Shown here: positions 1 to 47,189 of the stretch, piece by piece
How positions within the stretch are numbered: position 1 is the first letter of the stretch
Layout: every line of letters starts with the position of its first letter
Assembly: GCA_017612555.1 (NCBI GenBank)
Contig: JAGAFR010000033.1
Location: 1-47,189 of the forward strand
Length of the DNA stretch: 47,189 nucleotides
Origin: Lachnospiraceae bacterium
Lineage (GTDB): Bacteria; Bacillota; Clostridia; Lachnospirales; Lachnospiraceae
Direction of reading: 5' to 3'
Translations under genes and position numbers: made by a program
Notes under the pieces: generated by a model
Seen by the model: only the letters and a program-made list of their open reading frames with translations
What the model was told of the DNA's origin: nothing
Databases searched by the model: none

Positions 1-348
1 CCGTTTTATCCTGCGGATCTTTTTGCTTTTGGGAATGATCTTTCCGGAAGGATGATACGCAATATCTCCGGTATCATACAGCCAGTCGGTAAGAGAGGTA
101 ACTACGCATTCGTGCGTACTGTCAGCCGATCCGATGGTCTCGCACAGCACATCCAGCATGTTTTCTGAATCCGCATATCTGTAAACAGCGTCCGCCAGGA
201 CACCGATGGTACGGCTGGTCCTGTCCGGTATTCGATTTCCGCTTTTGAGCTTGGAAATATTACCCGAAGAACAGCCCGCGTAGCGAGCTATATCGGTGTT
301 GGTGCATTGCAATATGGAAAACAGTACAGTTATACGTTCTGACAGCAT
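1..348 (-). CDS. XRE-like helix-turn-helix regulator, partial (C-terminus beyond window)
   Basis: An open frame of 116 codons starts with ATG at 348 and runs off the left edge, so the protein is incomplete. Residues about 17-42 read as a helix-turn-helix (NTDIARYAGCSSGNISKLKS), with the layout of an XRE/Cro DNA-binding domain in which the second helix is the recognition helix. The rest of the visible part has no domain I recognise. It is divergent to the zinc-ribbon operon at 544, with a 195-bp gap that holds a good - strand promoter and an inverted repeat, so it may regulate itself or that operon; this is inference. The ribosome binding site is weak (CCGGGG about 8 bases before the ATG). Confidence 0.72.
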   Translation of the reverse strand, partial: MLSERITVLFSILQCTNTDIARYAGCSSGNISKLKSGNRIPDRTSRTIGVLADAVYRYADSENMLDVLCETIGSADSTHECVVTSLTDWLYDTGDIAYHPSGKIIPKSKKIRRIKR

Positions 349-387
349 AATAAACCCCGGAAATATGTTTTGTGATCAAGTACGTCC

Positions 388-417
388 ATTATAGGGGATT
401 TTCAAGTGCATTTTCAA
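388..417 (-). promoter_or_regulatory. SigA-type promoter of the HTH regulator
   Basis: On the - strand, TTGAAA (417-412) and TATAAT (393-388) are separated by 18 bp, which gives a transcription start near 381 and a leader of about 33 nt before the ATG at 348. The -35 lies in a pair of direct repeats (ATTTTCAAG on the + strand, near 399-407 and 410-418). Confidence 0.55.
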
Positions 418-422
418 GGATT

Positions 423-457
423 TGGACAATTTTTTTTCAATGAGTGGAAGTTGTCCA
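423..457. promoter_or_regulatory. Inverted repeat in the divergent gap, candidate operator
   Basis: TGGACAA (423-429) is mirrored by TTGTCCA (451-457) across 21 bp, just upstream of the HTH gene promoter and about 90 bp before the operon start at 544. The spacing suits a site bound by a dimeric regulator on two DNA turns. That it binds the HTH protein is only inferred. The rest of the gap (458-530) is AT-rich, and I see no convincing promoter for the operon in it. Confidence 0.3.
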
Positions 458-543
458 TAGATTTATTTCAGCACGGTTTTTCATTAAAATATATTTATCT
501 TATTTTGGATTTCAGGCGGCTGAATGATCAAAGGAGATAGTAT

Positions 544-1458
544 ATGTCAGGATTTTGCAGATACTGTGGACAACCGAAAAGTGATAATACAAAATTCTGC
601 CGTTATTGCGGTATGAGTCTGGAGAAGGCCACGCAGTCCGTGCAGCCCGTACAGCCTGTGCAGGATATCCGGCAGGTTCAGCAAACTCAACAGGAACAGC
701 CAATGAAGCAGATCACCGGGTTCACCTCATTTGATATAGGTTTCTCTGATACTGCTCTTGACGGCGCAGCCGGCAGGGCAGGGGAGATCATGGCGCCTCT
801 TGCAGCGGTTACAAGTGTTTTCAAGCGCATCCCCAAAGGATTAAAGAATATCGGAAAAAAACCGGCATCGATCATAATCCCGATGATTTTCTCCGCATTA
901 TGGATAATTCTCTATAAACTGAGACAGGAGGGGCATGCGGATAATATGATCGCAGGGGTCCTGTCGTGGCTGAGCTTCGGACAGAACAGCGCTGAGAGAT
1001 CAGCGATCGGAGTGCTGGGAGACATTCTGGGAAAGGGTGTTGTGGTAACGGGTTTTACATCTCTTCTTACCGGAGGCACAGCTTTACTGAAGAAAGGCAT
1101 GTCCGGAATTCTAAACAGGGGGACTGCTGCACAGGGTTCAATGCTTAAGCAGAACCTCCCGTGGTTTCTTTGCGGCGTGGTAGGAGCATTGGCAGTCAGC
1201 AGATTTACAGCCGGGGCTCCGTCATTGTCACGCTCTATGGTTGTTATTGCATCAGCTGTGATGACCATTCAGGCTTTTGTAAATTCAAACAGTTGGTTAT
1301 ACGGTATTGCTGCCGCTGTTACGTCAAAGGTTGATAAAAACGGGAAAAGAACAGCTAACGTGGGAGCTATCCGCACTATAATGACGGGAATGACGGCGGG
1401 ATTTGCCCTGATGTTGTTGACAGATATAGTGCTGACTGTTGTAAACAGGTGGAGGTAA
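544..1458 (+). CDS. Zinc-ribbon multi-pass membrane protein
   Basis: This 304-residue protein is the first gene of the zinc-ribbon operon. Residues 5-22 form a four-cysteine zinc ribbon (C5xxC8...C19xxC22). A Gln/Val/Pro-rich linker (about 33-57) follows, then a region with four or five hydrophobic segments between about 108 and 300. The C-terminus is short and basic. AAGGAG at 531-536 fixes the start. From about residue 108 to the end it resembles the N-terminal 240 residues of the giant protein at 12439: both have a tryptophan-rich first segment, a WL(S/T)F motif, an ER(S) pair and LIGKGVV/ILGKGVV. It is therefore a stand-alone version of that module. Function is unknown. The cytoplasmic ribbon and membrane helices suggest an anchor or assembly partner. 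Confidence 0.85.
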   Translation: MSGFCRYCGQPKSDNTKFCRYCGMSLEKATQSVQPVQPVQDIRQVQQTQQEQPMKQITGFTSFDIGFSDTALDGAAGRAGEIMAPLAAVTSVFKRIPKGLKNIGKKPASIIIPMIFSALWIILYKLRQEGHADNMIAGVLSWLSFGQNSAERSAIGVLGDILGKGVVVTGFTSLLTGGTALLKKGMSGILNRGTAAQGSMLKQNLPWFLCGVVGALAVSRFTAGAPSLSRSMVVIASAVMTIQAFVNSNSWLYGIAAAVTSKVDKNGKRTANVGAIRTIMTGMTAGFALMLLTDIVLTVVNRWR

Positions 1459-1464
1459 CAAGCT

Positions 1465-3264
1465 ATGATGAAGACTAAAAACCGGACCAAATACATAGTA
1501 TTTCTCATTATGCTTGCCTTTGCAGTCATGATGATCACCGGGTGCGATAAGAAGGATAAGGATACCGAAAAGAAAACGGAAAACGAAAGCACAAAAGAAG
1601 AAAGTACAGGGACCGGCAGTGACAGCTATGATGGTAATTACGGTATGGGCAGCGGTCTTGCCGATCCTGACAAAATATATGATGCCGGATCGCTTATCCA
1701 GCTGGACGGATCGGAGATTTTTTATGTTTCGGTCGAAGACGGATATCCCTGGCTGGATTCAAAAACAGGCCTTTCGGATGGCGAAAAATACATCGCAGTT
1801 CCGGTGGGATACACGGATTACGGGAACAGCGGCAAGGAAGTCATTGCACCTGAGCATGTGTATCTGACTCAGGCAAAGGATGAAAACGGGAATGAGCTAA
1901 GCCTGGACGGAAAGTTAAAGCCTGTTACGGATATGCCGGAGTCGGAGATCAAGACCAATGCGGATTCATACTATAACAGCGCGCGGCCCTTTAAGACCGA
2001 TTCCGGTTATGAGATGGAACTTTGGGCGCTTTACAAGGTTCCGGAAGATACGAAGGAATGTGTTATTGAGTTTTTCCCGGATGATGATTTTTCCAAACCG
2101 CATGCCGGAGGTTTCAGGGTAAATATAAAGGAGAATACTACCTACGGAACAATGGAGGATAAAAGTGCCGTAGAGATCGCCAAGATGCTCGATACAGATG
2201 AAAGACCTTCACTGGAGGATTTTGCATGGTATACGGGCGCGATTAGAGCTGCCGAGGATTACTGTCATTTTAATAATCGGCATGCCGATTACACAGGCGA
2301 TAATTATATGGGTGGATGGAAAGCCTATCTTGTACGTGACCCGGATAATGAGGAAGGTCAGTTTGAGGCCCATCTTGCCAATATTTTCATTGAGAACTTC
2401 GAGGCGGAGGACGAATACAGGGAAGGCGGATGGTTTGATATCAATCTCAAATGGTACAGGGGGTTTGATGCAGACGGCAATGTGATCGATGAAAGCGGAA
2501 AAGACGACCTCGTGGAAAAACACGCCTATTTTACATATAACCGTATGAACAATGAGGAAGGTGACGGATATCCGGATGTCAGTTTCAGTATTGACCTTGG
2601 CGGGGATACGGCATATGGGGTAGGAAGTGTTGAACTCTCAAGAGAACTTAAGTACTGGCTTGTGGTCATACGACGTGACGGGAAAGTGTTAAATGAATAC
2701 GGAGCAGATACGGAGCATATGCCCGGGTCCAAGACCGTTAAGCTTCCGGCGAACATGACACCTTCATCCAAATCAGAGGGTGGTACACCCAAAGCGGATG
2801 AGGATATAGATGTCGGGAAAGACAAAGAAACACGCCGCGAAGAAAGCGATGACAGAAGTGACGATGGCAGCAGTGACGACGGCGAAGAACACTATGGTCC
2901 GGCTGCCGCCGCAAGGAAGAAAAAAGAGGAAGAAGAAAACACCGGATTGACACCGGGTAAATTGAAGAATGAGCGTAACGGCGCCAAGTCGTATGTTGTA
3001 TCCGGCTCCGATAAAGAGTATCTGGATAAAGAGAGTATTAAAAACATGGATGATAAGACTCTCCGCCTTGCGATAAATGAGATCTATGCCCGTCACGGGA
3101 GAAAGTTTAATGATAAAGAACTCCAGAGCTTCTTCGACGGGAAGGACTGGTATACACCAAAGTATTCGCCTGAAGAATTCGATAAGAAGCAGAACAGTAT
3201 CTTAAATGAGGTGGAAAAGAAGAATCTGCAGGTTCTTACGGAAGAAAGAAAAAGAAGGGAATAA
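1465..3264 (+). CDS. YARHG-domain lipoprotein
   Basis: This 599-residue protein begins with a lipoprotein signal peptide: basic n-region, hydrophobic stretch and lipobox ITGC with Cys27 as lipidation site, so it should sit on the outer face of the membrane. A Lys/Glu/Ser-rich linker follows. The centre (about 70-440) is an unrecognised acidic, Tyr-rich and probably beta-rich region, then a charged Asp/Ser/Arg linker (about 440-490). The C-terminal 65 residues contain INEIYARHGRKF and a downstream DW-Y pattern, which mark a YARHG domain; that domain is extracellular and of unknown function. The start is set by GGAGGT 8 nt upstream; a second ATG follows directly. It lies 6 bp after the first gene and 6 bp before the giant secreted protein. 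Confidence 0.85.
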   Translation: MMKTKNRTKYIVFLIMLAFAVMMITGCDKKDKDTEKKTENESTKEESTGTGSDSYDGNYGMGSGLADPDKIYDAGSLIQLDGSEIFYVSVEDGYPWLDSKTGLSDGEKYIAVPVGYTDYGNSGKEVIAPEHVYLTQAKDENGNELSLDGKLKPVTDMPESEIKTNADSYYNSARPFKTDSGYEMELWALYKVPEDTKECVIEFFPDDDFSKPHAGGFRVNIKENTTYGTMEDKSAVEIAKMLDTDERPSLEDFAWYTGAIRAAEDYCHFNNRHADYTGDNYMGGWKAYLVRDPDNEEGQFEAHLANIFIENFEAEDEYREGGWFDINLKWYRGFDADGNVIDESGKDDLVEKHAYFTYNRMNNEEGDGYPDVSFSIDLGGDTAYGVGSVELSRELKYWLVVIRRDGKVLNEYGADTEHMPGSKTVKLPANMTPSSKSEGGTPKADEDIDVGKDKETRREESDDRSDDGSSDDGEEHYGPAAAARKKKEEEENTGLTPGKLKNERNGAKSYVVSGSDKEYLDKESIKNMDDKTLRLAINEIYARHGRKFNDKELQSFFDGKDWYTPKYSPEEFDKKQNSILNEVEKKNLQVLTEERKRRE

Positions 3265-3270
3265 AAGCGT

Positions 3271-6200
3271 ATGCTGTTGAAAACTCTTAAGAATAGAATA
3301 CTCAGACGTTTTCTTGCAGGACTGGCTGTGGCGTTGATGCTTTACGGCGTTATGTCGCCTGTCTTTGTGTATGCAGCAGACCCGTTTCCATATGATAAAT
3401 TCGAATACTGGGGACTTGGATCCGGTGGCTCCAAGCCGGGAGTGACATGGTATTGGGACCTCACCGCCGGTGAATATTTCATAGATGCCGATGAATTATA
3501 TCCCGATGAAGATATGGATGGGTATTCAAAGATAAAAAAATATTACAGGGAAAACCATATCCTGATAAAAAGTAAGGGAGAATATAAGGGATTTCAGAGA
3601 ACACCTGATTACAGGGAGCTTTATCTTCAGTCTGTTTATTTTACAATAAAGGAACCGGAAGGATACCAGGATTATGATAAGTATGATGAATATAACGGTA
3701 AAAGGACAGAAATAGAAAAGGACGTAGTTGTATATTCGAACAAAGCAGAAAATGGTGCAAGCGGTAGTGTGTCTATATACAGTGATCCAAACGGGATATA
3801 TGGCGGTGGAGGTTTGGCCGCAACTGCCGCATGGTCATACGGCTGTGGTACGGATATCAGCATCAGCAACAAAGGTGAGGATGTTGACTACTGGATCAAC
3901 AATACCAGAAAAAAAATGGAATACTTTAAGAAGAATGAAAATGGTGTAGATGATCCATATATCGAAAAAGAGATCCCCGGGGGAATGCTTTTTATCGGAC
4001 ATAAAAAAGACATATTAAATAGTGCACATAAATTCAGTGAATACCATGAGTGGAAATATCATGCAGTATATAAACCCGAAGGGACTGAGCACATCATTGC
4101 GGATGTTGAATTTTCGGAACATTATAGTTTGGATGGGAATGGTGACGGAATTGAGAAATACATCAATAAATATTCCGGGTTTATAGATGAGTTACTGGGC
4201 AGAAATTACGGAATGCAGATAACGGATCCTGCTTCCCTTATCATTGAGTGGCAGGAGCCTGTGATCGATCCCATGTTCTATGAAGGGCAGGGATCTGCTG
4301 AAAAGGAAAAGAAAGAAGACGTAGTCGTGGAAAGCACTGCTTCAAAGGAAAGTGGTGAGCAGGACGGCGGTATTATCGACTCTGACATTGTAGAGGGTAA
4401 CAAAAAGGATCTTGCAGGCGTTGCAGGAGGAGTAGCGGCAGGTGTGGCTGCCGTTGCGGGACTTGTCTCCAATAATGAGAGCGCAGACGAGGATAAGAAG
4501 AAAAAATACCGCATGGTGATATATAAGGATTTCGGGGATATCATCAGACGGGGAGAGAAGAAAGCGGTATACGCCTGCATTATGGAGCAGGTCGGCACGC
4601 AGCCGGAAAGAGTGAATATACAGCTGACATCACAGATCAGTATCTTTTCAAAAGACGGCATTTTCTTTGTACAGGAGGCCGATGCATTATCCGGTGATTA
4701 CAAGGCTGCCTGGGCAAGCGTTTCAGAAGGTGCGGCGGATTCCGTGAGCGAAGGAGTTATCTGTTTCAGATTCGACGGAGCGGGCGGAAGCTACACCAAC
4801 GAGATGAAGTTTAACATAACTGAAGCAAAGATCATATTCCATCAGGAGAATATCGCTCTTGAAGCTCTGGACAGGGAGACTGTCTATATACCGTTTACCG
4901 TTCTGGGATTGGATCCGGATAAGATGGAAGTAGATGTGGATATGGAGGGAGAGTCCAGCTACAAGGCGGAAAAGACCAACAACCGGCAGGGAGTAAAGGG
5001 TACATACTTTGCTGCCCTTACCGATATCAATGAACTTGCCGGAGATGCCGGTACTTACACTACGGAGACTCTGACAGTAAGAGCGAAAGCAAGTAACAGT
5101 GAAGAAGTCATATCCGCACAGTTGCCGGTATACAGAGTTACTACGGGATTGAATATCGCAACGGACAGGCTTGATGTTTACAGGGTGGTTAAGAAGGAAT
5201 CACTGAACAAGGACGTTAAGGATCTTACCGAAGCTGATTTTGACTCTTCCGTAACAAAAGTAAATGTCATGGTGCTCAGGTACGATAAAGAGGAGCACCG
5301 CATGTGGCATGAGCCTGCGTTCCCTGAGCTCTCATTCTATCCCGAGGAATCCGACAGGGAAGATAACGTGATGCAGGAGCGACTTGATGCACTTCAGCTT
5401 ACCGCTACGCTCACCGGTGGTGATGAAGGCATGGCTGAGTATACATTTTACAGCAAGACCGGAGGGTATCTATCTGCGCCTCTTCGCCCGACCGTTATGA
5501 TGAAAGCGGTAGCAACGGTGGGAGAGGAAAGATACGAATGGGAAGACAGGATACTTCTGCAGAGCCAGCCTTTAAGAGACCGGCCGTCGATGACCAACCA
5601 GGATGTGGAGACACAGGAGATGATACTCGAACTCCAGTCAATGATCATGGACAACATGGATGATGTATTCCTGTATCAGGATGATGAACTTAACAGGGAA
5701 TATCAGCTTCTGGGTCTTATCTACAAGGGATATGAAGAGTATTACGGCTTTGATCTTGTACAGATCGAAGAGATAAAGTATAGGATATACAGCCGTATTG
5801 CCAGGATACACAGAGAATACCTTGACCGCCGTCAGGCAATGTATCTTACGGCACAGACTAACGCGTATGAAGATGCGGGATTCCTGTCAAATGTCGTAAA
5901 GTCGCTGGCAATGTCCGGGGAGGATGTTAATCAGTTCTTTGAAAGCAAACTGGGCAAGACCGGAGGCATGTGGGGACAGATCGCGGTCAGGGTCCTTGCG
6001 GGACTGGCTACCGGAGGCGGTTCGGAGATTCCGTATATGGCTGTTGATACGGCTGCATCATTAAACAGCTACCACGAGAGAGTTCCGTTTACCGAAAGGA
6101 CTACCGGCAAATGGATATGGGCGGGAGTTAAGCCCCTGGCCATGGCAAAGCTCGCGGAGCTTGGAGTCGGCACGCTGGCAAGCATCACTTCCGAGATAAC

Positions 6201-7689
6201 CCCGGAATTTATTAAGAGCGGAATTAAGGAATACGGGAAAAAGGCTGTAAGCGCCGGCTTAAAGAAGGTACCCGTAAATGTCATAAATGTCTCGACGAAG
6301 ATGTATAAGAGCGTGAAGCTCGGGGTTGATAAGATCAATTCCATACGCTTTGACCCGAAGAAACTGTGCTTTAAGTTCCAGGATGTGGCGGTAAAGGCTG
6401 AAACCGGTGCCGTTAATGCAGCAGGCAGGGAAGCACGGGAACTTCTTATGAAGGTGAACAAGGGAGCACGAACGGAGACCGGTAAGTTCATGTCCCTTGC
6501 CCAGGAAGTGGCCGAACTGGAAGCTACATTGGATATTAAAGAATTTGAGGCTGCATATAAAGCATTTAAGGCAGACCCGAACGGTACGACTATGAAAACG
6601 GTGCTTGATTCGGAAAAAAAGATCATGGGCAATGTAGTCACCTTGAATAAACTGAACCAGCTCGGAAGCAGTGAATTTGCCCTTATGGAGAATGTTAAGA
6701 ACATTAATCCCACCAGAAAGGCCTTCAATTCGATCAAGATGGAGATAGACGATGTGGCGGAAGGGATCATAAAAAAGAAAGCCGCGCTTCTTGAAGGCTG
6801 CAGCCCTGATGATATAAGCTTTATAAAAAAGACCGGAAACGCTATGGATGATATTGCAAAAGGCAGGGTGAGTCCGAGGGATACGGATATTTCCGTAGTG
6901 ATGAAAACGAAAAACGGAAACATGCGCTACATCAGTGAAGCAAATGCGAATGAGGCTGTCTATACCGGATACTGCGATACACTGAATATAAAGTATTCAA
7001 GTGTTGAAGAGGCAAGGATTGCTGCGGAAAAGGGACTTAACATCAACTCCGTTGCACAGGGCAGCGGAGAATACATACACGGTTACAAAAACCTCGGCAC
7101 AAGGGGCGGTTTTACCAAAGAGGCCATTGAACTTAACAGGAAGACCTATGCCCACAAGTTTGTGAATAAATATAAAACTTCAAAGGCAACGATCGATAAG
7201 ATAGTGGAATCGGATATCAAGAAAACAGTAGAGGCGGAGCTGGAAGCGTATAAAGAAGCACTGCACACGGGAAAGAAGGTAACATTAAGTTCAGAAGCCA
7301 GGGAGTCGGTTGAAGCCATCAAGGGTATACAGGATTCCATGAACCAGGTCGAAAAGACAGCGGGACATTATAAACTTCAGGATATCCAGGCACAGGCCAA
7401 CGGCTTTGACAGGGCATATACCGCAAATGATGACCTTTTTGTCGAAGCTACAAGGATGACAAAGTACGAGGGTATACAGTTTGCGGATTCCGGACAGTTC
7501 CACGATATGATGGCCTTAAAGGGAAAAGATTATCTTTCAATGGCAGATGAGTTTATCGATAACACAGCAAAGACTGCCGAGAACGCCATAGGTATCAATC
7601 CGGACAGTTACGATAAACTGACCGGAACAGTTAAGGAAATATTCACCGGATCGATTTCCAACAGGTTGACTATGGAAGCACCGGAATAA
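3271..7689 (+). CDS. Giant secreted or membrane-anchored multidomain protein
   Basis: The protein has 1472 residues. Residues 1-35 are a signal peptide (basic start, long hydrophobic core, cleavage likely after VYA35). An unrecognised Tyr/Asp-rich domain spans about 36-350. A Gly/Ala-rich hydrophobic segment at about 381-400 could span the membrane, followed by a Lys-rich turn and the motif YKDFGD near 415. Beta-rich Ig-like or receptor-like stretches (about 420-780) lead to an alpha-helical C-terminal half with a Gly-rich hydrophobic patch near 900-935 and an acidic motif (D1204, D1206). From about 405 to the end it is paralogous to residues about 590-1598 of the protein at 12439. The layout (export signal, long shaft, variable helical tail) recalls polymorphic toxins and contact-dependent effectors, but I recognise no toxin domain and no immunity gene. 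Confidence 0.85.
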   Translation: MLLKTLKNRILRRFLAGLAVALMLYGVMSPVFVYAADPFPYDKFEYWGLGSGGSKPGVTWYWDLTAGEYFIDADELYPDEDMDGYSKIKKYYRENHILIKSKGEYKGFQRTPDYRELYLQSVYFTIKEPEGYQDYDKYDEYNGKRTEIEKDVVVYSNKAENGASGSVSIYSDPNGIYGGGGLAATAAWSYGCGTDISISNKGEDVDYWINNTRKKMEYFKKNENGVDDPYIEKEIPGGMLFIGHKKDILNSAHKFSEYHEWKYHAVYKPEGTEHIIADVEFSEHYSLDGNGDGIEKYINKYSGFIDELLGRNYGMQITDPASLIIEWQEPVIDPMFYEGQGSAEKEKKEDVVVESTASKESGEQDGGIIDSDIVEGNKKDLAGVAGGVAAGVAAVAGLVSNNESADEDKKKKYRMVIYKDFGDIIRRGEKKAVYACIMEQVGTQPERVNIQLTSQISIFSKDGIFFVQEADALSGDYKAAWASVSEGAADSVSEGVICFRFDGAGGSYTNEMKFNITEAKIIFHQENIALEALDRETVYIPFTVLGLDPDKMEVDVDMEGESSYKAEKTNNRQGVKGTYFAALTDINELAGDAGTYTTETLTVRAKASNSEEVISAQLPVYRVTTGLNIATDRLDVYRVVKKESLNKDVKDLTEADFDSSVTKVNVMVLRYDKEEHRMWHEPAFPELSFYPEESDREDNVMQERLDALQLTATLTGGDEGMAEYTFYSKTGGYLSAPLRPTVMMKAVATVGEERYEWEDRILLQSQPLRDRPSMTNQDVETQEMILELQSMIMDNMDDVFLYQDDELNREYQLLGLIYKGYEEYYGFDLVQIEEIKYRIYSRIARIHREYLDRRQAMYLTAQTNAYEDAGFLSNVVKSLAMSGEDVNQFFESKLGKTGGMWGQIAVRVLAGLATGGGSEIPYMAVDTAASLNSYHERVPFTERTTGKWIWAGVKPLAMAKLAELGVGTLASITSEITPEFIKSGIKEYGKKAVSAGLKKVPVNVINVSTKMYKSVKLGVDKINSIRFDPKKLCFKFQDVAVKAETGAVNAAGREARELLMKVNKGARTETGKFMSLAQEVAELEATLDIKEFEAAYKAFKADPNGTTMKTVLDSEKKIMGNVVTLNKLNQLGSSEFALMENVKNINPTRKAFNSIKMEIDDVAEGIIKKKAALLEGCSPDDISFIKKTGNAMDDIAKGRVSPRDTDISVVMKTKNGNMRYISEANANEAVYTGYCDTLNIKYSSVEEARIAAEKGLNINSVAQGSGEYIHGYKNLGTRGGFTKEAIELNRKTYAHKFVNKYKTSKATIDKIVESDIKKTVEAELEAYKEALHTGKKVTLSSEARESVEAIKGIQDSMNQVEKTAGHYKLQDIQAQANGFDRAYTANDDLFVEATRMTKYEGIQFADSGQFHDMMALKGKDYLSMADEFIDNTAKTAENAIGINPDSYDKLTGTVKEIFTGSISNRLTMEAPE

Positions 7690-7700
7690 AGGAGGACGAT

Positions 7701-8897
7701 ATGTTTTGTGAACAATGTGGTTCTAAAGTGGAAGATGGAATGAAGTTCTGTCCGGACTGCGGAGCATCGGTCGATTATGACAGCGAGCCGGTAAATCAGA
7801 TACAGCAGCAGGCATCTGCACCGCCACCGCCTATGCCGTCTGCGCCGCCACCGCCGCCACCGCCGATGAACTCCGTGCAGCCACAACCGATGAATCCCGT
7901 GCAGCAGAATATACAGGAGCTGCAGCAGGAGAGTCAGCCTAAAAAGAAATTCCCGGTTGCTCTTATAATAATTCTCATGGTGCTGCTGGCAATTGTGGGA
8001 GGAATAGTATATGCGATCAAGGTGGTAAAGGAAAAGGTTGCAGAAGCGATATCTGAGGTTGCTGTCGAAAGCGTGGTTGGTGATCTTGAAGAAGCTGTAG
8101 ACGATCATTCCGAGGCAGATGAGGCGAAGACAAGCGAACCGGAAAGCAATGATGCGGTTACTGATGCAAATAAGACAGACGGACCTGACGAGGAAAAACC
8201 TTACGAAAACAGTGAAGACGTAAGGGGTGGTGATGAGGACAATAAAAAGGACAGTGAAAAAGACAGCAGTGGCCCTGCCGGCAACGGTTTTGATGATGAG
8301 ACCGACAAACCTGAAATTTCAGATGACGGAAACGATAATGGAAATGACAATGCAGGTTCTGCCGGTATAAAAAGCGTGGATACAAAAGATCCGTCAAAAA
8401 CCGCGATCTCCGGCGGAAAATGGGATATCATGGAGTCGGGAGAATTCCAGTATCTGAAGAACGGAAAAGCTGTCACGGATACATGGGCAGAGGATGAAGG
8501 CGAATACTATTATGTCGGACCTGACGGCTGTATGGTACGAAACAATTATGCGCCTGACGGATACTGGGCCGATGATAACGGATGCTGGGATAAGTCTGTG
8601 CAAAGACAGGAATTACAGTTTGAGCCATACAATAATGATTATGTCGGAAATCTCTGGACATTTGAGATAACGATGGATGACGCATACAAGGGAACAGGAA
8701 AGGTTTACTATTCACAATACTTCGGAAAAGGGGAGCCGCCTAAGACCGATCTCCGTATAGAAAGACTCGGGATCAGCTCATATGCGGCATATTCCGAAAA
8801 GAACGAGAATGAGATATACCTGCTTACTGTTACGGATGATGGCTGGGGACTCATTGTTTCAAGTGACGGACAGACTGAGAAGTGTTCGGTTGAGTAA
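7701..8897 (+). CDS. Zinc-ribbon membrane protein with cell-wall-binding-like repeats
   Basis: This 398-residue protein has an N-terminal zinc ribbon (C3xxC6...C17xxC20), a Pro/Gln-rich linker with runs of prolines (about 34-75), one transmembrane helix (about 84-110), and a strongly acidic Asp/Glu/Asn/Ser linker (about 130-235). An exported repeat region (about 235-305) has Trp-Gly-Tyr periodicity such as EYYYVGPDGCM and DGYWADDNGCW, typical of choline- or glucan-binding cell-wall repeats (CW_binding/Choline_bind type). The C-terminal 90 residues are beta-rich and unrecognised. Topology would put the ribbon in the cytoplasm and the repeats in the wall, so it may tie the complex to peptidoglycan-attached polymers. 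GGAGG sits right before the start, 11 bp after the giant gene. Confidence 0.82.
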   Translation: MFCEQCGSKVEDGMKFCPDCGASVDYDSEPVNQIQQQASAPPPPMPSAPPPPPPPMNSVQPQPMNPVQQNIQELQQESQPKKKFPVALIIILMVLLAIVGGIVYAIKVVKEKVAEAISEVAVESVVGDLEEAVDDHSEADEAKTSEPESNDAVTDANKTDGPDEEKPYENSEDVRGGDEDNKKDSEKDSSGPAGNGFDDETDKPEISDDGNDNGNDNAGSAGIKSVDTKDPSKTAISGGKWDIMESGEFQYLKNGKAVTDTWAEDEGEYYYVGPDGCMVRNNYAPDGYWADDNGCWDKSVQRQELQFEPYNNDYVGNLWTFEITMDDAYKGTGKVYYSQYFGKGEPPKTDLRIERLGISSYAAYSEKNENEIYLLTVTDDGWGLIVSSDGQTEKCSVE

Positions 8898-8908
8898 GGA
8901 GGAATAGT

Positions 8909-10240
8909 ATGGGCAAATTCTGTGCTTACTGTGGAAAGGAAATGAATGAGGGGGCGAAATTCTGTAAAGGTTGCGGGACGCCTGTCGGCACTCCCGGAAA
9001 GACCATGGCATCAGCATGCCCGGCATGCGGTGGCCGGATGGTCTTTGATCCTACGTCCGGGAAGTTAAAATGTGAATTTTGCGACTCACTTTTTGCACCG
9101 GAAGATGTGGACGCTTCATGGAAAGAAAAGGAAGCAAATACTGCCGGCGGAGGCGGACATGCAAGCCTCGGTCCCGAGGATCAGATGCTGGCATACAGCT
9201 GTTCTGCCTGCGGAGTTGAGCTTATGGCGGACAGGACAACGGCCGTTATGCGGTGTCCGTACTGCGGCAATCAGACAATAGTTCCCGCACAGTTTTCCGG
9301 GCAGATAAGGCCTGACTACATCATTCCCTTTGCTCATACAAAAAAAGAAGCGGAATCAAAGTATTTAGGTTATTATGAAAAGAGATTCCTTCTTCCCAAA
9401 TCATTTAAGACCGGTAACCATGTACAGGAGATACAGGGTGTTTACGTGCCGTTCTGGATGTTCAGCGGAAGGGCTTATGTGGACGGCAGGTATCTTGCTT
9501 ATGATGAGTCCGAGGACAGTGATGGAAATAAGATCAGAGGTCCGTATTATGACGAGATACGCCAGGGTTATATCGATTTTAAAAACGTCCCCGCCGATGC
9601 ATCAAAGCGTATGGATGATGACCTCATGGATTCCGTGGAACCATATAAGCTTGACGGATTAAAGGATTTTTCCATGAGCTATCTGCCGGGATTCATGGCT
9701 GAAAGGTTTGATGTTGATGAAGCAGAATGCAAGGTAAGAGCGCATAACAGGGCAGAGGGTTCAATAAGTGACCAGGTCCGTAATACCATAAAGCGAGATG
9801 GGATTGACGTAAAACAGGAGTATTTCAGATATGAGGGTGAAGAGACAAAGTATTCGCTTCTTCCTGTGTGGCTTCTGGTGACAAAATGGAATGACAAGAC
9901 ATATAAATTTGCCATGAACGGACAGACCGGGAAGATGACCGGAGACCTTCCCGTGAGCGCGCCGAAGCTTTTGGGCGTGACGATACCGCTGTTTTTCATC
10001 CTTATGATCCTTATAATGATCTTCGGCGGGGATCTTTTTGGAGCGCTTGTTGGGGCAGCTATCATAGCAGGAGTAATTGGTGCATGGATGTACGGCAGCA
10101 TGAAACCGGTAAGAAAGGCATCAAATGCTTCGGGGTATATCACACAGGCGCTTCAGTTGACTTTTGAGAAAGAAGATAAGGTCGGTATGCTCAAGGTCTC
10201 AAAGGTACGTAATGAGATCAAAGAAATGAATAAAAGATAA
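8909..10240 (+). CDS. Triple zinc-ribbon membrane protein (TFIIB-type ribbon family)
   Basis: This 443-residue protein carries three zinc-binding cysteine sets in its first 130 residues: C5xxC8/C19xxC22, then a CPACGG...CEFC set, then a CSACG...CPYCG set. A soluble region (about 135-345) starts with the IPF-H-K pattern found in Lachnospiraceae and other Firmicutes proteins annotated as TFIIB-type zinc-ribbon or PriA-like ribbon proteins. Two or more membrane segments (about 350-397) and a basic C-terminal tail follow. It is a known family without an established role; the helicase labels in such annotations reflect only the ribbon. GGAGG precedes the start 11 bp after the previous stop. In this operon it is the only member with several ribbons and no exported domain, so it may be the cytoplasmic-side component. 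Confidence 0.83.
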   Translation: MGKFCAYCGKEMNEGAKFCKGCGTPVGTPGKTMASACPACGGRMVFDPTSGKLKCEFCDSLFAPEDVDASWKEKEANTAGGGGHASLGPEDQMLAYSCSACGVELMADRTTAVMRCPYCGNQTIVPAQFSGQIRPDYIIPFAHTKKEAESKYLGYYEKRFLLPKSFKTGNHVQEIQGVYVPFWMFSGRAYVDGRYLAYDESEDSDGNKIRGPYYDEIRQGYIDFKNVPADASKRMDDDLMDSVEPYKLDGLKDFSMSYLPGFMAERFDVDEAECKVRAHNRAEGSISDQVRNTIKRDGIDVKQEYFRYEGEETKYSLLPVWLLVTKWNDKTYKFAMNGQTGKMTGDLPVSAPKLLGVTIPLFFILMILIMIFGGDLFGALVGAAIIAGVIGAWMYGSMKPVRKASNASGYITQALQLTFEKEDKVGMLKVSKVRNEIKEMNKR

Positions 10241-10263
10241 CAGAACCCAAGGAGGTAAAATTA

Positions 10264-12426
10264 ATGTTTTGTGAAAACTGCGGAAAACCATTGTTGGATG
10301 GTGCCACATTCTGTACCGAATGCGGATGTAAGGTGGGTGATAACACCGGTGGCGACAGCGGTAAGGTCAGTGTCCCCGTGCCCAATATACCGCAACCCGG
10401 TATACCGGCTCCACAGGCGGCTGCGCCACAGACAGCTACTCCACAGACAGTTGCGCCCAAGGCGACTGCATCTCAGGCACAGGCCGGGAAACAACCTGTG
10501 CAGAAGGCACCTGCGCCTAAAAAGAAAGGGTTGCATCCCGTAGTAATAGTCCTTCTTGCTATTGTAGGAACCATAGTGTTGGGATTCATCGGGCTTGTCA
10601 TTATAGGATTGAGCGTTTCCGATAGCGAAGGATCGTCGGATACGGATGCTGAAAGATCGGTTACGGAAGGATCTGAAGAAGCAGGATCCAAAGAAAACAA
10701 TCCCGAAGCGATCGACCAACTGCTGGCTATACTTGATGAAATGGAAGCAGCAACCGAATCCCTGGGAAGCGGTATGGATGATGCCACAGACATAAAGGCC
10801 ATTATCGATGTGGGAAATAAATGGTACGAACAGATCGAGGACCAGTATAAGAGATCGCAGGAGATCGAGGGATTGCCGGCCAACATAAAGAAGGCCGCTG
10901 CGGATGATTATGAAATGTATCTGTCGGCTATTGAATCCTTTAACAAGGATATGGTTTTTGCTAAGGACATCCAGGAACTTGCCGAGACTATCGATGAGAA
11001 CGATCTTGCAAAAACATATAATGATTTTGAGGAAAAGCATTCGAGCACCCAGTGCCCTGACAACATGGCTGACTCCTGGGCTGCTATAGGCAGATCGCTT
11101 GATTTTCTTGCAGAATCGTACAATCGAAGCGTTCAAGGCCAGGAGCTGGATGACAGCCTTAGGATCTTTTCATCCAATAATCATCTGATCAGGTTCAGTT
11201 CGGTGTTCGGAAATGAAACGAGCAGGATCGTTGAAGTAAACTCTGCGGAGCAGGAGTTCATGCTCGAGCAGATAAACAAAGTGGGTGAGATAGACAGTGA
11301 GATAAGAGAAGCAGTAGCGCTTGCTCCCGAAGAAATGGAAAAGTATGAATTCAAATATGATGTCGACGGTGTAGTTGTTGATCCGACATATTCACATGTG
11401 GAGAATATCTATCCGTCTCTTTACAATACATATGACAGTTTCGTGACTGTTAACATTGGATGTCTTCACGGTGAAAAAGATATCATTGTGGAGTGCGAGA
11501 TCCCCGGACTGTCGCAGAGTATGTCACAGAGTTACCACATCGGGTCGGCAATGACCGCACTTAGCATTAAGCCTCCGGCGGCAAGTGATAAGCCTGATCT
11601 TAATACTGCCAAGGATTCGCAGATAAAGCTTACGATCAAGGACAAGAAAGATCAGAGCATAATCGATACCCAGTCGTTCCCGGTGCATATATACAGCAGG
11701 AATGATTTTGTATGGTATTCGGATGAATTCGGAACGGTAACAAGGGATAACATTCTGTGCTTCCTTGCTCCCGATGCGGATGCGATCACGGAACTTAAGA
11801 GAAATGCGATCGATGTACTCGAAGAAATGTCGGGTGGAGAGATGAATGCTCTGGTAGGATACCAGGGACCGTATTTTGCTGAATACGATGACGACGGCAA
11901 CGTTACAAATCTTGGAACGGCTCAGTACATTACAACTTTCCTTCAGGCCGCGGCTATCATGAGAGCTATGTCGGATATGGGAGTAAGGTACACGAATGAT
12001 GCTTTCTCGATCAACAACGCAGATCAGCATATCCTGTTCCCTGATCAGGTCATTGATAAGAAAACAGGCCTTTGTATTGAGACTTCGCTTGTTGTGGCAT
12101 CTGCCCTTCAGAGTATGGGTATGCATACTTACATTATCTTTCCTCCGGGACACGCTCAGGTAGCAGTTGAGACATGGGAAGGTTCGGGAAGATATTTCCT
12201 TATCGAGACAACTGTACTTCCTAATACCAACAGCATGTTTGTCGATGATGCCAATGCCATTTTAAGCGGCTGGACTTCGGAATATGACGATCAGCCTATT
12301 GCCAGTCTTATGCCGGAACAGTGGGCACAAATGCTTCTCCAGGATCCGGACGATGACAGTGACGACTGTTATGTCCTTGACTGCAGTGACGGAGCGTTTC
12401 TCGGAATGACACCGTTTGCGAATTAG
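10264..12426 (+). CDS. Zinc-ribbon anchored transglutaminase-like protein
   Basis: This 720-residue protein has an N-terminal zinc ribbon (C3xxC6...C17xxC20), an Ala/Pro/Gln/Thr linker (about 38-88) and one membrane helix (about 90-115). A long extracytoplasmic part is helical and Glu/Asp-rich to about 290 and beta-rich to about 500. The last 200 residues match the transglutaminase/papain-like core: the nucleophile region TGLCIETSLVVASALQSMG (Cys604), a histidine in PPGHAQV (His630), and a third position in FLIETTVLP occupied by Glu648 where Asp is usual. Such domains act as proteases, amidases or protein cross-linkers; activity here is inferred. In context it could cross-link or cleave the secreted giant proteins on either side. 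The start follows AAGGAGGT. Confidence 0.83.
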   Translation: MFCENCGKPLLDGATFCTECGCKVGDNTGGDSGKVSVPVPNIPQPGIPAPQAAAPQTATPQTVAPKATASQAQAGKQPVQKAPAPKKKGLHPVVIVLLAIVGTIVLGFIGLVIIGLSVSDSEGSSDTDAERSVTEGSEEAGSKENNPEAIDQLLAILDEMEAATESLGSGMDDATDIKAIIDVGNKWYEQIEDQYKRSQEIEGLPANIKKAAADDYEMYLSAIESFNKDMVFAKDIQELAETIDENDLAKTYNDFEEKHSSTQCPDNMADSWAAIGRSLDFLAESYNRSVQGQELDDSLRIFSSNNHLIRFSSVFGNETSRIVEVNSAEQEFMLEQINKVGEIDSEIREAVALAPEEMEKYEFKYDVDGVVVDPTYSHVENIYPSLYNTYDSFVTVNIGCLHGEKDIIVECEIPGLSQSMSQSYHIGSAMTALSIKPPAASDKPDLNTAKDSQIKLTIKDKKDQSIIDTQSFPVHIYSRNDFVWYSDEFGTVTRDNILCFLAPDADAITELKRNAIDVLEEMSGGEMNALVGYQGPYFAEYDDDGNVTNLGTAQYITTFLQAAAIMRAMSDMGVRYTNDAFSINNADQHILFPDQVIDKKTGLCIETSLVVASALQSMGMHTYIIFPPGHAQVAVETWEGSGRYFLIETTVLPNTNSMFVDDANAILSGWTSEYDDQPIASLMPEQWAQMLLQDPDDDSDDCYVLDCSDGAFLGMTPFAN

Positions 12427-12438
12427 ACGGGAGGTAAA

Positions 12439-15400
12439 ATGGTGAAATACTGTCCTAAATGCGGAAACCCGATGAACGACACTGCAAAGTTCTGCAGACA
12501 TTGCGGGATGGTAAAGATGCCGTCAGCAGACACGGATATATTTGCTGCGCCCGGAGAATTTGATCTTGGAGCGTTCGGCAATATCGAAAATGTCACCAAG
12601 GCCGTAAGAGATGTAAAGGATGCAGGCAAACGATTTCGAACGATGCCGGCGATCTTGTCGGCCATCGGGCTTTCTATCCTGTGGATAGTACAGCTTGTAT
12701 GGATCAAAAATGATGTGAGTAACCCACTCGCCGTATTCTCCGAGTGGCTGACATTTGCGCGTGGAGGGATAGAACGATCCTTTTTCGGGGGGATCGGAGG
12801 TCTCATCGGAAAGGGTGTGGTTGCTTCCGCCCTCGCGGGAATAGTCGGAGGCGGCATGGGTTCTGTAGTTGCCGGTGTAAAGCAGTCTTTTAACGGAACA
12901 TACTTTAAGAAAAATACGGGTGGATTTGCCGTGACCGGTATCGGGATCAGCTTTGTCCTGTATCAGATCTTTACAGGGAACGGATCCTTTGCGGGGGCTA
13001 TGGCTGCTGTGGCGTCTATGCTTGTCGCGGCAAGAGCATCGGTTGGCAAAGCCGGAATACTGTATGGATTTGCAAGAAAGGTTACATCAAAAAAGCAGGG
13101 TAAGGAAAAGATCATCATAAACGAAGCCGTTATGTCGATGCTGGGCGGTATCACAATGGGCTTTGCTTTTTGTGTTCCCATAGCGATCTTCCCATGGGAG
13201 ACCATGCATGTTTTCCTGGGTATCATACTGATCGTGATCGGTCTTATTATGACATTGGCGAGCAAAAGCAGCAGCAAAACTGCGGGAATGATCATATTGT
13301 TCGTATCAGGTTTTCTTTCATTTTCTGCGCATAACGTGTCTGCAGAAGAGGTTTCACGTATACAAATGAAAATGGTGACTCCGAGCCTTGGTATGGAAGT
13401 CACCACATACGAAGGAAAGGAAACGATCTATGAGCCGCCGTATAACTGTACATTTGTACTCTACTCCGACGGAACTGCTGACATTGAGTTTGAGGGAATA
13501 GATGAAGAATTTGACTATACTCATAAACATCTCCGGATAGGAGAAGACCAGAGATTCGGCCCGGCACAGGGCCATTTTTCGAAGCATATTTCGGGATTTT
13601 CCTTTAAAAAAGTGCCGTGGAAAAATCTTAACGACGGTGAGCATTACGGATACGGATGGGATGAGGAATCTGATTCATTTGTATGGAGTTTTGACGGGGA
13701 TACATTTGATGTTTATTCCTTAAGATGGTCTATATATAATCTTGGATCCCATAATCTCCTGACCATAGGTTTATACGGAGATCCAAACGGCGCTACCGCA
13801 TATGGAAATGCAGCGGTTTTCCATGACGTGCCTGATGCTGATCGTACTTTCATAAATATCTGTTTTTCGGATGACGGTTTGTGTACGCTTGCGGATATTA
13901 CGGCCGATCAGGCGGAAGAACCCAAAGAGGAACAAAAGCCGGAGGAGCCGGAAAAAAAGAAGAATGTTGAGATCGTTACCGAGGCTAAGGAAACCGAGGG
14001 TGAAGATGAAGTTGAGATAGATAAGGAGATCATCGAAGGCAGGGAAAAAGAGGAGAAGAAGGGACCGATCGGAGCAGGGACCGTTGCCGTAGTCGGTGCA
14101 GGCGGTATCATTGCGGGAGCAGCGGGCGCTGCTGCTGCCGGTGCGGCTGCAAAAGGTGATAAAGGAAGTCAAAAAGGAAACGAAGAACCCACTGGGGAAC
14201 AGAAAAAGAAGTATAAGATGAAAGTCTATAAAGACTTTGGAAATATGATCAGCAAAGGGCAGCAGAAGTATGTTTATGCGAGGATAGTGGAGGTTGATGT
14301 CAAGACCGGTATGGAAACGGACAGGCCGGATCTTACGATGAACATCAGCATATACTGTGATGACGGTTCGTTTGATGTCGGTCTTCAGGAAGAACTTGCC
14401 GGAAAACATAAGGGTGCGCAGGTATCCGTAGCGGATGATCATAAAGGAAATGAAGGATATATTTCATTCAAATACAGCGGTGTGGGCGGAACATTTACGA
14501 ACAGGATGCGCTTTAATGTTACTACCGCTGAGATCGTATTTGATCAGCCCAATATCTCTATACCCCATGACTATGATAAACCGCTCAAGCCATATTTTAT
14601 TGCACTTGGCTTCGGAGAGGGACTAAAGGTCACGGCATCCATTCTTCCTGATAATGTATATAACGTAAATGTGACCGAGGGAGAAAGTACGGGACTTGAT
14701 TTTGCAAAGTTATTCTATGCAAACCTTATCCCGCTAAGCGGAGTTCCTTCGATGGATGACAGGGAGCCCGGTGCTTCAGAGATGTATTCGCTTCATATCG
14801 AAGCTGTAGATTCGTCGGGTACGTGGGCAGAAGCCAACCTTCCGATAGCACGGATACGGACCGGTCTTATACTGACTGCAAAATATATCAACTGTTTCTT
14901 TAACAAGGATGTTACGAGTGCGGTTGCCGCAGCCGGAGATGTCAGGAGACATCACGTCAGATATACTTCACTTGCCGAGACCAAAGCAGAACTTAAGCTG
15001 GTGGTATGGGATGATTCTTCTGAAGAACACAGGGTGAAGATCCTTGCACCTCTTCCGAAATCGATCAGATTTAAGACAGAAGATCCCGAAGAGCAGACGA
15101 TGATAGATAAGATGGCGATACAGATGGATCCGGGGGATGATCCTGCCTTTGGTGAAGACGGAGGGCTGCAGGTTGCACTCAGGGTCACAAAGGCATGGCT
15201 TGACGCACCGCGCAGGATAAAGGCAAAGGTTACGGTTGAAGCAGTTGCTGATAATAAGACATATTCTGCCGAGCAGGATATACTACTGGTCAGCCAGCCG
15301 AACAGGAACGAACTCGATATGGAGCAGATGCAAGCGGCGATTAAGGAAGATAAGAGGATAGAAGAGCAGCTCGAGCATTTGAAACAGGTGATCCATAATA

Positions 15401-17235
15401 CATGCTATCAGAATCTGTTCCCTGTTCACAAGATCATTGATGAGATGCTTTTGTCATATGATCCCGAATACGGATATGACGAGGAGAATGTCGCAACCGT
15501 TATCAATACTTATAATTCGTTCTGCCGTGGTGAGATGCTTGGAGCAAACGCCAAGCCTGCGGAAGGAGAATCAGTCATTGACTGGATGCTCTGGGCGATA
15601 GATGCCATGGGTGATGCGGCAGATAGACTCGAGGAGAAGGCCGGATTCTGGACAAGGCTTGCCATAGGTGTGGCTACAGCCGGGCTTTCCGAAGTTGCAT
15701 TTACGACTATGGATATCATCCGTGTTCCTTATCGTATGAAGCAGGCTATAGAAAAGGGTGAGGACTCGGTGCTCGGCGTTATGTGGGCGGGCGCAAAGGA
15801 CATAGTGCTCGGCGAGATACAGGGAAGAGGCATGGAATGGCTCCAGGGCGGTGCCTGGACAATGGCCAAGGGCTTTGCGGCAGAAGCAAACAGTACGGTC
15901 GGAAAGAAACTGTTCAATATCATGACCAAATCAGAGACTGCTATCGCCAATTATTCCAACAAAGTTCAGTCGATTAACGCCAAGACAACGATCAATAAAG
16001 AGATGTTCAGTAATGTGTTCAAGCCTGATGTTAATGTTCAGGCAGCAAAACAAAGGGCACAGGAGGCTAAGCTCTCTCAGAAGCAGGCTGATCTTGAGGC
16101 AGACAGGATCATAAAGGAACAACGTATGAAAGATGCAGGGACGGAGCTTGGCGAAGTAAAGGGAGCAACGGAGCACGGCGTTATCGTGGAAACGCTTCCT
16201 GACGGATCGCAGAAGGTGGTGGGCAGAGATCTGTCCGATCCCTGGACAAAGAAGAGCTTTGAAGGCTATGAAAAAGTGGTCGAGCTTCATCGCGCGACCG
16301 AGAACCTGCGCAATTCTCCGACACCCGAGGCGCAATTGCGCTATGATAAAGCCGCCGCTGAAGTAAGGTCTGATTTTGTTGCGGGAGATCATCTGAAACA
16401 TTATACAAACGTATATGCCAAGGAGGTTCAATACAAATACAATCAGCATTGGGAAGGTATCGATGCAAGAGCTGATAAGATCGCCGGAGATAATCTGTAT
16501 AGCCGCCTGAAGTCGGAAAATCCCGGACTGAAGAGAGAAGATATATACACAAGAAGTGTAACAACGAGTAAAAAGGATCCGTACAAGACCAGCATAGATC
16601 ATGATATGACGGATATGATGAAGAAAGGTCCGGGCAAGGCGGATGTTGAGATCAATGATCGCATCCAGTATGAAGAAAATGCCAAGGCGGCTTACGAGGC
16701 TGTGACGGGAAAGAAGCCGACGAGTCTGGAGGAAGCGATCCGTGTCGCGGAGAAGTATCAGTATACTACAGTCGCCGGCGAGGGCACATATGCCAAGGAA
16801 AAGTTCGCGGATGTAAAGGAAATGCTCGATCCCGGTCATGCGGGAAACAAGCTCAAGAATGCGCTTAAGGATGCTGAGGTTATGGAGTTTAAGACAAAGG
16901 AATTTGTCGACAGGGCACATGCCGGCTCCGATGCTGTTGAAAGTGCGATGAACCTGTTTGAAGCAGGAAGGACTACGCATAAGGATATGGCAAGATCCAT
17001 CATCTCACGTAATGAGGCACTGATGATGAAAGGATATCCGAACGCACTTACAAAAGAAGACCAGATCCTCTGCGTCCTTCTTGACAGAACATTTGGAAAG
17101 GGTGCAAGAGGCGGTCATCTTTCCATGGACTGTTCAGATTTCTACAGATCGATGAAAGCGGTAGGGATCGAAAATGGTACACAGCTTGCCGCGAAGATGA
17201 AAGAATTAACTCTGCGAGTTTCCGGTGGGGATTGA
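12439..17235 (+). CDS. Giant fusion protein: zinc-ribbon membrane module plus exported multidomain module
   Basis: The protein has 1598 residues. Residues 5-22 are a zinc ribbon with the same cysteine spacing as the gene at 544. About 70-290 are several membrane segments paralogous to that gene. Near 280-300 a hydrophobic stretch ending NVSA/EE looks like an embedded signal peptide. An unrecognised beta-rich domain with an acidic linker (about 300-540) follows, then a Gly/Ala-rich segment (about 545-572), and the motif YKDFGN near 598. From there to the end it parallels the protein at 3271, including a Gly-rich hydrophobic patch (about 1071-1100) and an acidic DxD (D1387, D1389). The simplest reading is a fusion of operon genes 1 and 3 after duplication. 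The helical C-terminal tail diverges most. Function unknown; GGGAGGT precedes the ATG. Confidence 0.85.
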   Translation: MVKYCPKCGNPMNDTAKFCRHCGMVKMPSADTDIFAAPGEFDLGAFGNIENVTKAVRDVKDAGKRFRTMPAILSAIGLSILWIVQLVWIKNDVSNPLAVFSEWLTFARGGIERSFFGGIGGLIGKGVVASALAGIVGGGMGSVVAGVKQSFNGTYFKKNTGGFAVTGIGISFVLYQIFTGNGSFAGAMAAVASMLVAARASVGKAGILYGFARKVTSKKQGKEKIIINEAVMSMLGGITMGFAFCVPIAIFPWETMHVFLGIILIVIGLIMTLASKSSSKTAGMIILFVSGFLSFSAHNVSAEEVSRIQMKMVTPSLGMEVTTYEGKETIYEPPYNCTFVLYSDGTADIEFEGIDEEFDYTHKHLRIGEDQRFGPAQGHFSKHISGFSFKKVPWKNLNDGEHYGYGWDEESDSFVWSFDGDTFDVYSLRWSIYNLGSHNLLTIGLYGDPNGATAYGNAAVFHDVPDADRTFINICFSDDGLCTLADITADQAEEPKEEQKPEEPEKKKNVEIVTEAKETEGEDEVEIDKEIIEGREKEEKKGPIGAGTVAVVGAGGIIAGAAGAAAAGAAAKGDKGSQKGNEEPTGEQKKKYKMKVYKDFGNMISKGQQKYVYARIVEVDVKTGMETDRPDLTMNISIYCDDGSFDVGLQEELAGKHKGAQVSVADDHKGNEGYISFKYSGVGGTFTNRMRFNVTTAEIVFDQPNISIPHDYDKPLKPYFIALGFGEGLKVTASILPDNVYNVNVTEGESTGLDFAKLFYANLIPLSGVPSMDDREPGASEMYSLHIEAVDSSGTWAEANLPIARIRTGLILTAKYINCFFNKDVTSAVAAAGDVRRHHVRYTSLAETKAELKLVVWDDSSEEHRVKILAPLPKSIRFKTEDPEEQTMIDKMAIQMDPGDDPAFGEDGGLQVALRVTKAWLDAPRRIKAKVTVEAVADNKTYSAEQDILLVSQPNRNELDMEQMQAAIKEDKRIEEQLEHLKQVIHNTCYQNLFPVHKIIDEMLLSYDPEYGYDEENVATVINTYNSFCRGEMLGANAKPAEGESVIDWMLWAIDAMGDAADRLEEKAGFWTRLAIGVATAGLSEVAFTTMDIIRVPYRMKQAIEKGEDSVLGVMWAGAKDIVLGEIQGRGMEWLQGGAWTMAKGFAAEANSTVGKKLFNIMTKSETAIANYSNKVQSINAKTTINKEMFSNVFKPDVNVQAAKQRAQEAKLSQKQADLEADRIIKEQRMKDAGTELGEVKGATEHGVIVETLPDGSQKVVGRDLSDPWTKKSFEGYEKVVELHRATENLRNSPTPEAQLRYDKAAAEVRSDFVAGDHLKHYTNVYAKEVQYKYNQHWEGIDARADKIAGDNLYSRLKSENPGLKREDIYTRSVTTSKKDPYKTSIDHDMTDMMKKGPGKADVEINDRIQYEENAKAAYEAVTGKKPTSLEEAIRVAEKYQYTTVAGEGTYAKEKFADVKEMLDPGHAGNKLKNALKDAEVMEFKTKEFVDRAHAGSDAVESAMNLFEAGRTTHKDMARSIISRNEALMMKGYPNALTKEDQILCVLLDRTFGKGARGGHLSMDCSDFYRSMKAVGIENGTQLAAKMKELTLRVSGGD

Positions 17236-17276
17236 TATCTATAACGGTGTGGTTTTCAAATGAAGGAGGTATAACT

Positions 17277-17651
17277 ATGATCATAGTAGGATTTGTGATT
17301 GTATGTTTAGGTATATTTTTCATGATCTACTACAAGGTTCACAAAAAACAGAACAATCGACGCACCGCCAGAGTGCAGGGAACCTGTGTCAACATTACCG
17401 TTAATACGAGTGAGGACTCCGGCGACACGACACACTATGATTTTTCCTACGATGTGGGAGGAAATCAGTATATGCTAAAAAATCTCATCGTCCCGGGCTC
17501 TCCCGCAATAGGAGATCAGGTGACCATTCGCTATAATCCCGATAATCCGAAAGATGCCGGGTATGATTTTGCCAGTGACGGCAAAGAGCAATATATTCTG
17601 TATCTCGGGATCGGTATTACGGTAGTCGGGATCATCTTGATGATATTATAG
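17277..17651 (+). CDS. DUF3592-type membrane protein
   Basis: This 124-residue protein starts with a membrane helix, has a soluble beta-rich loop (about 22-100) and ends with a second helix. The loop contains the GD-V-I-YNP-NP signature (GDQVTIRYNPDNPKDAGY) of DUF3592, a small two-helix membrane family of unknown role. I start it at 17277 because GAAGGAGGT lies at 17262-17270; a TTG at 17232 in frame would add 15 residues but overlaps the previous stop and lacks a site. It is the last gene of the zinc-ribbon operon. I see no intrinsic terminator between it and valS. Confidence 0.75.
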   Translation: MIIVGFVIVCLGIFFMIYYKVHKKQNNRRTARVQGTCVNITVNTSEDSGDTTHYDFSYDVGGNQYMLKNLIVPGSPAIGDQVTIRYNPDNPKDAGYDFASDGKEQYILYLGIGITVVGIILMIL

Positions 17652-17678
17652 GGATATGTAGAACAGCAGGTGATTTTG

Positions 17679-17687
17679 TGGTATAAT
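17679..17687 (+). promoter_or_regulatory. Extended -10 promoter of valS
   Basis: TGGTATAAT is a full TGn extended -10 element, 33 bp before the valS start. The -35 region 17 bp upstream (TAGAAC) is poor, as is common with extended -10 promoters. The leader would be only about 25 nt, too short for a T-box. Confidence 0.6.
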
Positions 17688-17719
17688 ATGTCGGATTATA
17701 ACTTAGGAGCAGACATATT

Positions 17720-20398
17720 ATGAGCACTGAACTTGCAAAAACTTATGACCCTTCCGGAATGGAAGGACGACTGTATGAAAAATGGGAGAAGAACGGATAC
17801 TTTCATGCCGAGGTAGACAGGTCGAAGAAGCCGTTCACGATAGTGATGCCGCCGCCGAATATAACGGGGCAGCTTCACATGGGACATGCGCTTGATAATA
17901 CGATGCAGGATATATTGATCCGCTTCAAGAGGATGCAGGGGTATAATGCCCTCTGGCAGCCCGGGACTGATCACGCCAGCATCGCTACCGAAGTCCGTGT
18001 CATGTCGGAACTGAAGAAACAGGGTATCGACAAGCATGATCTCGGACGCGAGAAGTTCCTTGACAGAGTATGGGAGTGGAGAGAAGAATACGGCGGCAGG
18101 ATCACGAAGCAGCTCCGTAAGCTTGGCAGTTCATGTGACTGGGAGCGTGAGCGCTTTACGATGGACGAGGGCTGCAACAAGGCCGTTACCGAGGTGTTCG
18201 TCAATCTCTACAACAAAGGTCTGATATATAAGGGTGCCAGGATAATCAACTGGTGTCCCATCTGTAATACATCCATTTCGGATGCGGAAGTTGAGTACGT
18301 TGAGCAGCCGTCGCATCTGTGGCACATCAAGTATCCTCTGATCGATGAAGACGGCAAGCCTTCGAAGACGGAGTTCCTGACTTTTGCGACAACGCGTCCC
18401 GAGACGATGCTCGGCGATACGGCTGTTGCGGTACATCCCGATGATGAGAGATATACCAAGCTTCACGGCAAGAGCGTGTGGCTTCCCATAGTGAACAAAG
18501 CTATCCCGGTTGTTGAGGATACATACGTTGACATGGAATTCGGAACCGGTGTCGTTAAGATCACTCCCGGACATGACCCTAACGACTTTGAAGTCGGTAA
18601 GCGTCATGATCTTCCGATCGTGAATGTTATGAACGATGACGGAACGATCAACGAGAACGGCGGTAAATACGAAGGAATGACAGACCTTGATGCAAGGGCT
18701 GCGATCGTTGAGGAGTTGAAGGAACAGGGACTTCTTGTCAAGATAGAAGACTATTCTCACAATGTCGGCACGCATGACAGATGCGGTGCGACGATACAGC
18801 CGCTCGTTAAGCAGCAGTGGTTCGTTAAGATGGATGATCTTATCAAGCCCGCAAGAGCAGCCGTTGAAAAAGGTGATATCAGACTTGTTCCCGAGAGGAT
18901 GGACAGGACATATTACAACTGGACCGACAACATCCGCGACTGGTGCATCAGCCGTCAGCTCTGGTGGGGACACAGGATCCCTGCATATTACTGCAGCGAC
19001 TGCGGCGAGATGATCGTATCAAAGGACCCCGTTACAAAATGTCCTAAGTGTGGAAGCACACATATCACTCAGGATGAGGATACACTAGATACTTGGTTCT
19101 CATCTGCGCTGTGGCCTTTCTCGACACTCGGCTGGCCTGAAAAGACAGAAGAACTTGATTATTTTTATCCCACGGATGTGCTTGTTACCGGTTACGATAT
19201 CATCTTCTTCTGGGTCATCAGGATGATCTTTTCCGGATATGAGCATATGGGCGACAAGCCATTTTCAACCGTATTGTTCCACGGCCTTGTAAGGGACGGG
19301 CTCGGAAGAAAAATGAGCAAGTCTCTCGGAAACGGTATCGATCCTCTTGAGGTCATTGAGAAGTACGGTGCCGATGCGCTCCGCTTTACTCTCGTTACCG
19401 GAAATGCTCCGGGTAATGACATGAGGTTTACCGACGAAAGAGTCGAGGCGAGCCGTAATTTTGCCAACAAGGTTTGGAACGCATCCAGGTTCATCATGAT
19501 GAACATGGAAGGCAAGACTATCACGAAGCCGGAAGAGTCCGATCTGTGGCCTGCCGACAGATGGGTGCTTTCCAAGCTCAATAAAGTCGTACGTGAAGTT
19601 ACCGACAACATGGAAAAATATGAACTCGGTATCGCAGTACAGAAGGTATATGATTTTATATACGATGTGCTTTGCGACTGGTATATAGAGATGATCAAGC
19701 CGAGACTCTATAACACTGATGATGCGGCTTCGGCGAACGCAGCACTCTATACGCTCAAGACAGTGCTGATCGATTCGCTCAAGCTCCTTCATCCGTACAT
19801 GCCTTTCATTACCGAGGAGATATACTGTACGCTTACGGAAGGGGATGCCGACCGTGAGGCCGAGTCGCTCATGATATCTTCATGGCCCGTATACCAAAAA
19901 GAGTGGGAGTACGAGGAAGACGAAGAACAGATAGAGCTTATCAAGGAAGCAGTAAGGGGCATCAGAAATGTAAGAGCGGAGATGAACGTGGCTCCCTCGA
20001 AGAAGGCTAACATTTTCATAGTCACGGAAGATGAGAAAGTAAAGCTTGCATTCGAGAAGGGACGCGTGTTCTTCGAAAGCCTTGCAGGTGCATCATCTTC
20101 AAGCATCCAGGCGGACAAGTCCGGAATAGATGATGATGCGGTCTCCGTAATGATAGCAAATGCAACGATCTATATCCCGTTTGCAGAGCTTGTGGATATC
20201 GCGGCGGAGATAGACAGACTCACCAAGGAAAAGAAGCGCCTTGATGGTGAGATAGCAAGATGTCAGGGAATGCTGTCGAACGAGAAGTTCATCAGCAAAG
20301 CCCCTGAAGCGAAGATCAAAGAGGAAAAAGAAAAGCTGGAGAAGTATACGCTTCTTCGCGATCAGGTATCGGACAGACTTGCAACACTTAGTAAATAA
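17720..20398 (+). CDS. valS: Valyl-tRNA synthetase
   Basis: Class I aminoacyl-tRNA synthetase that charges tRNA-Val with valine in the cytoplasm. At 892 residues it has the normal bacterial length. Visible landmarks are PPPNITGQLHMGHAL with the HIGH-type signature H53-M-G-H56, the CP1 editing domain, zinc-type cysteines in the CSDCG...CPKCG stretch, KMSKS at 531-535, the anticodon-binding helical domain and the C-terminal coiled coil (from about 815). It has its own promoter and is followed 11 bp later by the FapA-like gene with GGGGAG, so the two are probably co-transcribed. Firmicute valS genes are often under T-box control, but the gap here leaves no room for one. Confidence 0.98.
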   Translation: MSTELAKTYDPSGMEGRLYEKWEKNGYFHAEVDRSKKPFTIVMPPPNITGQLHMGHALDNTMQDILIRFKRMQGYNALWQPGTDHASIATEVRVMSELKKQGIDKHDLGREKFLDRVWEWREEYGGRITKQLRKLGSSCDWERERFTMDEGCNKAVTEVFVNLYNKGLIYKGARIINWCPICNTSISDAEVEYVEQPSHLWHIKYPLIDEDGKPSKTEFLTFATTRPETMLGDTAVAVHPDDERYTKLHGKSVWLPIVNKAIPVVEDTYVDMEFGTGVVKITPGHDPNDFEVGKRHDLPIVNVMNDDGTINENGGKYEGMTDLDARAAIVEELKEQGLLVKIEDYSHNVGTHDRCGATIQPLVKQQWFVKMDDLIKPARAAVEKGDIRLVPERMDRTYYNWTDNIRDWCISRQLWWGHRIPAYYCSDCGEMIVSKDPVTKCPKCGSTHITQDEDTLDTWFSSALWPFSTLGWPEKTEELDYFYPTDVLVTGYDIIFFWVIRMIFSGYEHMGDKPFSTVLFHGLVRDGLGRKMSKSLGNGIDPLEVIEKYGADALRFTLVTGNAPGNDMRFTDERVEASRNFANKVWNASRFIMMNMEGKTITKPEESDLWPADRWVLSKLNKVVREVTDNMEKYELGIAVQKVYDFIYDVLCDWYIEMIKPRLYNTDDAASANAALYTLKTVLIDSLKLLHPYMPFITEEIYCTLTEGDADREAESLMISSWPVYQKEWEYEEDEEQIELIKEAVRGIRNVRAEMNVAPSKKANIFIVTEDEKVKLAFEKGRVFFESLAGASSSSIQADKSGIDDDAVSVMIANATIYIPFAELVDIAAEIDRLTKEKKRLDGEIARCQGMLSNEKFISKAPEAKIKEEKEKLEKYTLLRDQVSDRLATLSK

Positions 20399-20409
20399 GG
20401 GGAGCGCTA

Positions 20410-21795
20410 ATGGCTGTAAACACTGAAGGATGGAGATGTAACATAACTGAAGATTCGATGAGTGCATCCGTGTTCATTACCATTCCGACCGAGGGGGAGG
20501 CGGTGACGGTTGAAGACATCACTTCTTTTCTTCGTCAGAACGGAGTGATCGCCGGGATAATCTATTCGGAGATCGAGAAGATCGTTAAGGAAAGGATATT
20601 CCTTAAGGATGTTGTTGTTGCCAAAGGCAGGAGCATGGTCGAATCCAAGAACGGGTATTATGATTTTCTCTTCAGGACAGGAGAGATCAAGCATCCTACG
20701 ATACGCTCCGATGGTTCCGTCGATTACCAGAGCATGAGCGTGATCCAGAGTGTCAGTCCGGGAGACCTCCTGGCGGTATATCATCCTTCCGTTATGGGAA
20801 GCTCAGGTCTTGATGTCAAGAACCGTGAGATCAGATGTAAGCCCGCGAAGGAACTGCCGCAGATCAAGGGCTCGGGATTTGAGGTATCCTTTGACGGCAA
20901 CACATACAAAGCAACGAGCGAAGGAAGAGTTGAATACGATAACTTCAAGCTCCATGTCCGTGATCTGTATGAGCTTCGAAAAGATCTTGATCTTGTGATC
21001 GGCCGGGTTGATTTTCGCGGCGATGTTGTGATACACGGAAATGTCAGGACAGGAACATACATACGCGCAACGAAGTCCGTAACGGTCGAAGGTGCCGTGG
21101 AGGCTGCCACGATCATCGCCGAGGGAGATATAGTACTCAAGAAAGGCATGCAGGGAGGCGGAAAGGCGCGTCTTATCGCAGGCGGTAATATATATGCCAA
21201 TTTCATTGAGTTCACCGAAGTCAAAGCAAAAGGAAACGTCGAAGCAAATATCATATTGAACTCAACGATATCTGCTGGCAAATCAGTTCTTGTAAGAGGG
21301 AAGCGCGGTTCTATCATCGGCGGGACCAATTACTGCGTAGGCGAAATGGAAACCGGACATGCCGGCAATAAGGCGGAGGTAAAAACGATCCTTGCTTCAG
21401 GTATAAGTGAGGAATACGATAAGAGACATCATCTTCTGACAGAGAAGGCCGAAAGCGCTAAAGCCAGTATCAAAAAGACAAAGAGCGAGATAGAACAGGT
21501 CAGGGATGTGAGGATCAGCAACGAACCCAAGGATGTCAAGGATGCCAAGGTCAACCAGCTGACAAGGAGACTGAAGAGAGACGAGAGACTCCTTGAGCAT
21601 GTTGAAAAGGAACTGAAGGAGATAGAGGATACGATAAACGTAGGATCCGAGGCGGAGATAAGGGTTGAGGATACCGTTAATCCGGGCGTTGTGATAAAGA
21701 TCGATGACAAACAGATGAAGATCCCGAATACAATGCAGCATGTTAAGTTCTACAGACCCGAGGGATCATCGATCATTGAGGTTAAGACGTTATGA
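20410..21795 (+). CDS. FapA family (DUF342) polymer-forming protein
   Basis: This 461-residue protein has an N-terminal domain (1-130), a right-handed beta-helix-like region (about 170-320) of short repeats such as VVIHGNV, VTVEGAVEAATIIAEGDI and AKGNVEANIILNSTI, then a charged coiled coil (about 335-405) and a small C-terminal beta domain. This is the FapA/DUF342 architecture. FapA was named as a flagellar assembly protein, but homologues are widespread without flagella and are related to bactofilin-like polymers. No flagellar gene is present here. It sits between valS and a 49-aa ORF that overlaps its stop codon by 4 bp (ATGA), so the three downstream genes are translationally coupled. A scaffolding role for the membrane protein at 21938 is an inference. 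Confidence 0.85.
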   Translation: MAVNTEGWRCNITEDSMSASVFITIPTEGEAVTVEDITSFLRQNGVIAGIIYSEIEKIVKERIFLKDVVVAKGRSMVESKNGYYDFLFRTGEIKHPTIRSDGSVDYQSMSVIQSVSPGDLLAVYHPSVMGSSGLDVKNREIRCKPAKELPQIKGSGFEVSFDGNTYKATSEGRVEYDNFKLHVRDLYELRKDLDLVIGRVDFRGDVVIHGNVRTGTYIRATKSVTVEGAVEAATIIAEGDIVLKKGMQGGGKARLIAGGNIYANFIEFTEVKAKGNVEANIILNSTISAGKSVLVRGKRGSIIGGTNYCVGEMETGHAGNKAEVKTILASGISEEYDKRHHLLTEKAESAKASIKKTKSEIEQVRDVRISNEPKDVKDAKVNQLTRRLKRDERLLEHVEKELKEIEDTINVGSEAEIRVEDTVNPGVVIKIDDKQMKIPNTMQHVKFYRPEGSSIIEVKTL

Positions 21796-21941
21796 TCATT
21801 TTTGAAGAGGAACTCAAGAAGTTCCATCCGAGCATGGAAGTAGAAGAGGTTGAAAATGCCGTAAGAGAACATGAGCTTACGGATATGACCGACATCATGG
21901 TGGAGATGCTCAGAAGAGAAAAAGAGAATAAGCAGTTATGA
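21792..21941 (+). CDS. 49-residue acidic protein, translationally coupled
   Basis: A 49-codon frame starts at ATG 21792 inside the stop of the FapA-like gene (ATGA overlap) and ends at TGA 21939-21941, again overlapping the ATG of the next gene by 4 bp. The product is acidic and helical, with the sequence pattern EEELKKFHPS...ELTDMTDIMVEMLRREKE. It has no signal peptide and no membrane segment. Exact double coupling and lack of any gap argue that it is translated. No domain is recognised. It may be an adaptor between the FapA-like protein and the TPR protein. Confidence 0.7.
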   Translation: MIIFEEELKKFHPSMEVEEVENAVREHELTDMTDIMVEMLRREKENKQL

Positions 21942-23341
21942 AATGTTTTGTGTGCGGCAATCGCCTCGGTCCCGAAGACATATGTATGTCATGCGGAACC
22001 GATATAAGGACGTACAGGCATATCATGTGCATGTCCAACATGCTGTATAATGACGGACTGACCAAAGCAAATGTACGCGATATCTCCGGGGCGATAATCT
22101 CTCTTAACGAAAGCCTTAAATATAACAAGAGAAATATAGATGCCAGAAATCTGCTGGGACTGTGTTACTTCGAAAGAGGTGAAGTAGTCCCGGCTCTTTC
22201 TGAGTGGATAATAAGTAAGAATTACGAGAGCAAAAAAAACATAGCCGATGAGTATATAGATTTTCTTCAGAATAATCCGTCAAGACTCAGCACCATCAAT
22301 CAGACGATAAAAAAATACAATCAGGCGCTCAATTTCTGTTATCAGAACAGCCTGGATCTGGCGATAGTACAGCTCAAAAAAGTTCTGTCGATCAATGAGA
22401 ATCTCATTGCGGGCTATCAGCTTCTTGCGCTTTTGTATATTGAAGAACGTGATTTTGACAAGGCAAGAAGAACTCTTCTTCGTGCCCTTCGTATAGACCG
22501 TAACGATACGACCACGCAGCGGTATCTGAAAGAGATCAACAACCTGATCACGGAGCAGGCGGAAAAGGCTCCGGCAGGTGACAAGAATGCCGCACTTCTT
22601 CCGCAGGATATAATCACCTATCAGAGCGGAAACGATACGATAATCCAGCCGGTGGGAGCAAAGGAAAAGCGCGGCTTTTCAAGCATCATCAATATCGTCA
22701 TAGGACTTGTTATCGGCATAGCCATATGCTGGTATCTGATACTGCCGGGAAAGATCGAAGAGGCAACAAAAGAAGACAGTGATAAATTCATGGCTGTAAG
22801 CGAAGAACTGGCTGTGGAAAAAGCTTCGCATCAGGAAGCGATCAAGGAGACCGAAACGGTCAAGACGCAGAACCGTGAGCTTACACATCAGATAGAAGAA
22901 CTTACCGGAACTAACGGAGCTACGAATGAAAACGACAGACTGCTCCGTGCGGCACAGATGTATCTGGAGGATCCGGAAAATCCCGGAGCTGTCATGGATG
23001 AACTGTCAGAGATAGGGGCGGATCATCTTGCGTCCGCGTCGGATGCGTACAGGGCATTGTATCAGAAACTGAATGAGGCAGCGTCTACCGATGCACTTTC
23101 GGGATACGTGGAAAAAGCCAGAGCCGCTCTTACAACCAAAGACTATAAAGCAGCCATAGAATACTATAACAGGATATGTGAGATCGCTCCCGATAATCCG
23201 GATCATCTCATGGATCTTGCATATGCATACAGAGAGTCGGGTGATGCGGAAAAGGCAAACGAGATCTATAACCGTATCGTTTCGGAATATCCCGAATCTG
23301 CCGAAGCATCCGAAGCAGCGGAATATCTTTCACCACAATGA
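21938..23341 (+). CDS. Zinc-ribbon TPR membrane protein
   Basis: This 467-residue protein opens with a compact zinc ribbon (C3xxC6...C16xxC19). A helical region (about 30-210) holds TPR motifs, for example around NLLGLCYFERGEVVPALSEW and GYQLLALLYIEERDFDKARR. One membrane helix (about 248-270) leads to an extracytoplasmic coiled coil (about 275-330) and a second TPR set (about 375-460, with YKAAIEYYNRICEIAPDNPD). TPRs on both sides of one membrane helix suggest a scaffold that links cytoplasmic and envelope partners. It shares the ribbon-plus-membrane design of the operon at 544 but has no detectable homology beyond the ribbon. Its start overlaps the 49-aa gene. Confidence 0.82.
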   Translation: MKCFVCGNRLGPEDICMSCGTDIRTYRHIMCMSNMLYNDGLTKANVRDISGAIISLNESLKYNKRNIDARNLLGLCYFERGEVVPALSEWIISKNYESKKNIADEYIDFLQNNPSRLSTINQTIKKYNQALNFCYQNSLDLAIVQLKKVLSINENLIAGYQLLALLYIEERDFDKARRTLLRALRIDRNDTTTQRYLKEINNLITEQAEKAPAGDKNAALLPQDIITYQSGNDTIIQPVGAKEKRGFSSIINIVIGLVIGIAICWYLILPGKIEEATKEDSDKFMAVSEELAVEKASHQEAIKETETVKTQNRELTHQIEELTGTNGATNENDRLLRAAQMYLEDPENPGAVMDELSEIGADHLASASDAYRALYQKLNEAASTDALSGYVEKARAALTTKDYKAAIEYYNRICEIAPDNPDHLMDLAYAYRESGDAEKANEIYNRIVSEYPESAEASEAAEYLSPQ

Positions 23342-23366
23342 TCGATCGAACGGTTGGGCTTTTTTG

Positions 23367-24842
23367 ATGAAAAATAACAGTGTTATTAAACCTATAATGC
23401 TCATGGCGGCTGCGGCTTTTTTTCTTTCGTTCTGCCTTGATATGAGCGTCGGTTCGATCAGGGGAAGCCTGTTTGTTTTTCTTGTCATATGCAGCCTCAT
23501 AACAGTATGTGCATTTTGGAAGAACATTTCCGAAAGAGCATTGTTTGCTGCGGTGATGTCGGGGTTTCTTACTAAACTCGCGTACGTTCTGTATACCCCT
23601 GTGTGGTGTCGCCAGCACGATGTTGTGGACTTCGGTGCGGGCGAAGGACATGCCGCATACATGGAGTATATACTGAGTCATAAAGCCCTTCCCGATTTTG
23701 ATCCGAGATCGGTGTGGGCGTTTTTTCAGCCGCCGCTCCATCACGGAATATCGGCTGTGTGGATGTGGATAGGGATAAGATTTGGTCTGTCGGAAGCACG
23801 CATACATAAGAATGTACAGGTGCTGACGCTTATATATATGTGTCTTCTGATGCTTACAGTTCTTGCCATATGCAAAGAACTGAACATAAGATACGGCGGC
23901 AGACTCGTTGCGATGCTCATAGTCGGATTTCATCCGATATACATACTTATGTCCGGAAGCATCAACAACGATGCCCTTGCCGTGATGCTGAGTGTGGTAT
24001 CGATCTATATCGCGATACTCTGGTACAAGGATCCCGGAATGGGAAAGATCATCCTTCTGGCGATCGCGATCGGACTTGCGATGTCAGCCAAGCTTTCATC
24101 AGGGCTCATAGCACCGCCGATAGCGGTCCTGATGCTGTACAGGTGCATGACGGATACGCAGAAGTGTAAGGATACCGCAAAACTAAGATCATATATAATA
24201 AGGTTTGCAGCATTTGCGGTTATCGTATTTCCCCTTGGATTGTGGTGGCCGATCAGAAATAAGATTTTGTTCGGAATGCCGATCAATTATATTCCGGAAG
24301 TCGGAGAAAGCGTTACGGGCGTCGGAATGGTTGAGAGGCTTTTTGACATAAGGACCGCATCGCCGTTTTTGTACATGAAGGCGAACGGTTTCCCTTATGA
24401 TGAGTATAACCTGATACTTGCAACGTTCAAGTCATCCCTCTTCGGAGAAGGAGACTTTGCGAACATCTCACCGGCTGTGACCGCACTGGGATGGATACTC
24501 CTGATACTGGCTGTATGTGTATTCTTTATCCAGATCATCGCGATGATACGCACGTGTATGGTATCGGAAGCATCGCTCGATAAGGGGATAAAGATATTTC
24601 TTGCGTGCCTTGTGGTATGCCTTATCGGAGGCTACGTTTGGTTTGCGATCTCCGGCGGTAATCTTTCTGCGATGGATCTTCGGTACAGTGCGGCGGTCGT
24701 ATCCGTGTTCTCGGTCTTTGCCGGCCTTTGGTACGACAGACTTGAGGTGCTGGCACGGAAAACGCGGTATGTTGTATTGCTGACTTCGGTATGCTTCGCA
24801 GTTGTTGCGGGCACATTCTATGTTTTGGTGGGAACATACTAG
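23367..24842 (+). CDS. GT39-like (GT-C fold) membrane glycosyltransferase
   Basis: This 491-residue protein has about eleven hydrophobic segments. The first large loop has acidic residues (DFGAGEGHAAYMEYIL) and a QPPLHH motif, and a later HP...SGSINNDALA stretch fits GT-C glycosyltransferases of the PMT/ArnT type (GT39). Those use a lipid-phosphate sugar donor on the outer face of the membrane. Donor and acceptor cannot be told from sequence. I chose ATG 23367 (MKNNSVIKP) because it directly precedes the first membrane helix; the same frame stays open upstream inside the previous gene, and the ribosome binding site is weak. It follows the zinc-ribbon TPR gene by 25 bp. No terminator follows; the next 330 bp hold palindromic elements. 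Confidence 0.72.
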   Translation: MKNNSVIKPIMLMAAAAFFLSFCLDMSVGSIRGSLFVFLVICSLITVCAFWKNISERALFAAVMSGFLTKLAYVLYTPVWCRQHDVVDFGAGEGHAAYMEYILSHKALPDFDPRSVWAFFQPPLHHGISAVWMWIGIRFGLSEARIHKNVQVLTLIYMCLLMLTVLAICKELNIRYGGRLVAMLIVGFHPIYILMSGSINNDALAVMLSVVSIYIAILWYKDPGMGKIILLAIAIGLAMSAKLSSGLIAPPIAVLMLYRCMTDTQKCKDTAKLRSYIIRFAAFAVIVFPLGLWWPIRNKILFGMPINYIPEVGESVTGVGMVERLFDIRTASPFLYMKANGFPYDEYNLILATFKSSLFGEGDFANISPAVTALGWILLILAVCVFFIQIIAMIRTCMVSEASLDKGIKIFLACLVVCLIGGYVWFAISGGNLSAMDLRYSAAVVSVFSVFAGLWYDRLEVLARKTRYVVLLTSVCFAVVAGTFYVLVGTY

Positions 24843-24847
24843 GATAC

Positions 24848-24985
24848 GATACGTGATCAAAGCTGTTCCCGCTCAGACGCGCTCTCGCTCTTGTTCGGTG
24901 CGTAGCGGTACATAAGTCGGTAAAATACACCGACTAAGTACCGACGCATTCACAAGGTCTGATCGGAAACACTTTGTCACGTATC
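24848..24985. repeat. 138-bp imperfect palindrome, MITE-like or structured RNA
   Basis: The outer arms 24848-24878 and 24957-24985 pair almost throughout, starting GATACGTGA against TCACGTATC, then CAAAG against CTTTG, then TGTTCCCG against CGGAAACA with one mismatch, then TCAGAC against GTCTGA. An inner hairpin (about 24899-24921 with 24929-24949) has GTCGGT against ACCGAC and CGGTAC against GTACCG, with a 7-nt loop. The element begins 5 bp after the glycosyltransferase stop. No coding frame fits. It looks like a terminal-inverted-repeat element or a large RNA hairpin. I see no second copy in the window and no clear target-site duplication. Confidence 0.6.
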
Positions 24986-25019
24986 TTAGACTATGAAAAC
25001 GCCGCAGAATGGCTTGCCG

Positions 25020-25121
25020 TTTGCAGCAAAAAGACTTGGAGCGCGTTGTTACTTGACGAGGTTTTTCACGAGTCTAGTAACGTGACGCGCGGAAACGAGC
25101 GCAAGCGCCTTTTTGCGCAAA
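25020..25121 (+). repeat. 102-bp dispersed palindromic repeat, copy 1
   Basis: This element matches 40324-40425 in inverted orientation at 100 of 102 positions. Its ends are imperfect inverted repeats (TTTGCAGCAAAAAG at 25020 against CTTTTTGCGCAAA ending 25121, with one bulged A). Inside are CTTG/CAAG (25035-25038 with 25102-25105), GCGCGT/ACGCGC (25041-25046 with 25085-25090) and GTTACTTGAC/GTCTAGTAAC (25048-25057 with 25072-25081, one mismatch) around a 14-nt loop. The whole thing folds into one long hairpin. It ends 52 bp before the start of the PurF-like gene. It has no coding capacity, which suggests a non-autonomous mobile element or a structured RNA. Confidence 0.8.
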
Positions 25122-25173
25122 TGTGCAAGACATTCAAGGCGCTGATTAAACAATTAAAATGAGGAGACAAAGC

Positions 25174-26607
25174 ATGGGTGGATTCTTTGGTGTAGCAAAA
25201 AAAACAGACTGCGTATGGGACCTGTTCTTCGGAACGGACTACCACTCGCACCTCGGAACGAGACGTGCCGGCATGACCGTGTTCGGCGAGAAAGGATTCG
25301 ACAGGGCGATCCACAACATAACGAACTCTCCGTTCAGGACAAAGTTCGACAGGGACGTTAACGAACTGAAGGGTAACCTCGGAATAGGGTGTATCTCGGA
25401 TTACGAACCCCAGCCGCTTCTGATACGTTCGCACCTCGGTACGTTTGCGATCACTACCGTCGGAAGGATCGATAACCTCGATGAACTTGTCGAGGAAGTA
25501 TCAACGAGCCGTACACAGTTCCTGGCCATGAGCGGCAGCAACATCAACCCGACGGAACTTGTCGCATGCCTCGTGAACCAGAAGGATTCTTTTATCGAAG
25601 GGATCAAATATGTTCAGGAGAAGATCGACGGTTCGATGACGCTTCTCATCATGACCGAAGAGGGGATATACGCGGCGAGGGATCTGTACGGGCGTACACC
25701 CGTCATGATAGGAAAAAAGGATGACGGCTACTGCGTATCGTTTGAAAGCTTTGCATATATCAATCTCGGATATACCGATGAAAAGGAACTTGGTCCCGGC
25801 GAGATAGTGTATATAACTCCCGACGGATACGAGACGTTAAGTCCCGCCAAAGAGACGATGAAGATATGCACGTTCCTGTGGATCTACTACGGCTATCCCA
25901 ACTCGACATACGAAGGCGTTAATGTTGAGAACATGAGATATAACTGCGGAGCCATGCTTGCGGAACGTGATGATGTACATCCCGACATAGTTGCGGGAGT
26001 TCCGGATTCGGGTATCGCGCATGCGATCGGATATGCCAACAGATCGGGTATCCCGTTTGCCCGTCCTTTCATCAAGTATACGCCTACATGGCCCAGATCT
26101 TTTATGCCCACGGATCAGAGCATGAGAAATCTTATCGCACACATGAAGCTCATTCCGGTGGATGCTCTAATAAGAGATAAATCACTTCTTCTGATCGATG
26201 ATTCGATCGTAAGAGGTACTCAGCTTCGTGAGACGACGGAATTTTTGTACAGCAGCGGTGCAAAAGAGGTACATATCCGTCCTGCATGTCCGCCGCTTTT
26301 GTACGGCTGCAAGTTCCTGAACTTCTCGAGATCCAATTCCGAATACGATCTGATCACGAGAAGGATCATAAGGGAGCGTGAAGGAGAGAATGTATCCGAT
26401 GAAGTACTGGCCGATTATGCGGATCCGGACAGCACGAACTATAAAGAGATGCTTGAAGGTATCAGGAAGCAGCTTGGATTCACATCGCTTCGCTTCCACA
26501 GACTTGATGACATGGTTAAGTCCGTGGGTATCGATAAGAGCAAGCTTTGCACGTACTGCTGGGACAAGCAGGGCGACTGCAGCAGCTGTAAGCATAAATG
26601 CAAATAG
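25174..26607 (+). CDS. Amidophosphoribosyltransferase-like protein lacking the catalytic cysteine
   Basis: This 477-residue protein has the two-domain PurF layout: an N-terminal Ntn-type glutaminase fold (GVAKK, YHSHLGTRRAG, GNLGIGCISDYEPQP) and a C-terminal phosphoribosyltransferase domain with the PRPP loop LLLIDDSIVRGTQ (Asp342-Asp343, Gly348). In true PurF the mature protein begins with a nucleophilic Cys (MCGIFGV); here it is MGGFFGV, so the glutaminase nucleophile is missing. The C-terminus keeps a cysteine cluster (CTYCWDKQGDCSSCKHKC) that could bind a metal or an iron-sulfur cluster. I start at 25174 because GAGGAGA lies 7 nt upstream and the protein then opens at the family position; ATG 25159 would add five residues. 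Clostridia often carry such a second PurF paralogue. It may use ammonia, act as a regulator, or have another substrate. Confidence 0.85.
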   Translation: MGGFFGVAKKTDCVWDLFFGTDYHSHLGTRRAGMTVFGEKGFDRAIHNITNSPFRTKFDRDVNELKGNLGIGCISDYEPQPLLIRSHLGTFAITTVGRIDNLDELVEEVSTSRTQFLAMSGSNINPTELVACLVNQKDSFIEGIKYVQEKIDGSMTLLIMTEEGIYAARDLYGRTPVMIGKKDDGYCVSFESFAYINLGYTDEKELGPGEIVYITPDGYETLSPAKETMKICTFLWIYYGYPNSTYEGVNVENMRYNCGAMLAERDDVHPDIVAGVPDSGIAHAIGYANRSGIPFARPFIKYTPTWPRSFMPTDQSMRNLIAHMKLIPVDALIRDKSLLLIDDSIVRGTQLRETTEFLYSSGAKEVHIRPACPPLLYGCKFLNFSRSNSEYDLITRRIIREREGENVSDEVLADYADPDSTNYKEMLEGIRKQLGFTSLRFHRLDDMVKSVGIDKSKLCTYCWDKQGDCSSCKHKCK

Positions 26608-26613
26608 GGCATA

Positions 26614-26642
26614 TTGTATTTCAAGGCCTGATAACGTATAAT
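26614..26642 (+). promoter_or_regulatory. SigA-type promoter upstream of the 456-aa gene
   Basis: TTGTAT (26614-26619) and TATAAT (26637-26642) are separated by 17 bp, starting 7 bp after the PurF-like stop. A start near 26649 leaves a leader of about 27 nt with AGGGGG before the ATG at 26676. It probably also drives glnS. Confidence 0.6.
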
Positions 26643-26675
26643 AGTGGAACGAGTTTTTTTCCAGGGGGATAAGAG

Positions 26676-28046
26676 ATGCCTGACTTTTCAAATTCATGTG
26701 CGACCATTCTTACATATGCGGGATTGTCGGATGAAAACAAGAACAAGATCAGTAAGAAGATAAAGGATTTTGCAGCAATGTCCGATCAGGGTGCATCGGA
26801 TGATGCCGCAAGAAGGCTTAGAAAAGAGCTTACTTCGTATTATTATGATATTTATAAGTTCTGCTTCTTCAAGACACTTGCCGGGGGTGAGATACCCGAC
26901 GAAGTGATGATGTTCCTTTATTTCGGATATATAGATGAGCAGCTGGCGGGCGCCGAGAATACTCAGATCATCTATCAGGCAACCAAGTCGATGGGACTTG
27001 ATCCTCAGATGAGAGTGTTCACGTTCTATGACTGGCTCCGTCTTATTTACAACTGTAAGAAGGATCCTTCGGTCAATGATTTTTCGACTGACTATATCAC
27101 TACTTTGCGTAAGCAGAAAAAAGACGGCGAGATTACCGAACAGCAGGAGCGCGAAGCACTTGTTGACGGTAAGAAGCGTGTGACTTTTGAGATAGACAAT
27201 ATGTTCAAGTCGGCTAACAAGATGCTCACTTCCAGAGTGACGACTTTTGTTCCGTTCTTTTCGGAACAGACGCTCACACGTCCTCTTGATAAGTCATTCC
27301 TGAGTCTTGATATCATCCATAAGACTTTGAATGTCATCAAAGGTATTGATTTTTCACTGTTCTTCAGACAGACGGTATATACCGCGCCGGAGCTCGGACT
27401 CGATAAAGCTTTCATCCAGGTCGAAGTGCTTCCGGATATTATACTGATGCCCGTGGTCGGTACAAGGGCCGCCATGTGGCAGGAGATAACCGGTGCAAAG
27501 CGTACGACTCCCGGAAGGTTCATACTTCCCATCGCGCAGGAAGAGGATCTGACTACCGTCATGATCAAGATGTGCGCGGAGTTCCGCTGGGAGCTGTGCA
27601 AGAGGATCCAGGGTGCGAGATGGAACGATCTGTCCGAGAGATCACTTACAAGCGATTACGTAGACTATATCGATACATACAGAAAGAACAAGGAATTGTC
27701 CACGGAGGCCAAGGAACGCATCAAGTCCGCAATGGCCAAGCACCGTAACAGTTACAAGGAGATGTTCGTAGCAGACTATGCTACATACATTCAGTATGAA
27801 AGTTCGGGCGCGCTTCGCCATAACAAGGTTGTCAGGTTCATCCTGTTCAATTACTGCCCGTTCTCCAAGATCATAAGAGAGGGCGCGATAGCTACCAATC
27901 CGCAATATACGCAGCTGATCGAAAGGTACAATCATAAGGCTGCCCATGAGATACATCTGTTTGGCATCGCGACAGGCAGGATCGAAAAAGCCGGACATCC
28001 GATACCGGCAGAACTGCTCGCTCACAAAGCGTATCTCGAAGCGTAG
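26676..28046 (+). CDS. Conserved-looking protein of unknown function upstream of glnS
   Basis: This 456-residue cytoplasmic-looking protein has no signal peptide or membrane helix and is mostly helical, with many Lys, Glu, Tyr and Phe residues. I recognise no domain. Distinct stretches include DEVMMFLYFGYIDEQLAG (about 73-90), a KKRVTFEIDNMFKSANKMLT segment (about 165-185), and RGTRAAMWQEITG-type and RRPGRF-like basic patches near 265-285. The C-terminal third is rich in Arg, Lys and His. It has its own promoter and is followed 23 bp later by glnS with AAGGA, so the two are likely co-transcribed. Nothing in the sequence shows that it acts in translation. Confidence 0.72.
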   Translation: MPDFSNSCATILTYAGLSDENKNKISKKIKDFAAMSDQGASDDAARRLRKELTSYYYDIYKFCFFKTLAGGEIPDEVMMFLYFGYIDEQLAGAENTQIIYQATKSMGLDPQMRVFTFYDWLRLIYNCKKDPSVNDFSTDYITTLRKQKKDGEITEQQEREALVDGKKRVTFEIDNMFKSANKMLTSRVTTFVPFFSEQTLTRPLDKSFLSLDIIHKTLNVIKGIDFSLFFRQTVYTAPELGLDKAFIQVEVLPDIILMPVVGTRAAMWQEITGAKRTTPGRFILPIAQEEDLTTVMIKMCAEFRWELCKRIQGARWNDLSERSLTSDYVDYIDTYRKNKELSTEAKERIKSAMAKHRNSYKEMFVADYATYIQYESSGALRHNKVVRFILFNYCPFSKIIREGAIATNPQYTQLIERYNHKAAHEIHLFGIATGRIEKAGHPIPAELLAHKAYLEA

Positions 28047-28069
28047 AATAACAGTATAAGGATAAGACT

Positions 28070-29731
28070 ATGAGTGAAGAAGTCGTCAGTAAAAACTTTA
28101 TAGAGATGATAATCGATGAGGATCTGTCCGAAGGAAAATACGAAGAGATCCATACGCGTTTTCCTCCGGAACCAAACGGTTATCTTCATATCGGACATGC
28201 CAAGGCAATACTCGTCAATTACGGGCTTGCCAAGGAGTACGGCGGCAAGTTCAATCTCAGGTTTGACGATACGAATCCGACAAAAGAAAAGAGCGAATTC
28301 GTTGAGTCGATAAAAGAAGATGTCGCCTGGCTCGGCGCAGACTGGGAAGACAGACTCTTCTTCGCATCAAGTTATTTCGATCAGATGTATGAGGCTGCGG
28401 TCAAGCTGATCAAAAAGGGCAAAGCCTATGTTTGTGACCTTACTGCCGACGAGATAAGAGAATATCGCGGTACTTTTGATACACCCGGTAAGAACAGCCC
28501 CTACAGGGACAGAAGTGTTGAAGAAAATCTCGAGCTGTTTGAGAATATGAAGAACGGACTCTATGCAGACGGGGAAAAGGTATTGCGTGCCAAGATAGAC
28601 ATGGCAAGCCCCAACATCAACATGAGAGATCCCGTTATATACAGAGTCGCACACATGACTCATCACAACACAGGTGACAAGTGGTGCATATATCCGATGT
28701 ATGATTTTGCACATCCCATAGAAGACGCGATCGAGAACGTAACGCATTCGTGCTGCACGCTTGAGTTTGAGGATCACAGGCCGCTCTATGACTGGGTGGT
28801 AAAAGAGCTTGAGTATCCTCATCCTCCGAAGCAGATAGAGTTTGCGAAGATGTATCTGACAAATGTCGTGACCGGAAAGAGATACATCAAGAAGCTTGTT
28901 GAAGACGGGACCGTCGACGGATGGGATGATCCGAGACTTGTCAGCATCGCTGCTCTTCGCCGCAGAGGATTCACACCGGAATCGATCAAGAGATTCGTTG
29001 ATCTGTGCGGTGTGTCCAAGGCTCAGTCATCGGCTGATTATGCGATGCTCGAGTACTGCATAAGAGAAGATCTGAAGCTGTCAAGACCGCGTGTGATGGC
29101 GATTCTCGATCCGATAAAACTGATCATTGACAACTATCCCGAAGGGGAAACGGAATACTTTGACGTTCCGAATAATCTGGAGAATGAATCCCTTGGCTCA
29201 AGAAAGGTTCCTTTTTCGAGAGAGCTGTATATTGAACGGGATGATTTTATGGCGGAGCCGGTTAAGAAATATTTCAGGATGTTTCCCGGAAATGAAGTGA
29301 GGCTCATGAACGCTTACTTCGTCACATGTACATCATACGAGACCGACGGGAACGGAAATGTGACCGTACATGCGACATACGATCCCGAAACACGCCAGGA
29401 CGGAAGAGAAGTTGACCGCAAGGTCAAGGGTACGATCCACTGGGTCAATGCCGCAACTGCTTTTCCGGCAACGGTCAGATTATACGAGAATCTTATCGAC
29501 GAAGAAAAAGGTGTGTATAATGAGGACGGAAGTCTTAACCTGAACCCGAACTCACGCACCGTGCTTGAAAACTGTATGCTCGAGCCTTCGCTTAAAGACG
29601 CAAAGGCGTATGAGTCATTCCAGTTCGTAAGAAACGGATTCTTCTGTGTGGATTACAAGGATTCCCAAGAAGGGGCTCCGGTATTCAACAGGGTCGTTTC
29701 GCTTAAGAGCAGTTTTAAATTGCCGAATTAG
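28070..29731 (+). CDS. glnS: Glutaminyl-tRNA synthetase
   Basis: Class I synthetase that attaches glutamine to tRNA-Gln. The 553-residue length is normal. [17 protein letters not shown] (HIGH at H40-I-G-H43), [10 protein letters not shown], the [15 protein letters not shown] block and [16 protein letters not shown] distinguish GlnRS from GluRS. The region equivalent to MSKR reads VTGKR (267-271), followed by DGWDDPR. The C-terminal anticodon-binding beta barrels are complete. Presence of GlnRS means Gln-tRNA-Gln can be made directly rather than through GatCAB, as in many but not all Clostridia. Confidence 0.97.
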
Positions 29732-29768
29732 TTTTCGCGATAGAATAAGTATTTATTGGAGGTTACAA

Positions 29769-30617
29769 ATGGGTTTATTATCTGGATTGTCAAACATGGG
29801 ACTCGGTAAGCTTGAGGGTGCCAACATATACGAAGAGGAGAAGAAGCCGGAAGCAAAAGCCGCGGCAAAAGAAGAAGCACCTTTTGACGAGAACGACGTG
29901 CTGTTCGATAAGTCGGCAGAGTGTCCCATATGCGGAAAGAGCTTTTCGTATCGTGCGGTCAGGACCGGTAAGGCAAGACTTCTCGGACAGGATCAGGATC
30001 TTCGTCCCAAATATGACAAGTTCGATCCCGCCAAGTATGATGTGGTCGTATGTCCTTACTGCGGTTATGCAGCACTCATCAGGTATTTTACCGCTCTTCC
30101 CGATGCACAGGTCAAGCTTGTCAAGGCAGGCATAGGCGGCAAGGTTCACGGCGTATCGAATCCTCCTATCTTTTCATATGACGATGCGATCCAGAGATAT
30201 CAGCTCGCGCTGGCCTCTTCGATCGTCAAGCGTGCAAAGGACAGTGAAAAAGCATATGTGTGCCTGAAGATGGCATGGGTTATAAGAGGAAAGAAAGAAT
30301 CTCTTCCGCTTGAGACGGAGAATTACGATGAGATCATGAAAGGACTCACCGATGATGAATATGAGGCGCTCAAGTTCGCGTATGACGGATTTGTAAGTGC
30401 GCGTCAGAAGGAGAGCTTCCCTATTGCGGGAATGGATGAGATAACCATAGATTATCTTATCGGGGTGCTCGCAGCGAAGTTCGGCGAATTCGATACGGCT
30501 CAGAAGATGATAGCGGGAATACTTATGAACAAGGCTGCAAACAACAGGATCAAAGATCGCGCAAGGGATCTTAAGGAACAGGTTCTTGCAGATATGAAAG
30601 CGAAAGGAGAACTCTAA
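29769..30617 (+). CDS. DUF2225 zinc-binding protein
   Basis: This 282-residue protein has two CPxCG pairs (CPICGKSFSYRAVRTGKARL and CPYCGYAALIRYF) around a YDKFDPAKYDVVV stretch; this is the DUF2225 pattern. The remaining two thirds are helical, resembling TPR-like repeats (AYVCLKMAWVIRG, GVLAAKFGEFDTAQKM). Family members are cytoplasmic and of unknown function. ATG 29769 is chosen because GGAGGT precedes it by 5 nt; the frame is open upstream into glnS. The stop overlaps the ATG of the next gene by 1 bp (TAATG). Confidence 0.85.
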   Translation: MGLLSGLSNMGLGKLEGANIYEEEKKPEAKAAAKEEAPFDENDVLFDKSAECPICGKSFSYRAVRTGKARLLGQDQDLRPKYDKFDPAKYDVVVCPYCGYAALIRYFTALPDAQVKLVKAGIGGKVHGVSNPPIFSYDDAIQRYQLALASSIVKRAKDSEKAYVCLKMAWVIRGKKESLPLETENYDEIMKGLTDDEYEALKFAYDGFVSARQKESFPIAGMDEITIDYLIGVLAAKFGEFDTAQKMIAGILMNKAANNRIKDRARDLKEQVLADMKAKGEL

Positions 30618-31036
30618 TGAAAGGATTTGGAAAGTTTGTCACATTTGTAGGCATCACGGGAGCTGCTCTTGCAGGATTGTGGTATTTTTGCGAAGTGAAC
30701 AAGGACAAGTGCGAATGTTCATGTGATGACGACGAGTCTTCGGCTGAGAAGAAGAACTCGAAGGAAAGGTCATATGTAAGTCTTGATCCCGAGATCAAGG
30801 AAGAGGCTGAGAAAGTCATAGAGGAAACGAAGAAGGTTGCCAAGGATGCGGGTAAAGTCGCACAGGAAGGCAAGGATACTCTTAAGAAAGCCGTCAAGTC
30901 CGCAGCAGCAGATATGCTCTCAAAGGCTGAAGACAAGGCTCGCGGAGTCGGCCTCGTGAAAGATGACAAAGAGAAGACAAGTGATTTTGAATTTGAGGAC
31001 TTCGATAAAGAAGCATCACATATCGATATTCAGTAG
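30617..31036 (+). CDS. Small single-pass membrane protein with coiled coil
   Basis: This 139-residue protein starts with a membrane helix (about 5-24, FVTFVGITGAALAGLWYF), a short Cys/Asp-rich patch (CECSCDDDE), then a highly charged Lys/Glu/Ala amphipathic coiled coil (about 55-105) of the YtxH/apolipoprotein-like type, and an acidic tail. The start overlaps the previous stop (TAATG), so it is translationally coupled to the DUF2225 gene. Its 3' end overlaps the start region of the foldase gene in another frame. No precise function can be given. Confidence 0.75.
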   Translation: MKGFGKFVTFVGITGAALAGLWYFCEVNKDKCECSCDDDESSAEKKNSKERSYVSLDPEIKEEAEKVIEETKKVAKDAGKVAQEGKDTLKKAVKSAAADMLSKAEDKARGVGLVKDDKEKTSDFEFEDFDKEASHIDIQ

Positions 31037-32084
31037 GATAGCATGCTCTGCCGCACTTGCTCTGCTCCTTACCGGATGCAGGAGCGGAAAGCTTCCGACG
31101 GAGGTAGTGCTCACATCGGATTTTCTTGAGAACGAGGTTTTTCGTCTCGAGGGACATCCGTGCATGAAGAATGAGATCATGGTTTATCTTGCCAACTCGG
31201 AGAACGGGTACAGTGAGGTTTTTGGAGACAGGATATGGTCCGTTCCGGTGGGTGACGGTACGCTTGAGGATTCATACAAGGATAACATCCTGGCAAGGAT
31301 AGCGCAGATCAAGACCATGAACCTGCTTGCGGAAGAGCTTGGTGTCGAGCTTTCGGATGACGATGCCGCAAAGGCGACAGCTGCGGCAAGGGAATACTAC
31401 GATTCACTGACCGAAGGCGAAAGGAATTACCTCGATGTTGACATGGATGACATCGCGGCGATGTATCGTGATTTTGCCACGGCAAACAGGGTGTACGAGG
31501 CCGTTACGGAAGGCGTGAATCCCGAGATCAGTGATGACGAGGCAAGAACGATAACCGTCAGAACGATACTGATCAAAACATACAAGACCGACGGTGCGGG
31601 AAACAGGATACCGTACAACGAGGAAGAAAAGAAAAATGCTCTTACCCGTATAGCGCAGATCCGGCAGAGGATCGAGGACGGAGAAGCGTTTGAAGTACTG
31701 GCGGTGGACAACAACGAAGACACAAAGAGTGAGTACAGTTTCGGCCGCGGGGTAATGCCTCCGGAATTTGAAGAAGCGGCTTTTAACCTCGGTGTCGGGG
31801 AAGTCAGCGACATAGTCGAGACCGAATACGGATACCACCTGATATACTGTGTGTCCACGTTCAATCCCGAGGAGACGGACGCCAACAAGGCTAATATAGT
31901 CGAGCAGCGCAAACAGGAAGCCTTTAACGATGTATATAATGATTTTCTGACGCGCGTTACGTCCAATCTCAATAAACCGCTGTACGACAGCATCCACTTT
32001 GATGCGGGCGCGATAGTCAAAACAACGGGATTTTTTGATGTATATGATAAATATTTTACGATTGTTAGCACTCAAACTGATTGA
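30963..32084 (+). CDS. PpiC-type peptidyl-prolyl isomerase lipoprotein (foldase)
   Basis: The reading is 373 residues from ATG 30963. GTG 30981 or TTG 30987/30993 are alternatives that give a more usual signal peptide length. The signal peptide ends in the lipobox LLTGC, so the protein is a lipid-anchored extracytoplasmic foldase. After a SurA/PrsA-like helical N-domain (about 50-200) comes a parvulin domain (about 215-310: VRTILIKTY, ALTRIAQIRQRIEDGEAFEVLA, FGRGVMPPEFEEAAFNLGVGEVSDIVETEYGYHLI). It would assist folding of exported proteins. The gene overlaps the preceding one by up to 74 bp, and its stop codon lies inside the CIRCE element of htpG. Confidence 0.88.
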   Translation: MTKRRQVILNLRTSIKKHHISIFSRIACSAALALLLTGCRSGKLPTEVVLTSDFLENEVFRLEGHPCMKNEIMVYLANSENGYSEVFGDRIWSVPVGDGTLEDSYKDNILARIAQIKTMNLLAEELGVELSDDDAAKATAAAREYYDSLTEGERNYLDVDMDDIAAMYRDFATANRVYEAVTEGVNPEISDDEARTITVRTILIKTYKTDGAGNRIPYNEEEKKNALTRIAQIRQRIEDGEAFEVLAVDNNEDTKSEYSFGRGVMPPEFEEAAFNLGVGEVSDIVETEYGYHLIYCVSTFNPEETDANKANIVEQRKQEAFNDVYNDFLTRVTSNLNKPLYDSIHFDAGAIVKTTGFFDVYDKYFTIVSTQTD

Positions 32085-32091
32085 GTGCTAA
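32065..32091. promoter_or_regulatory. CIRCE operator (HrcA binding site)
   Basis: TTAGCACTC (32065-32073), nine bases, and GAGTGCTAA (32083-32091) match the CIRCE consensus exactly. CIRCE is the operator of the heat-shock repressor HrcA, normally before groESL and hrcA-grpE-dnaK. It lies 8 bp upstream of the htpG promoter and overlaps the stop codon of the foldase gene. The right arm runs into a T6 stretch (32092-32097), so the same inverted repeat may also act as a terminator for the foldase operon. Confidence 0.95.
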
Positions 32092-32098
32092 TTTTTTC

Positions 32099-32127
32099 TT
32101 GACTTTGAGAAAATATGGCGTTACTAT
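32099..32127 (+). promoter_or_regulatory. SigA-type promoter of htpG
   Basis: TTGACT (32099-32104) and TACTAT (32122-32127) have a 17-bp spacer. The start would be near 32134, leaving a leader of about 57 nt before the ATG at 32191. CIRCE lies immediately upstream. Confidence 0.7.
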
Positions 32128-32134
32128 TTGTCTA

Positions 32135-32163
32135 TCGGGGGTTATCATCCCCGACTGTTTTTT
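32135..32163 (+). terminator. Terminator-like hairpin in the htpG leader
   Basis: TCGGGG (32135-32140) pairs with CCCCGA (32149-32154) around an 8-nt loop, and T6 follows at 32158-32163. The hairpin begins at or next to the predicted transcription start. It could be an attenuator, a 5' stabilising stem, or a terminator for readthrough from the foldase gene. Confidence 0.5.
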
Positions 32164-32190
32164 GATAAAGATAACAATGAGGTGATAAAA

Positions 32191-34302
32191 ATGGCAAAAA
32201 AAGGCAGTTTAACGATCAACAGTGAGAATATCTTTCCGATAATCAAGAAATGGATGTACAGCGATCATGACATCTTTGCCAGGGAGCTGGTCAGTAACGG
32301 ATGCGATGCGATCACAAAGCTGAAAAAGCTTGACATGATCGGACAGTACAGCATTCCCGACGGAAAGGACATGGAGATAAGGATCGTTGTGGATCCCGAG
32401 AACAAGAAGGTTTCCTTTACCGATACCGGTCTCGGAATGGATGCGGATGAAGTGGAGGAATACATTACACAGATTGCATTTTCGGGTGCAACGGCGTTCC
32501 TTGAAAAATACAAGGATAAGACAAATGATGACCAGATCATAGGTCATTTCGGACTGGGATTCTACTCGGCTTTCATGGTTGCGGATGAAGTCCATATCGA
32601 CACGCTTTCGTACAAAGAAGGCGCGAAGGCCGTTCACTGGGAGTGTGACGGCGGCACGGAATACTCTATGGAAGACGGAGACAGGGATTCGGTCGGCACG
32701 ACCATCACGCTCTTCCTTAATGAGGACAGCCTTGAGTTCTGTAACGAATACAGGATGAGAGAAGTGCTGAAGAAGTACTGCTCGTTCATGCCGGTGCCTA
32801 TCTTCCTTGTAAAAGAAGGCGCAGAAACGCAGTATGAGAACATTCCCGCCGATGAGGTCACGGATAAGGATACCGTGATAGAGAAGTACAAGGAAGAAGC
32901 CAAGTATGAAGAGCAGGAGAAGGAAGGCAAGAAAGAAAAAGTTGAAATCAGCCCCGAACGCGAGATGGCCAAGATCGTTAAGCGTGAGGTGCCGATCAAC
33001 GATCCGAACCCGCTGTGGGCAAAGCATCCGAGTGACTGTACGAAGGAGGAGTATCTCGAATTCTACCGTAAGGTATTCATGGACTATAAGGAGCCTCTGT
33101 TCTGGATCCATCTGAACATGGATTATCCGTTCAATCTGAAGGGTATACTTTATTTCCCGAAGATCAACATGGAGTACGAATCCATCGAAGGTGTCATCAA
33201 ACTGTACAATAATCAGGTGTTCATCGCCGACAACATCAAGGAAGTCATCCCCGAGTTCCTGATGCTGCTTAAAGGTGTCATCGACTGTCCGGATCTGCCG
33301 CTTAACGTATCGCGTTCGGCACTCCAGAATGACGGGTTCGTTCAGAAGATCAGCGATTATATCACGAAGAAAGTCGCAGACAAGCTTGCCGGCATGTGCA
33401 AGACCGAGAAGGAAGAATACGAGAAGTACTGGGATGATATCAGTCCGTTCATCAAATACGGATGCCTTAAGGACGACAAGTTCTGTGAAAAGATGACGGA
33501 CTACATCCTGTTCAAGGATATCGACGATAAGTACATGACGCTGCCGGAGTGTCTCGAACTTCCCGAAAAGAAGACCGAAGAAGCTACTGATGAGAACGGC
33601 GAGGCTGTTGAGGCCGAAGTCGTTGATGAAGACAAAACGGCTGATGAAAAGTCAAAAGACGACGACGGCGATGATAAGGAGAAGATCCGCAAGACGATCT
33701 ACTACGTAACAGACCTTGTCCAGCAGTCGCAGTACATCAACATGTTCCGCGAGCAGGGCATGAACGCGGTCGTTATGATGCACAACATCGACCAGCCTTT
33801 CATCAACCAGCTTGAATCCAAGAATGAAGATATCCGCTTTATGAGAATAGATGCGGACATCACGGATTCATCAAGAGAGGATGCCACCAAGAAGGATAAG
33901 AAGAAGGCCGAGAAGGATGAAAAATCACTGGCTGAGCTGTTCCATAAGGCGCTTTCGAACGATAAGCTCGCAGTAAAACTTGAGATATTAAAGAATGAGA
34001 ACATCTCATCGATACTTACGGTTTCCGAGCAGTCGCGCCGCATGCAGGATATGATGAAGATGTATGCGATGGGCGGCGGAATGGATCCTTCGATGTTCGG
34101 CGCAGAGGGCGAGACTCTTGTCCTTAACAGCAGAAATGAGCTCGTAAAGTATCTTATCAATCATATTGAGGCTGATGATGCACAGCTCTTTGCCGCACAG
34201 CTCTATGACCTTGCAGTTCTTGCGAACAGGCCTCTTGCGGCTGATGCTATGACGAAATTCGTTGCCCGCAGCAACGAGATCATGCTGAAACTTGCGAAGT
34301 GA
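32191..34302 (+). CDS. htpG: HtpG, Hsp90-family chaperone
   Basis: ATP-dependent cytoplasmic chaperone of the Hsp90 family. The 703-residue protein has the GHKL ATPase motifs (ELVSNGCDAITKL, DTGLGMDADEV, GHFGLGFYSAFMVAD), the middle domain (LYFPKINMEYES, NLPLNVSRSALQ-like DLPLNVSRSALQ) and a C-terminal dimerisation domain. It is about 70 residues longer than typical HtpG: a charged Lys/Glu segment at about 215-262, where eukaryotic Hsp90 has its charged linker, and an acidic Asp/Glu/Lys insert at about 459-495. AATGAGGTG precedes the ATG; an in-frame ATG at 32128 lies at the predicted transcription start and is unlikely. CIRCE and the promoter upstream suggest heat-shock induction through HrcA. 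Confidence 0.97.
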   Translation: MAKKGSLTINSENIFPIIKKWMYSDHDIFARELVSNGCDAITKLKKLDMIGQYSIPDGKDMEIRIVVDPENKKVSFTDTGLGMDADEVEEYITQIAFSGATAFLEKYKDKTNDDQIIGHFGLGFYSAFMVADEVHIDTLSYKEGAKAVHWECDGGTEYSMEDGDRDSVGTTITLFLNEDSLEFCNEYRMREVLKKYCSFMPVPIFLVKEGAETQYENIPADEVTDKDTVIEKYKEEAKYEEQEKEGKKEKVEISPEREMAKIVKREVPINDPNPLWAKHPSDCTKEEYLEFYRKVFMDYKEPLFWIHLNMDYPFNLKGILYFPKINMEYESIEGVIKLYNNQVFIADNIKEVIPEFLMLLKGVIDCPDLPLNVSRSALQNDGFVQKISDYITKKVADKLAGMCKTEKEEYEKYWDDISPFIKYGCLKDDKFCEKMTDYILFKDIDDKYMTLPECLELPEKKTEEATDENGEAVEAEVVDEDKTADEKSKDDDGDDKEKIRKTIYYVTDLVQQSQYINMFREQGMNAVVMMHNIDQPFINQLESKNEDIRFMRIDADITDSSREDATKKDKKKAEKDEKSLAELFHKALSNDKLAVKLEILKNENISSILTVSEQSRRMQDMMKMYAMGGGMDPSMFGAEGETLVLNSRNELVKYLINHIEADDAQLFAAQLYDLAVLANRPLAADAMTKFVARSNEIMLKLAK

Positions 34303-34339
34303 GCAGACACAATATATGGTGTCCAAGAGGCGGAAAAAG

Positions 34340-34348
34340 TGGTATAAT
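34340..34348 (+). promoter_or_regulatory. Extended -10 promoter before the receiver-like gene
   Basis: TGGTATAAT (TGn extended -10) lies 37 bp before the ATG at 34386. The -35 region (TGTCCA at 34320) is weak. The element is the same as the one before valS. Confidence 0.55.
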
Positions 34349-34385
34349 ATCCTACGTATATGGTTAAGCAGGATGGGAGAACCAC

Positions 34386-35378
34386 ATGGACGCCAGTATT
34401 TTGTATCTGCAGGCTAATGAGGCAATTGCGAAAAATCTGAAAGACAGATTCAATGACGAAGGTATAGAATTCATCTTCGTCTCGTCTGCAGCGGAAGCTT
34501 TTGAAATGCTGAAGGCGAGGGATTTTTATCTGACGCTGACCGACGGGTTCATTCCCGACATGCGCATACATGATTTTGTCGACAAGTGCTGCAGGGAATA
34601 TCCCGATATGATACTCGATGTGTGCATGGATCTCAATGACCCGAAGTACGTGCCGATGATCGTCAATGAGGAATGCGTCCGCAAAGTCTTTCTTCCGCCG
34701 TGGAATATAGAAGACATAGTCGAGGGCGTCAAGGCGTCCATCGATGAAGCGTATATCCATCGCGACCTGGTGCGAAGGATCCATGAGCTGAAGGAAGATG
34801 AGAGCTCGTTTGCCGAGATGATCGATACACTTAAGAAATCGCTCCTTCGGCAGCAGTACAGCTACAACAAGATAGCGCCTTTTTTCAACCGTGTTCTTGA
34901 CGCGTTTTTGCGACGCAACAACATGGACGGGACATACAGTAATTTCGTAAAGCGCTCCTGTGACAAGATGATGCGTCTGCAGACAAGTGCTTACTTTAAG
35001 AGTGCTGAGCTTAAGAACATCATCCGCGACAACATGGTCGATGCTCTCAAAAAAAATGATAATGTAAACGTGGGGGAAGTTAAAAGCTGCCTCTACGGCG
35101 AAGTGCCCAGATCCGCCATGGCGGATCTGACTTTTGCTTTATGGATACTTGCTGTTATCGAGGGATTCAAGTGCGAGACCGGTGAGCTTTCCGTTGAGAG
35201 CAGGTATGTCACATCCAAAAAGTGCGAATACAAGCTTTCGGTCACGGGTACGAAGAAAACGGAACTTCCCGTTGATCTGCAGCTGTATATCGCCAATATA
35301 CTGAGCAATATCGTTGACGAGTACCAGAAGTATGATATTCCGGGCGGATGGGCGTACGAATTGCGCATAACGCTATAA
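34386..35378 (+). CDS. Degenerate receiver-domain protein
   Basis: This 330-residue protein has an N-terminal domain (1-120) that follows the response-regulator receiver pattern: ILYLQAN at strand 1, TLTDGFIPDM around a retained Asp53, and a final VRKVFLPPWNIEDIVEGVK. The acidic pair at the end of strand 1 is replaced by Gln-Ala, and the conserved Lys before the final Pro is Leu, so normal phosphorylation is doubtful. The C-terminal 200 residues are helical, then beta-rich, and unrecognised; there is no HTH or GGDEF. It has its own extended -10 promoter. It may be a phosphorylation-independent signalling partner; this is inference. Confidence 0.7.
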   Translation: MDASILYLQANEAIAKNLKDRFNDEGIEFIFVSSAAEAFEMLKARDFYLTLTDGFIPDMRIHDFVDKCCREYPDMILDVCMDLNDPKYVPMIVNEECVRKVFLPPWNIEDIVEGVKASIDEAYIHRDLVRRIHELKEDESSFAEMIDTLKKSLLRQQYSYNKIAPFFNRVLDAFLRRNNMDGTYSNFVKRSCDKMMRLQTSAYFKSAELKNIIRDNMVDALKKNDNVNVGEVKSCLYGEVPRSAMADLTFALWILAVIEGFKCETGELSVESRYVTSKKCEYKLSVTGTKKTELPVDLQLYIANILSNIVDEYQKYDIPGGWAYELRITL

Positions 35379-35389
35379 TTTGATACAAT
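35361..35389 (+). promoter_or_regulatory. Candidate SigA promoter of the penicillin-binding protein gene
   Basis: TTGCGC (35361-35366) and TACAAT (35384-35389) have a 17-bp spacer. The -35 lies in the 3' end of the receiver-like gene. The start codon is 33 bp downstream with GAGG in between. Confidence 0.45.
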
Positions 35390-35421
35390 ATTCTTTTGGG
35401 TTAGGTGATTTGAGGATATAG

Positions 35422-38103
35422 ATGAATTACGGAAGAAGAGGGATAAAGAAAAGACAGAAAGTCATGAACTCCCCGGCTACCAAAGTCGGGAAGTTTTGTG
35501 GTGTCAGCCTTTTTGCGCTCGCAGCGTTCGGAGTATGTGTTGCGGGTGTTGCCGGACTGTGCGTCGGAGTAGGTCTTTTCATGGGAGTTGTTGATACATC
35601 GCCCGATATCTCAAACGTCGACGTTGCTCCCGCAGGGTATTCCACAACCGTATATGACAGCGAGGGCAATCAGGTCACGAAGCTCGTCGCGGAAAACTCC
35701 AACCGTGTATACGTTAAGCTCGACAAGATCCCGCTCGATATGCAGCATGCATTTGTGGCGATCGAGGATGAACGATTTTACACTCATAACGGTATAGATA
35801 TAAAAGGTATCATGCGTGCAGGCGTTAAGGCGCTTAGCGGAAACCTTCATCAGGGTGCTTCGACCATCACCCAGCAGCTTCTGAAGAACAACGTGTTCAC
35901 GTCCTGGACCGAAGAGAGCAGCATGGTGGACAAGTTCAAGAGAAAATTCCAGGAGCAGTACTGCGCGGTGCAGCTCGAGAAGCGCATGAGCAAGGATCAG
36001 ATACTCGAGAACTATCTGAACACGATCAACCTCGGACAGGGTACGCTGGGAGTGCAGGCTGCTTCACAGCGTTACTTCGGAAAGAACGTATCCGACCTTA
36101 ATATTTCCGAGAGCGCGGTCATCGCGTGTATCACGCAGAACCCTTCGAAGTGGAATCCGATATCGCATCCTGACAACAATGCCATCAGGCGTGAAGAGGT
36201 CCTGACAAAGATGCGCGACCAGGGATACATCACGGATGCGCAGTTTGCCGAAGCCATGGCGGACGACGTGTATTCGAGGATCCAGGTCGTAAATGAAAAG
36301 GTTGAAAAGAAGACGATCTATACATACTTTGTAGATGAGCTTACCGAGCAGGTTCTCAATGACCTGCAGGATAATCTCGGATACTCGTATACGCAGGCGT
36401 ACAACGCGCTCTACAGCGGCGGTCTGTCGATATTTACCACACAGGATCCTGCGATCCAGCAGATCTGCGATGAAGAGTTCGCCAATGAAGAAAACTATCC
36501 GCCAAGAACAAGGTGGTTCCTGAAATATGAAGCATCATATGTTGATTCGGATAACGAACCGGTCAATTTTTCAACGCAGTATTTTGAAAAGCATTTTAAA
36601 GAAAAAAGAGGCAACAGCTTTAACTGTATATTCGATACGGAAGACGAAGCATACGCGGCGATAGAAGAGTTCAAAGCGGACGTTGAAGAGCCCGGATACG
36701 AGTTCATCACGGAGTCGATCTCATTGACACCGCAGCCTCAGGCGAGCGTTACGATCATCGATCAATCGACCGGTGAGGTCAAGGCAGTTGTGGGAGGGCG
36801 CGGCGCCAAGAAGGCATCTCTTACTCTTAACCGTGCGACCGATACAAAGCGTCAGCCGGGATCGTGTTTCAAGGTACTTGCTGCATATGCACCGGCACTT
36901 GATGCTGCAGGCAAGAGCCTTGCATCAACACAGGTCGATGAACCGTACAGTTACGCTAACGGCCGTCCCGTCAAGAACTGGTACAACGGATACAAGGGAA
37001 TATGTACGTACAGATACGGTATCGAGCAGTCGCTCAATATCGTTGCGGTCAAGACTCTTACCGAGATCACGCCACAGCTGGGATTTGATTATCTGCTCAA
37101 CTTCGGATTCACCACGCTCGTTGACAGAAGGACGGAAAGTAACGGATCCGTCTCATCGGATATCACGCAGGCACTCGCACTCGGAGGTCTTACCGACGGT
37201 ATCACCAATATGGAGATGTGTGCGGCGTATGCAACGATAGCAAACGGCGGTATGTATATCAAGCCGATGTTCTATACGAAGATCATAGATCACGACGGTA
37301 ACGTCCTTATCGACAACACGCCCAAGACAAGAAGAGTTCTCAAGGAAACAACAGCTTATCTTCTTACGGACGCCATGGAGGACGTTGTAACAAAGGGTAC
37401 CGGTGCAAGAGTTAATTTCGGTAACATGGCGATAGCCGGTAAGACAGGTACGACAACGAGTAACGTCGACGTGTGGTTTTCGGGATTCACACCATACTAT
37501 ACATGCGTTACATGGTCCGGATATGACAACAACGTTCACATGAACGGAAGCGGAGAGACCAATACTGCCAAGATATTGTGGAAGGCGATAATGGGCCGTA
37601 TACACGAGGGTAAAGAATACAAGTCATTCACTATGCCCGAAGGTATCACGACCGCCACGGTATGTAAGAGAACGGGCGGACTTGCGACTGACATATGCCG
37701 CGCGGACGGAAGCGCGATCACGGAATACTTTGCACAGGGAACTGTTCCGACGGAGCCCTGCAGCAACCATTACGGCAGCATGTTTGATACCGGACTGGTA
37801 TGTGCGATGACCGGACAGAAGGCTACGAGCACATGTCCTTACGCATATGAGGGAACACCTACGGCAGAGGGATTTTGTCCCCACAGTCTGATCAACGGAG
37901 TATCCGCGCAGGATTACATGACGCTTCTGCAGATGCAGCAGGCGGGGCTGGTAAATCCCGACGGAACGCCGGTAGATCCCAATGCGGCAGCAGCAGCGGC
38001 AGCTGCACAGGCGGCACAGGCGCAACAGCAGCAGCTTCTCGATGCACTCAATGCGGCGAACGCGGCAGCGGCGGCACAGGCGGCGCTGAACGCAGGACAG
38101 TAA
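35422..38103 (+). CDS. Class A penicillin-binding protein (PBP1A type)
   Basis: This 893-residue bifunctional enzyme polymerises and cross-links peptidoglycan outside the membrane. A short basic cytoplasmic tail (1-22) and a membrane helix (about 28-55) are followed by the GT51 transglycosylase (EDERF at 115-119, HQGASTITQQLLKN) and the transpeptidase domain with SxxK (Ser481-Cys-Phe-Lys484), SLN (537-539) and KTGTT (674-678). The C-terminal 200 residues carry several cysteines and end in an Ala/Gln-rich low-complexity tail (about 850-893). All catalytic motifs are intact. It is preceded by its own candidate promoter. The tail could interact with the wall or simply be repeat expansion. Confidence 0.95.
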   Translation: MNYGRRGIKKRQKVMNSPATKVGKFCGVSLFALAAFGVCVAGVAGLCVGVGLFMGVVDTSPDISNVDVAPAGYSTTVYDSEGNQVTKLVAENSNRVYVKLDKIPLDMQHAFVAIEDERFYTHNGIDIKGIMRAGVKALSGNLHQGASTITQQLLKNNVFTSWTEESSMVDKFKRKFQEQYCAVQLEKRMSKDQILENYLNTINLGQGTLGVQAASQRYFGKNVSDLNISESAVIACITQNPSKWNPISHPDNNAIRREEVLTKMRDQGYITDAQFAEAMADDVYSRIQVVNEKVEKKTIYTYFVDELTEQVLNDLQDNLGYSYTQAYNALYSGGLSIFTTQDPAIQQICDEEFANEENYPPRTRWFLKYEASYVDSDNEPVNFSTQYFEKHFKEKRGNSFNCIFDTEDEAYAAIEEFKADVEEPGYEFITESISLTPQPQASVTIIDQSTGEVKAVVGGRGAKKASLTLNRATDTKRQPGSCFKVLAAYAPALDAAGKSLASTQVDEPYSYANGRPVKNWYNGYKGICTYRYGIEQSLNIVAVKTLTEITPQLGFDYLLNFGFTTLVDRRTESNGSVSSDITQALALGGLTDGITNMEMCAAYATIANGGMYIKPMFYTKIIDHDGNVLIDNTPKTRRVLKETTAYLLTDAMEDVVTKGTGARVNFGNMAIAGKTGTTTSNVDVWFSGFTPYYTCVTWSGYDNNVHMNGSGETNTAKILWKAIMGRIHEGKEYKSFTMPEGITTATVCKRTGGLATDICRADGSAITEYFAQGTVPTEPCSNHYGSMFDTGLVCAMTGQKATSTCPYAYEGTPTAEGFCPHSLINGVSAQDYMTLLQMQQAGLVNPDGTPVDPNAAAAAAAAQAAQAQQQQLLDALNAANAAAAAQAALNAGQ

Positions 38104-38113
38104 ATGTTGATAG

Positions 38114-38222
38114 GAGGGGCCCACGAGATATCTTGCACGAAGTGCGAGATGCCCTCGGCGAGAGTGGGAGGAACCTGTCTACACGTGGAGCGCCCATTCG
38201 ACGAAGTCGAATCCAAATGCGC
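38114..38222 (+). other. Hairpin-rich intergenic element with paired GAA-loop stems
   Basis: Two hairpins share a GAA loop and the core ACGAAGT: a 9-bp stem (38130-38138 with 38142-38150, one G-U pair if RNA) and a perfect 7-bp stem (38196-38202 with 38206-38212). The first is enclosed by GAGGGGC/GCCCTC (38114-38120 with 38151-38156, one bulge) or alternatively CCCAC/GTGGG. The second is flanked by GCGC on both sides. The stretch lies between the PBP stop and yigZ. AGGAGGGG at 38112-38119 looks like a ribosome binding site but sits in the stem and 125 nt from the chosen yigZ start. It could be a regulatory RNA leader or a repeat element. Confidence 0.45.
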
Positions 38223-38240
38223 GACACACCTTGTGGAAAT

Positions 38241-38888
38241 ATGGATAATTGGCTAACCCTATACAAAGGCGGGATCGGCGAGTACGAGGAAAAGAAGTCC
38301 CGCTTCATAGCAACTCTGGAGCCGGTCTCTTCAGAAGAGGCCGCGACCGAATTCATCGCTTCCATCAAGAAGAAATACTGGGATGCACGACACAACTGCA
38401 GTGCGTTCGTCCTGGGAGAGAGCGGAGAGAAAACGAGATGTTCCGATGACGGCGAGCCCTCCGGAACTGCAGGTCGTCCTATGCTGAACGTTCTGACGGG
38501 TGAGCATATAACAAACGCCTGTGTTGTCGTCACGCGGTATTTCGGAGGAACACTCCTTGGTACGGGAGGACTGGTCCGAGCCTACAGTGCCGCGGTCAAG
38601 GAAGCGATCGCAAACAGTGAGGTCATAAGGAAACAGAACGGAAGCATCCTTAAGATAGATTGTGATTACAACGATCACGGCAAGATAGTCAATATGGCCG
38701 CAAAGAACGGGTATCTTATAACGGATACTGATTTCGGCGAGGCTGTAACGCTTACGATGGTATCTGACGACGTTCATAAACTCATAAATGAGATAACTGA
38801 TATCACTTCGGCAAGAGCCGCCTGCCATGAACCGGTACCGGCTGTGTACGCCATGATAGAAGGACAGGTGCATTTTTTCGATGCGTAA
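38241..38888 (+). CDS. yigZ: YigZ/IMPACT family protein (UPF0029)
   Basis: This 215-residue protein of the YigZ/IMPACT family has the N-terminal signature YEEKKSRFIATLEPV, the block CSDDGEPSGTAGRPML and the motif VVVTRYFGGTLLGTGGLVRAYS, with the C-terminal ferredoxin-like domain complete. The family is related to the eukaryotic translation regulator IMPACT; the bacterial role is not settled. I start at MDNWLTLYKGG, which fits the family N-terminus. ATG 38217 and TTG 38133 are in-frame alternatives; the AGGAGGGG at 38112 would favour a longer protein, but that extension is Arg-rich, corresponds to the hairpin region and has no family counterpart that I know. Confidence 0.9.
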   Translation: MDNWLTLYKGGIGEYEEKKSRFIATLEPVSSEEAATEFIASIKKKYWDARHNCSAFVLGESGEKTRCSDDGEPSGTAGRPMLNVLTGEHITNACVVVTRYFGGTLLGTGGLVRAYSAAVKEAIANSEVIRKQNGSILKIDCDYNDHGKIVNMAAKNGYLITDTDFGEAVTLTMVSDDVHKLINEITDITSARAACHEPVPAVYAMIEGQVHFFDA

Positions 38889-38942
38889 TGCATTGATTGA
38901 TTTTATAAACAGACCGACGTCTTAAAAGCGGGAGATATGGGT

Positions 38943-40292
38943 ATGGATGAAAAGATGACAATGGAAGAGATATTAAAGCTTGTCGAAGAAAAGCAGTATA
39001 CCCGCTTAAGGCAGGAACTTGTCGAATGGAATGAAGCCGATATCGCTGCGTTTCTCGAAGAACTCCCACATGAGGAACAGATCAAGATATTCCGAATACT
39101 TCCGAAGGGCATAGCCGCGGATGTGTTTGCATTTCTTCCTGTGGAGATCGAGCAGGAGATCATCACGACTCTTACCGACCGCGAGGCTGCAAACATCATC
39201 AATAATCTGATGGCGGACGATGCTGCGGATCTGATGGAAGAGATGCCTGCGGGTCTGGTCAAGAAGCTCCTTGCCAATGCCGATCCGGAAGCAAGACGTG
39301 ATATCAATCACCTTCTTCGCTACCCAGAGGATTCCGCCGGAAGCCTGATGACGGTCGAGTTCGTAGACCTCAAGGAAAACCTGACCGTTCAGGAATGTAT
39401 AGACAGGATACGTACCACGGGTGTTGATAAAGAGACGATAGATACGTGCTATGTGCTCGACCTTGGAAGACACCTTATCGGTACCGTTTCGCTCCGTGAT
39501 CTGCTCCTGAATCAGCCTGACGCTCATGTAGTGGAATTCATGAACGAGAACGTCATCGCGACCAATACGATGACCGACCAGGAAGAGGTCGCAAGGCTGT
39601 TCCAGAAATACGACCTTACGACGATGCCGGTCGTGGATAACGAAGGCAGACTCGTCGGTATCATCACCATCGATGACGTTGTCGATATCCTGCAGGAAGA
39701 GGTTACGGAGGATATCGAAAAGATGGCAGCTATCCTGCCGACGGACAAGCCCTATATGAAGATGGGTACGTTCGAGACGTGGAAAAAACGTATACCGTGG
39801 CTGCTTTTGCTCATGATAAGTGCGACCGTTACCGGTAAGATTATCACGCACTACGAGCAGGCGCTCGGCGCATACGTCGTGCTCACGAGCTTTATTCCGA
39901 TGCTCATGGATACCGGCGGAAATGCCGGAGGACAGGCCAGCGTTACGATCATCCGTGGACTGTCGCTTGATGAGATCGAATGGTCGGATTTATTTAAAGT
40001 CATATGGAAGGAGATAAGGGTCGCGGTCGTGTGCGGCGCAACTCTTGCAGTAGCAGGGTTTGCGAAGATCATGATACTTGATAACGTGCCTGTTATCGTT
40101 GCGCTCGTTGTGTGCCTGACACTTGTCGTAACGGTATTCTTTGCCAAGATCGTCGGATGTACGCTGCCTATGGTGGCGCAGAAGATCGGGTTCGATCCGG
40201 CCGTTATGGCAAGCCCGTTCATCACGACGATCGTGGATGCGCTGTCGCTGCTCATCTACTTCCAATTTGCAACACGAATACTGGGTATATAA
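38943..40292 (+). CDS. mgtE: MgtE magnesium transporter
   Basis: Mg2+ channel of the inner membrane, 449 residues from ATG 38943. The N-domain of helical repeats (about 10-130, FLEELPHEEQIKIFRILP, LMADDAADLMEEMP) and a pair of CBS domains (about 135-255, SAGSLMTVEFVDL, VVDNEGRLVGIITIDDVVD) sense cytoplasmic Mg2+. Five membrane helices follow, with the signature MDTGGNAGGQAS in the first loop. I prefer 38943 to ATG 38937 because GGGAG lies 8 nt upstream of the former and only 2 nt from the latter. No M-box-sized leader is present: only 54 bp separate it from yigZ. Confidence 0.95.
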   Translation: MDEKMTMEEILKLVEEKQYTRLRQELVEWNEADIAAFLEELPHEEQIKIFRILPKGIAADVFAFLPVEIEQEIITTLTDREAANIINNLMADDAADLMEEMPAGLVKKLLANADPEARRDINHLLRYPEDSAGSLMTVEFVDLKENLTVQECIDRIRTTGVDKETIDTCYVLDLGRHLIGTVSLRDLLLNQPDAHVVEFMNENVIATNTMTDQEEVARLFQKYDLTTMPVVDNEGRLVGIITIDDVVDILQEEVTEDIEKMAAILPTDKPYMKMGTFETWKKRIPWLLLLMISATVTGKIITHYEQALGAYVVLTSFIPMLMDTGGNAGGQASVTIIRGLSLDEIEWSDLFKVIWKEIRVAVVCGATLAVAGFAKIMILDNVPVIVALVVCLTLVVTVFFAKIVGCTLPMVAQKIGFDPAVMASPFITTIVDALSLLIYFQFATRILGI

Positions 40293-40293
40293 T
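40266..40293 (+). promoter_or_regulatory. Possible promoter for typA at the end of mgtE
   Basis: TTTGCA (40266-40271), a 16-bp spacer and TATAAT (40288-40293), overlapping the mgtE stop. If used, the transcript would carry the inverted 102-bp repeat in a leader of about 170 nt before typA. The support is only the hexamers. Confidence 0.3.
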
Positions 40294-40323
40294 GAATGGT
40301 ACGCCTCACCGCCGATTTGCCGT

Positions 40324-40425
40324 TTTGCGCAAAAAGGCGCTTGCGCTCGTTTCCGTGCGTCACGTTACTAGACTCGTGAAAAACCTCGTCAAGTAACAAC
40401 GCACTCCAAGTCTTTTTGCTGCAAA
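40324..40425 (-). repeat. 102-bp dispersed palindromic repeat, copy 2 (inverted)
   Basis: This is the reverse complement of 25020-25121 with two differences. In element orientation, C at 25042 is T here, and its partner G at 25089 is A here, so the pair C-G becomes T-A and the stem GTGCGT/ACGCAC is preserved. Every other position matches, and sequence similarity stops sharply at both ends. The element ends 45 bp before the typA start. It fills most of the 178-bp gap between mgtE and typA. Confidence 0.85.
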
Positions 40426-40470
40426 AGACAAATCGTCCGTGAGGCTGAGTTTCATAAAAGGAATAAATAT

Positions 40471-42312
40471 ATGATCACAAAGAGAGAAGACATACGAAAT
40501 ATCGCGATCATCGCGCACGTCGATCACGGCAAGACGACCCTTGTGGATGAACTCCTGAAGCAAAGCGGTGTATTCCGTGAAAATCAGGAAGTCGCAGAAC
40601 GCGTGATGGACTCGAACGATATCGAACGTGAGAGAGGTATCACGATACTGTCAAAGAACACGGCTGTATCATACAAGAATGTCAAGATCAACATCGTTGA
40701 TACACCCGGACACGCTGATTTTGGCGGAGAGGTTGAGCGTGTGCTCAAGATGGTCGACGGTGCCGTTCTTGTTGTGGACGCATTTGAAGGTGTCATGCCC
40801 CAGACGAAGTTCGTCCTGAAGAAGGCGATGGCACTTAAGCTCCCGGTACTCGTGTGCGTGAACAAGGTCGACAGACCCGAGGCAAGGTGCGAGGAAGTTG
40901 TTGATGAAGTGCTGGAGCTGTTCATGGATCTTGATGCGAGCGATGAACAGCTTGACTGTCCTTTCGTATATGCTTCCGCCAAGAACGGTATGAGCGGACT
41001 TGCTCCCGACAAGCTCGAGAAGACGATGATACCGCTGTTTGATGCGATAGTGAATTTCATCCCCGCACCGGAAGGCGATTTTGATGCGGGAACACAGGTG
41101 CTGATCAGCACTATAGATTACAACGAATATGTTGGAAGGATCGGCGTCGGCAAAGTCAGCAACGGGTCCATCAGGATCAATCAGGACGTTGCGATAGTCA
41201 ATCACCATGAACCCGATAAATTAAGCCGCGTCAAAGTCAGTGCGCTGTATGAATATGACGGCCTTAACAAGGTAAACGTTAAGGAGGCAACGGTAGGATC
41301 GATCGTGGCCGTATCAGGTATATCCGATATCCATATCGGGGATACGATATGCGATCCCGATCATATCGAGCCTATCCCTTTCCAGAAGATATCCGAGCCC
41401 ACGATCTCGATGAACTTCATGGTCAACGACTCTCCGCTTGCAGGGCAGGAGGGAAAGTTCGTGACGTCAAGACATCTGCGCGACAGGCTGTTCCGCGAAC
41501 TCAATACCGATGTATCGCTTCGGGTCGAGGAGACGGAATCGACGGATTCATTCAAAGTATCGGGAAGAGGAGAACTCCATCTGTCGGTTCTTATCGAGAA
41601 CATGCGCCGCGAAGGATATGAGTTCGCGGTAAGTAAAGCCGAAGTTCTCTACAGGGAAGATTCCAAGGGCAGAAAATGCGAACCTATGGAGATCGCATAT
41701 ATCGATGTTCCGGAGAGCCTTGCCGGAGCCGTTATAGAAAAGCTCGGAAGCCGCAAAGGTGAGCTTCAGAACATGACACCGATCACGGGAGGTTACCAGA
41801 GACTGGAATTCTCAATCCCGGCAAGAGGACTCATCGGTTATCGCGGCGAGTTTATGACCGATACAAAAGGCGAAGGTATCATCAATACGATATTTGACGA
41901 ATATGCACCGTTTAAGGGCGATATCACGTTCAGAAAACAGGGCAGCATCATTTCCTTTGAAACGGGCGAATCGGTAACGTACGGCCTGTTCCAGGCACAG
42001 GAGCGAGGGACGCTCTTTATCGGCCCCGGAGAAAAGGTCTATGCGGGAATGGTCATCGGACAGACCGGTAAGACGGAAGACGTGGAGATCAACGTATGTA
42101 AAAGTAAGCACCTTACCAACACGAGAGCATCGGGATCAGATGATGCGCTGCGTCTGTCTCCGCCGAAGGTTCTCTCCCTTGAGCAGGCACTTGAATTCAT
42201 AGATACGGACGAACTGCTGGAGATAACCCCCGAAACCCTCAGGATCCGTAAGAAGATACTCGATCCGACGCTTAGAAAGAGAGCAGCGTTCGCTTCGAAG
42301 AAAGATCAATAA
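40471..42312 (+). CDS. typA: TypA/BipA ribosome-associated GTPase
   Basis: Translational GTPase of 613 residues, active in ribosome assembly and stress adaptation. The G-domain motifs are complete: P-loop AHVDHGKTT, IVDTPGHADFGGEVERVL, and NKVDRPEAR. EF-G-like domains II, III and V (TISMNFMVNDSPLAGQEGKF, GRGELHLSVLIENMRREGYE) and the TypA-specific C-terminal domain (DALRLSPPKVLSLEQALEFI) follow. Length is standard. An AAAGGA site precedes the ATG. It appears to be transcribed alone, with a separate promoter for the next gene at 42318. Confidence 0.98.
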   Translation: MITKREDIRNIAIIAHVDHGKTTLVDELLKQSGVFRENQEVAERVMDSNDIERERGITILSKNTAVSYKNVKINIVDTPGHADFGGEVERVLKMVDGAVLVVDAFEGVMPQTKFVLKKAMALKLPVLVCVNKVDRPEARCEEVVDEVLELFMDLDASDEQLDCPFVYASAKNGMSGLAPDKLEKTMIPLFDAIVNFIPAPEGDFDAGTQVLISTIDYNEYVGRIGVGKVSNGSIRINQDVAIVNHHEPDKLSRVKVSALYEYDGLNKVNVKEATVGSIVAVSGISDIHIGDTICDPDHIEPIPFQKISEPTISMNFMVNDSPLAGQEGKFVTSRHLRDRLFRELNTDVSLRVEETESTDSFKVSGRGELHLSVLIENMRREGYEFAVSKAEVLYREDSKGRKCEPMEIAYIDVPESLAGAVIEKLGSRKGELQNMTPITGGYQRLEFSIPARGLIGYRGEFMTDTKGEGIINTIFDEYAPFKGDITFRKQGSIISFETGESVTYGLFQAQERGTLFIGPGEKVYAGMVIGQTGKTEDVEINVCKSKHLTNTRASGSDDALRLSPPKVLSLEQALEFIDTDELLEITPETLRIRKKILDPTLRKRAAFASKKDQ

Positions 42313-42317
42313 ATATA

Positions 42318-42346
42318 AAGACAATTCGTATTCTTTACTGTATAAT
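42318..42346 (+). promoter_or_regulatory. SigA-type promoter of the CheX-like gene
   Basis: AAGACA (42318-42323) and TATAAT (42341-42346) have a 17-bp spacer, 41 bp before the ATG at 42388. The -10 is perfect and the -35 partial. Confidence 0.5.
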
Positions 42347-42387
42347 ACTGATGATGGGCATATAGTCCGATGATTTGAGGTGAAGGT

Positions 42388-43269
42388 ATGTTTGCGAATA
42401 TTTTTGGGAATTATCTTGTTAAGAAGAAATCGATCACGGAAGATGAATTCTTAAGCATCAAGATGCTTCTTGACAGAACGAGAGTCAAGCTTGGCCTCAT
42501 TGCCGTATCCGAAAAGCTCATGACAGCTGAGCAGGCGGATGAAGTCAACAGGAAGCAGCAGCAGCTCGATAAGAAGTTCGGCGATATCGCGATATCGATG
42601 GGCTATCTTTCGGAGGTGCAGGTCGAAAGGCTTCTTGCTCTTCAGGGCAATGAGTACATGAGATTCTGTCAGTGTGCCGTTGATAAGGAGATACTGACAC
42701 TGGAACAGATAGAGAGTTCCCTTGATTATTACAAAAAAGAAAACGGATTCACTTTTTCCGATATGGAAGCCATCAAGTCGGGAGACGTTGACAGGATACT
42801 GCCGCTGTTCTTACCGGAATTGCCTGACGGTCCGATCCTCGATCTTATGGCGGTGACGTTCAGATGTATCAATCGTCTGGCGTCGGATGACATCTCGCTT
42901 AAGCGCGGTTACAAGACATCCAATTACAGAACCGGTGCCGTGGCAATACAGGAGATAGTCGGGGATTACAATGTACGGATGGCATTTGCGGGAGACGATA
43001 AAGGCATACTTGCGATAGCGGAAGCATTTGCCAAGCAGTTCTTTGACGCGGTCGATATCAACGCCCTCGATTCAGTCGGTGAGTTCATCAATATATGTGA
43101 CGGACTGTTCACGACGGAGATGAGCGGTAAAGGAATGGAACTGAATCTGATGCCGCCGGTACTTTCCAAGGATCCTATGGAGATCAACGGATCTTTGGTG
43201 GTAGTGGTTCCCATATTCATCAATCAGCAGCCGCTTGACTGGATAGTCAGTCTCGGAAGTGGATCGTAA
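42388..43269 (+). CDS. CheX/CheC-like phosphatase domain with MshEN-like N-terminus
   Basis: This 293-residue protein has two parts. Residues about 1-115 show two helical repeats of the form G-L-sEklMT-eQadev-rkQq-ldkkFGdIAi-mGyLse-QverLL, resembling the MshEN/GSPII_E N-terminal domains that bind c-di-GMP in some ATPases. The C-terminal part (about 140-293) fits the CheX/CheC/FliY family: the signature D228xxxE232xxN235 followed by a Pro about 21 residues on (P256/P257), the pattern used for CheY-P dephosphorylation. It could link c-di-GMP to dephosphorylation of a receiver; the HD-GYP/receiver protein at 45704 is a nearby candidate partner. Both assignments are by eye. Confidence 0.65.
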   Translation: MFANIFGNYLVKKKSITEDEFLSIKMLLDRTRVKLGLIAVSEKLMTAEQADEVNRKQQQLDKKFGDIAISMGYLSEVQVERLLALQGNEYMRFCQCAVDKEILTLEQIESSLDYYKKENGFTFSDMEAIKSGDVDRILPLFLPELPDGPILDLMAVTFRCINRLASDDISLKRGYKTSNYRTGAVAIQEIVGDYNVRMAFAGDDKGILAIAEAFAKQFFDAVDINALDSVGEFINICDGLFTTEMSGKGMELNLMPPVLSKDPMEINGSLVVVVPIFINQQPLDWIVSLGSGS

Positions 43270-43300
43270 CAGTTTATATAACAAACGGAGGTTATGAAAA

Positions 43301-44185
43301 ATGTCGGTTTTTAGAGGAGCAGCCGTAGCAATATGTACACCTTTTCTGGCAAACGGAGAGGTTGATTACGATAAGTTCAGAGAGCAGATCGAGTACCAGA
43401 TAGAGAACGGTACCGATGCCATTGTAGTGTGCGGAACAACAGGTGAGGCTTCATGTCTGTCTCACGAAGAGCATCTTGAATGCATCAAGTTCTGCGCAGA
43501 GGTGGTAGACCACAGGATCCCGGTCATCGCAGGTACCGGTTCCAATTGCACAGAGACAGCCATTTATCTGTCTCAGGAAGCAGAAAAGTACGGAGTGGAT
43601 GCACTTCTCGTCGTAACACCTTACTACAACAAGTCAACACAGAAGGGCCTTATCGAGCACTTTACGATGGTAGCGAACAGTGTTAAGCTTCCCATCATCT
43701 TATACAATGTTCCCGGCAGGACCGGATGCAACATACAGCCGCAGACAGCGGCAACGCTCGTTGAGACTGTAGATAACATCGTAGGTATCAAGGAAGCGAG
43801 CGGTAACATCTCGCAGATCGCAAAGCTCATGAGCCTGTGCGGCGACAAGGTTGAGCTGTATTCGGGAAATGATGATCAGATAGTACCTATCATGGCGCTT
43901 GGCGGAATAGGCGTTATTTCTGTGCTTTCCAATGTAGCGCCCCGTAAGACGCATGATATCTGTCAGGCGTTCTTTGACAATGATCCTGCGCTTGCAGCAA
44001 AGAGACAGCTTGATGCCATTCCTCTTTGCAACGCACTGTTCTGTGAGGTCAATCCCATTCCCGTCAAGAAGGCGATGGAACTTCAGGGAAGAGACAGAGG
44101 CGTGCTTCGCCGTCCGCTTCGCGAGATGGAGCCTGAGAATGCAGAGGTTCTGAAGAAAGCGATGGAAGAGTACGGGGTACTGTAA
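43301..44185 (+). CDS. dapA: 4-hydroxy-tetrahydrodipicolinate synthase
   Basis: First committed step of lysine and meso-diaminopimelate synthesis: condenses pyruvate with aspartate semialdehyde. The 294-residue TIM barrel has the GTTGEA motif, the catalytic Tyr in YNVPGRTG, the Schiff-base Lys164 in GIKEASGN, and the SGNDD loop. Length is standard. GGAGGT precedes the ATG. The stop overlaps the dapB start (TAATG), so the two enzymes, which act in sequence, are translationally coupled. Diaminopimelate is needed for the peptidoglycan made by the PBP at 35422. Confidence 0.97.
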   Translation: MSVFRGAAVAICTPFLANGEVDYDKFREQIEYQIENGTDAIVVCGTTGEASCLSHEEHLECIKFCAEVVDHRIPVIAGTGSNCTETAIYLSQEAEKYGVDALLVVTPYYNKSTQKGLIEHFTMVANSVKLPIILYNVPGRTGCNIQPQTAATLVETVDNIVGIKEASGNISQIAKLMSLCGDKVELYSGNDDQIVPIMALGGIGVISVLSNVAPRKTHDICQAFFDNDPALAAKRQLDAIPLCNALFCEVNPIPVKKAMELQGRDRGVLRRPLREMEPENAEVLKKAMEEYGVL

Positions 44186-44943
44186 TGGTTAAGATGATCA
44201 TGCACGGCTGTAACGGCCGTATGGGCAGGATGATAGCCGATATTGCGGCAAATGATACAGGTATAGAGATAGTTGCGGGAGTGGACATCAATACGGATGG
44301 GAACGCATCCTTTCCCGTTGTGGACAGCATAGATAAGGTAAGCACAGACGCGGATGTAGTCGTTGATTTCGGACACGCATCGGCTGTTGACAAAGTAATT
44401 GAATGGTGCAGGGAGAATAAGATCCCCCTTGTGGAATGTACGACCGGTCTTAGCGACGATACTCTCGCAAACCTCAGGAAAAGTTCCGAAAGTGTTGCGA
44501 TGTTCAAGTCGGCTAACATGTCGCTTGGCATCAATATCATACAGAAGATATTGAAGGAGAATTCCGCCAGACTGGCAGAGGCAGGCTTTGACGTTGAGAT
44601 AGTGGAAAAGCATCACAGGACCAAGCTGGATGCCCCCTCCGGAACCGCACTCGCACTTGCGGATTCCGTAAACGACGGACTGTCATCCAGGAAGGATTAT
44701 GTGTTTGACAGAAGCGGCCGCAGGATGGTGCGCCCCGATACAGAGATCGGTATATCTGCTGTAAGAGGAGGCACGATCGTGGGAGATCATGACGTGATCT
44801 TTGCGGGTACCGATGAAGTCATAACATTCAGTCACTGCGCTTATTCAAGAGCCGTATTTGCAAAGGGAGCCGTTGAAGCGGCCAAGTTCCTTGCAGGCAA
44901 AGGCGCAGGGATGTACGATATGAGCGATGTGCTGGAAGGCTAG
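44185..44943 (+). CDS. dapB: 4-hydroxy-tetrahydrodipicolinate reductase
   Basis: Reduces the DapA product with NAD(P)H to tetrahydrodipicolinate. The 252-residue protein has the Rossmann motif MHGCNGRMGRMI, the substrate loop VEKHHRTKLDAPSGTA with the catalytic His and Lys, and the C-terminal SHCAYSRAVFAKGAVEAAKF block. It is complete. It is coupled to dapA upstream and followed after 2 bp by hisA. Confidence 0.97.
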   Translation: MVKMIMHGCNGRMGRMIADIAANDTGIEIVAGVDINTDGNASFPVVDSIDKVSTDADVVVDFGHASAVDKVIEWCRENKIPLVECTTGLSDDTLANLRKSSESVAMFKSANMSLGINIIQKILKENSARLAEAGFDVEIVEKHHRTKLDAPSGTALALADSVNDGLSSRKDYVFDRSGRRMVRPDTEIGISAVRGGTIVGDHDVIFAGTDEVITFSHCAYSRAVFAKGAVEAAKFLAGKGAGMYDMSDVLEG

Positions 44944-44945
44944 AC

Positions 44946-45716
44946 ATGAGTTTTCGCCCATGTATTGACATTCATAACGGAAGGGTCAAACAGATAGTAG
45001 GATCGACGCTTTCCGACTCGGGGGACAGGGCTGTTGAGAACTTCGTATCCGACAGGGACGCGGCATATTTTGCCGAGCTGTATAAGAAGTACGATCTGCC
45101 GGGCGGACACGTGATAATACTTAATTCCGGGGATTCCGAGTATTACGAGGCGTCAAAAGCACAGGCGGTATCAGCACTTAACGCATACCCCGGAGGCCTT
45201 ATGATAGGCGGAGGGATAAATCCCGATAATGCCCGTGATTTTCTGTCAGAGGGAGCAAGCCACGTTATAGTCACCAGCTATATATTTGAAGGCGGCAGGA
45301 TATCTTTTGACAGGATCGAAAAGCTCGTGTCGGCAGTCGGGGCTGACAGGATAGTCATAGACTTAAGCTGCATCAGATCGGACGGTGACTATCATGTGGC
45401 GACCGACAGGTGGCAGAACATATCGGATGAGACGGTTGATGCGGCATTATTTGATAAGCTGGGAAGATACTGTTCGGGATTCCTTGTTCACGCGGTGGAT
45501 TCGGAAGGAAGATCGGCAGGCATTGACGAGGAGCTGATCGGAAGGCTTGCAGGGGCAGGCTGTGAAGTGTGTTACGCGGGCGGGATATCTTCATATGACG
45601 ATATCAGACGCCTTGATGAGATAGGAGCCGGAAGGGTTGATTTTACCGTAGGTTCCAAGCTTGATATTTTCGGCGGCAGTTTGAGCATAGAGGAGATCAT
45701 CAGATGTATACGATAA
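44946..45716 (+). CDS. hisA: HisA of the eukaryotic (HIS6) type
   Basis: Isomerase of histidine synthesis that converts ProFAR to PRFAR. The 256-residue TIM barrel matches the fungal/plant HIS6 version: CIDIHNGRVKQIVGSTL at the start, MIGGGI, VIVTSYIFEGG, DRIVIDLSC, FLVHAVDSEG and GSKLDIFGG near the end. The common bacterial HisA has a different pattern (AID-GK-VRL-G). The presumed catalytic acids (Asp8 and an Asp in VHAVDSEG) are present. It begins 2 bp after dapB and overlaps the next gene by 13 bp. No other his gene is in the window. Confidence 0.88.
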   Translation: MSFRPCIDIHNGRVKQIVGSTLSDSGDRAVENFVSDRDAAYFAELYKKYDLPGGHVIILNSGDSEYYEASKAQAVSALNAYPGGLMIGGGINPDNARDFLSEGASHVIVTSYIFEGGRISFDRIEKLVSAVGADRIVIDLSCIRSDGDYHVATDRWQNISDETVDAALFDKLGRYCSGFLVHAVDSEGRSAGIDEELIGRLAGAGCEVCYAGGISSYDDIRRLDEIGAGRVDFTVGSKLDIFGGSLSIEEIIRCIR

Positions 45717-46843
45717 TGATCATTGATGACAACGATACCGAACTTCTTGTAGCGAAGAGAGCGCTGGAGAAGCAGTACAAGATCATCGATATCAACAATC
45801 CGAAGGCAGCGCTTCAGAGACTCGCCAAGTCAACGATCATGCCTGATTTTATATTGCTTGATGTTGCGATGCCCGGTATCAACGGGTTTGATTTTATCAT
45901 GCGACTCAAGACAAGTGAAAAGACGAAGAACATTCCGGTAATGTTCCTGTCGGGTGATAAAGAGAATACTACCGAGATGGAGGCTTACAGACTCGGCGGA
46001 GTTGATTTTATACGTAAGCCCATAATACCCGACCTGCTCCGCAAGCGTATGGAGCTGCAGGCAGACATACTTGATTACAAGTCCCAGATGGACACGTATA
46101 ATAATCAGCTCAAGCAGACGGCTTCGATGCAGACCAGGAATGCGATGAACCTTGAGTATTTCATCATCGGTATCATCACCGACCTGATCTCGCAGAAGGA
46201 TCCATACACCGGAATGCATTGTATCTGCGTGTCCAAGTATATGGAGATACTCCTCAAGGAGATGCTCCTGTCGGGCGTCAATTACGGGATAGACCCCAAT
46301 GATTTTGAACTTATCCTTCTTAGTTCGAGACTTCATGATATGGGAAAGATCGGTGTTCCCGATGCCGTTCTGTCCAAGGTCGGTAAGTACACGGACGAAG
46401 AGTTCGCACTCATGAAATCCCATACGACCATGGCAGCCAACGCTATACAGAAGTATGCATATCTGCTGCCCAACAACAAATTCCTGTATTACTCGTTCCA
46501 GATGGCCAAGTACCATCATGAGAGAGTTGACGGAAACGGATATCCTGACAGGCTGGCCGGGGCCAACATCCCGATCCTGGCAAGGATACTGGCAGTTGCC
46601 GACGTTTACGACGGCCTTGTTGCGGAGAGAAGCTACAAGAAGGCCAAGACGCACGAGGAAGCGTACAACATCATCACGCAGGGCGCGGGCGTCCAGTTCG
46701 ATCCCCAGGTTGTAGCGGCATTCCAGCGCGTACATAATGACCTTCGTGAAGCAACGAAGATGATCGCAATGCAGGTACAGCAGAACATGGCTATGTCGCA
46801 GCAGATCATGAACCAACAGAATCAGCAGAATCAACAGAGATAA
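45704..46843 (+). CDS. Response regulator with HD-GYP domain (c-di-GMP phosphodiesterase)
   Basis: The 379-residue protein has a canonical receiver (acidic pair D8-D9, phosphoacceptor D53 in LLDVAMPG, K105), a linker helix, and an HD-GYP domain (about 150-350) with H211-D212 in LHDMGKIGVP, the pair HHER at 271-274 and GYP at 279-281. HD-GYP enzymes hydrolyse c-di-GMP or related dinucleotides; the key residues are intact. The last 25 residues are Gln/Met/Asn-rich. The start lies inside hisA (13-bp overlap), so it is coupled to a metabolic operon. An intrinsic terminator follows after about 20 bp. Confidence 0.92.
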   Translation: MYTIMIIDDNDTELLVAKRALEKQYKIIDINNPKAALQRLAKSTIMPDFILLDVAMPGINGFDFIMRLKTSEKTKNIPVMFLSGDKENTTEMEAYRLGGVDFIRKPIIPDLLRKRMELQADILDYKSQMDTYNNQLKQTASMQTRNAMNLEYFIIGIITDLISQKDPYTGMHCICVSKYMEILLKEMLLSGVNYGIDPNDFELILLSSRLHDMGKIGVPDAVLSKVGKYTDEEFALMKSHTTMAANAIQKYAYLLPNNKFLYYSFQMAKYHHERVDGNGYPDRLAGANIPILARILAVADVYDGLVAERSYKKAKTHEEAYNIITQGAGVQFDPQVVAAFQRVHNDLREATKMIAMQVQQNMAMSQQIMNQQNQQNQQR

Positions 46844-46865
46844 CAGTAAACACACTTAAGACAAT

Positions 46866-46896
46866 AAAAAAGGAACCGGTAATCGGTTCCTTTTTT
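46866..46896. terminator. Bidirectional intrinsic terminator
   Basis: A6 GGAACCG (46866-46878), a 5-nt loop, then CGGTTCC T6 (46884-46896). The stem is perfect and has a T-run on both strands, so it ends the dapA-to-HD-GYP transcript and the convergent cold-shock gene. Confidence 0.92.
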
Positions 46897-46975
46897 ATAA
46901 TCCCTGTTTCTGTTACTTTTCCCTCACATAAATACTAAGGTAAATATATAGTTGAAAAGGCACAAGCTTCGGAGA

Positions 46976-47173
46976 TTATAACTTGGTTACGTTAGTGGCC
47001 TGAGGACCCTTTTCTCCGTCTACCACGTCGAACTCTACGGAAGCACCCTCGTCAAGAGACTTGAAGCCTTCCATGTTAAGTCCTGAGTAGTGTACGAATA
47101 CATCATTGCCCTGCTCGTCGCAAATGAATCCGTAACCCTTCTGGTTGTTGAACCATTTAACTGTACCTTTCAT
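46976..47173 (-). CDS. Cold-shock protein (CspA family)
   Basis: This 65-residue OB-fold RNA/DNA-binding protein starts [17 protein letters not shown] and carries the RNP1-like GYGFI and RNP2-like VFVHY motifs. Such proteins bind single-stranded RNA and relax its structure. It is complete, and GGAGG lies 8 nt before the ATG on the - strand. Promoter and any cold-responsive leader lie beyond the right edge of the window. Confidence 0.97.
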
Positions 47174-47189
47174 TGCAGATACCTCCGAA

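What the first reader, a model, noticed from the sequence alone, without database searches (positions are those of the whole stretch)
544..17651. Eight-gene zinc-ribbon / giant surface protein operon, candidate undescribed envelope system
Seen: eight tightly spaced genes with strong ribosome binding sites; five begin with the same CxxCG...FCxxCG ribbon. Several then have a Pro/Gln-rich linker, a membrane helix and an exported domain (wall-binding-like repeat, transglutaminase-like core, giant beta/alpha modules). A YARHG lipoprotein and a DUF3592 protein complete it. Known: the single domains occur widely in Lachnospiraceae. Inference: the ribbons may mark the products for a shared cytoplasmic hub, while the exported parts assemble or process a surface structure. 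I know of no named system with this set.
Basis: partly seen in the sequence, partly recalled or inferred. Interest (0 to 1): 0.75.

Follow-up and report, generated by a model that had tools for sequence, protein, structure and literature searches.

The report
Undescribed two-part clostridial membrane module
The eight-gene cluster is real but looks particular to this gut bacterium; inside it a pair of linked membrane proteins occurs twice, recurs across several families of Clostridia, matches no catalogued protein family, and may help the cell sense or organise its own surface.

Summary
Observation confirmed: eight co-directional genes, gaps 6-41 bp; 5 of the genome's 11 zinc-ribbon matches lie here. 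The eight-gene set is not a conserved system: a same-genus genome lacks it, with shared DNA starting exactly at valS; g6 is in 2 of 25 genomes; g5-like proteins are scattered.

The conserved core is smaller. g7 is a fused form of what g1 and g3 encode separately. Module A (g1; start of g7) is a polytopic membrane protein, often ribbon-tagged. Module B (g3; rest of g7) has a signal-like start, an outside domain, a membrane-like segment and a giant C-terminal part. A is fused to or near B in 22 of 24 B loci with full context; fusion status changed at least four times on the B tree. A occurs in 7 family codes of the class. Beyond the ribbon, library searches gave only marginal hits.

Best reading: a membrane-spanning envelope-sensing or scaffolding pair whose ribbons dock partners in the cytosol, laid out somewhat like PspA-YdjGHI. 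The giant part is more likely cytosolic than exported (moderate evidence).

The parts
544..1458 (+). g1, module A encoded on its own (304 aa): ribbon, Pro/Gln linker, membrane helices. It seems to stop after helix 5, one short of the other A modules.
   Evidence: matches g7; alignment of A
553..621 (+). Zinc ribbon of g1
   Evidence: Zn_Ribbon_1 25.7 bits in the DNA search
1465..3264 (+). g2, lipoprotein-like protein (599 aa) with YARHG domain
   Evidence: YARHG 67.3 bits; lipobox read by eye
2185..2757 (+). W domain of g2 (about residues 241-431), shared with ribbon proteins beside A-B in L030 and L046
   Evidence: Leave-out profile E 0.0012; blastp 2.9e-4 with L030
2989..3237 (+). YARHG domain of g2 (residues 509-591)
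3271..7689 (+). g3, module B encoded on its own (1472 aa), signal-like start
4411..4467 (+). Gly/Ala-rich membrane-like segment of g3 (residues 381-399)
4495..5247 (+). Conserved B core of g3
   Evidence: Alignments A3, A6
5587..6201 (+). Helical region of g3
   Evidence: Alignment A5
6784..7158 (+). C-terminal domain of g3 with the invariant DxD
   Evidence: Alignment A4
7701..8897 (+). g4 (398 aa): ribbon, Pro/Gln linker, one helix, wall-binding-like repeat
8472..8588 (+). Choline-binding-like repeat of g4 (residues 258-296)
   Evidence: 29.6 bits, cut-off 27
8909..10240 (+). g5 (443 aa): several ribbons and a C-terminal membrane region; scattered family, YdjG-like in layout
   Evidence: likeness to YdjG not tested directly
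10264..12426 (+). g6 (720 aa): ribbon, linker, one helix, exported transglutaminase-like domain
11599..12171 (+). Transglutaminase-like part of g6 (residues 446-636); Cys and His of the active site present by eye, Glu where Asp is usual
   Evidence: NF058533 part match 1.7e-18; sequence
12439..17235 (+). g7 (1598 aa): fused A-B
12571..13281 (+). Module A of g7 (residues 45-281)
14083..14139 (+). Gly/Ala-rich membrane-like segment of g7 (residues 549-567)
14200..14973 (+). Conserved B core of g7
15316..15867 (+). Helical region of g7
16513..16893 (+). C-terminal domain of g7 with the invariant DxD
17277..17651 (+). g8, DUF3592 protein (start corrected from 17232)
   Evidence: 35 bits; start

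Best explanation
The heart of the locus is a two-part membrane module, A and B, present twice: once split (g1+g3) and once fused (g7). SHOWN by genome comparison: A and B are linked, fused or close together in nearly all loci with full context, with repeated fusion or fission. SHOWN by sequence statistics: A is a polytopic protein whose loop charges place its N-terminus, and in the six-helix forms also its C-terminus, in the cytosol; B begins with a signal-like segment and has a second membrane-like segment before its conserved core. INFERRED: (1) A and B form one complex. (2) In fused forms the seventh helix serves as B's signal sequence, and its end, which looks like a signal-peptidase site, may be cut. 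(3) B's first domain faces the wall while its giant core and C-terminal domain face the cytosol. (4) Ribbons on A and on g4, g5 and g6 are cytosolic docking tags that gather wall-facing helpers (wall-binding repeat, transglutaminase-like domain; the YARHG lipoprotein has no ribbon and would join from outside) around A-B. (5) The complex senses or organises the cell envelope, in layout somewhat like the PspA-YdjGHI network. The non-A-B genes are this lineage's accessory set. Step odds: A-B partnership 0.9; B's first domain outside 0.9; giant part cytosolic 0.6; ribbon docking 0.45; envelope role 0.4.
For: A fused to or near B on the same strand in 22 of 24 B loci with full context. Fusion status needs at least 4 changes, all forced by starred branches. 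Outside the family 11 of 12 further genomes with A have a B-like exported protein beside or fused to it; 'B-like' is by layout in most, since the B-core profile hits only those of G477 and G513 and one piece in G526. Loop charges of 26 A modules; G-[K/R] of helix 2 in 25 of 26. Signal-like starts in 23 of 23 split B examined; six of six fused forms end the extra helix in [A/V]-x-A by eye. Net charge higher after the membrane-like segment in 21 of 25 B. Extra ribbon proteins denser near A-B. Soluble C-terminal-ribbon protein paired with a related giant in two families. Wall-related domains in g2 and g4. Membrane recruitment by YdjG and YdjH and its link to wall synthesis: PMC8581546, passages.
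Against: L031 and L047 have B without A nearby, G458 has A without B. g1 seems to lack helix 6, which would leave its C-terminus outside. 9 of 26 A modules have no ribbon of their own. Charge is lower after the segment in 4 of 25; of nine further B-like proteins it is higher in 6, equal in 2, lower in 1. The segment is Gly/Ala-rich and only moderately hydrophobic in many B. Cysteine content does not tell the sides apart. No function was measured, and the eight-gene set is not conserved.
Confidence: 0.42

Rival explanations
1. Surface-structure system, close to the first reader: B's giant part lies outside, A anchors or exports it, and the wall-binding and transglutaminase-like proteins fix or crosslink it.
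For: Signal-like starts of B; exported wall-related domains in g2, g4 and g6; acidic linkers before the segment; L140-L142 and some others do not follow the positive-inside pattern.
Against: Membrane-like segment in front of the core, with more positive charge behind it in 21 of 25; soluble, signal-less ribbon partners beside related giants; no sortase-type or other surface anchor was noticed, though none was searched for.
Confidence: 0.25
2. Conflict module: B is a toxin-like protein with exchangeable C-terminal parts and A is its membrane partner.
For: C-terminal parts differ between subfamilies: DxD domain, a HELCH metallopeptidase-like motif in L094 (by eye), another type in L034 and L093.
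Against: The DxD part is conserved, not swapped, in the long B of the g3/g7 type. No match in plasmids (g3), phages (g7) or viral contigs (A3). No PADLOC match to g1, g3, g6 or g7. No immunity-like gene was noticed, but none was searched for.
Confidence: 0.12
3. Neighbours by accident: A-B is a real pair, but g2, g4, g5, g6 and g8 are unrelated envelope genes gathered in one accessory operon, and the ribbons mean nothing in common.
For: Operon absent from the sister genome; g5-like genes occur with and without A-B; ribbon-containing matches are common in the family (346 of 397 genomes match profile A1, mostly at its ribbon end).
Against: Five of 11 ribbons in one operon; ribbon density raised near A-B elsewhere; the W domain recurs beside A-B in two other genomes.
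Confidence: 0.2

Closest known systems
Bacillus subtilis pspA-ydjGHI envelope-stress network (PMC8581546, PMC11237479, PMC9239133; passages read)
   Same: Ribbon-bearing membrane protein (YdjG) and a soluble SPFH protein with a C-terminal zinc finger (YdjI) act together at the membrane; g5 has several ribbons and a membrane end as YdjG does, and a g5-like gene lies beside a Band_7 protein with a weak C-terminal ribbon in L118.
   Different: No PspA, YdjH or SPFH gene in this operon; A and B have no counterpart there; g5 was not compared with YdjG itself.
Ribbon-TM-YARHG proteins (PMC3355149, passages read)
   Same: Ribbon inside, one helix, wall-facing domain; YARHG proposed to bind peptidoglycan.
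   Different: Here YARHG is on a ribbon-less lipoprotein, and the ribbon proteins carry other outside parts.
NCBIfam NF058533, anti-phage protein ProA
   Same: g6 residues 446-636 match a stretch near its N-terminus at 1.7e-18; the G073 homologue at 4.6e-24.
   Different: Covers about a tenth of the 1903-position model, 65.5 bits against a cut-off of 1500. g6 is a ribbon-tagged exported protein.
TcaA-type ribbon-TM proteins (layout recalled from general knowledge)
   Same: Ribbon, helix, outside part; g4 has a marginal match to NF053815 (E 0.025).
   Different: 13.4 bits against a cut-off of 550; outside domains not shown to be related.

Membership tests
PspA-YdjGHI network | pspA, ydjH or SPFH gene in the operon | tested here: not met
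   No such Pfam match among the eight genes; downstream ORFs are housekeeping by eye
PspA-YdjGHI network | YdjG homologue | tested here: inconclusive
   g5 has ribbons, a weak Zn_Ribbon_TF match (3e-4, under cut-off) and a membrane end; a g5-like gene beside a Band_7 protein in L118; no direct comparison with YdjG
YARHG proteins | YARHG domain over the Pfam cut-off | tested here: met
   g2, 67.3 bits, cut-off 27
Anti-phage ProA (NF058533) | Score over the curated cut-off along the full model | tested here: not met
   65.5 bits against 1500; model positions 72-236 of 1903
Transglutaminase-like superfamily | Pfam cut-off | tested here: not met
   Transglut_core2 17.2 bits, cut-off 23.5; Cys and His present by eye
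A-B module (defined here) | A and B fused or adjacent | tested here: met
   g7 fused; g1 and g3 with g2 between; 22 of 24 B loci overall
A-B module (defined here) | Giant part on the cytosolic side | tested here: inconclusive
   21 of 25 by charge, counter-cases, cysteine test uninformative
A-B module (defined here) | A and B bind each other | not testable with these tools
   Structure prediction switched off

The most novel reading that the evidence does not exclude
A-B is an undescribed transmembrane receptor-effector system of Clostridia: a ribbon-tagged polytopic subunit with a conserved basic residue in helix 2, paired with a giant protein that has a wall-facing sensor and a cytosolic effector of unknown fold (the DxD domain in the long forms). 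Some lineages encode the pair as one chain that signal peptidase may cut into its two subunits, and ribbons recruit interchangeable wall-facing and soluble partners to it.
Probability: 0.3. Interest if true: 0.8.

Novelty: new variant of a known kind. Interest (0 to 1): 0.55.

Why it matters
Zinc-ribbon membrane proteins are common in gut Clostridia: 346 of 397 genomes sampled from the family match a ribbon-containing profile, mostly at its ribbon end. Apart from the Psp-linked case and the YARHG proposal, my paper searches turned up no shared role for them. A conserved pair with repeated gene fusion gives a concrete complex on which to ask what the ribbons dock to, and points to two protein families without a curated name in the clostridial envelope. 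Fused forms with a signal-like junction would also be a case of a membrane protein possibly matured by cutting into two subunits.

Tried and rejected
Eight-gene system: rejected as a conserved unit.

Recent duplication of g7 into g1+g3: rejected. On the B-core tree g3 groups with L046 and L048, and g7 with L039 and L041-L043, each on a starred branch.

DxD domain as a nucleotidyltransferase: considered by eye, not supported. PDB sequence search gave only E 0.75 or worse; no genome but the window's own among 348 of the phylum matched it.

Further library searches for A and for B's core and helical region: only ribbon or marginal hits.

Cysteine content as a test of side: uninformative; exported controls had 11.1 per 1000, cytosolic 15.7, B outside domains 9.0, B giant parts 10.0.

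Mobile element: g3 found nothing in plasmids, g7 nothing in phages, A3 nothing confirmed in viral contigs.

Papers: the ProA searches found nothing relevant. Searches for ribbon-TM systems showed no description of A-B in the listed titles and abstracts. That it is not in print rests on those and only.

Singleton phmmer with parts of g2, g4, g6 and g8 found no relatives in the neighbourhoods; the g2 W domain showed by blastp (2.9e-4) and by a two-sequence profile (0.0012), which is modest.

I also added that g1 seems to lack helix 6 and that g3's ribosome site is weaker.
Full report
WHAT IS THERE. The window is a whole 47,189-base contig of a 2.51 Mb, 94-contig assembly, 89.7% complete. Genes g1-g8 run on the + strand from 544 to 17651, followed by valS at 17720. 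Gaps are 6-41 bp; ribosome sites are strong except g3's; g8 starts at 17277. The ribbon clustering is not chance: 11 Zn_Ribbon_1 matches in the assembly, 5 of them here (simulation with an assumed 2300 genes).

A SPLIT AND A FUSED COPY OF ONE THING. g7 residues 52-246 match g1 and residues 524-1177 match g3 (E 3.5e-13 and 2.8e-40; repeated). The outside domains in between show no clear match (best 43 residues, E 0.062). g1+g3 and g7 are two copies of a module with parts A and B, and not a recent duplication: on the B-core tree g3 joins L046 and L048, g7 joins L039 and L041-L043, both on starred branches.

DISTRIBUTION. With g7 as query 15 of 299 family genomes matched, own included, several by the ribbon only. 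With the ribbon-containing A profile 346 of 397 match, mostly at the ribbon; strong matches over the membrane part (E <= 4e-22) are in 10 genomes, own included, and one weaker one in G247 (3.9e-11). The named-genome scan gave 17 loci, labelled Lachnospiraceae (8), Oscillospiraceae, Ruminococcaceae, Ruminococcus, or unplaced Clostridia and Clostridiales; 7 titles name a ruminant gut source. The B profile hits 5 of 391 class genomes, own included, one of them (G576) weakly. The membrane-only A profile hits 13 of 391, own included, in seven family codes. The DxD domain matches only the window's own genome among 348 of the phylum.

A AND B BELONG TOGETHER. The B-core profile hit 30 proteins in the fetched loci. 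I set aside 4 repeats of the same contig (L040, L049, L050, L098) and 4 cut by a contig end on A's side (L027, L051, L095, L097), leaving 22, plus g3 and g7: 24. Of these, 22 have A fused (4) or on the same strand nearby (18), two of the latter with one gene between (g2 in the window, the first B in L046). L031 and L047 have none, also in six frames. In L044 B precedes A, while its sister L029 is fused. Fusion status needs four changes, gains or losses, all forced by starred branches (model LG+G4; L032 is a long branch). Outside the family, 11 of the 12 further genomes with A have a B-like exported protein beside or fused to it, judged by layout in most; the exception is G458.

LAYOUT. I read six hydrophobic helices in the profile of 26 A modules, with positive loops on one side, so both ends lie in the cytosol; helix 2 holds G-[K/R] in 25 of 26. 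g1 seems to stop after helix 5, an exception I cannot explain. Ribbons precede 17 of the 26; L028, L039, L041-L043, L030, L034, L099 and L100 have none. All 23 split B examined begin with a signal-like segment. In six of six fused proteins the helix after A ends in [A/V]-x-A by eye, so a cut into A and B is plausible but unproven. B then has an outside domain, in most an acidic linker, and a Gly/Ala-rich segment. Net charge is higher after that segment than before in 21 of 25 (Wilcoxon P 1.2e-4; the rows are related), which by the positive-inside rule puts the giant part inside. Against this: 4 of 25, and among nine more B-like proteins 6 higher, 2 equal, 1 lower, with L140-L142 level or lower although their segment is a convincing helix. 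Cysteine content did not help.

COMPANIONS. g2's middle domain is shared with ribbon proteins beside A-B in L030 and L046. Apart from A and B, ribbon proteins are denser within 3 kb of A-B loci (9 in 141 kb, in 8 of 27 loci) than further out (3 in 197 kb), P 4e-4 (a pattern search, which missed at least the L034 partner because it overlaps the core). Giants L034 and L093, from two families, share 39% over 557 aa; each is followed by a soluble protein with a C-terminal ribbon, and these two are related (E 1e-6 mostly over the ribbon, 9.5e-6 over a stretch without it). g5 belongs to a scattered family (18 of 25 genomes), one member of which lies next to a Band_7 protein with a weak C-terminal ribbon (L118). 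This recalls pspA-ydjGHI, in which YdjG and YdjH are needed to bring YdjI and PspA to the membrane and their loss disturbs wall synthesis under stress (PMC8581546, passages; domains in PMC11237479 and PMC9239133, passages). g6 is rare (2 of 25); its transglutaminase-like part resembles a stretch of the model named anti-phage ProA, on which I found no paper.

ACCESSORY STATUS. In the same-genus genome G193 the DNA match begins exactly at valS (window 17720) and runs to 23268, then 23583-24677; upstream stand other genes. G193 has no g7 match, no g6 match, and only weak matches to the ribbon-containing A profile (best 1.8e-7).

MECHANISM. I commit to a membrane-spanning complex of A and B that senses or organises the envelope, with ribbons as cytosolic docking tags. 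The linkage of A and B is shown by genome comparison. The side of the giant part rests on moderate evidence. Docking and envelope role are inference from neighbours and from the Psp analogy. Rivals are an outside surface structure, a conflict module, or a chance gathering of envelope genes around A-B.

NOVELTY. Apart from the ribbon, A and B gave only marginal hits in Pfam, NCBIfam, PADLOC, PHROGs and PDB sequences. The ribbon-TM-outside layout is in print (PMC3355149, passages). My paper searches did not surface the A-B pair; only listings and four papers' passages were seen. I rate it a new variant of a known kind, because the layout recalls known ribbon-anchored membrane networks while both core families are unnamed.

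Noticed in passing
L094:7216-10107: A B protein of another family whose C-terminal part holds HELCH, the pattern of zinc metallopeptidases; no Pfam match.
   Followed up: partly
L093:5881-12636 and L034:4719-10791: Two giants with related C-terminal parts in different families, each followed by a related soluble protein with a C-terminal ribbon; the L093 giant also has a long GYDKEGYDAE-type repeat.
   Followed up: partly
L118:7702-10534: A g5-like gene beside a Band_7/SPFH protein with a weak C-terminal double ribbon, recalling YdjG-YdjI.
   Followed up: partly
L097:2120-6019: A 1299-aa ribbon-TM protein with a PGAP1/lipase-like domain downstream of a B gene.
   Followed up: no
L140:5280-6689 and L142:2914-4326: A multi-helix protein with a C-terminal part that looks by eye like a LuxR DNA-binding domain stands upstream of A-B in two families.
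   Followed up: no
L046:9023-17325: Two B genes in tandem (1382 and 1367 aa) behind one A.
   Followed up: no
L039:4931-6562: A lipoprotein-like protein with a glucuronyl-esterase-type domain (PF22244) upstream of A-B.
   Followed up: no
L121:6120-8691 (G000 contig C30): The window's own genome has a second pair: a ribbon-TM protein (483 aa) followed by a g5-like protein (368 aa), with no A or B noticed beside it.
   Followed up: no
window 1459-1554: The A profile match of g1 runs on through g1's stop into the first codons of g2, which are in the same frame; g2's signal-like helix may simply resemble the missing helix 6.
   Followed up: no
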